This document shows, one piece after another, positions 1 through 32,412 of a stretch of 32,412 nucleotides of DNA. The stretch's first letter is position 1; the number at the start of each line of letters is the position of its first letter. The stretch is taken from assembly GCF_029269265.1 (NCBI RefSeq), contig NZ_JARIXP010000016.1, positions 1 to 32,412 of the forward strand. The letters are read 5' to 3'. The stretch is from Rheinheimera sp. 1928-s (GTDB lineage: Bacteria; Pseudomonadota; Gammaproteobacteria; Enterobacterales; Alteromonadaceae). The position numbers and the translations under genes were made by a program. The notes beneath the pieces were generated by a model. It searched no databases and had not been told where the DNA came from. It saw only the letters and a list, made by a program, of their open reading frames with translations.

Positions 1-302
1 AACCAGGTTCAATCAAGCCACACACCAAGTTCGAAGGTGAAGTGTACGTATTATCAAAAGAAGAAGGTGGTCGTCATACTCCATTCTTCAAAGGTTACCG
101 TCCACAGTTCTACTTCCGTACTACAGACGTCACTGGTTCAGTAGAACTGCCAGAAGGCGTAGAAATGGTCATGCCAGGCGACAACCTGAAGTTTGTTGTT
201 GAACTGATCAACCCAATCGCGATGGACGAAGGTTTACGCTTCGCCATCCGTGAAGGTGGCCGCACAGTAGGTGCTGGTGTAGTATCTAAAGTACTGGCGT
301 AA
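1..302 (+). CDS. tuf: Elongation factor Tu, C-terminal part (cut by window start)
   Basis: EF-Tu is the GTPase that delivers aminoacyl-tRNA to the ribosome. Only about the last 100 residues are present; the first full codon begins at base 3. The frame reads through domain 3, including [13 protein letters not shown], the GGRHTPFF stretch and the C-terminal [10 protein letters not shown] motif, all nearly identical to other bacterial EF-Tu. Two stop codons follow each other (TAA TAG), and a strong terminator begins 16 bases later. The GTP-binding domain lies outside the window, so which tuf copy this is cannot be told from sequence alone, but its place before the S10 operon fits the tufA position at the end of the str operon. 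Confidence 0.97.
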
Positions 303-318
303 TAGTCAGAACTTGAAT

Positions 319-344
319 AAGGGCCCTTAGGGGCCCTTTTTTTT
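319..344 (+). terminator. Rho-independent terminator after tuf
   Basis: An 8-bp stem AAGGGCCC / GGGCCCTT with a TTAG loop is followed by an unbroken run of eight T. It ends the tuf (str operon) transcript and insulates it from the acyl-CoA dehydrogenase gene downstream. Confidence 0.93.
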
Positions 345-420
345 ATCCATTTTTCATCAAGTACCATTCGCACAGCTGCTGCCATACCTTAAATACAAAC
401 CAGATTAAGATCTCTGCCAA

Positions 421-444
421 AAATTCAAACGTTTGTTTGAATTT
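421..444. promoter_or_regulatory. Candidate PsrA-type operator
   Basis: A perfect inverted repeat with 10-base arms AAATTCAAAC and GTTTGAATTT is separated by GTTT. Its core, CAAAC-N4-GTTTG, fits the published PsrA consensus (G/C)AAAC-N2-4-GTTT(G/C). PsrA is a TetR-family regulator of fatty-acid degradation in gammaproteobacteria that is released by long-chain fatty acids or their CoA esters. The palindrome overlaps the proposed -35 box of the acyl-CoA dehydrogenase gene, as expected for repression. The regulator gene is not in the window, so the assignment rests on motif and target function. Confidence 0.72.
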
Positions 445-465
445 GCCTGGTGAACATGCTAGAAC
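437..465 (+). promoter_or_regulatory. Candidate sigma70 promoter of the acyl-CoA dehydrogenase gene
   Basis: TTGAAT (437-442) and TAGAAC (460-465) are 17 bases apart, with an extended -10 TG at 457-458. Transcription would start near 472, giving a leader of about 34 bases. The -35 box lies inside the palindrome at 421-444. Confidence 0.55.
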
Positions 466-505
466 TAACTCATCCGACCATTAGGGTTTTTTAAGGAGAG
501 TTATT

Positions 506-2245
506 GTGAGTCACTACCAGGCGCCGCTGGCTGATATGTCTTTTCAATTATTTGATGTTTGGCAAGTTCAACAATTCTGGCAACAACAAGCTGAGTTAGC
601 TGAATTGATAGATGCGGACACTGCCGCTGCCATTTTAGAAGAAGCCGCAAAAATCACCGCTGAAAAAATCGCCCCTTTAGCTGCTGCAGCCGACGAGCAA
701 GGTGTGTCTTGTGTTTCTGGCGAAGTGACAACCCCGTCTCATTATAAAGAATGCTATCAGTTGCTGTGTGAAGGTGGCTGGACGGGATTGTCCGGCGATC
801 CTGAATATGGTGGCATGGGCATGCCCAAAAGCCTGTCGGGTTTATACGACGAAATGATGTGTAGTGCTGATATAGCCTTTTCTTTATACCCTGGGCTTAC
901 ATCAGGTGCTTGCGTGGCTTTATTACAACATGCCGACGAAGCGACCAAAGCTTTGTATCTGCCGAAGTTATATAGCGGAGAATGGTCCGGCACTATGTGT
1001 CTGACAGAATCTCATGCCGGCTCCGACTTGGGTATTATGCGCAGCAAAGCCGAACCTGCTGGTGATGGCAGCTACCGTATCAGCGGTGAAAAAATCTTTA
1101 TTACTGCGGGTGAGCACGACTTGACGGACAATATCATTCATCTGGTACTTGCAAAATTACCGGATGCGCCAGCCGGCAGCCGTGGTATTTCGCTGTTCTT
1201 AGTACCTAAGTTTAAAGTCGATGCCAGTGGCAACTTGGGCGAGCGTAATAGTCTGATCTGCAGTTCAGTTGAGCATAAAATGGGTATTCATGGTTCAGCC
1301 ACTTGTGTGATGAACTTTGACGGCGCCGAAGGTTACCTGATAGGTGAGCCGCATAAAGGTCTGGCTTGTATGTTCACCATGATGAATTACGAACGCCTTG
1401 CGATGGGCAGTCAGGGGTTAGGTGCTGCTGAGCGCGCGTACCAAAATGCACTTGCCTATGCCAATGATCGTCTACAAGGTAGAACAGTGACTAAAGATGG
1501 TAATAAAGCCGACGCTATTATTGGCCATCCTGATGTCAAACGTATGCTGCTCAATATCAGTAGTATCAATGAAGCGGGCAGGGCCTTTAGTGTTTATGTA
1601 GGTCACCTGCTTGACCAGGCAAAATTTGCGCAAGATGTCAAAGCACAGTCCAGGGCCAATTTGCTGACACCGGTGACTAAAGCTTTTATGACGGATAGAG
1701 GATTGGATTCCTGTGTGGCAGCCCAGCAGGTATTTGGTGGTCATGGTTATATCCGAGAGTGGGGCATGGAGCAGTTGGTCCGTGATGTCCGTATCGCACA
1801 GATTTATGAGGGCACCAACGGTATTCAGGCCGCCGACTTTATGCTGCGTAAAGTGGCATCGGATCAAGGCGCTGTAGTGTTACACCTGATGCGTGAGTTA
1901 ACCGCAGGATTATCAGGTTCAGCAACAAAACAAATTGCTTCAGCAGCCGGGCGTTTTGAATCAGCAACCCAATCTTTATTAGAGCGGGGTAAAACCCAGC
2001 CTGAACTATTAGCCTGGGTAGCGAATGATTATCTGGATTTAACTGGCTATCTGCTTTACGCCTTTATGTGGGATAAGATGGAGGCAGCGTTAGATACTGC
2101 AAAACACAGTGAGGACTTTATTCAGTCCAAACAACTCAAAGCTAAGTTTTACTACAGCCGGGTGTTACCCCGTATTGAAAGCCTGTTCAGCCTGATTGAG
2201 CAGTTCCCTGCAGAGTTATCATCAGCAGAAGCTAAACTGTTCTGA
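506..2245 (+). CDS. Acyl-CoA dehydrogenase, large FadE/DmdC-type
   Basis: FAD-dependent enzyme that would oxidise an acyl-CoA to the trans-2-enoyl-CoA, the first step of beta-oxidation. The GTG start is chosen because AAGGAGAG lies 5 bases before it and the N-terminus (YQAPLADMSFQLF) matches the start of this subfamily. At 579 residues it is longer than the ~380-residue classic enzymes: a small N-terminal segment, the usual helical, beta and helical domains (flavin-side motif CLTESHAGSD), then a C-terminal extension of about 130 residues typical of the group that includes 3-methylmercaptopropionyl-CoA dehydrogenase. Glu435 in YEGTNGIQ is the probable catalytic base. The exact acyl chain cannot be read from sequence. 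It is monocistronic, between two terminators, with a PsrA-like operator upstream, which supports a role in fatty-acid breakdown rather than a link to the flanking ribosomal genes. Confidence 0.92.
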   Translation: MSHYQAPLADMSFQLFDVWQVQQFWQQQAELAELIDADTAAAILEEAAKITAEKIAPLAAAADEQGVSCVSGEVTTPSHYKECYQLLCEGGWTGLSGDPEYGGMGMPKSLSGLYDEMMCSADIAFSLYPGLTSGACVALLQHADEATKALYLPKLYSGEWSGTMCLTESHAGSDLGIMRSKAEPAGDGSYRISGEKIFITAGEHDLTDNIIHLVLAKLPDAPAGSRGISLFLVPKFKVDASGNLGERNSLICSSVEHKMGIHGSATCVMNFDGAEGYLIGEPHKGLACMFTMMNYERLAMGSQGLGAAERAYQNALAYANDRLQGRTVTKDGNKADAIIGHPDVKRMLLNISSINEAGRAFSVYVGHLLDQAKFAQDVKAQSRANLLTPVTKAFMTDRGLDSCVAAQQVFGGHGYIREWGMEQLVRDVRIAQIYEGTNGIQAADFMLRKVASDQGAVVLHLMRELTAGLSGSATKQIASAAGRFESATQSLLERGKTQPELLAWVANDYLDLTGYLLYAFMWDKMEAALDTAKHSEDFIQSKQLKAKFYYSRVLPRIESLFSLIEQFPAELSSAEAKLF

Positions 2246-2279
2246 TCTCCTTCTGACTACATGGGCTGATCATAAAACA

Positions 2280-2315
2280 AACCCCTGCTGTTTAATTATT
2301 CAGCAGGGGTTGTCT
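2280..2315 (+). terminator. Rho-independent terminator after the acyl-CoA dehydrogenase gene
   Basis: An 11-bp stem AACCCCTGCTG / CAGCAGGGGTT encloses a 10-base A/T-rich loop and is followed by a T-rich tail (TTGTCTTTCT). The tail also carries the -35 box of the next promoter. Confidence 0.85.
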
Positions 2316-2337
2316 TTCTCAATCAGTTGAGTATAAT
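2310..2337 (+). promoter_or_regulatory. S10 operon promoter
   Basis: TTGTCT (2310-2315), a 16-base spacer, and a consensus TATAAT (2332-2337) followed by the G/C-rich GCGCGGCC. A G/C-rich discriminator is typical of stringently controlled ribosomal promoters. Transcription should start near 2344. Confidence 0.82.
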
Positions 2338-2343
2338 GCGCGG

Positions 2344-2825
<482 letters not shown>

Positions 2826-2854
2826 TCAGACAGGTTTTTAGAGAGGTTTAGGAT

Positions 2855-3493
2855 ATGGCTATCGGTCTAATCGGTCGTAAAGTGGGCATGACTCGCATCT
2901 TCACTGAAGATGGCGTATCAATCCCAGTAACCGTAATCGAAGCAACACCAAACCGCGTTACTGCCATCAAAACGCAAGACGTTCATGGCTATAGCGCATT
3001 GCAAGTGACTGCTGGCACAGTGAAGGCTTCTCGCCTGAACAAACCAGACGCTGGTCAGTTTGCAAAAGCTGGTGTTGAAGCTGGTCGTGGTCTGTGGGAA
3101 TTCCGCCTGCAAGATAACGAAGGTGCTGACATCACTGTTGGTAGCGAGATTACTGTTGAAGTTTTCGCAGAGACGAAAAAAGTTGATGTCGTCGGTACAT
3201 CAAAAGGTAAAGGTTTTGCCGGTACTGTAAAGCGCTGGAATTTCCGTACTCAGGATATGACTCACGGTAACTCTTTATCTCACCGTGCACCAGGTTCGAT
3301 TGGTCAAAACCAATCACCAGGTAAAGTATTCAAAGGTAAAAAAATGGCCGGACACATGGGTGCCGAGCGTGTAACAGTCCAGTCTCTGGAAGTTGTACGT
3401 GTAGACGCAGCACGCAACATCCTGTTAGTGAAGGGCGCTGTCCCTGGTGCTATCGGTGGTGATGTGATTGTTAAACCTGCTGTCAAAGGCTAA
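2855..3493 (+). CDS. rplC: Ribosomal protein L3
   Basis: Early-assembling 50S protein whose long loop reaches the peptidyl-transferase centre. The 212 residues begin [16 protein letters not shown] and keep the loop motif WNFRTQD...[34 protein letters not shown]. The GQNQ at 150-153 contains the glutamine methylated by PrmB in E. coli. GAGAGG lies eight bases before the start. It is three residues longer than the E. coli protein, one of them an extra alanine at position 2. Confidence 0.98.
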
Positions 3494-3512
3494 CGTCTGG
3501 AGGAGATGAGTG

Positions 3513-4118
3513 ATGGAATTAGCATTAAGAGACGCTAAAGGCGTTCTTGAAGTTTCCGAAGCTACCTTTGGACGTGAGTTCAACGAAGCATTGGTACACC
3601 AGGTAGTAGTTGCGTATGCAGCTGGTGCCCGTCAAGGTACACGTGCTCAACTGACACGTTCAGAAGTACGCGGTGGCGGTAAGAAGCCATGGCGCCAGAA
3701 GGGTACAGGTCGTGCCCGTGCTGGTACAATCCGTAGCCCAATATGGCGTGGCGGTGGTGTGACGTTTGCGGCTAAGCCACAAGATCACAGCCAAAAAGTA
3801 AACAGAAAGATGTATCGTGGCGCGATCATGAGCATTTTGTCTGAATTAGTTCGTCAAGAACGTTTAATCGTAGTTGAAAACTTTGTTGTTGAAACTCCGA
3901 AAACGAAAGAACTAACAGCTAAGTTAAAAGCGATGGAACTGAAAGACGTTTTAATCGTGACTGACGAAGTTGACGAAAACCTGTTCTTATCAGCACGCAA
4001 CCTGTACAAGGTTGACGTACGTGATGTTCACGGTATCGACCCAGTCAGCTTAATCGCCTTCGACAAAGTTGTAATGACTGCTGCTGCAGTTAAACAAATC
4101 GAGGAGATGCTAGCATGA
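3513..4118 (+). CDS. rplD: Ribosomal protein L4
   Basis: 50S protein lining the exit tunnel and, in E. coli, the autogenous repressor of the S10 operon acting on its leader. The ATG at 3513 gives 201 residues beginning [14 protein letters not shown], the same length as E. coli L4, and has GGAGGAG seven bases upstream. An adjacent GTG at 3510 would add one residue but is less well placed. The tunnel loop with [18 protein letters not shown] is intact. The stop overlaps the next start (ATGA), so rplW is translationally coupled. Confidence 0.97.
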
Positions 4119-4417
4119 TCCGTGAAGAACGTTTACTGAAAGTGATTCTGGCTCCGCACGTGTCTGAAAAGAGCACCATTGCGGCAGAAACCAACAACAC
4201 TATCGTGTTCAAAGTAGCTACTACTGCTACTAAAGCTGACATCAAAGCTGCTGTTCAAAAATTATTTGAAGTAGAAGTTGTTGGTGTTCGCACTGTTAAC
4301 GTTAAGGGTAAGACTAAGCGCACTGGTATGCGTACTGGTCAACGTAGCGATTGGAAAAAAGCTTACGTTACTCTTAAGGAAGGCAGCGAACTTGATTTTG
4401 TTGGCGGCGCTGAGTAA
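4115..4417 (+). CDS. rplW: Ribosomal protein L23
   Basis: 50S protein at the tunnel exit and docking site for trigger factor and SRP. The 100-residue product starts [20 protein letters not shown] and contains the trigger-factor contact region around [14 protein letters not shown]. Its ATG overlaps the rplD stop by four bases. Length equals the E. coli protein. Confidence 0.97.
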
Positions 4418-4433
4418 TTAGAGGAGTTAGGAA

Positions 4434-5258
4434 ATGGCACTTGTAAAGTGTAAACCTACGTCACCTGGTCGTCGTCACGTCTTAAAAGTCGTGAACCCTG
4501 ACCTGCACAAAGGCAAGCCTTACGCTCCTTTGTTAGAGAAGAATAGTAAGACTGGTGGTCGTAACAACCACGGTCGTATTACTACTCGCCATATCGGTGG
4601 TGGTCATAAGCAACACTACCGTCTGGTTGATTTTAAACGTAATAAAGATGGTATCCCTGCTAAAGTTGAGCGTCTGGAATACGATCCAAACCGTACTGCT
4701 AACATCGCTCTGGTGTTGTATGCAGACGGCGAGCGTCGTTACATCCTGGCACCAAAAGGCTTAAAAGCGGGTGATACAGTACAGTCAGGCTTAGATTCAC
4801 CAATTAAATCTGGTAATACTATGCCACTGCGCAACATCCCAGTGGGCCAAATCGTCCACAACGTCGAATTGAAGCCTGGTAAAGGCGGCCAATTAATGCG
4901 TTCAGCTGGTGCATTTGCCCAGATCCTGGCGCGTGACGGCGCGTACGTTACTCTGCGTTTACGCAGCGGTGAAATGCGCAAAGTTCTGGCTGACTGCCGT
5001 GCAACTATCGGCGAGATCGGCAACGCCGAACACATGCTGCGTCAATACGGTAAAGCCGGTGCGATGCGTTGGCGCGGTGTCCGCCCAACAGTGCGTGGTG
5101 TGGTAATGAACCCGGTTGACCACCCTCACGGTGGTGGTGAAGGTAAAACTTCAGGTGGACGTCACCCTGTTACTCCATGGGGCGTTCCGACCAAAGGTTA
5201 CAAAACCCGTTCGAACAAGCGTACTGACAAGTTCATTGTCCGTCGTCGTGACAAATAA
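4434..5258 (+). CDS. rplB: Ribosomal protein L2
   Basis: Core 50S protein needed for subunit joining and peptidyl-transferase activity. 274 residues, with the conserved start [15 protein letters not shown] and the C-terminal [22 protein letters not shown] region whose histidines (230 and 232) include the functionally important histidine of the family. GAGGAG lies seven bases before the ATG. Ordinary in length and composition. Confidence 0.98.
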
Positions 5259-5277
5259 TTTAATGTGAGGAATTGCC

Positions 5278-5556
5278 ATGCCACGTTCTCTCAAGAAAGG
5301 TCCATTTATCGACCTTCACTTGTTGAAGAAGGTAGAGAAAGCGTTGGAAAGCGGTGAAAAGAAACCAATTAAGACTTGGAGCCGTCGTTCAATGATCATT
5401 CCACAAATGATCGGTTTGACCATCGCTGTCCATAATGGTCGTCAGCATGTACCAGTACTTGTCTCGGAAGAGATGGTTGGTCACAAGTTAGGTGAGTTCT
5501 CACCTACTCGTACTTACCGTGGTCACGCAGCCGACAAAAAGGCCAAGAAGCGCTAA
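5278..5556 (+). CDS. rpsS: Ribosomal protein S19
   Basis: Small-subunit head protein that forms a complex with S13 near the A site. 92 residues beginning [15 protein letters not shown] and ending with a basic KKAKKR tail, as in E. coli. GAGGAATT precedes the ATG. Twenty bases separate it from rplB. Confidence 0.97.
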
Positions 5557-5566
5557 GGGGTAAATA

Positions 5567-5899
5567 ATGGAAGCATTAGCTAAACACAAATTTGCCCGTT
5601 CTTCTGCACAGAAAGCTCGTTTGGTCGCTGACCAAATCCGTGGTCTGTCAGTTGATAAGGCGTTGAATGTTTTAACTTACAGCCCTAAAAAAGCGGCTGA
5701 TTTAGTTAAAAAGGTTCTTTTATCAGCCATTGCGAACGCAGAACACAACGAAGGTGCCGATATCGACACTTTAAAAGTGAAAACTGTGTTTGTTGACGAA
5801 GGTCCGTCAATGAAGCGGATTAAGCCACGTGCCAAAGGCCGTGCTGACCGTATCGTCAAGCGTACCAGCCACATTACTGTGGTTGTAGCTGATAACTAG
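5567..5899 (+). CDS. rplV: Ribosomal protein L22
   Basis: 50S protein whose long beta-hairpin lines the exit tunnel next to L4 and is a known site of macrolide-resistance changes. 110 residues, [26 protein letters not shown] at the start and the hairpin region [22 protein letters not shown] near the end, with no deletion in the loop. AAGGGG precedes the start; the gap to rpsS is ten bases. Confidence 0.97.
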
Positions 5900-5908
5900 G
5901 AGTGAGAA

Positions 5909-6622
5909 ATGGGACAGAAAGTACATCCTACTGGTATTCGCCTAGGTATCACTAAGCCTTGGAGCTCAACCTGGTACGCGAATACAAAAGACTTCCCGGA
6001 CTTCCTGGTTGGTGACTTTAAAGTTCGTCAGTATCTGACAAAAGAACTGAAAGCCGCTTCAGTAAGCCGGATCGATATTGAACGTCCTGCGAAAAGCATC
6101 CGTGTGACTATTCACACCGCTCGTCCAGGCGTGATCATCGGTAAAAAAGGTGAAGACGTTGAGAAACTGCGCAAAGCCGTAGCGACTATCGCTGGTGTGC
6201 CTGCTCAGATCAATATTTCTGAAATCCGTAAGCCGGAATTAGATGCCAAATTAGTTGCTGACTCAATCAGCAGCCAGCTGGAACGCCGTGTAATGTTCCG
6301 TCGCGCTATGAAGCGTGCGGTACAAAACGCAATGCGTTTAGGCGCTAAAGGTATCAAAGTTCAGGTCAGTGGCCGTTTAGGCGGTGCTGAGATTGCTCGT
6401 GATGAATGGTATCGTGAAGGCCGTGTGCCACTGCACACTCTGCGTGCTGACATCGATTACTCAACATCAGAAGCTTTAACTACTTACGGTATCATTGGTG
6501 TGAAAGTTTGGATTTTCAAAGGCGAGATCTTAGGAGCTATGCCATTGAACAACAACGCGAACGCCAACAACGACAAACAGCCTAAGGCGCCGAAAAAACC
6601 GGCTCCTCGCAAGGCTAAGTAG
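5909..6622 (+). CDS. rpsC: Ribosomal protein S3
   Basis: Small-subunit head protein at the mRNA entry tunnel. 237 residues with an N-terminal KH domain whose GxxG loop is visible in [13 protein letters not shown], and a C-terminal S3 domain ([29 protein letters not shown]). The tail is low-complexity and basic ([22 protein letters not shown]), somewhat longer and more Asn/Lys/Pro-rich than I expect in E. coli. TAGGAG lies before the ATG. Confidence 0.97.
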
Positions 6623-6634
6623 GAGTATTGAGCG

Positions 6635-7048
6635 ATGTTGCAACCAAAACGTACTAAATTTCGTAAAGTGCACAAAGGACGTAACCGTGGCTTAGCGCTG
6701 GTAGGCGATAAAGTCAGCTTCGGTACTTATGCACTTAAAGCAGTTGAACGTGGTCAAATGACTTCACGTCAAATCGAATCTGCACGTCGTGCCATGACTC
6801 GTGCCGTTAAACGTGTTGGTAAAATCTGGATCCGCGTGTTCCCGGACAAACCAATGACGGAAAAACCACTCGAAGTTCGTATGGGTAGTGGTAAAGGTAG
6901 CGTGGAATATTGGGTTTGCCAGATTAAACCTGGCAAAGTCCTGTATGAAATGGACGGTGTGTCGGAAGAACTGGCACGTCATGCGTTTACGCTGGCAGCT
7001 GCCAAGCTTCCATTTAAGACAACCTTTGTAACGCGGACGGTATTGTAA
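6635..7048 (+). CDS. rplP: Ribosomal protein L16
   Basis: 50S protein contacting A-site tRNA and required for late assembly. 137 residues beginning [19 protein letters not shown]; the arginine-rich region around [14 protein letters not shown] includes the arginine that is hydroxylated in E. coli by the YcfD (RoxA) oxygenase. The stop shares one base with the next start (TAATG), giving tight coupling to rpmC. Confidence 0.97.
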
Positions 7049-7239
7049 TGAAAGCAAGCGAACTGAAAGTAAAAAGCGTTGAAGAGTTAAACGCTGAATT
7101 ACTGGGCTTATTACGTGAGCAGTTCAACCTGCGCATGCAAGCAGCTACAGGTCAGCTGGCTCAGACTCATTTGTTAAAGCAAGTGCGTCGCGATATCGCG
7201 CGTGTTAAGACTATCTTAACCGAGAAGGCAGGTGCCTAA
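7048..7239 (+). CDS. rpmC: Ribosomal protein L29
   Basis: Small two-helix 50S protein near the tunnel exit, next to L23. 63 residues, [19 protein letters not shown] to the end, with the [30 protein letters not shown] core typical of L29. Start and stop each overlap a neighbour by one base (TAATG at both ends), so translation of rplP, rpmC and rpsQ is probably coupled. Confidence 0.97.
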
Positions 7240-7493
7240 TGAGCGAACTAAACACCCGTACCCTGCAAGGTAAAGTGATCAGCAACAAAATGGACAAGTC
7301 TATTACTGTTGCTATCGAACGTAACGTGAAGCACCCAATCTATGGGAAATTCATTACACGTACTACCAAACTGCACGTACATGACGAAGCAAACCAGTGT
7401 AAAGAAGGTGACATCGTGACTATTCGCGAATGTCGTCCTCTGTCCAAGACGAAGTCATGGACTCTGGTTTCCGTTGTCGAATCTGCATCTTAA
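7239..7493 (+). CDS. rpsQ: Ribosomal protein S17
   Basis: Primary 16S rRNA-binding protein of the small-subunit body. 84 residues with the family motifs [39 protein letters not shown] and [18 protein letters not shown]. Last gene of the S10 operon: a terminator begins 18 bases after its stop. Confidence 0.97.
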
Positions 7494-7510
7494 TGATTAA
7501 GATGTAAGCG

Positions 7511-7537
7511 AAAACGGCCCTTCGGGGCCGTTTTTTT
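7511..7537 (+). terminator. Terminator at the S10/spc boundary
   Basis: A 10-bp stem AAAACGGCCC / GGGCCGTTTT closes on the stable TTCG tetraloop and runs into seven T. It separates the S10 transcript from the spc promoter only 17 bases further on. Confidence 0.93.
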
Positions 7538-7553
7538 CTCGTTCGACTAAAGG

Positions 7554-7583
7554 CTACCATTTGTACAAAAGTGCTGTTATAAT
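7554..7583 (+). promoter_or_regulatory. spc operon promoter
   Basis: A consensus TATAAT at 7578-7583 lies behind the sequence GTGCTGT and is followed by the G/C-rich CACGCGCCC. The -35 region at 7554-7559 is CTACCA, far from TTGACA, with an 18-base spacer. From memory, the E. coli spc promoter has the same layout (CTACCC region, GTGTTATAAT, then a CGCGCC stretch), so the weak -35 is probably a family trait. TSS near 7590. Confidence 0.78.
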
Positions 7584-7626
7584 CACGCGCCCTTTTGTTG
7601 GGGGTAGTTTATAGTCGAAAGCAGCG

Positions 7627-7642
7627 TAACCCGAGAGGGTTA
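7627..7642 (+). promoter_or_regulatory. Hairpin in the spc leader
   Basis: TAACCC and GGGTTA pair around a GAGA tetraloop of the GNRA class, 27 bases before the rplN start. No U-run follows, so it is not a terminator; a role in leader folding or mRNA stability is only a guess. Confidence 0.5.
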
Positions 7643-7668
7643 TAGTAGTGGAATAGCGGAGCACTAAG

Positions 7669-8037
7669 ATGATCCAGATGCAATCTATGCTGGAAGTCGC
7701 AGACAACAGCGGCGCGCGCAGCGTAATGTGTATTAAGGTCTTAGGTGGTTCGCATCGCCGTTATGCAGCAATTGGTGACGTTATCAAGATCACCGTTAAG
7801 GAAGCAATTCCTCGCGGTAAGGTCAAAAAAGGTGACGTTCTGAATGCTGTGGTGGTGCGTACACGCAAAGGCGTACGCCGTCAGGACGGGTCAGTAATCC
7901 GTTTTGATCGCAATGCAGCAGTGCTGTTAAACAGCAAGCTGGAACCGATAGGTACACGTATTTTTGGACCGGTAACGCGCGAACTTCGTGGCGATAAGTT
8001 CATGAAGATCGTTTCCCTGGCCCCAGAAGTACTGTAA
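7669..8037 (+). CDS. rplN: Ribosomal protein L14
   Basis: 50S protein at the subunit interface and the binding surface for the silencing factor RsfS. 122 residues, beginning [27 protein letters not shown], with [15 protein letters not shown] and the C-terminal [13 protein letters not shown] motif. It is one residue shorter than E. coli L14, lost in the [12 protein letters not shown] region. First gene of the spc operon; the leader is about 80 bases. Confidence 0.97.
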
Positions 8038-8046
8038 GGAGTCACA

Positions 8047-8361
8047 ATGGCTAGTAAAATCCGTCGTGATGATGAGGTTGTTGTTCTTACTGGTAAGGAC
8101 AAAGGCAAAACTGGCAAGGTTCTGAAAGTGTTAGTTGCTGAAGACCGTGTGTATGTTTCTGGCATTAATTTTGTCAAGAAACACCAGAAGCCAATCCCAG
8201 CGTTGAACACCCCAGGTGGCATCGTTGAGAAAGAAGCCTCAATTCACGTTTCAAATGTAGCGATCTTCAATCCAAAAACTGGAAAGGCTGATCGTGTAGG
8301 TTTCCGTTTTGAAGACGGCAAGAAAGTTCGCTTCTTCAAATCGAATAACGAAGTAATTTAA
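8047..8361 (+). CDS. rplX: Ribosomal protein L24
   Basis: Assembly-initiating 50S protein with a KOW fold: the [19 protein letters not shown] segment at the N-terminus is the KOW motif. 104 residues, same length as E. coli. AAGGAG lies eight bases before the start and the gap to rplN is nine bases. Confidence 0.97.
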
Positions 8362-8380
8362 TTGCTATTGGAGTAATACG

Positions 8381-8920
8381 ATGGCGAAACTGCATGAAAT
8401 TTATAAAGACACCGTAGTTCCAGAACTGTTTAAACAGTTCGGCTACACGAGCGTCATGCAAGTCCCTCGGATTGTTAAAATCACACTGAACATGGGTGTG
8501 GGTGAAGCAGTAGCTGATAAGAAGATCCTTGATAACGCAGTAGCAGATTTAACTGCTATCTCTGGCCAAAAGCCATTGGTTACTAAGGCTCGTAAATCAG
8601 TAGCTGGTTTCAAAATCCGTGAAGGCTACCCTATTGGTGCAAAAGTTACACTGCGTGGCGAACGTATGTGGGATTTCTTAGAGCGTTTAGTATCTATTGC
8701 TATTCCTCGTATCCGCGATTTCCGCGGTGTGAATCCTAAGTCGTTTGACGGCCGTGGTAACTACAGCATGGGCGTTCGTGAGCAAATCATATTCCCTGAA
8801 ATCGATTACGACAAAGTAGATGCGGTACGTGGTTTAGATATCACTATCACTACTACGGCTCGTACTGATGATGAAGGGCGTGCATTACTTGCCGCGTTTA
8901 ACTTCCCATTCAAGAAATAA
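8381..8920 (+). CDS. rplE: Ribosomal protein L5
   Basis: 5S rRNA-binding protein of the central protuberance that touches P-site tRNA. 179 residues, [22 protein letters not shown] start and [21 protein letters not shown] near the C-terminus. In E. coli the start region of this mRNA is the target of the S8 repressor. Here the first five codons are conserved but I could not find the paired stem that I recall for E. coli, so S8 control is unproven. Confidence 0.97.
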
Positions 8921-8931
8921 GGTGTAGGGTC

Positions 8932-9237
8932 ATGGCAAAACAATCAATGAAAGCGCGCGAAGCAAAGCGTGCAGTACTGGTAGCCAAATACGCTGAGCAA
9001 CGTCATGCACTGAGAGATCTGATTGCAAATCCGACGACTTCTGACGAAGACCGTTGGGCAGCAGTTCTGAAGTTGCAGTCGTTACCGCGTGATTCAAGCC
9101 CTTCGCGTCAACGTAATCGTTGTCGTGTAACAGGTCGTCCTCACGGTTATCTTCGTAAATTCGGCATGAGCCGGATCAAGGTACGTGAAGCAGCGATGCG
9201 CGGTGAAATTCCTGGCCTTCGTAAGGCTAGCTGGTAA
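8932..9237 (+). CDS. rpsN: Ribosomal protein S14, long zinc-free form
   Basis: Late-assembling head protein of the small subunit. 101 residues ([23 protein letters not shown] to [11 protein letters not shown]) with the [21 protein letters not shown] motif. The long length and a single cysteine in that motif mark the zinc-independent type, so this copy does not take part in zinc-dependent ribosomal protein exchange, in contrast to the four-ligand L36 in the same operon. Confidence 0.97.
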
Positions 9238-9257
9238 GAATCACGGGAGTAACAGCT

Positions 9258-9650
9258 ATGAGCATGCAAGATCCAGTAGCGGATATGTTTACTCGCATCC
9301 GCAACGGCCAAGCTGCCAAAAAGTTTGCGGTTAAGATGCCATCTTCAAAAATGAAGGTTGCCATCGCGAAAGTATTAAAAGACGAAGGTTACATCGAAGA
9401 TTTCGTTGTATCTGCTGATGTTAAGGCAGAGTTGGAAGTTACATTAAAGTATTTCCAGGGCAAATCAGTAATTGAAACTATCGATCGTGTTAGCCGTCCA
9501 GGTCTGCGTATCTATAAGAAACGTGGCGAATTACCAAAAGTAATGGGTGGTTTAGGTGTAGCTATTATATCTACGTCTAAAGGGCTAATGACTGACCGTG
9601 CCGCGCGCAAGGTTGGAATCGGTGGTGAAATCATCGGCTATGTAGCGTAA
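9258..9650 (+). CDS. rpsH: Ribosomal protein S8
   Basis: Central-domain 16S-binding protein and, in E. coli, translational repressor of the spc operon. 130 residues starting [20 protein letters not shown] and containing the RNA-binding C-terminal motif [31 protein letters not shown] precedes the start. Confidence 0.97.
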
Positions 9651-9662
9651 CGGAGGGTAACT

Positions 9663-10196
9663 ATGTCTCGTGTTGCTAAGGCCCCCGTCACGGTTCCTGC
9701 AGGTGTAACAATTACACTGAATGGCCAAAACCTGACAGTAAAGGGTAAAAATGGCGAGTTAACGTTGAACGTTAACCCTGCAGTCGAAGTTGTTATTGAA
9801 GGTAACGTACTGCGTACGACTCCTCGTGACGGCATCGCAAACGCTGACGCACAAGCGGGTACCGCTCGCGCGTTGATCAACAATTTAGTGACTGGCGTAA
9901 CCGAAGGTTACACTCAGAAGCTGGAATTGGTTGGTGTTGGTTACCGTGCAAAAGCAGAAGGCAAGGTGTTAAACCTGAGCTTAGGCTTTTCTCACCCGGT
10001 TGCTTTCGAGGTGCCAGCTGGTATCACGATCGAAACCCCTTCTCAAACAGAAGTGTTGGTGAAAGGTTCTGACAAGCAATTAGTTGGTCAAGTTGCTGCA
10101 AACATCCGCGCGTACCGTAAACCAGAGCCTTACAAAGGCAAAGGTGTTCGCTACGCTAACGAAAACGTGCGTCGTAAAGAAGCGAAGAAAAAGTAG
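9663..10196 (+). CDS. rplF: Ribosomal protein L6
   Basis: Two-domain 50S protein near the factor-binding site and sarcin-ricin loop. 177 residues: [32 protein letters not shown] at the start; the second domain carries the family signature [25 protein letters not shown], followed by a basic tail [15 protein letters not shown] lies before the ATG. Confidence 0.97.
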
Positions 10197-10205
10197 GGTA
10201 GGACG

Positions 10206-10556
10206 ATGGATAAGAAACTTGCTCGTCTGCGCCGCGCTAAACGCGTTCGCAGAACAATTATCGAACAAGGTGCGAACCGCTTGGTTGTACATCGTACACC
10301 ACGTCACATTTACGCCCAGCTTATCGCACCAAATGCTGAAGTGATTGCTGCTGCTTCCACAGTTGAAGCAACAATCCGTGAATCATTGAAGTACACCGGT
10401 AATGTCGATGCTGCTAAAGCTGTAGGTAAGGCGATTGCTGAACGTGCAGTGGCTAAAGGCGTCAGTAAATGTGCTTTTGACCGTAGCGGTTTCCAGTATC
10501 ACGGTCGTGTACAGGCATTAGCTGATGCGGCGCGTGAAGCCGGTCTTCAATTCTAG
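10206..10556 (+). CDS. rplR: Ribosomal protein L18
   Basis: 5S rRNA-binding protein that works with L5 in the central protuberance. 116 residues with a basic N-terminus ([18 protein letters not shown]) and the C-terminal [26 protein letters not shown] motif. The gap to rplF is nine bases. Confidence 0.97.
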
Positions 10557-10565
10557 GAGTAGATC

Positions 10566-11069
10566 ATGGCTAACGTAGAAGCTAAACAACAATCTGATTT
10601 ACAAGAGAAGCTGGTTGCTGTTAACCGTGTTTCCAAAGTTGTTAAAGGTGGCCGGATTTTCTCCTTCACCGCTTTAACAGTAGTTGGTGACGGTAATGGT
10701 CGTATCGGTTTCGGTTACGGTAAAGCGCGCGAAGTACCAGCTGCTATTCAAAAAGCAATGGAAAAAGCTCGTCGTAACATGACTCAAGTTGAGTTAAACG
10801 GTAACACTCTTCACCACCCGGTAAAAGGTATCCACGCTGGTTCCAACGTGTATATGCAACCGGCGTCTGAAGGTACTGGTATTATCGCCGGTGGTGCAAT
10901 GCGCGCAGTGTTAGAAGTAGCAGGTGTACAGAACGTTCTGTCTAAATGCTACGGCTCAACCAACCCAATCAACGTAGTTCGCGCTACTATCAACGCCCTG
11001 TCAGCGATTAAATCGCCTGCTCAGGTTGCTGCGAAGCGTGGCTTACGCGTTGACGACATTCTGGGGTAA
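10566..11069 (+). CDS. rpsE: Ribosomal protein S5
   Basis: Small-subunit protein at the decoding centre and mRNA entry, a site of spectinomycin-resistance and ram changes. 167 residues; [32 protein letters not shown] includes the loop at which spectinomycin resistance arises, with the wild-type VVKGGR sequence. The C-terminal domain ([23 protein letters not shown]) is intact. Confidence 0.97.
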
Positions 11070-11075
11070 TTCGCC

Positions 11076-11258
11076 ATGTCTAAAAAGACTGTAACAGTAA
11101 CCCAAATTAAGTCAGGCATCGGTCGTTTACCGAAGCATAAAGCGACTTTAGTTGGTTTAGGCTTACGCCGTATCGGTCACACTGTAACACTGGAAGATAC
11201 ACCTTCAGTGCGCGGTATGATCAACACTGTGTATTACATGGTTAAAGTGGAGGAGTAA
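11076..11258 (+). CDS. rpmD: Ribosomal protein L30
   Basis: Small 50S protein of 60 residues, [32 protein letters not shown] and a short C-terminal strand pair ending VKVEE. Six bases follow rpsE. The GGAGGAG that serves rplO is encoded in its last codons. Confidence 0.97.
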
Positions 11259-11261
11259 TAA

Positions 11262-11696
11262 ATGTTTTTAAATACGTTATCTCCTGCACCAGGTGCTAAA
11301 AAAGAGAAACGCCGTTTAGGTCGTGGTATCGGTTCTGGCTTAGGCAAGACTGGTGGCCGTGGTCACAAAGGTTTGAAATCTCGCTCAGGTGGTAAAGTAC
11401 GTCCAGGTTTTGAAGGCGGTCAAATGCCTCTGAAACAACGTCTGCCTAAGTTCGGTTTTACATCACGTAAAGGCTTAGTATCTGCTGAAGTTCGTTTACA
11501 CGAGCTGACAGCCGTAGCTGGTGATGTAGCTGATTTAGCAAGCCTGATGGAAGCTAATATCATCTCTCGTATCGTTAAGTTCGCTAAAGTTGTGTTATCA
11601 GGCGAGATCACTCGTCCAATAACAGTTAAAGGCTTAAGCGTGACTAAAGGTGCGCGTGCTGCGATTGAAGCCGCTGGCGGCAAAGTCGAAGAATAA
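11262..11696 (+). CDS. rplO: Ribosomal protein L15
   Basis: Late-assembly 50S protein. 144 residues: [35 protein letters not shown] forms the extended glycine-rich N-terminal arm, and [22 protein letters not shown] the C-terminal domain. Only three bases separate it from rpmD, whose 3' end supplies the ribosome-binding site. Confidence 0.97.
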
Positions 11697-11711
11697 TAAG
11701 GATAGTACGCG

Positions 11712-13040
11712 ATGGCAAAACCAGGTTCGGATACAAAAAGTGCAAAAGGCGGCTTCAGTGAGCTGAAATCCCGTCTGTTGTTCGTACTTTTGGCCATAAT
11801 CGTTTTCCGATTAGGCTCATTTGTGCCAATTCCTGGAATTGACGCCGCCGTGCTGGCTCAATTATTCGAGCAACAAAAAGGCACCATCGTTGAAATGTTT
11901 AACATGTTCAGCGGTGGCGCCCTTGAGCGTGCATCTGTATTTGCACTTGGCATTATGCCTTACATTTCTGCTTCTATTATCGTTCAGCTGTTAACCGTGG
12001 TTCATCCCACGCTGGCTGAATTGAAGAAGGAAGGTGAGGCTGGCAAGCGTAAAATCAATCAGTATACACGTTACGGTACCTTAGGATTGGCAATAGTCCA
12101 GGCGATCGGTATTTCTACCGGTTTGCCAAATCTGATGCCGGGTTTAGTAGTAAACCCAGGTATTGGTTTTACTATCACTGCTGTGATCAGTTTAGTCACC
12201 GGTACCATGTTTTTAATGTGGTTAGGTGAGCAAATTACTGAACGTGGCATTGGTAATGGTATTTCGTTGCTGATTTTCACCGGTATTGTTGCTGGCTTCC
12301 CGTCTGCCATTGGCCAGACGATTGAGCAGGCACGTCAAGGCGATTTGCACTTTTTGCTTTTATTAGCGATTGGAGCCATTGTTGTTGCGGTTACTTGGTT
12401 CGTAGTTTTCTTCGAACGTGGTCAACGTCGCATTGTGGTTAATTACGCCAAACGCCAACAAGGCCGTCAGGTATTTGCTGCTCAAAGCAGTCACCTACCT
12501 CTGAAGGTCAACATGGCTGGTGTAATACCACCAATCTTTGCTTCAAGCATAATCCTGTTCCCTGGTACAATTGCCAGTTGGTTTGGGTCAGGCGAAGGTA
12601 TGGTTGCTAACTTCCTGCAGGAAGTGGCATTAACCTTATCTCCGGGTCAGCCGCTGTATATGGTTTTATATGCTGCTGCGATCATCTTTTTCTGTTTCTT
12701 CTATACTGCGTTGGTGTTTAACCCACGTGATACAGCAGATAACCTGAAAAAGTCTGGTGCCTTCATCCCTGGTATTCGTCCTGGTGAGCAGACATCTAAA
12801 TACATTGATAAAGTAATGACACGTTTAACCTTAGCTGGCGCGGCGTATATCACCTTTATCTGTTTGGTTCCTGAGTTCATGATGGTTGCATGGAATGTGC
12901 AATTTTACTTCGGCGGTACATCTTTACTGATTATCGTAGTGGTTATTATGGACTTTATGGCACAGGTACAAACCCATCTGATGTCTCATCAGTATGAGTC
13001 GGTACTTAAAAAGGCAAATCTTAAGGGCTACGGCCGTTAA
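11712..13040 (+). CDS. secY: Protein translocase subunit SecY
   Basis: Central pore of the SecYEG translocon in the inner membrane, exporting and inserting proteins with SecA or ribosomes. 442 residues with ten membrane helices, beginning around residues 20-40 ([21 protein letters not shown]). The [16 protein letters not shown] signature lies in helix 2, and cytoplasmic loops with [21 protein letters not shown] and [26 protein letters not shown] are conserved SecA/ribosome contact sites. AAGGAT precedes the start. Its place in the spc operon is the usual one. Confidence 0.98.
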
Positions 13041-13062
13041 GGTAATTTTGCGGAGTTAAGTC

Positions 13063-13176
13063 ATGAAAGTACGAGCTTCCGTTAAGAAGATCTGCCGTAA
13101 CTGCAAAGTTATCAAGCGCAACAATGTTGTGCGTGTAATTTGTGTAGAGCCTAAGCACAAGCAACGTCAAGGCTAA
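13063..13176 (+). CDS. rpmJ: Ribosomal protein L36, zinc-binding form
   Basis: A 37-residue 50S protein ([20 protein letters not shown] to KHKQRQG). Cys11, Cys14, Cys27 and His32 form the zinc site, so this is the C+ type that zinc-starved cells replace with a zinc-free paralogue. GCGGAG lies before the ATG. Last gene of the spc operon. Confidence 0.96.
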
Positions 13177-13195
13177 CAGCAGAAAAAATTATAGG

Positions 13196-13225
13196 TCAGG
13201 GCTAGGCTTTTTGGTCTAGCCCCGA
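13196..13225 (+). terminator. Hairpin between rpmJ and rpsM, possible spc attenuator
   Basis: GGGCTAG (13199-13205) pairs with CTAGCCC (13216-13222), extended by TC/GA across one mismatch. No proper T-run follows, so termination would be partial at best. From memory the E. coli rpmJ-rpsM gap also has a hairpin here, ahead of the S4 target. Confidence 0.5.
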
Positions 13226-13242
13226 CTTATTGTTGCAATATG

Positions 13243-13320
13243 GCCGCCGTTTGAGTATCCTTACGGGCTTTTCAAATCGGCACCCTTTTAATCTTTTATA
13301 GGAGAACGTTAGTGGCCCGT
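13243..13320 (+). promoter_or_regulatory. Alpha operon S4-responsive pseudoknot (Alpha_RBS type)
   Basis: The core TTTGAGTATCC followed by ACGGGCTTTTCA resembles the E. coli alpha leader as I recall it. ACGGGC (13263-13268) is exactly complementary to GCCCGT (13315-13320), which lies directly after the GTG start of rpsM. GCCG and CGGC on either side can form the outer helix. This is the arrangement in which S4 traps a closed ribosome-binding site and represses the operon. Confidence 0.85.
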
Positions 13321-13668
13321 ATCGCTGGCATTAACATCCCCGATAATAAACATGCTGTCATCTCTTTGACGTATGTTTTTGGTATCGGTAAAACCCGCTC
13401 TAAAGCTATCTTAGCTGCAGTGGGTATTGAAGAAACTCGCAAAATCTCTTCTTTGTCTGACGCAGAGCTTGACTCTCTTCGTGACGAAGTAGGTAAGTAC
13501 ACTGTTGAAGGTGACTTACGTCGTGAGATTACATTAAACATTAAACGTTTGATGGACCTGGGTTGTTACCGTGGTTTACGCCACCGTCGTAGTCTGCCTG
13601 TTCGTGGTCAGCGCACTAAAACTAATGCGCGTACCCGCAAGGGCCCACGCAAAGCTATTAAGAAATAG
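13312..13668 (+). CDS. rpsM: Ribosomal protein S13
   Basis: Head protein forming inter-subunit bridges with L5. 118 residues, [33 protein letters not shown] at the start and the [25 protein letters not shown] basic tail. The GTG start is the same codon used in E. coli, has AGGAGA seven bases before it, and takes part in the pseudoknot described above. Confidence 0.97.
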
Positions 13669-13681
13669 GACGGGGTAAAAC

Positions 13682-14071
13682 ATGGCTAAAGCACCAGTTC
13701 GTACTCGTAAAAGAGTAAAAAAGCAAGTTTCTGACGGTATGGCTCATATCCATGCCTCTTTCAACAACACCATAGTCACGATCACTGATCGCCAGGGTAA
13801 CGCTCTTTGCTGGGCAACTGCTGGTGGTTCTGGTTTCCGTGGTTCGCGTAAGTCTACGCCGTTCGCTGCACAGGTTGCTGCTGAGCGTGCTGGTACTGCC
13901 GCGTTAGAATATGGTCTGAAGAACCTTGAAGTGTTTGTAAACGGTCCAGGCCCAGGCCGCGAATCAGCGATTCGTGCTCTGAACGCAGCTGGCTACCGCA
14001 TTACAAATATCACCGACGTGACGCCAATTCCACACAATGGTTGCCGTCCACCGAAAAAACGTCGCGTGTAA
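13682..14071 (+). CDS. rpsK: Ribosomal protein S11
   Basis: Platform protein of the small subunit near the E site and the anti-Shine-Dalgarno end of 16S rRNA. 129 residues, with [28 protein letters not shown] and the C-terminal signature [37 protein letters not shown] lies before the ATG; 13 bases follow rpsM. Confidence 0.97.
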
Positions 14072-14102
14072 CAAGCGCTTCTAGGATTATTGGAGAAAGA
14101 AG

Positions 14103-14723
14103 ATGGCAAGATATTTGGGTCCTAAGCTCAAGTTAAGTCGTCGCGAAGGAACAGATTTGTTCCTGAAAAGCGGCGTTAGAGCAATTGATTCAAAGTGTAA
14201 TTTAACTACTGCTCCTGGTCAGCACGGCGCTCGTCGCGGTCGTTTATCAGACTACGGTTTACAATTACGCGAAAAACAAAAAGTACGTCGTATTTATGGC
14301 GTATTAGAGAAGCAGTTCCGTAACTATTACAAAGAAGCTGCTCGTTTGAAAGGTAACACTGGCGAAAACTTACTTCAGTTACTTGAAGGCCGTTTAGACA
14401 ACGTGGTTTATCGCATGGGTTTAGCTAGCACGCGTGCAGAAGCACGTCAGTTAGTGAGCCACAAAGCTATTATGATTAATGGCGCTGTGGTAAACATCCC
14501 ATCTTACGCTGTGTCACCTGATCAAGTCATCGCTGTTCGTGAGAAAGCGAAGAAGCAAGCGCGTATCGTTGCTGCTTTAGAGATTTCTGAACAACGCGAA
14601 AAACCAACTTGGATCGAAATCGATTCCAAGAAAATGGAAGGCGTTTTCAAACGTGTTCCAGAGCGTTCAGACTTGTCTGCAGACATCAACGAACAGTTAA
14701 TCGTCGAGCTTTACTCTAAGTAG
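14103..14723 (+). CDS. rpsD: Ribosomal protein S4
   Basis: Primary 16S-binding assembly protein, repressor of the alpha operon in E. coli, and antitermination factor for rRNA. 206 residues: [23 protein letters not shown] start and an S4 RNA-binding domain around [38 protein letters not shown]. Its likely mRNA target is the pseudoknot at rpsM. TTGGAGAA precedes the start. Confidence 0.97.
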
Positions 14724-14750
14724 TAGGGCGTTTTCTTAAGAGAGGATAAA

Positions 14751-15740
14751 ATGCAGGGTTCTGTCACCGAATTCCTTAAGCCGAGATTAGTTGGTATCGA
14801 AAAAATCAACCCAACTCGTGCCAAAGTTACTTTGGAACCACTTGAGCGCGGTTTCGGGCATACCTTGGGCAACGCGTTGCGTCGTATTTTACTTTCGTCT
14901 ATGCCAGGTTGTGCAGTGACTGAAGTAGAGATCGACGGCGTTCTTCATGAGTACAGCGCCAAAGAAGGTGTTCAGGAAGATATCATTGATATTTTACTGA
15001 ACCTGAAAGGTTTAGCCGTCCGCTTGGAAGACAAAGACGAAGTCACTCTGACTTTAACTAAGAAAGGTGCTGGCCCTGTAACTGCTGGTGATATCCAGCG
15101 TGGTGACGGTGTAGTGATCGTTAACCCAGAGCACGTAATATGCAACCTGACTGGCGAAACTGAATTCAGTATGCGCCTGAAAGTTGAACGTGGTCGTGGT
15201 TATGTTCCTGCTTCGGCCCGCGTATCCTCAGAGGATGACGAACGTCCAATTGGTCGTCTGTTACTGGACGCATCTTTCAGCCCGGTAGAGCGTATTGCCT
15301 ACTCAGTTGAAGCTGCTCGTGTAGAACAGCGTACTGACCTGGACAAACTAGTTATCGACATGGAAACCAATGGCACAGTAGAGCCAGAGGAAGCAATTCG
15401 TCGTGCTGCGACTATTTTAGCTGAACAGCTGGAATTCTTCGTAGAATTACGCGACAAGAGCGAGCCAGAAAAACGTGAAGAGAAGCCGGAGTTCGATCCG
15501 ATTCTGTTACGTCCAGTTGATGATTTAGAATTAACAGTTCGTTCTGCTAACTGCTTAAAAGCAGAGCAGATACAGTACATCGGTGATCTGGTACAACGTA
15601 CTGAGGTTGAGTTGCTGAAAACGCCAAACCTTGGTAAAAAGTCGCTTACCGAAATCAAAGACGTGTTGGCTTCACGCGGTTTATCCTTAGGCATGCGCCT
15701 GGAAAACTGGCCTCCAGCAAGTTTGGTAAATAAAGACTAA
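14751..15740 (+). CDS. rpoA: RNA polymerase subunit alpha
   Basis: Dimer of this subunit is the assembly platform of RNA polymerase. 329 residues, the E. coli length. The N-terminal domain carries [29 protein letters not shown], and a flexible linker is visible around [12 protein letters not shown]. The C-terminal domain is [21 protein letters not shown]...[29 protein letters not shown], which binds UP elements and activators. The residues needed for UP-element contact (RSANCLK) are unchanged, which matters for the rrn promoter in this window. Confidence 0.98.
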
Positions 15741-15779
15741 CCAGATTCCAGTTCCTGGTTTAGTAAGAAGGAATAGATC

Positions 15780-16184
15780 ATGCGCCATCGTAAGAGTGGT
15801 CGTCAGTTAAACCGGAACAGCAGTCACCGTACTGCAATGTTCCGCAACATGGCTAGCTCGTTGGTGAAGCACGAAATCATCAAAACGACTCTGCCAAAAG
15901 CAAAAGAGTTACGTCGCGTAATCGAACCTCTGATTACACTGGCGAAAAATGATAGCGTTGCAAACCGCCGTTTAGCTTTTGCTCGTACACGTGATAAAGA
16001 AGTAGTTGGTTTGTTATTTAACGTGTTAGGTCCACGTTATAACGCCCGTCCAGGTGGTTACACTCGTATTCTGAAGTGTGGCTTCCGTGCTGGCGACAAC
16101 GCACCAATGGCTTACATCGAGTTAGTAGACCGTCCAGAAGTGGCCGGCGCTGCATTACCAGCTGAAGAAACAGCAGCTGAGTAA
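15780..16184 (+). CDS. rplQ: Ribosomal protein L17
   Basis: 50S protein near the tunnel exit. 134 residues beginning [29 protein letters not shown], with [28 protein letters not shown] and an acidic, alanine-rich tail ([12 protein letters not shown]). AAGGAA lies eight bases before the ATG. It is the last gene of the alpha operon. Confidence 0.97.
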
Positions 16185-16200
16185 GTAAGACTCCAAATAA

Positions 16201-16228
16201 AAAGGCCAGCGCAAGCTGGCCTTTTTTT
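16201..16228. terminator. Bidirectional terminator after rplQ
   Basis: AAAGGCCAGC / GCTGGCCTTT forms a 10-bp stem around GCAA with seven T after it on the + strand. On the - strand the same stem is followed by TTTTTATTT, so it can also end the converging transporter operon whose last gene stops at 16313. The 84 bases between hairpin and that gene show nothing else. Confidence 0.92.
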
Positions 16229-16312
16229 GTCTGAATTTTATGATGTGATCTTGTGTAGCTATAGCTCTGAATCAATCTATTCCTCTTGGCTCCACCCCGT
16301 TTGAATAGGGAA

Positions 16313-18883
16313 CTATGGAGCTCCCCGTAAACCGCTGCTGATAGAGATGTTTCTGAGATGACGCAACGGTAGATAATGTGCGACCAGACCGCATAAGGTC
16401 ACCAGCAACAAGGTCAGGCCATACAGGGCCAGGCTATAAAACACGAGGCTTTGCAGTGTCATACCTTCAAACGGCAGGCCCTGAGCAGTGACTAAAGCTG
16501 ACAGCCCTTGCAACACCTGTGGCTGATCCTGATTCAGCAACCAAACCAGCCCGATGCCAAGCACCAGACTGCTCAGCAGCACGGCAGATGCCAACAGCCG
16601 CAGATATTCGCGTCCAGATTCCCGCACTATTTGCCGGAACTGCGCCCCCAACGCCAGCTTGATGCTAAATTCATTTTGCCTTAGTTGCAGATTGTATTGC
16701 ATTACGCCAATCAGGCCGATGCCGGACAACAGCACGGTAAACAGAGCCAGACTGATGGCGCCCAGCAGTATGAATTTTTTTGGCAACATGAGCTGATCTA
16801 CCTGATCGGACAATAAACTAAAATGCGTCAGGGCAAACTGGCTATGTGCTTGTTGTAAAATGCGGATCATCTGTTGCTGGCTAAAGGTCGCGCCTGGTTC
16901 GGTCTTGATCAAAAACCATAACGCAGTCCCCAGGTTGGTCATATAAAACCGAGGTGGTGTTGCCGCCAGGCCCGGCAGTTGAATATCTTCTGTCACACCT
17001 ACTATGGTAAAGGGCTGCTTTGCAATATCCAGTTGAATACGTCGTCCGAGCACTTGCTCTAGATCGCCGATGCTTGCCGCCCTGCCCAGCAATTGCATGG
17101 CAAAAGTGCGGTTGACCACCATGTTTGGCGAATGCCCGCTGTGGATATCGGCAGCGCTGAAGCCATGGCCGGCCAATAACGCCTGACCGGCCACCTGAAA
17201 ATAATGCTGATCCACATTACGATGCATAGGATAAAAGCGCCGTTCGCTGCCAAGCTCTGTTGCCGCCATTTGAAAGCGGTCCACCAGCGGATTATAGGCA
17301 AAACTCACCCCGGCTATCCCCGGTTGTTGCCGCAACTGCTCAGCCATTTCGGCAACTTTAGGCGCATAACTGTCCCAGCCTTGCCAGTCGAGGGTAGCGA
17401 CTGAAAATTCCAGCTGCAACAGGTTCTGGCTGGTTAAGCCAAGCGGTCGTTGCAATTTATGCCAGGCGTCCTGCACCAGCAGGCTACTGATAAACACCAG
17501 CACAATGGCACAGCTTAGTTGCAGCAGAATAAAACTACGTCGAAACACGGCGGGGATCTGCACCCCGGCACCTTTGCCACTGCTTTGCAGCGCCAGACTC
17601 AGTTGATGATAACGCACAGTGCGCAGTGATAAGGTTGCAATCAGCAGCGCCAGCAGCACGGCCAGCAGCAACGCACTGCCAAAACTGAATAGCGATAGAC
17701 CAAGCTCGCTGCTACGGGGCAAGCTGTTGCCAAACCAGCGGGTTACCCCGCTAAAACCGGCCTGCGCCAGCAACAAGGCCAAACCTACTGATAGCAGCAT
17801 CAAAAGCAGCGCCTCGGCAAACAATTGTTGCCCGAGCTGAATACGCCGTGCGCCAAGGGCGGCGCGGATCGCCAGCTGTTTTTGCAGCAGCATCAGACGT
17901 GATAAAAACAAATTCAGAATATTGGTGGTGGCAATCAGTAACAATCCGGCACCGCCAAGTAATAACAGCAACAGCAAACCCTCACTGCCGCTGGTGATCA
18001 ACTGCTGCACGGACTGCAATTGCAGTTGCAGGCTCCAGCCTGCAAAATTAGCCTCTCCAACCATTTTTTCCGAAAATTGTTGCTGTGCCAGTGGTGTGAG
18101 TGCTGTCAGCCATTGTTGCAAAGCCGCCGCTTCTCCTTTGAATAGTAAAAAACTGTGTTCATCGGCTAAATGCCAGCTGCCTTTAAAATCGGCGTTGTTG
18201 TAATCCCAGGGTAACCACAGATCAACCGCTGGCAAGGAGGTCCGCAGTTGTGGCGGCACAAAAGTTTTTGCCAGCACGCCCAATACCGGATGCGACACAC
18301 CATTGATCTGTACACTCTGACTCAGCACATCGGGTCTTTGCTGAAACAACAACTGCCAGGCCTGATAACTCAATACCACGCCTGGGTTCATCGAACCTGG
18401 CAGTTGCGCTTGGCTAAAACCATGCCCCAGCAGCAAGGGCATGCCGAGCATTTGCTGCAATTCCGGCGTGGTGTAAGCGCTGCTGAGCCGTGGCTGCGCC
18501 GCATCAGACATTACGATGTCCTGCGTCAGATGCAGCAAGGCCTGCGATATTTCAGGCATGCTTTGTTCAGCAAGTGCAGTTGTAGCAGATTGAGCAGCTG
18601 GCGACTGCCATTGCCGCATTTGCAGATACAGCTGCTCCGCCGCCGGATGTAACACCGCTGAGGATTGCAGTTTGCCTGCGCCGTCCAGCCGCTGATAGTG
18701 CAAGAGCTGCAGTTGCTCTGACTCCGGATAAGGCAGTGGTTTGAATAAAATTTGCCAGCCGAGGCTCAGCACCCACAAAAACACACCACTGGCGATGCCC
18801 ATAGTCAGCACTACTGTCAGTGCAAAACTTTTGTCGCGCCAGAGCGAGTGGGTACTTTGCCTGAGCCAAGGTTCAAACTGCAT
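16313..18883 (-). CDS. Duplicated MacB-like (ADOP-type) permease, copy 4 of 4
   Basis: Inner-membrane permease of the MacB/FtsX superfamily in which the whole module is repeated. 856 residues: TM helix ~20-45, periplasmic MacB_PCD-like region ~50-300, three FtsX helices (~303-327, 355-378, 397-420), a cytoplasmic linker with GKGAGVQI at 436-443, TM ~450-470, a second periplasmic region, and three more helices in the last ~155 residues. Coupling-helix motifs occur in both halves (LAIRAALGAR ~337-346, and ALGAQ after Glu738). The KPLPYPESEQL after TM1 and the LPLR end group it with the 21409-23895 gene (type 1). AAGGAA precedes the ATG; 33 bases follow the previous permease. Last gene of the operon. 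Substrate unknown. Confidence 0.88.
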   Translation of the reverse strand: MQFEPWLRQSTHSLWRDKSFALTVVLTMGIASGVFLWVLSLGWQILFKPLPYPESEQLQLLHYQRLDGAGKLQSSAVLHPAAEQLYLQMRQWQSPAAQSATTALAEQSMPEISQALLHLTQDIVMSDAAQPRLSSAYTTPELQQMLGMPLLLGHGFSQAQLPGSMNPGVVLSYQAWQLLFQQRPDVLSQSVQINGVSHPVLGVLAKTFVPPQLRTSLPAVDLWLPWDYNNADFKGSWHLADEHSFLLFKGEAAALQQWLTALTPLAQQQFSEKMVGEANFAGWSLQLQLQSVQQLITSGSEGLLLLLLLGGAGLLLIATTNILNLFLSRLMLLQKQLAIRAALGARRIQLGQQLFAEALLLMLLSVGLALLLAQAGFSGVTRWFGNSLPRSSELGLSLFSFGSALLLAVLLALLIATLSLRTVRYHQLSLALQSSGKGAGVQIPAVFRRSFILLQLSCAIVLVFISSLLVQDAWHKLQRPLGLTSQNLLQLEFSVATLDWQGWDSYAPKVAEMAEQLRQQPGIAGVSFAYNPLVDRFQMAATELGSERRFYPMHRNVDQHYFQVAGQALLAGHGFSAADIHSGHSPNMVVNRTFAMQLLGRAASIGDLEQVLGRRIQLDIAKQPFTIVGVTEDIQLPGLAATPPRFYMTNLGTALWFLIKTEPGATFSQQQMIRILQQAHSQFALTHFSLLSDQVDQLMLPKKFILLGAISLALFTVLLSGIGLIGVMQYNLQLRQNEFSIKLALGAQFRQIVRESGREYLRLLASAVLLSSLVLGIGLVWLLNQDQPQVLQGLSALVTAQGLPFEGMTLQSLVFYSLALYGLTLLLVTLCGLVAHYLPLRHLRNISISSGLRGAP

Positions 18884-18916
18884 GCTGATTTTCCTTCATT
18901 TCTTAACTTATTAACT

Positions 18917-21406
18917 TCAATTCGAAGCAGTGCCACGCAAAGCGTGCACCACCGGTTTTGTTAATAAAGGTCGCACGCAGCCAACAACAATCAGCGTGGT
19001 GAGCAGTAGCACTGTCAAAAGCGCTAATGCTGCATTCAGCGGGGCTATTTGCAGCAGCTCTGCAAAACCAAAGACCCAACCAAAATTCAGGCTCAGCTGC
19101 AACAGGCTATAACCAACCGTCAGCAGCAATACTGCCCACAGCAGTGGTTTTAAGCTGTCGACTAAGGTTAATTGCAGCAAATGTTGTGGCCGTGCACCTA
19201 AGGATTGGCGTACCGCCAGTTCATATTGGCGCAGCTGAATTTGCGTGCGAATAACCGCGAAAATGCCGAGGCCTGCCAGTGCCAACGCCAGTATTGATAA
19301 GGCTGCAGTCACCACAGTTGCGACTTTGGCATCCTGGGTATGGGTGCCAAAAATCTCAGCACTGGAATGAAAACGGAATACTTTGAGTTGTGGATGTACT
19401 TGCGCCAACGCCTTATTCACCAGATCACGGCTAAGGCTTTGGCCATCCGGCAGCCGGACCAACAAATGTGGAAAGGCCGGTGGCGTCGCCGGGGTGTAAA
19501 CCGCGGCGCTATCGGCTTGACCGGGCAGCGTCAGATCGCTGACCACACCAATGATCCGGCTTGGCGTAGTGGCGCCGCGCAGGTACAAAGGTTTGTCCAG
19601 CATGCTGCTATTGTTGTTAGCACTGCTGTCAGTCCCTTGATTCAACTCAGCCGCCAGTCGACGGGCCAGGCTTTGGCTTATCAGCACCACGCTTTCCTGA
19701 TTTTTCACTTGTTGCGGGCTGAATGTTTCGCCACTTTGCAAGGAAAGCCCGAGTGCTGCCAGATACTCAGCGTCACCGCTATAGCGATAAGTTGGCGCAG
19801 GTGCGGATTGATCGGCGTGCTGGCTGACCGATGACATGGTAAATCCGGCTTGCCAAAAAGAGATAGGCGGGTAACCACCGACGCCGACAAGGGTCGCGTT
19901 GCTTTGCGCTTTCACCGCTTCAGCGGCCTGTACAAACAATTGCCGGCGCTCTTCAATTTGTGAACTTGCCAGCAAGGAGCCTTGTGTCAGCGCCACCTGA
20001 TAGGTCTGTAAATCAAGCCCGGACGGCTGGCGCAGTTTGGCGAGCGCCTGCACAAAAATCTGGCTGCAATAAATCAAGGTAACCAAACAAAACAGCGTTT
20101 GCGACATCAATAGCAATTGGCGGGTTCGCCCGGATACCTGCACTGCTGAACCTTTGCCACTTTGTTGCAGGCTTTGTTGTAGCTGACGGTAGTTCAGTTG
20201 TCGGGTTAGCCAGAGCGCCAGCGTCAGGCAAAGCACAATCAACAGGCCAATCGCAAACAGCACACTCAAAGCTCCGCTGCTAAGCTCCTGCAGCCGCGGT
20301 AACGGCCCGGCATAACCTGCTTGTAAACTTTGATAACAAGCCTCTGCCACACTCAGGCACAACAGCAAAGCCGGAATGGCCAATACCGCAAATTCCAACA
20401 GATATTGGCGAAACAGATGGGACGCCCGCGCACCCAGCGCAATCCGAATGGTCAAGGATCTTTGTTGTGCCATGGCTCGGCCGAGCACCAGATTGGCTAT
20501 ATTGGCGATGGCAATTGCGCAAAGCAGTATGCTGCCTGCCAATAAACTCAGGCTCAAACCAGCAGCATCACCCAAAATCCGGCTACGCACCGACTCCAGA
20601 CGCCAGCGCACCGAGCTATTTTTCAAAAACGCATTGCTCTGGTTGGCTGCTGCAAATTCCGGTGCAGCCCATTGTTCAAAACTATGGGCTAACTGCGCTG
20701 GACTGGCGTCAGCTTTGAGTTTGAGCAGCAGATGGATTTGATTGCTGTTAAAACTCCAATTTGGCGTGCCCATATCATGAAAATCGTAACTAAGCCAAAG
20801 ATCGGTCGACCAGCCAGGCGCGGCTAGCACCGGTTCGACAAAACGCTCTGCCAACACACCCACCACAGTAAAAGACACGCCACGAAATTGCAGGGTTTTG
20901 CCAAGTACCGCCGGGTCGCCAGCAAAATGCTGTTGCCAGACCTGATAGCTTAGTACTGTCACCGGCACCTGACTGTCCAACCCTTCATTCGGGCTTAAGT
21001 GGCGGCCAAGCGCCAGCGGCGCGTCAAACATCGGCAAAAATTCCGGTGTGACATATCCCAGATTAAAAGACGGGTTGCCGGGCAGATTTTGCGCCACATC
21101 AATGCTGATATTGTGCAGTGCTTTAGTTTCCACTTCCGGCCAATCTTGCCGGTAAATATCCAATTGTCCTTGCGCCGGCAGCCATTCGGCTGAAACCTGC
21201 TTGTCTTGCTGCCACTGGCTCCCGCGCACTAACTGCAAACGTTCGGCATCCGGGTAGGGCAGCGGTGCCATAAACAGCTGATAATTTAAGTTAAAAGTGG
21301 CGACCAAAGCACCCAGCGTCAGGCCAATGGTGAGTATGATTGTCAGCGCATACAGCTGCTGGCGTAGCAGCAGTATCTTCGCAGTTTTGAACCAGGATTG
21401 CAGCAT
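18917..21406 (-). CDS. Duplicated MacB-like (ADOP-type) permease, copy 3 of 4
   Basis: 829 residues from the ATG at 21406, chosen because AGGAGGG lies just before it in the end of the preceding gene and the product then begins like its paralogues (MLQSWFKTAKILLLRQ). A longer reading to 21511 would overlap the neighbouring gene by over 100 bases. Architecture is TM1 (~19-40), periplasmic domain, FtsX helices, linker GKGSAVQV (417-424), then the second set. FNLNYQLFMAPLPYPD after TM1 and SGRTRQLLLMSQ after the linker match the 23975-26455 gene, so these two form type 2. Coupling motifs SLTIRIALGAR and ELAVRQSLGAR are present in the two halves. Only two bases separate it from the previous stop. 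Confidence 0.88.
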   Translation of the reverse strand: MLQSWFKTAKILLLRQQLYALTIILTIGLTLGALVATFNLNYQLFMAPLPYPDAERLQLVRGSQWQQDKQVSAEWLPAQGQLDIYRQDWPEVETKALHNISIDVAQNLPGNPSFNLGYVTPEFLPMFDAPLALGRHLSPNEGLDSQVPVTVLSYQVWQQHFAGDPAVLGKTLQFRGVSFTVVGVLAERFVEPVLAAPGWSTDLWLSYDFHDMGTPNWSFNSNQIHLLLKLKADASPAQLAHSFEQWAAPEFAAANQSNAFLKNSSVRWRLESVRSRILGDAAGLSLSLLAGSILLCAIAIANIANLVLGRAMAQQRSLTIRIALGARASHLFRQYLLEFAVLAIPALLLCLSVAEACYQSLQAGYAGPLPRLQELSSGALSVLFAIGLLIVLCLTLALWLTRQLNYRQLQQSLQQSGKGSAVQVSGRTRQLLLMSQTLFCLVTLIYCSQIFVQALAKLRQPSGLDLQTYQVALTQGSLLASSQIEERRQLFVQAAEAVKAQSNATLVGVGGYPPISFWQAGFTMSSVSQHADQSAPAPTYRYSGDAEYLAALGLSLQSGETFSPQQVKNQESVVLISQSLARRLAAELNQGTDSSANNNSSMLDKPLYLRGATTPSRIIGVVSDLTLPGQADSAAVYTPATPPAFPHLLVRLPDGQSLSRDLVNKALAQVHPQLKVFRFHSSAEIFGTHTQDAKVATVVTAALSILALALAGLGIFAVIRTQIQLRQYELAVRQSLGARPQHLLQLTLVDSLKPLLWAVLLLTVGYSLLQLSLNFGWVFGFAELLQIAPLNAALALLTVLLLTTLIVVGCVRPLLTKPVVHALRGTASN

Positions 21407-21408
21407 GA

Positions 21409-23895
21409 TTAAGTTCCCTCCTGAGTCGAGCGGATTAGCTGGTTTGCTGACTGCTGTAAACACTTTCGCAGCGGCAGCAACAAAGCACACAACGACAGGC
21501 CAAGCAAACAACCTGTGCTGAGCAGCAATAATTCCAACAGATAGTGTTCCATGGTGTGCTGAACTTGCAGGTGCAGATAACCACGCATAGCCAACACCAA
21601 CAAAATACTGCTCAGTAAGCCAGCCAAAAACGGCAGGGCATTGTCACGCAGGAACAGGCGGACTATATAATGTTTGTTGGCCCCGAGCGCCAGCCGGATG
21701 CCAATCTCACTGGTACGCAGCTGAACGTTATAATGAATAACCCCATACAATCCGATAGCCGCCAGCAACAGTGACAATAGTGTCAGCACAATGGCAGCCC
21801 CTGCGGTCAGATACTGGCTTTTCAGCAAGCGGGCTTTTTGCTGTTCTAATGAGTCCAACTGATAAATCACCAGCATATCGCTGACGTGCTGCAGTGTAGC
21901 CATCAGTTGATGTTTCAGCAGTTGTTGCCCTGGCTTTAGCATGATGGTAAAGCTGCTGCCGCTGTACATGGGCCGATAAACTCGGGGCGGCACTGTCGCC
22001 TCACCGGGTTTTTTCAGGCCTTGCACCACACCAATAATAACAAATGAAGCATCCGCACCAGCGCTCAAATCAAAAGACAACCGTTGGCCAACAGCCGAAC
22101 CGTCCGGATAAAGATGCCTGGCCAGCACATCATTAATGATCAGCACTTTGTCAGCGGTTTGTACTTGCTGTTTGCTGAAATCATGCCCTTCCAGCAAGGA
22201 TTGGGCTGTCACCTGGAAAAAATGCTCATCCACAATTTGAGCCTGTGGTAACACAGTTTTTTGCGAGCGCTCATCAATCAGTGACCAGGTATTGCTGGCA
22301 CTGACCAAAGGCGACATAGCGCGGCTTACCGCGTCAACTTGTGGCAATAGTTGCAGTTCTGTCATGAGCTGACTGAGCACGGCATTATATTGTTCAGGTA
22401 CCAGTGGTTGAGGTGTATTTAGCCGGACATCAAGGTTCAGCAGATCCGCAGTGGTAAAAACCTGCTGATCGCGAATGCTACTGACCGCACTGAGTAAAAA
22501 TGTCAGATTAACCAACAATAAGAAGCCAGCGACTGCGACCTGACTATACACCAGCGCCTGTCTGACAGAACGCGGGATCTGTGCAGTACTGCCTTTGCCG
22601 CCTGATGCCAAATGGCTTTGCAACTGTCGATAATTTAACTGACCACCACTCAGTTTGCCAAGGCTCAGTAGTTTTGTACTGCACCAGGCAAACAACATGG
22701 CCAGCGCCAGCATCAATACAATCACCAGCAGCAAGGCGGTATAGCCGATGCTGTCATAACCGGATAATGGCAATACATCAGGCAGGTTGTGTCGGATAAA
22801 CCAGCTCCCGATCAGTGAAATGCCCCAGCCAGCCAGTGCAGAGAGTGCCATCAGCACTGCGATTTCACTCAACAGGACCAAACGAACTTGTGCTGGCCTG
22901 GCACCGAGAGCCGCGCACAGTGCCAGCTCTTTATTCCGTTCTGCCACTCGGGCTAATAACAAATTGGCGATATTGGCGGTGGCGATCAGTAATAAAGCCA
23001 GAGCACCTGCCAGCAGCAGATAAGCCGCCAGATTACTGTCGCCAAAGATCACCTGACGCAAGCTGCTGAACTTCATCTCAACCCGCCAACCCTGATAAAA
23101 GGGGATGGCTGCAACTTCTTGTTGCCAGGTTCGATCGACCAGATCGGTCAGGCTCTGCTGCGCTTGCTGAACCGGGATATCCGCTTTGAGTTTGCCAATA
23201 AAAATTCGCGGATTCGCTCTATCTCCCCAGCGACTGCGGATTGACTCAGTCGCGGGGTTAAAGTGCCAGGGTAGCCAGATGGCCGTTTCTCGCCCGGATT
23301 GAGAAAGTTCAGGCTCGGTAAAATCAGCCGATAGCACTCCAGCTACCTTATAGCTGTTGCCACGAATGCTGAGCACTTTGCCAATAATGTCGGGGTCGGC
23401 AGAAAACAAGGATTGCCACACCGTATAACTCAGCACAGCGACAGGTTCAGCCAGATCTGGATTGCTAACGGGCTGAAACAACTGGCCAAGATGAGGCCCT
23501 GCCCCCAGAGTCCGGAAAAAATCAGCCGTGATATAACTGGTAGCGAGTTTGGGCTGATCAGGGTGTGACACCAAGACTTCATCATCATAGTGAGCCAGGC
23601 CGACACTGGAGAACAGGGCCTGATCTTGCTGTTGCTGCTGATACATATGCATCAAGCTGGCATAACCATAGGCATTCACATTGGGCAGGCCGGACTTATC
23701 AATCTGCAGTTGTTCTACTTTATATAGCTGCTCCGACTCAGGATAAGGTAAGGGCTGCAACACCAGATAATAAAACAGCCCTGCGGCGTTTAATAAAATG
23801 CCCAGAGTGATGCTCATCGTCAGCACAATGCTGAGGGCAAAACCCCGACGTCTGTGCAAATTTTTCCAGGCTGTTTTGAGCTGATATACAAACAT
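21409..23895 (-). CDS. Duplicated MacB-like (ADOP-type) permease, copy 2 of 4
   Basis: 828 residues, MFVYQLKTAWKNLHRRRGF then TM1. Same two-fold MacB_PCD-FtsX plan: first FtsX helices carry LAAYLLLAGALALLLIATANIANLLLARV, the linker motif is GGKGSTAQI (glycine of GKGS at 433), and the second FtsX set ends in ALLLPLRKCLQQS. Type 1, by LQPLPYPESEQL after TM1 and the LLPLR ending shared with the 16313-18883 gene. The second-half coupling helix SEIGIRLALGAN is closest to canonical MacB, while the first half has ELALCAALGAR with Cys in place of the usual Arg. AAGGAT lies before the start. Seventy-nine bases separate it from the previous permease. Confidence 0.88.
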   Translation of the reverse strand: MFVYQLKTAWKNLHRRRGFALSIVLTMSITLGILLNAAGLFYYLVLQPLPYPESEQLYKVEQLQIDKSGLPNVNAYGYASLMHMYQQQQQDQALFSSVGLAHYDDEVLVSHPDQPKLATSYITADFFRTLGAGPHLGQLFQPVSNPDLAEPVAVLSYTVWQSLFSADPDIIGKVLSIRGNSYKVAGVLSADFTEPELSQSGRETAIWLPWHFNPATESIRSRWGDRANPRIFIGKLKADIPVQQAQQSLTDLVDRTWQQEVAAIPFYQGWRVEMKFSSLRQVIFGDSNLAAYLLLAGALALLLIATANIANLLLARVAERNKELALCAALGARPAQVRLVLLSEIAVLMALSALAGWGISLIGSWFIRHNLPDVLPLSGYDSIGYTALLLVIVLMLALAMLFAWCSTKLLSLGKLSGGQLNYRQLQSHLASGGKGSTAQIPRSVRQALVYSQVAVAGFLLLVNLTFLLSAVSSIRDQQVFTTADLLNLDVRLNTPQPLVPEQYNAVLSQLMTELQLLPQVDAVSRAMSPLVSASNTWSLIDERSQKTVLPQAQIVDEHFFQVTAQSLLEGHDFSKQQVQTADKVLIINDVLARHLYPDGSAVGQRLSFDLSAGADASFVIIGVVQGLKKPGEATVPPRVYRPMYSGSSFTIMLKPGQQLLKHQLMATLQHVSDMLVIYQLDSLEQQKARLLKSQYLTAGAAIVLTLLSLLLAAIGLYGVIHYNVQLRTSEIGIRLALGANKHYIVRLFLRDNALPFLAGLLSSILLVLAMRGYLHLQVQHTMEHYLLELLLLSTGCLLGLSLCALLLPLRKCLQQSANQLIRSTQEGT

Positions 23896-23974
23896 AGTGC
23901 TGAATCCTTATTCTTATAGTTGTTGGCGGATGCGGTTTATTATTAATGTGAGGCATGCCAAAGCAACCATCAGG

Positions 23975-23987
23975 TTATTGTCCTTGT
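23975..23987. repeat. 13-base direct repeat, left copy (edge of permease copy 1)
   Basis: TTATTGTCCTTGT on the + strand, that is ACAAGGACAATAA across the stop codon of permease copy 1. It is identical to 26457-26469 at the other edge of the gene. After this copy comes GATG, as at the right edge, here opening an 18-codon frame (23914-23970, - strand) with no recognisable product. Confidence 0.7.
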
Positions 23988-26455
23988 AACGCATAAATGG
24001 CGGGTTTTCGGATAATGCCCCAGACTGACAACAACGATGTCAGTACTGTTAACAGCACTATCAGCGTCAGTGGCAGCGCAAAACCGCCAGCTGACAGTTC
24101 CACTGTGAACATTGTTTGTCGCAGGCCAAGCCAGAGAATTGCCAGCAGCAATGCCGCCAGTACTAAACCAGCACAAACAGGTTTCAGGTTTTCACCCAAC
24201 AATTGACGCAAAATGGTGGCAGGCCGGGCACCAATCGCCATTCGCACACCCAGTTCAAAGCGGCGCTGCTGCACGCTGTAACTCAGCACGCCATAAATAC
24301 CTATAGCGGCAAGCAGGAAACTTAGCAGCACAAGAGTGGTAGTCGCAGCAGCTGTCAGATAGTTACGCAGCCGCACCTTGTCGATATTATCTGCAATGCT
24401 ATAGATATTGGCCGCCCTATAGTTGGCAGAGACTTGCGCCATTGCCTGGTTGATAGCGGTTTTGTCAATCTGCATACCTGGTTTCAGTTGCAATTGCAGG
24501 TTGGCTGTAGTGCCAAGATTGCGGGTTAAGTAACTGCGGCCTGTCTCGTGCGGTGACCATAGATCCGGCAACTGATGATTAAGGCTTACGCCAATAATCT
24601 CAAATGCGAGGCTGCCATCCGGCGAATACAACTGCTGGCCAACCACATTACCATCGGGTCGAAGCTGCAGTGCCAGTGCCTGATTAATGATCACCACCAG
24701 TGCTTGTGAGCTGATTTCCTGTGCCGTGAAGTTACGGCCTTGCACTAATTTGATGTCAAACAGCGGCAGATAAAACTGATCGGTGTAAACCGCACGGCTG
24801 AACAGCAGTTGAGTCGGGCTGTCTGGCGAGGCTATAAAACTTGCCGAACCATAATAACCATCAAAAGAAATCGGCGGATAATTGCTGACTGAGGCTGTCT
24901 GTACCGCCGGATGTTGTTGCAGAATATCACGCACCTGCATCAGCTCGTCCTTTTGTTGACGATATACAGCGCGTCGTTGCTCCAGCGGTAAACTGGCGTC
25001 CGGTACAGGGGTCATATCATCAATGGTAATTTGATAGCGATCAGTGCTGGTAAAACCTACGTGCTGGCGCAGTTGTTGTAACGACTGCAACAGCACTTGT
25101 GCACTACAAATCAGCAACAGGCCTGCCAGCATCACCTGAGCGCCAATCAACAACTGTCGGGTACGGCCGCTGATTTGCACGCCGCTGCCTTTGCCACTGC
25201 TTTGCAGGTTTTGTTGCAGCGCCTGATAGTTGATTTGCCGGCTGATTAGGGTCGCAAATCCCAGAGCCAGCAGCAGGCTGACCAACAGCGCAAAAGCCAA
25301 AGTCGGCCAGTCCATACCCAGTTCTGTCAGTCGCGGCAGAGTGGTACCAGCATAAGCCCACAACAACGCATAAGCACCTTCGGCTACGACAAAAGCGACC
25401 AGCAGCGCTGCTGTCAGTAACCAAGTGAGTTCAGCCAACACAGAGCCCAATAAATGGTGTCGCTGCGCCCCGAGTGCTGCCTGAATACTCATGCTGCGTT
25501 GCTGGCGGGCGGCGTGGGACAATAATAAGTTGGTAATATTAGCTGCAGCGATCAGCAATAACAGCACACTGCCGATCAGCATCGACAGTGTTGCTTTACT
25601 GCTGTCCCCGTCCATCATCTGCCGCAGTGGTTCGGCATGAAAGCGCGCAGTGCGCCCGGCCTGAGCGGGTATGGCCGCAACTGCCTCCTGAAATTTTTGC
25701 TGAATTTGTGGCCTTAACTCTTGCTCGAAGACCTGAAGCGCACCGGCGTCTTTCAGTTTCGCCAGATAAAAGTGGGCACCGCTGACATCGCCTGGGCTCG
25801 CATTCGCGCCAGGCGCATAATCCCAGGGTAACCAGATGTCATTCACGCGGGCCGGGCCTGTCAGAGCAGGCTCCCGGAAAGTCGCTGCGGTAATGCCAAT
25901 CACTTTAAATGACTGATTGCCTATCTGTACTGTGCGTCCTACTGTGGCCGGATCAGCCTGATAGTGTTCGCGCCAGATTTTTTCACTCAACACAGCCACA
26001 GCTTGGTGACTGCCGACATCTTCATCCGCACTAAATGCCCGGCCATGTAATAACGGCATCTGGTACATCCGCATATAACCTGGCGTGGTGTAAGCAATCT
26101 GTACTTGTGGGCTGTTCGCTAGATCCCGCAGCGTCATACCAACGTATGAAAAGCTAAATAACGCCTGATCGCTTAAATGCTCTGAGGGTTTGGGGTAAAG
26201 CTGACGGAAAACGCTGACTGGTAGCACGCGCGGATACATCACAGATCCATCTTTTTCCAACCAAGCCGTGCTACCCACCATTAACTGATCTTCATCAGCA
26301 TAAGGCAGCGGCGCAGCTAAAATTTGATAATTCAGGTTAAACATGGCGACCAATGAACCCAGTGCTAAACCCAGCGTCAGTACCACAGTGGCGGCATACC
26401 CTTTGGCTTTGCTAAGCCTATAAAGTGCAGTGGAGAAGTCTCTGCGAGAAATCAT
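23975..26455 (-). CDS. Duplicated MacB-like (ADOP-type) permease, copy 1 of 4
   Basis: 826 residues from the ATG at 26455. This start has AAGGAC eight bases upstream and follows the small membrane-protein stop by one base; a longer reading to 26536 would overlap that gene by 80 bases. TM1 (VVLTLGLALGSLVAMFNLNY), periplasmic domain, FtsX helices, linker GKGSGVQI (421-428), second periplasmic domain and final FtsX set ending PAIYALQGQ. Type 2. The second-half coupling helix is ELGVRMAIGAR; the first half reads SMSIQAALGAQ, without the usual Arg. A 13-base direct repeat sits at both edges of the gene. Confidence 0.88.
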   Translation of the reverse strand: MISRRDFSTALYRLSKAKGYAATVVLTLGLALGSLVAMFNLNYQILAAPLPYADEDQLMVGSTAWLEKDGSVMYPRVLPVSVFRQLYPKPSEHLSDQALFSFSYVGMTLRDLANSPQVQIAYTTPGYMRMYQMPLLHGRAFSADEDVGSHQAVAVLSEKIWREHYQADPATVGRTVQIGNQSFKVIGITAATFREPALTGPARVNDIWLPWDYAPGANASPGDVSGAHFYLAKLKDAGALQVFEQELRPQIQQKFQEAVAAIPAQAGRTARFHAEPLRQMMDGDSSKATLSMLIGSVLLLLIAAANITNLLLSHAARQQRSMSIQAALGAQRHHLLGSVLAELTWLLTAALLVAFVVAEGAYALLWAYAGTTLPRLTELGMDWPTLAFALLVSLLLALGFATLISRQINYQALQQNLQSSGKGSGVQISGRTRQLLIGAQVMLAGLLLICSAQVLLQSLQQLRQHVGFTSTDRYQITIDDMTPVPDASLPLEQRRAVYRQQKDELMQVRDILQQHPAVQTASVSNYPPISFDGYYGSASFIASPDSPTQLLFSRAVYTDQFYLPLFDIKLVQGRNFTAQEISSQALVVIINQALALQLRPDGNVVGQQLYSPDGSLAFEIIGVSLNHQLPDLWSPHETGRSYLTRNLGTTANLQLQLKPGMQIDKTAINQAMAQVSANYRAANIYSIADNIDKVRLRNYLTAAATTTLVLLSFLLAAIGIYGVLSYSVQQRRFELGVRMAIGARPATILRQLLGENLKPVCAGLVLAALLLAILWLGLRQTMFTVELSAGGFALPLTLIVLLTVLTSLLSVWGIIRKPAIYALQGQ

Positions 26456-26456
26456 C

Positions 26457-26469
26457 TTATTGTCCTTGT
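26457..26469. repeat. 13-base direct repeat, right copy (edge of permease copy 1)
   Basis: Same 13 bases as 23975-23987. Here they hold the end and stop codon of the 77-residue membrane protein and the ribosome-binding site of permease copy 1. Confidence 0.7.
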
Positions 26470-26690
26470 GCCGGAGATATCCGACTGGCATTGATTTGTC
26501 CTTGGTTCTGTTCCAGCAGTGAAACCAACAGCGCAAAAACCAGCAGACACACTAATTGTAATAAACCGAATACCAGCAACAGCCAGCTGCTTTGCAATGG
26601 CCAGACACTTCGTAAGGTGGGCAACAAATTCAGTAAGCTGATCAATAGGCTTAAGCTAATACCGCAGGTAAAAAGTCGGCTGAGTTGCAT
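26457..26690 (-). CDS. Small two-helix membrane protein, unknown function
   Basis: Not a family I recognise. 77 residues: a short basic start (MQLSRLF), a hydrophobic stretch at ~8-26, a second at ~34-60 (WLLLVFGLLQLVCLLVFALLV), then a polar tail EQNQGQINASRISPAQGQ. AAGGAG lies six bases before the ATG, and TAAGATG joins its stop to the next permease start, whose ribosome-binding site is inside this gene. That spacing argues strongly that it is translated and coupled to permease copy 1. Position between ATPase and permeases suggests an accessory subunit or regulator of the complex; this is inference. Hydrophobic low-complexity sequence could by chance look like a membrane protein, but the start and stop signals make that less likely. 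Confidence 0.72.
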   Translation of the reverse strand: MQLSRLFTCGISLSLLISLLNLLPTLRSVWPLQSSWLLLVFGLLQLVCLLVFALLVSLLEQNQGQINASRISPAQGQ

Positions 26691-26752
26691 CCTTCACTCC
26701 TTGTTTGGCAGCTTGTACTGCGCAATGCTGCGGCTGGCCGCTACGAACACAG

Positions 26753-27490
26753 TTACTGAGCCGCAATCTGGCGTAAAGCTGTGGTGTGTTGTTGCATAGG
26801 TGTGCCGTCACTATCCAGAATACGCCCATCCAGCAGGTGCAACTTGCGGCTTGCCATATCGGCATAACGTGGGTCGTGTGTCACCATACAAAGGGTGGTG
26901 CCGTTATTATTCAGTTCACACAACATATCCATCACGGCGTCGCCATTTTTGGAGTCCAGGTTACCTGTAGGTTCATCGACTAACAGCAACGCCGGGCTAC
27001 CCACTAAAGCGCGGGCTATGGCAATACGTTGCTGCTGACCACCGGATAACTGGTTAGGTCTGTGACCGGCTCTATGGGTCATATCTACGGTTTTCAGGCA
27101 AGCCATCACACGGTCTTCAATTTCAGATTTAGCAACAGACTGGCGGCGATAACGCAGGGGCAGGGCTATATTGTCGAATACAGTCAGCTCATCTATTAAG
27201 TTAAATGACTGAAAGATAAAACCTATTTTTTCATTGCGGATAAAGGCCGCTTCGCTCAGGCTTAAGCCGCTGACTTCTTTGCCTTCAATTTGATAACTGC
27301 CACCACTGGGCATATCCAATAAACCAAGCAGAGATAACAAAGTAGACTTACCGCAACCGGACGGGCCGCAAATCGAGACGAAATCGCCTGATGAAATCTG
27401 TAAGTCGATACCCCGTAAGGCATGGGTTTCCATTTCATCTGTGGCGAAAATTTTGGTGATGCCTTGCATCAGGATAGTTGGGGGTTGCAT
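26753..27490 (-). CDS. ABC transporter ATPase, MacB/LolD class
   Basis: Cytoplasmic nucleotide-binding subunit that would power the four permeases. 245 residues, a single complete ATPase domain: Walker A GPSGCGKST (42-50), Q-loop Gln94 in FIFQSFNLID, signature LSGGQ (148-152), Walker B LLLVDE (168-173), D-loop NLDS, H-loop His205. The FNLIDELTVFDNIALPL stretch is typical of the MacB/LolD branch, which works by mechanotransmission with FtsX-type permeases. AAAGGAAC precedes the start; 25 bases follow the adaptor gene. It is the only ATPase in the operon. Confidence 0.95.
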   Translation of the reverse strand: MQPPTILMQGITKIFATDEMETHALRGIDLQISSGDFVSICGPSGCGKSTLLSLLGLLDMPSGGSYQIEGKEVSGLSLSEAAFIRNEKIGFIFQSFNLIDELTVFDNIALPLRYRRQSVAKSEIEDRVMACLKTVDMTHRAGHRPNQLSGGQQQRIAIARALVGSPALLLVDEPTGNLDSKNGDAVMDMLCELNNNGTTLCMVTHDPRYADMASRKLHLLDGRILDSDGTPMQQHTTALRQIAAQ

Positions 27491-27515
27491 AGAAAGTTCC
27501 TTTGCTTAATAGTCT

Positions 27516-28763
27516 TTAACGCACAACGCTGACAGTGTCTGCGTCCTGAAATCCTGCCATGTCGGATAAGACAAATTGCTCACCTTCAATGGCACCTTGG
27601 TGTAGCTGTAAAAAACGTCCGGCTTCGTCGCCAAACTGCACTGCTGTGGCGGACAAGGTATTAGTGCTTGGATCCAGTTTAAACAGTCTGGTCTGGCTAT
27701 GACTTTGGCTATTCACCGGACGGTCCAGGTATAAAGTGTTCGTCAGCTCAGCGGTAAAAATCTGTGCATCTATATTGAGTTCTGGCCGGGCAGAGGCAGG
27801 GATAGCGTCAACAAAAGTGAGTTCCACTTCGATAGTGCCTTCGACGACCTGGGGCGTTACCCTGCTGACCACGGCATCAGCTTGTTCACGCCTGGTATTA
27901 ATACGGGCTTTTTGGCCGGGCCGAATTTGTTCGGCTTTGCTTTGGGATACCCGCACCAGAGCCAATAAATCTTTATCACTGCCTACCAATGCCAGCTCCT
28001 GACCTGCAGTTACACTTTGGCCCAGTTCAACCGGAACTCGTTGCAACACACCTTCGATCCCAGAGCGTACTGTCAGTTGATCCAATCGCTGTTTTAAACG
28101 TTGCTCGCGGGCTATCGCCTGATTCAGTTGCTCTTGCGAAATGGTCAACGCTTCCTGATTGACCAGCTTTAGCTGATCCAGTCGCTTCTGTTGTAACTGA
28201 ACTTGTTGTGCCAGTTGAGATTTCTCCAGCACTGTGGTCTGAAAACTTAACTGTGAAACTATGCCCTTAGCTGCCATTTCCGCTTCTGCGCTGTGACGTA
28301 ATACCAGCATTTGATAGCGGGCATCTAATTCTGCAAACCGGCCTTCTTCGGTCAGCATGTCACGCTGGTTGTTTAAATGCTGACGGCGGAAATTGGCATG
28401 TTCCTGTGCTGTGGCCATGCTGGCTGTTTCGATTTGCTGCATCAGTTCCGGATCGCTTAAACGCAGGATGATGGAATCTGCTTGCACTACAGCGCCGGCT
28501 TTTAACACCACTTCTTCCACTGTGGCAGGTGCTAAGGCGCTGATCAGCTTTTGTTTATCTGAACGCAATACGCCATAACCATCCACTGTGACCTGCAGAT
28601 CGCCACGCTTCACAGTACCCAGCAATAAACCGGATTGTTCAATTTTGTATTGATAGCCAGGGGATGCAAACAAAGTACCCATCAGGACTAAAGCCGCCAG
28701 TGCGCTAACGACTAACACTGGCTTCTTCCAGAGCGCTGCAGCTTTTTCTTTTTTTATATCCAT
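27516..28763 (-). CDS. HlyD/MacA-type periplasmic adaptor
   Basis: Membrane-fusion protein that would link the inner-membrane pump to an outer-membrane channel. 415 residues: cytoplasmic basic start, one TM helix at ~15-33 (VLVVSALAALVLMGTLFA), first lipoyl half ~55-110, a long Gln/Leu-rich coiled coil from ~110 to ~230, second lipoyl half (SGIEGVLQRVPVELGQSVTAGQELALVG), then beta-barrel and membrane-proximal regions. First gene after the sigma54 promoter, with a leader of about 92 bases. No TolC-like channel gene is nearby. The long hairpin favours docking to a TolC-type channel, though some HlyD-like proteins act without one. Confidence 0.93.
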   Translation of the reverse strand: MDIKKEKAAALWKKPVLVVSALAALVLMGTLFASPGYQYKIEQSGLLLGTVKRGDLQVTVDGYGVLRSDKQKLISALAPATVEEVVLKAGAVVQADSIILRLSDPELMQQIETASMATAQEHANFRRQHLNNQRDMLTEEGRFAELDARYQMLVLRHSAEAEMAAKGIVSQLSFQTTVLEKSQLAQQVQLQQKRLDQLKLVNQEALTISQEQLNQAIAREQRLKQRLDQLTVRSGIEGVLQRVPVELGQSVTAGQELALVGSDKDLLALVRVSQSKAEQIRPGQKARINTRREQADAVVSRVTPQVVEGTIEVELTFVDAIPASARPELNIDAQIFTAELTNTLYLDRPVNSQSHSQTRLFKLDPSTNTLSATAVQFGDEAGRFLQLHQGAIEGEQFVLSDMAGFQDADTVSVVR

Positions 28764-28865
28764 ACTGATTTTCCGCCTTGCCTCTTATCGTTGAATCTAA
28801 GCACAGCCACGTCGAATTGTTGCAGGGAGACACTTCAAATCGGCGCAGCTATGTTTTTTCAATAG

Positions 28866-28881
28866 AGCAAAGGGTATGCCA
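28866..28881 (-). promoter_or_regulatory. Sigma54 promoter of the transporter operon
   Basis: On the - strand TGGCATACCCTTTGCT matches the sigma54 consensus TGGCACR-N4-TTGCW at all positions but one (T for C in the -24 box), with exact GG/GC spacing. The start would be near 28855, about 92 bases before the adaptor ATG. Confidence 0.88.
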
Positions 28882-28932
28882 CCATGTAAAGCTCTGATTT
28901 ATATTAATATTTATTGATTGTTGTGAAGGGTT

Positions 28933-28969
28933 AGTCCGGGATCGGACGCTTTGAGTCCGGAATCGGACT
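28933..28969. promoter_or_regulatory. Tandem upstream activator sites
   Basis: Two perfect palindromes, GTCCG-GGAT-CGGAC (28934-28947) and AGTCCG-GAAT-CGGACT (28954-28969), have centres 21 bases apart, two helical turns. They lie about 86 and 107 bases upstream of the predicted sigma54 start, standard for enhancers of NtrC-type activators. The obvious binder is the Fis-type helix-turn-helix of the regulator encoded at 30244-31623. Confidence 0.85.
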
Positions 28970-28988
28970 TTTAAATGGAGAAAAAGAA

Positions 28989-30260
28989 TCAATCTTGCGG
29001 CAAGAATAAAGTAGCGCAAGAGCCTGTTATACCGTCAGTTCTGTTGGTCAGATTCAATTCGCCTCCCAGTTGTTCAATGATCTGCCGGCATAAGGCTAAA
29101 CCTATGCCCTGACCCTGGGGTTTAGTACTGTAAAATGGCACAAATAAATCTTGTTGGTTACTAAGGCCAGGGCCTTGATCCAACAGCTGGATTTCAAGAT
29201 TGTGATTTTGTAGCTTGAAATGCAACAACACTGTGCCTGCCGGGCTACCTGCTTCAATGGCATTTTTTATCAGGTTAATCAACACCTGTTGCAACAACAT
29301 CTGATCACTTTTAAATACCAGCTCTGTACCGCTGGCTTGTAGTTGATGCTGCTGAAACAACAGCTGCAAAGAGTGAAACAATTGTCCGGCGTTAATCTGC
29401 TGGTGCTGGATCCGCAGCTCTTTATTCAGTTCGGCATAACGGCTGACAAAGTCCTGCAAATGCTGACTGCGTTCGTGGATCAAGGCCAGAGCGTCCTGAT
29501 CACGGCCTGGTGGCAATTTCTGCTGCAAATGTTCTGACAAACTGAGTACTGGCGTCAGTGAGTTACGAATTTCATGGCTCAGAACCCGGATCAATTGTTG
29601 CCAGGCTTGGAGCTGAGTTTCCCGCAAAGCCGCCTGAATGTTAATAAAAACCAGCAACTGGTGACGCTGGCCTTGATCCAAAAAACGACTTTGGCGGATC
29701 TGCCATTGTTTTGCTTTTTCTTTATTGACAAAATTCCAATGAGGTAAGGCGCTCAACCCCAAACTTTCTGCCGTCGCATGGCGCATACTTTGCCAGGGGC
29801 GGCCAAACAAATGGCTGAATTCGTTATTGGCGTAACTCAACTGCTGTTTATGATCAAACACCAGAATAGGGGTGTTTAACTGATCAATCAGCCGATACAG
29901 CAAAAACTGTTGTTCATCAAAATAGCTTTTCCGTTGCTGTAACTGCTCGCTGAGCTGCTGTAACTGGAGCTGTAGCTGTGCTGCTATCCCTTTCTGAAAA
30001 ACAGCCTTAGCCTGCAAACTGTAATCCTGATTTTGCATCGCCTCTAACTGCACACTGGTACGACGAAAAGCAGCAATAGTTTGCTGTCTAACGAAGTGCT
30101 GCCACCTGGTAATGAAAACAAAAGCACAACAGCTACTAAGCCAAACCCACCAATGGGGCCAGAACCAGCAAAGCAGTGATGCCAACGCCAAGCAAAGCAA
30201 AGCAATCAGCAGTGACTGCTTACGGCTTTGCGTTTCTATGCTGTCAGAGTTCCAGGCCAT
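28989..30260 (-). CDS. Sensor histidine kinase, NtrY/NtrB-like, no periplasmic domain
   Basis: Partner kinase of the adjacent regulator. The ATG at 30260 gives 423 residues and overlaps the regulator stop by 17 bases; a TTG at 30302 would be an alternative. Two TM helices (~16-33 and ~37-51) are joined by only a few residues (WPHWW), so there is no room for a periplasmic sensor. Next come a coiled-coil linker (~85-115) and a PAS-like region from ~122 (LNTPILVFDHKQQLSYANNEF). The phosphoacceptor His229 is in LSHEIRNSLTP and the N-box at NLIKNAIEA (Asn333). ATP lid motifs are DQGPGL (361-366) and GQGIGLAL. All catalytic motifs are intact. The stop lies 20 bases from the activator sites. Confidence 0.92.
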   Translation of the reverse strand: MAWNSDSIETQSRKQSLLIALLCLALASLLCWFWPHWWVWLSSCCAFVFITRWQHFVRQQTIAAFRRTSVQLEAMQNQDYSLQAKAVFQKGIAAQLQLQLQQLSEQLQQRKSYFDEQQFLLYRLIDQLNTPILVFDHKQQLSYANNEFSHLFGRPWQSMRHATAESLGLSALPHWNFVNKEKAKQWQIRQSRFLDQGQRHQLLVFINIQAALRETQLQAWQQLIRVLSHEIRNSLTPVLSLSEHLQQKLPPGRDQDALALIHERSQHLQDFVSRYAELNKELRIQHQQINAGQLFHSLQLLFQQHQLQASGTELVFKSDQMLLQQVLINLIKNAIEAGSPAGTVLLHFKLQNHNLEIQLLDQGPGLSNQQDLFVPFYSTKPQGQGIGLALCRQIIEQLGGELNLTNRTDGITGSCATLFLPQD

Positions 30261-31623
30261 GTTTTTCCAGTCTGCGGTATAAAGACGACTTGGTAATACC
30301 AAGCTTTTCAGCAGTTTTTTGTTTATTGCCCTGACAAAGTTGTAATGCCTGACGGATCAAGGTCAGTTCGGCCTGCTCCAGTGTCATCAAAGGTAAAGTT
30401 GCCGCTTGTGTTGCTACAGACAGCTGCTCATCCGGTAACGTCAGCTCCTTGAGTGAGATCTCTTTGTTTTGAGTTAACAACACGGCGCGCTCAAGCAGAT
30501 GACTCAGTTCTCTGATATTGCCAGGCCAGTGATACTGTTGTAACCGGCTTAATGCGTTGTGATGCAAAGTCAGGCCTGTCTTATGATAACGCTGGCCATG
30601 TTTGTGCAGGAAAAACTGGCAAAGGGGAGCTATATCTGCAGGTCTTTCTCTTAAAGGAGGTATACGAAATTCCAGTGTATTAAGGCGGTAATACAGATCC
30701 TGACGGAATTGGCCATTTTGGATCAAGGCAGAAAAATCAGCATTGGTTGCCGCAATCAGTCTTAGATCGCTGTGTTCAGTCTGACTGGATCCTACAGCTT
30801 CATACTGGCCTGACTCGAGTACACGCAACAACTTCGCCTGTTGCCCTAAGGGTAAAGTAGCGATTTCATCAAGAAACAAAGTGCCACCTTTAGCTAAGCT
30901 AAAACGGCCAGCCCTGGCTTCTTTGGCGTCAGTAAAAGCGCCTTTTTTATGGCCAAAAAGTTCGCTTTCAAATAAAGCTTCTGGGATAGCGGCCATATTG
31001 ACTGAAATCAAAGGCCCGGCTGATCGGCCTGAATGCTGGTGCAGCCAGTGTGCCAACTGACTTTTTCCTGTGCCGTTTTCGCCAGTCAGCAGAATATTAG
31101 CTTCTGTGGCTGCTACGGTTTGCAGCTGCTGCATCAGTGTCAGCATTTGCGAACTTTGCCAGACCAGCTCAAGTGGGGTCGATGACAACTGTTGGTGCAG
31201 GGCTTTATTCTGTCGGGTCAGTGTGGACAGCTTCAGCTGCTGCTGCAAAATTTGCTGCAGTCGTTGGTTATTCCATGGCTTTTCAACAAAGTCACCGGCA
31301 CCTGCCTGCATCGCCTGCACTACTAAGGTGGTATTCGACCAGGCCGTCATAGCTACGACTGGAATGTCATAACCCTGTTGTTGCAGGTAACGTAAGAAGC
31401 GCAACCCTTCCTCACCTGAAGTGGTATCCAGCTGAAAGTTCATATCCAGCAGGATCAGATCCGGTTGTTGTTGTTGCAGCCATTCGCGGGCTTGTACAGG
31501 GTTTTCCAGTTCTTCAATGCTGTAACCCAGATCTTCCAGCACAAAACGGGCTGCAAGTCTGACTTCGCGATTATCCTCTACAAGCAGGATCAGGGGCTGA
31601 TAATCCGGGCGCGTTTGCACCAT
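30244..31623 (-). CDS. Sigma54-dependent response regulator, NtrC family
   Basis: Transcription activator. 459 residues in three domains. Receiver (~10-125): acidic pair Glu16/Asp17, phosphoacceptor Asp60 in LILLDMNF, Thr93, Lys115 in EKPW. AAA+ domain (~150-385): Walker A GENGTGKS (181-188), the sigma54 contact loop GAFTDA (228-233) in place of GAFTGA, Walker B GGTLFLDE (246-253), and WPGNIRELSHLLERA. C-terminal Fis-type helix-turn-helix (~432-455, NKQKTAEKLGITKSSLYRRL). GGAG lies before the ATG. First gene of the regulator-kinase pair; it probably acts on the palindromes at 28933-28969. Confidence 0.95.
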   Translation of the reverse strand: MVQTRPDYQPLILLVEDNREVRLAARFVLEDLGYSIEELENPVQAREWLQQQQPDLILLDMNFQLDTTSGEEGLRFLRYLQQQGYDIPVVAMTAWSNTTLVVQAMQAGAGDFVEKPWNNQRLQQILQQQLKLSTLTRQNKALHQQLSSTPLELVWQSSQMLTLMQQLQTVAATEANILLTGENGTGKSQLAHWLHQHSGRSAGPLISVNMAAIPEALFESELFGHKKGAFTDAKEARAGRFSLAKGGTLFLDEIATLPLGQQAKLLRVLESGQYEAVGSSQTEHSDLRLIAATNADFSALIQNGQFRQDLYYRLNTLEFRIPPLRERPADIAPLCQFFLHKHGQRYHKTGLTLHHNALSRLQQYHWPGNIRELSHLLERAVLLTQNKEISLKELTLPDEQLSVATQAATLPLMTLEQAELTLIRQALQLCQGNKQKTAEKLGITKSSLYRRLEKHGLEL

Positions 31624-31647
31624 CTATAATTTCTCCATCTTCTTCTA

Positions 31648-31668
31648 TATATAGAGTGGCTCTATATA
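31648..31668. promoter_or_regulatory. Inverted repeat upstream of the response regulator gene
   Basis: TATATAGAG and CTCTATATA flank TGG: perfect 9-base arms, 25 bases before the regulator ATG. It could be an operator, a -10 region with built-in symmetry, or an mRNA hairpin. No convincing -35 box was found for the regulator gene on the - strand. Confidence 0.5.
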
Positions 31669-31786
31669 GCTTGGCTAAGCTTATTGCTTCATTGCATATC
31701 TGGCACTATAGCAAAAGCATCAGCAAAATAGATGCCAAAGCAAAAACTGGATCATTTAGTCCTGTCACTGCATGCTTTGATCGTCA

Positions 31787-31811
31787 GGATCCAGCGAAGG
31801 ATCCGTTTTTT
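31787..31811 (+). terminator. Weak terminator-like hairpin upstream of rrn
   Basis: GGATCC-AGCGAA-GGATCC can fold into a 6-bp stem, followed after one G by six T. No + strand gene precedes it, so it may only block stray antisense transcripts, or be a coincidence of GGATCC repeats. Confidence 0.35.
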
Positions 31812-31842
31812 AAGCAGATTTTGTACGTGAAATAAGCATAAA

Positions 31843-31856
31843 AACCGGATCCGGTT
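31843..31856. repeat. Perfect 14-base palindrome upstream of the rrn promoter
   Basis: AACCGGATCCGGTT, centred about 80 bases upstream of the predicted rRNA start, flanked on both sides by A-runs. Function unknown; it could be a protein site in the upstream activating region. Confidence 0.5.
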
Positions 31857-31875
31857 AAAAACTAAGCGGTCGAAC

Positions 31876-31931
31876 AGCTTTTATCAAAAAAGATCTTGCG
31901 GCTTAGTCTCAGATCTCTATAATGCGCTCCA
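31876..31931 (+). promoter_or_regulatory. rRNA operon P1-type promoter
   Basis: An A/T-rich UP-like element (TTTTATCAAAAAAGA) sits directly before TTGCGG (31896-31901). A 16-base spacer and TATAAT (31918-31923) follow, then GCGCTCC. The 16-base spacer and G/C-rich discriminator copy E. coli rrn P1 promoters and imply ppGpp/DksA and initiating-nucleotide control. Start near 31931, giving a leader of about 260 bases. No second promoter is clear; TATAAA at 31995 lacks a -35 box. Confidence 0.88.
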
Positions 31932-32008
31932 CACGATGCGACGGACTGATGCGAATCAAAAAGTCGATGTGAACAAATACTGAAAGGCGTTGATTATAAA
32001 CGACTTTC

Positions 32009-32041
32009 GCTTCAGTGAAATGAAGCACTGCTCTTTAACAA
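32009..32041 (+). promoter_or_regulatory. boxB-like hairpin and boxA of the rrn leader
   Basis: GCTTCA-GTGAAA-TGAAGC (32009-32026) forms a boxB-like hairpin, and TGCTCTTTAACAA (32029-32041) is an exact boxA. BoxA RNA binds NusB and S10 (NusE, encoded at 2514) to assemble the antitermination complex on rRNA transcripts. Confidence 0.92.
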
Positions 32042-32057
32042 TAAGCAATCAATCATC

Positions 32058-32070
32058 TGTGTGGGCACTC
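32058..32070 (+). promoter_or_regulatory. boxC of the rrn leader
   Basis: TGTGTGGGCACTC matches the conserved boxC seen 3' of boxA in enterobacterial and related rrn leaders. From here to 32189 the leader should contain the 5' strand of the 16S processing stem; its partner lies outside the window. Confidence 0.8.
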
Positions 32071-32189
32071 ACGGTTTAGATTCTGCAGCGAGCAATCGCA
32101 CAAAGAATATATATCAGTGAAGTGACTTACATAGAAATATGTTTTAAGTCAGTGATACTGAGCAGCTACTTCGGTGGCAAATTAAACTT

Positions 32190-32412
32190 TAATTGAAGAG
32201 TTTGATCATGGCTCAGATTGAACGCTGGCGGCAGGCCTAACACATGCAAGTCGAGCGGGGTTTTCGGACCTAGCGGCGGACGGGTGAGTAATGCGTAGGA
32301 AGCTGCCCGATAGAGGGGGATACCAGTTGGAAACGACTGTTAATACCGCATAATGTCTACGGACCAAAGTGTGGGACCTTCGGGCCACATGCTATCGGAT
32401 GCGCCTACGTGG
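32190..32412 (+). rRNA. rrs: 16S ribosomal RNA, 5' end (cut by window end)
   Basis: The first 223 bases of 16S rRNA. The start is set by aligning TAATTGAAGAG with the E. coli 5' end. AGAGTTTGATCATGGCTCAG (32197-32216) is the conserved 27F priming region. The V1 hairpin (around 32258-32272) is much shorter than in E. coli. The following V2 sequence (GATACCAGTTGGAAACGACT, ACCGCATAATGTCTACGG) is the form I associate with Rheinheimera/Alishewanella. The gene is transcribed away from the two-component genes. Confidence 0.97.

Follow-up and report, generated by a model that had tools for sequence, protein, structure and literature searches.

A putative sigma54-controlled ABC efflux locus with a variable array of duplicated permeases in Rheinheimera

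Genes and features of the locus

The window analysed here is a 32,412-nt stretch of contig NZ_JARIXP010000016.1 of Rheinheimera sp. 1928-s, with nine genes on the minus strand between positions 16313 and 31623. They encode an NtrC-type response regulator (RR; 30244..31623), a kinase (HK; 28989..30260) whose gene overlaps that of the RR, a periplasmic adaptor of the HlyD/RND-MFP type (27516..28763, 415 aa), an ABC ATPase of the DarD/LolD/FtsE/MacB group (26753..27490, 245 aa), a small membrane protein (26457..26690, 77 aa) and four paralogous permeases. Permeases 1 to 4 belong to clades A (23975..26455, 826 aa), B (21409..23895, 828 aa), C (18917..21406, 829 aa) and D (16313..18883, 856 aa), respectively, with lengths taken from the most plausible ATGs. 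All genes and lengths named in the original prediction were found.

Spacings of 1–2 nt, claimed for several joints, occur between the small-protein gene and permease 1 (1 nt) and between permeases 2 and 3 (2 nt), but the other joints of the adaptor operon measure 25, 33, 62 and 79 nt; the 62 nt separate the end of the ATPase gene from the small-protein gene, which precedes permease 1 on the same strand. The bidirectional terminator proposed for the end of the array was also recognized, read from the sequence as a GC-rich, terminator-like hairpin with T runs on both strands (16199..16228) between permease 4 and rplQ. The hairpin was absent from the output of a simple promoter/terminator scan, which found 12 sigma70-type sites versus 16.8 in shuffles. 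The array is flanked by ribosomal protein genes and a 16S rRNA gene.

Regulator pair and putative control element

A domain search identified in the RR all domains of a sigma54 enhancer-binding response regulator, i.e. receiver, sigma54 AAA+ and Fis HTH. Its loop reads GAFTDA, the usual form in sigma54 activators being GAFTGA; among 35 related RRs, GAFTDA was found in 31, GAFTGA in one and GAFTDS in one, and two gave no match. The HK contains HisKA, HATPase_c and weak PAS domains, and lacks a periplasmic sensor domain; its N-terminus is hydrophobic, with one membrane segment above the hydropathy threshold and a second judged by eye. Its start is probably an internal ATG.

The 225-nt gap that separates the HK and adaptor genes contains, on the minus strand, two exact 14-nt palindromes, GTCCGATTCCGGAC (28955..28968), the proposed enhancer site of the RR, and GTCCGATCCCGGAC (28934..28947), 21 nt from the first. 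They are accompanied by a sigma54 promoter-like site, TGGCATACCCTTTGCT (28866..28881), which begins 118 nt before the adaptor start. This -24/-12 site is near-consensus, with a score of 13.5 out of 14.5 that none of 200 shuffles reached, and the exact palindrome has two copies in the genome, both in this gap. One rpoN match was found in the genome. Since the promoter-like sigma54 site and the tandem palindromes occupy the gap, the RR–HK pair and the seven-gene operon from the adaptor to permease 4 look like separate units, which argues against a single transcript of nine genes as originally predicted; read-through from RR–HK into the adaptor operon is possible.

A GTCCGN4CGGAC pair, 20–21 nt apart, was present in the window and in all 13 of the 13 closest loci with the same chassis (RR, HK, adaptor and ATPase), compared with a single pair in 1.24 Mb of control DNA. 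Of 70 loci from several phyla, 41 have the palindrome upstream of the adaptor gene, and it is the predicted binding site of the RR. Scoring for sigma54 sites left 12 of 39 upstream regions without a convincing site, including those of the chassis orthologs L077, L079 and L090. Sigma54 control of FtsX-like permeases in itself has been published before: a passage of PMC12316311 describes enrichment of such control for COG0577 permeases and calls this the first evidence tying sigma54 to the FtsX-like permease family.

Transport proteins and permease architecture

The ATPase has the catalytic motifs Walker A, LSGGQ, Walker B and H-loop. Its best NCBIfam model is darobactin DarD (254.5 bits, cut-off 375), followed by LolD (218.6 bits, cut-off 307.75), both below cut-off. 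The adaptor matched HlyD_3 and HlyD_D23 above the Pfam cut-off, and remained below the NCBIfam cut-offs of RND_mfp (63.2 of 94.9 bits) and DarC (57.4 of 450 bits); a sequence search among solved structures returned MexJ only. The 77-aa protein was detected here and in the four relatives closest to the window, and has no match in Pfam or NCBIfam. None of the nine genes encodes an outer-membrane channel; five ORFs elsewhere in the genome match TolC-like OEP.

All four permeases contain two MacB_PCD and two FtsX stretches above Pfam cut-offs, and have 8 TM, two large domains and two coupling-type motifs each. They are 27–32% identical to one another, and identities across permease clades are 25–34%. 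Their best NCBIfam match is the ADOP model TIGR03434, near full length, with 417.5, 439.0, 343.4 and 326.8 bits for permeases 1 to 4, all under the cut-off of 622.3, so that ADOP membership was rejected. Matches to DarB were weak and confined to permeases 1 and 4 (E up to 0.001, at most 29.8 bits, cut-off 700), and PRK10535.1 lay far below its cut-off. Among solved structures, a sequence search with permease 2 returned only MacB and two other permeases. The earlier label of MacB-like permeases is apt for the domains, but not for the duplicated arrangement, for which ADOP is the best model.

From their sequences, the permeases are predicted to be duplicated ADOP-like pseudo-dimers, each of which would by itself supply the whole membrane part for an ATPase dimer; the fold and the docking with partners are likewise predicted. 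The original prediction had implied that about 3,340 permease residues on one ATPase are odd. This oddity is not supported, since each permease, with its two modules, would be expected to bind a pair of ATPase molecules.

Variation of the permease array in Rheinheimera

Of 22 genomes of the genus, only 9 have a full-length chassis adaptor of at least 58% identity; the window's own genome aside, these are 8 of 21, and the chassis is syntenic in all 8. This bears out the proposal that the sigma54-type regulator and kinase, adaptor, ATPase and paralogous permeases belong together. A stable chassis is combined with permeases that vary in number (one to five), type and order. The arrays read A-C-D in G007 and G009, A-D in G010, A followed by a decayed D in G021, a split A followed by B-C in G005, A, a split A'', C and a D fragment in G014, and A-A'-A''-C-B plus a 28-residue leftover in G006. 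A single permease seems to suffice, because G004 has the chassis with C alone.

This variation bears on the idea of a single hetero-oligomeric machine built from all four permeases. The operon-like run with some tight joints would agree with it, but the size of intact arrays (1 to 5), their changing order and types, and the two modules and two coupling-type motifs in each window permease argue against it, as does the frequency of loci with one full-length permease (26 of 80, some cut by contig ends). We consider such a machine most improbable.

Fourfold-site divergence and AU tests show that several permeases, though not all, differ in history from their chassis. Identity at fourfold sites was 79% for the chassis versus 55% for permease 3 in G005 (p 5e-15), 81% versus 50% for permease 1 in G006 (p 2e-22), and 78% versus 52% and 42% for permeases 3 and 4 in G009. 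The opposite direction was seen in G004, with 65% for permease 3 and 40% for the chassis (p 1e-12). No difference from the chassis was detected for permease 2 of G005, permease 1 of G009 and permeases 1 and 4 of G007, and the permeases of G010 and G021 show no visible departure on inspection, so exchange is not universal. AU tests rejected chassis-following histories for clades C (p 1e-5, 2e-5) and A (p 2e-5).

A selectively neutral array, in which tandem duplicates come and go and only a single permease is in use, would agree with several defective copies: those split, decayed or reduced to fragments in G005, G014 and G021, the remnant in G006, and the damaged fourth permease of L075. Neutrality is improbable, as the window keeps four intact permeases together at their low mutual identity, and intact clades A, C and D recur in other strains. 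Turnover and decay of permeases, together with the restricted occurrence of the adaptor, also weigh against envelope housekeeping, i.e. lipid or lipoprotein handling as in LolCDE or YbbAP. LolD as second-best ATPase model and the MacB-superfamily domains speak for such a role, but the adaptor present here is to our knowledge lacking in LolCDE, and we regard housekeeping as distinctly unlikely.

Relatives and peptide context

The original prediction knew of no characterised member with this gene set. The set itself is not unique, as an adaptor, a LolD/DarD-like ATPase and one to several ADOP-like permeases also occur together in Gammaproteobacteria, Acidobacteria and Verrucomicrobia. NRPS domains lie next to single-permease relatives that group as sisters to clade D and to A+C (SH-aLRT 100); a relative in the strain's own genome has a C39-peptidase exporter and an ORF for a short peptide as neighbours. 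With four NRPS probes, matches were found in 7 of 80 loci, a count that was the same in a translated search. The NRPS-associated relatives are 42% (L058, to permease 4) or 33–34% (L080 and L082, to permease 1) identical, others lower, and many relatives (e.g. L061, L063, L064, L067, L084 and L116) are without NRPS or peptide genes in the stretch examined. The peptide link thus comes from these relatives, since no biosynthesis gene was seen in the window. The class of the substrate, which the original prediction left unassigned, is narrowed by these neighbourhoods.

Relatives within NRPS clusters or beside the C39-peptidase exporter, and the darobactin exporter part DarD as nearest named model of the ATPase, could also point to a system by which the cell exports, or protects itself from, a peptide or nonribosomal product of its own, whose biosynthesis genes would lie elsewhere in the genome. 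Against this, the array lies between ribosomal protein genes and the 16S rRNA gene without a biosynthesis gene in the window, and NRPS matches occur at 0 of 37 loci with at least two full-length permeases versus 7 of 26 with one (loci not independent). Own-product export is unlikely, and resistance is the more likely role.

Proposed function

Our best explanation, to which we give about an even chance, is an inducible tripartite type VII (MacB-like) ABC efflux system with exchangeable, substrate-specific permeases, the substrates most likely being peptide natural products. The HK would activate the RR on envelope or transporter-derived signals, and the RR would bind the two tandem palindromes and drive the sigma54 promoter ahead of the adaptor, ATPase, small protein and permeases 1–4. 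Each fused pseudo-dimer permease, with its two MacB_PCD/FtsX modules and 8 TM, may bind two molecules of the single ATPase and be connected, through the common adaptor, to a TolC-like channel whose gene lies elsewhere. One motor and one adaptor would serve four alternative pumps, each permease having its own substrate range and most likely acting on peptide natural products from the environment. Strains would gain, lose and exchange permeases, and the chassis would stay.

As permease relatives adjoin genes for antibiotic-like peptides, the array may represent an expandable defence of this water bacterium against peptide antibiotics. More tentatively, and with doubts that outweigh our confidence, we suggest a modular, horizontally reshuffled immunity array, in which a fixed sensor–motor–adaptor chassis is combined with permease cassettes that stem from peptide-antibiotic clusters, where they served immunity or export. 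One inducible ATPase would then power an expandable, strain-specific efflux repertoire, and the GTCCG-N4-CGGAC/sigma54 element would mark this class of systems across phyla.

These proposals make duplicated FtsX-type permeases, a large group that has received little study, testable as a system with a regulator–operator pair, one ATPase and exchangeable permeases, and provide a concrete substrate class to screen for. If they are true, bacteria widen efflux specificity by changing the permease alone, and a DNA signature is available for finding such arrays.

Comparison with known systems

ADOP permeases, named as orphans without an ATPase, resemble the window permeases in their duplicated MacB_PCD/FtsX modules and length of about 800 aa, but the window encodes an ATPase and adaptor alongside. 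Passages of PMC11573002 give ADOP copy numbers in Dyadobacter and call the function unknown; ADOP phrases also occur in PMC11078007 and PMC4837290. DarBCD is similar in the best model of the ATPase and the DarC match of the adaptor. In contrast, the window has several permeases, a sigma54-type two-component pair and no visible precursor peptide, and DarBCD membership was rejected as the DarD, DarC and DarB scores given above are under the NCBIfam equivalog cut-offs.

MacAB-TolC and PvdRT-OpmQ share type VII permease domains and a periplasmic adaptor with the window, which differs in its separate ATPase and its four fused pseudo-dimer permeases. Plain MacAB was rejected, as MacB sensu stricto is an NBD fused to a 4-TM permease of about 650 aa, compared with the separate 245-aa ATPase and 8-TM permeases here. 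YbbAP and LolCDE also have a LolD-type ATPase separate from the permease, but two linking TM helices are described for YbbP, and we know of no adaptor or two-component pair for either system.

BceAB-BceRS modules resemble the window in having a kinase with a short extracellular loop. A Bce-type resistance module was rejected for the window, as Bce permeases have 10 TM and one large extracellular domain, unlike the 8 TM and two large domains found here, and the window has an NtrC-type RR and an adaptor. A further likeness, according to a passage of PMC5985334, is an FtsX-type permease with a dedicated two-component pair; the same source mentions MacAB homologs in phytotoxin operons. A single ATPase for several ABC systems is described for MsmK in PMC4519317, but these are sugar uptake systems, not exporters of the type found here. 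The open-access literature searched contained no description of a permease array like that of the window, which is not proof of absence. What is new here is the combination of a stable chassis with a changing permease array, in which several permeases have histories of their own.

Conserved chassis and variable permease array

A full-length adaptor with at least 58% identity was found in nine of the 22 same-genus genomes (G handles), the window's own included. Around it, the other eight keep the regulator pair and the ATPase in synteny, and the permease set varies. G006 carries five permeases (A, A', A'', C and B), G005 carries B, C and a split A, and G014 carries A, a split A'', C and a D fragment. 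G007 and G009 have A-C-D, G010 has A-D, G021 has A and a decayed D, and G004 has C alone. Identities are 27–32% among the four window permeases and 25–34% between clades across all copies of clades A–D.

Split or decayed copies occur at the related loci L050:11780–14343, L052:8160–10639 and L055:8737–11175; those in two pieces may be assembly errors. In Alishewanella locus L075 the fourth copy is D-like; it has an early stop codon and, against perm4, a gap of some 118 residues. In G006 the last permease is followed by a 28-residue match to the start of a C permease. A 97-residue adaptor piece with internal stops (G020:C15:1947–2237, 62% identity), not counted among the nine, is possibly the remnant of a lost chassis.

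The slot next to rplQ is common to G005, G009, G010 and G021. Neither rplQ nor 16S was found within the 20 kb examined in G004 and G007, and the match in G006 and G014 is confined to sequence upstream of the response regulator. In R. riviphila (L073:2418–6945) and Rheinheimera sp. SA_1 (L083:2384–6932), the chassis has as divergent neighbours an ABC ATPase other than its own and a frame longer than 1200 aa.

Separate histories of the chassis and several permeases

At fourfold sites, the chassis genes of G005, G006 and G009 are 78–81% identical to the window, versus only 52–57% for their perm3; perm1 and perm2 of G006 reach 50% and 70%, and perm4 of G009 reaches 42%. The order is reversed for perm3 of G004 (65%) and G007 (64%), with chassis at 40% and 42%. 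No difference from the chassis was seen at these sites for perm2 of G005, perm1 of G009, or perm1 and perm4 of G007. The Fisher tests used counts rebuilt from rounded percentages, and fourfold sites are not fully independent. As plain percentages outside these tests, G014 shows 67–80% for chassis genes, 48% for perm1 and 46% for perm3, and in G010 and G021 permeases (42–45%) and chassis (37–46%) are about equal.

The window joins L049, L069, L070 and L072 in the chassis tree (support 100/100). AU tests, with groups set by chassis after a permease tree had been viewed, rejected a chassis-matching clade both for A (p = 1.7e-5) and for C, where p was 2.3e-5 using five rows and 1.1e-5 using four. 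Within G006, DNA identity of A2 to A1 and A3 is 68–75% over the first 60 codons, 41–68% in the middle and 77–82% in the last part (from codon 721); such similar ends could be used for homologous recombination.

Gene content of the window

The window is a complete contig of 32,412 bases from a 4.64 Mb genome and ends 223 bases into a 16S rRNA gene. The plus-strand genes left of the array, among which Rfam places an Alpha_RBS element, are presumably ribosomal-protein operons. By adaptor scan, the closest named loci belong to Rheinheimera and two unclassified gammaproteobacterial MAGs.

All nine minus-strand genes of the original prediction were confirmed to be present. Domain scans identified receiver, sigma54 AAA+ and Fis domains in the response regulator, HisKA and HATPase domains with a weak PAS match in the kinase, an HlyD-type adaptor, and an ABC ATPase in the neighbouring gene. 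The best NCBIfam models for the ATPase were DarD (darobactin exporter) and then LolD, under both cut-offs. Each permease has two MacB_PCD and two FtsX stretches and eight membrane segments (hydropathy, overlapping segments merged), and matches the duplicated permease model ADOP (TIGR03434) nearly full-length at 327–439 bits, under the cut-off of 622.3. Both halves of all four contain an LGA/IGA coupling-type motif; in 66 of 85 permeases a looser form sits where expected in each half. Among frames of at least 50–60 aa, detection of the 77-aa membrane protein (26457–26690) was limited to the window and its four nearest relatives; at L074 a short hydrophobic frame directly follows the ATPase.

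Putative promoter and operator, and sensing

The 225-nt gap between the kinase and adaptor genes contains a sigma54-type site, TGGCATACCCTTTGCT, beginning 118 nt before the adaptor (score 13.5 of 14.5, reached by 0 of 200 shuffles). About 50 nt further up lie two palindromes, GTCCGATNCCGGAC, 21 nt apart, which are the only two exact matches in the genome; with up to two mismatches there are 45 places, versus 235 for the reversed control pattern. A pair 20–21 nt apart (at most one mismatch each) is present in the window and in 13/13 nearest chassis loci, versus one pair in 1.24 Mb of control sequence from elsewhere in these loci. When one palindrome with no more than one mismatch is required within 350 nt of the adaptor, 41 of the 70 loci (out of 80) with an obtainable upstream region qualify; with six permuted palindromes the count is 0–5 of 70. 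The 41 comprise 13/13 nearest chassis loci, 6/13 other Alteromonadales and 22/44 loci from Lysobacterales, Acidobacteria, Verrucomicrobia and further groups; for this last set, random stretches scored 39/1672. GTCCG-N4-CGGAC palindromes upstream of the adaptor recur across other phyla (L093–L148).

We infer that the palindromes are bound by the response regulator, which is predicted to drive the adaptor operon. Among loci with no response regulator found in the flanking stretch, a palindrome was present in 1/5 other Alteromonadales and in 17/32 of the last group, so at such loci of other phyla this operator may be recognised by a regulator encoded far away.

Sigma54 scoring of 39 upstream regions used 200 shuffles each, preserving base content only. 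The score of the best site was matched or exceeded by no more than one shuffle in 23 regions, by 2–7 in four (L071, L076, L116, L117) and by at least 14 in 12 (L077, L079, L080, L081, L082, L090, L092, L093, L095, L104, L113, L143). The genome has one Sigma54_DBD match. Sigma54 activators classically carry GAFTGA; the window regulator (30244–31623) has GAFTDA instead, as do 31 of 35 related regulators.

The kinase has a hydrophobic N-terminal stretch, in which the hydropathy threshold marks one segment, and no periplasmic domain. In its closest orthologs the stretch appears, by eye, to consist of two segments with a short WPHWW-like turn between them. Bce transporters are described as teaming with their two-component systems in antibiotic sensing (PMC5985334); in the present system, the transporter itself may be the sensor.

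Distribution and biosynthetic context

The adaptor scan found 88 relatives, the best 80 of which form the locus set (L handles); some are near copies and some share their genome with a G handle. With permeases counted if they scored 350 or more with the HMM and measured 770–960 aa (longer or fused frames dropped) and flanks ending at 10 kb or the contig edge, these 80 loci have one permease in 26, two in 14, three in 22, four in one and none in 17; a few of those counted are on the opposite strand or beyond the adaptor on its far side (e.g. L121, L122, L124, L126). An ATPase match at E ≤ 1e-95, in itself no proof of the same system, occurs in 51 of 196 genomes of the family.

By BLAST, NRPS genes adjoin the single-permease relatives L057/L091 (one locus), L058, L059, L065, L066, L080, L081, L082, L087, L092 and L113. 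Pfam scans of eight of these NRPS proteins found Condensation and AMP-binding domains in six (L058, L065, L066, L080, L082, L113); the other two, from L087 and L057, have carrier and thioesterase domains. An NRPS match occurs at 0/37 loci with at least two permeases versus 7/26 with one (Fisher p = 0.0012, best 80 of 88 loci; L080, L081 and L092 resemble near copies), and four NRPS probes returned the same 7/80 loci.

Directly upstream at L060, L062 and L095 lie an HlyD-like partner and an ABC exporter of the C39-peptidase type, the latter checked with Pfam at L060. At L060:7321–14792 (the window's own genome, C18) and L062:5920–13382, these and a 56–59-aa ORF containing LDKIVGG, which resembles a double-glycine leader, precede one permease, possibly as a small bacteriocin system; L061, the other own-genome relative, has neither exporter and partner nor leader-like ORF.

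In a quick tree of 58 permeases, built without bootstrap and with long branches elsewhere, clade D has L058/L059 as its sister, and the group formed by A, C and L076 has L080/L082 (SH-aLRT 100 each). L058 is 42% identical to perm4, and L080 and L082 are 34% and 33% identical to perm1. From the NRPS and peptide neighbours, the sister placement and the NRPS-free multi-permease loci, the array permeases look like relatives of producer-side peptide transporters set on a chassis that is regulated and has no biosynthesis genes beside it. This would be the expected look of a resistance array.

Comparison with known systems

A permease array is absent from the descriptions available from PMC12316311 and PMC5985334. 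The former predicts sigma54 control for FtsX-type permeases from class-level enrichment. The latter describes MacAB homologs in phytotoxin operons, where the inner membrane requires a further pump, and YbbP as two fused MacB units. The interest of the array and chassis described here lies in their modularity.
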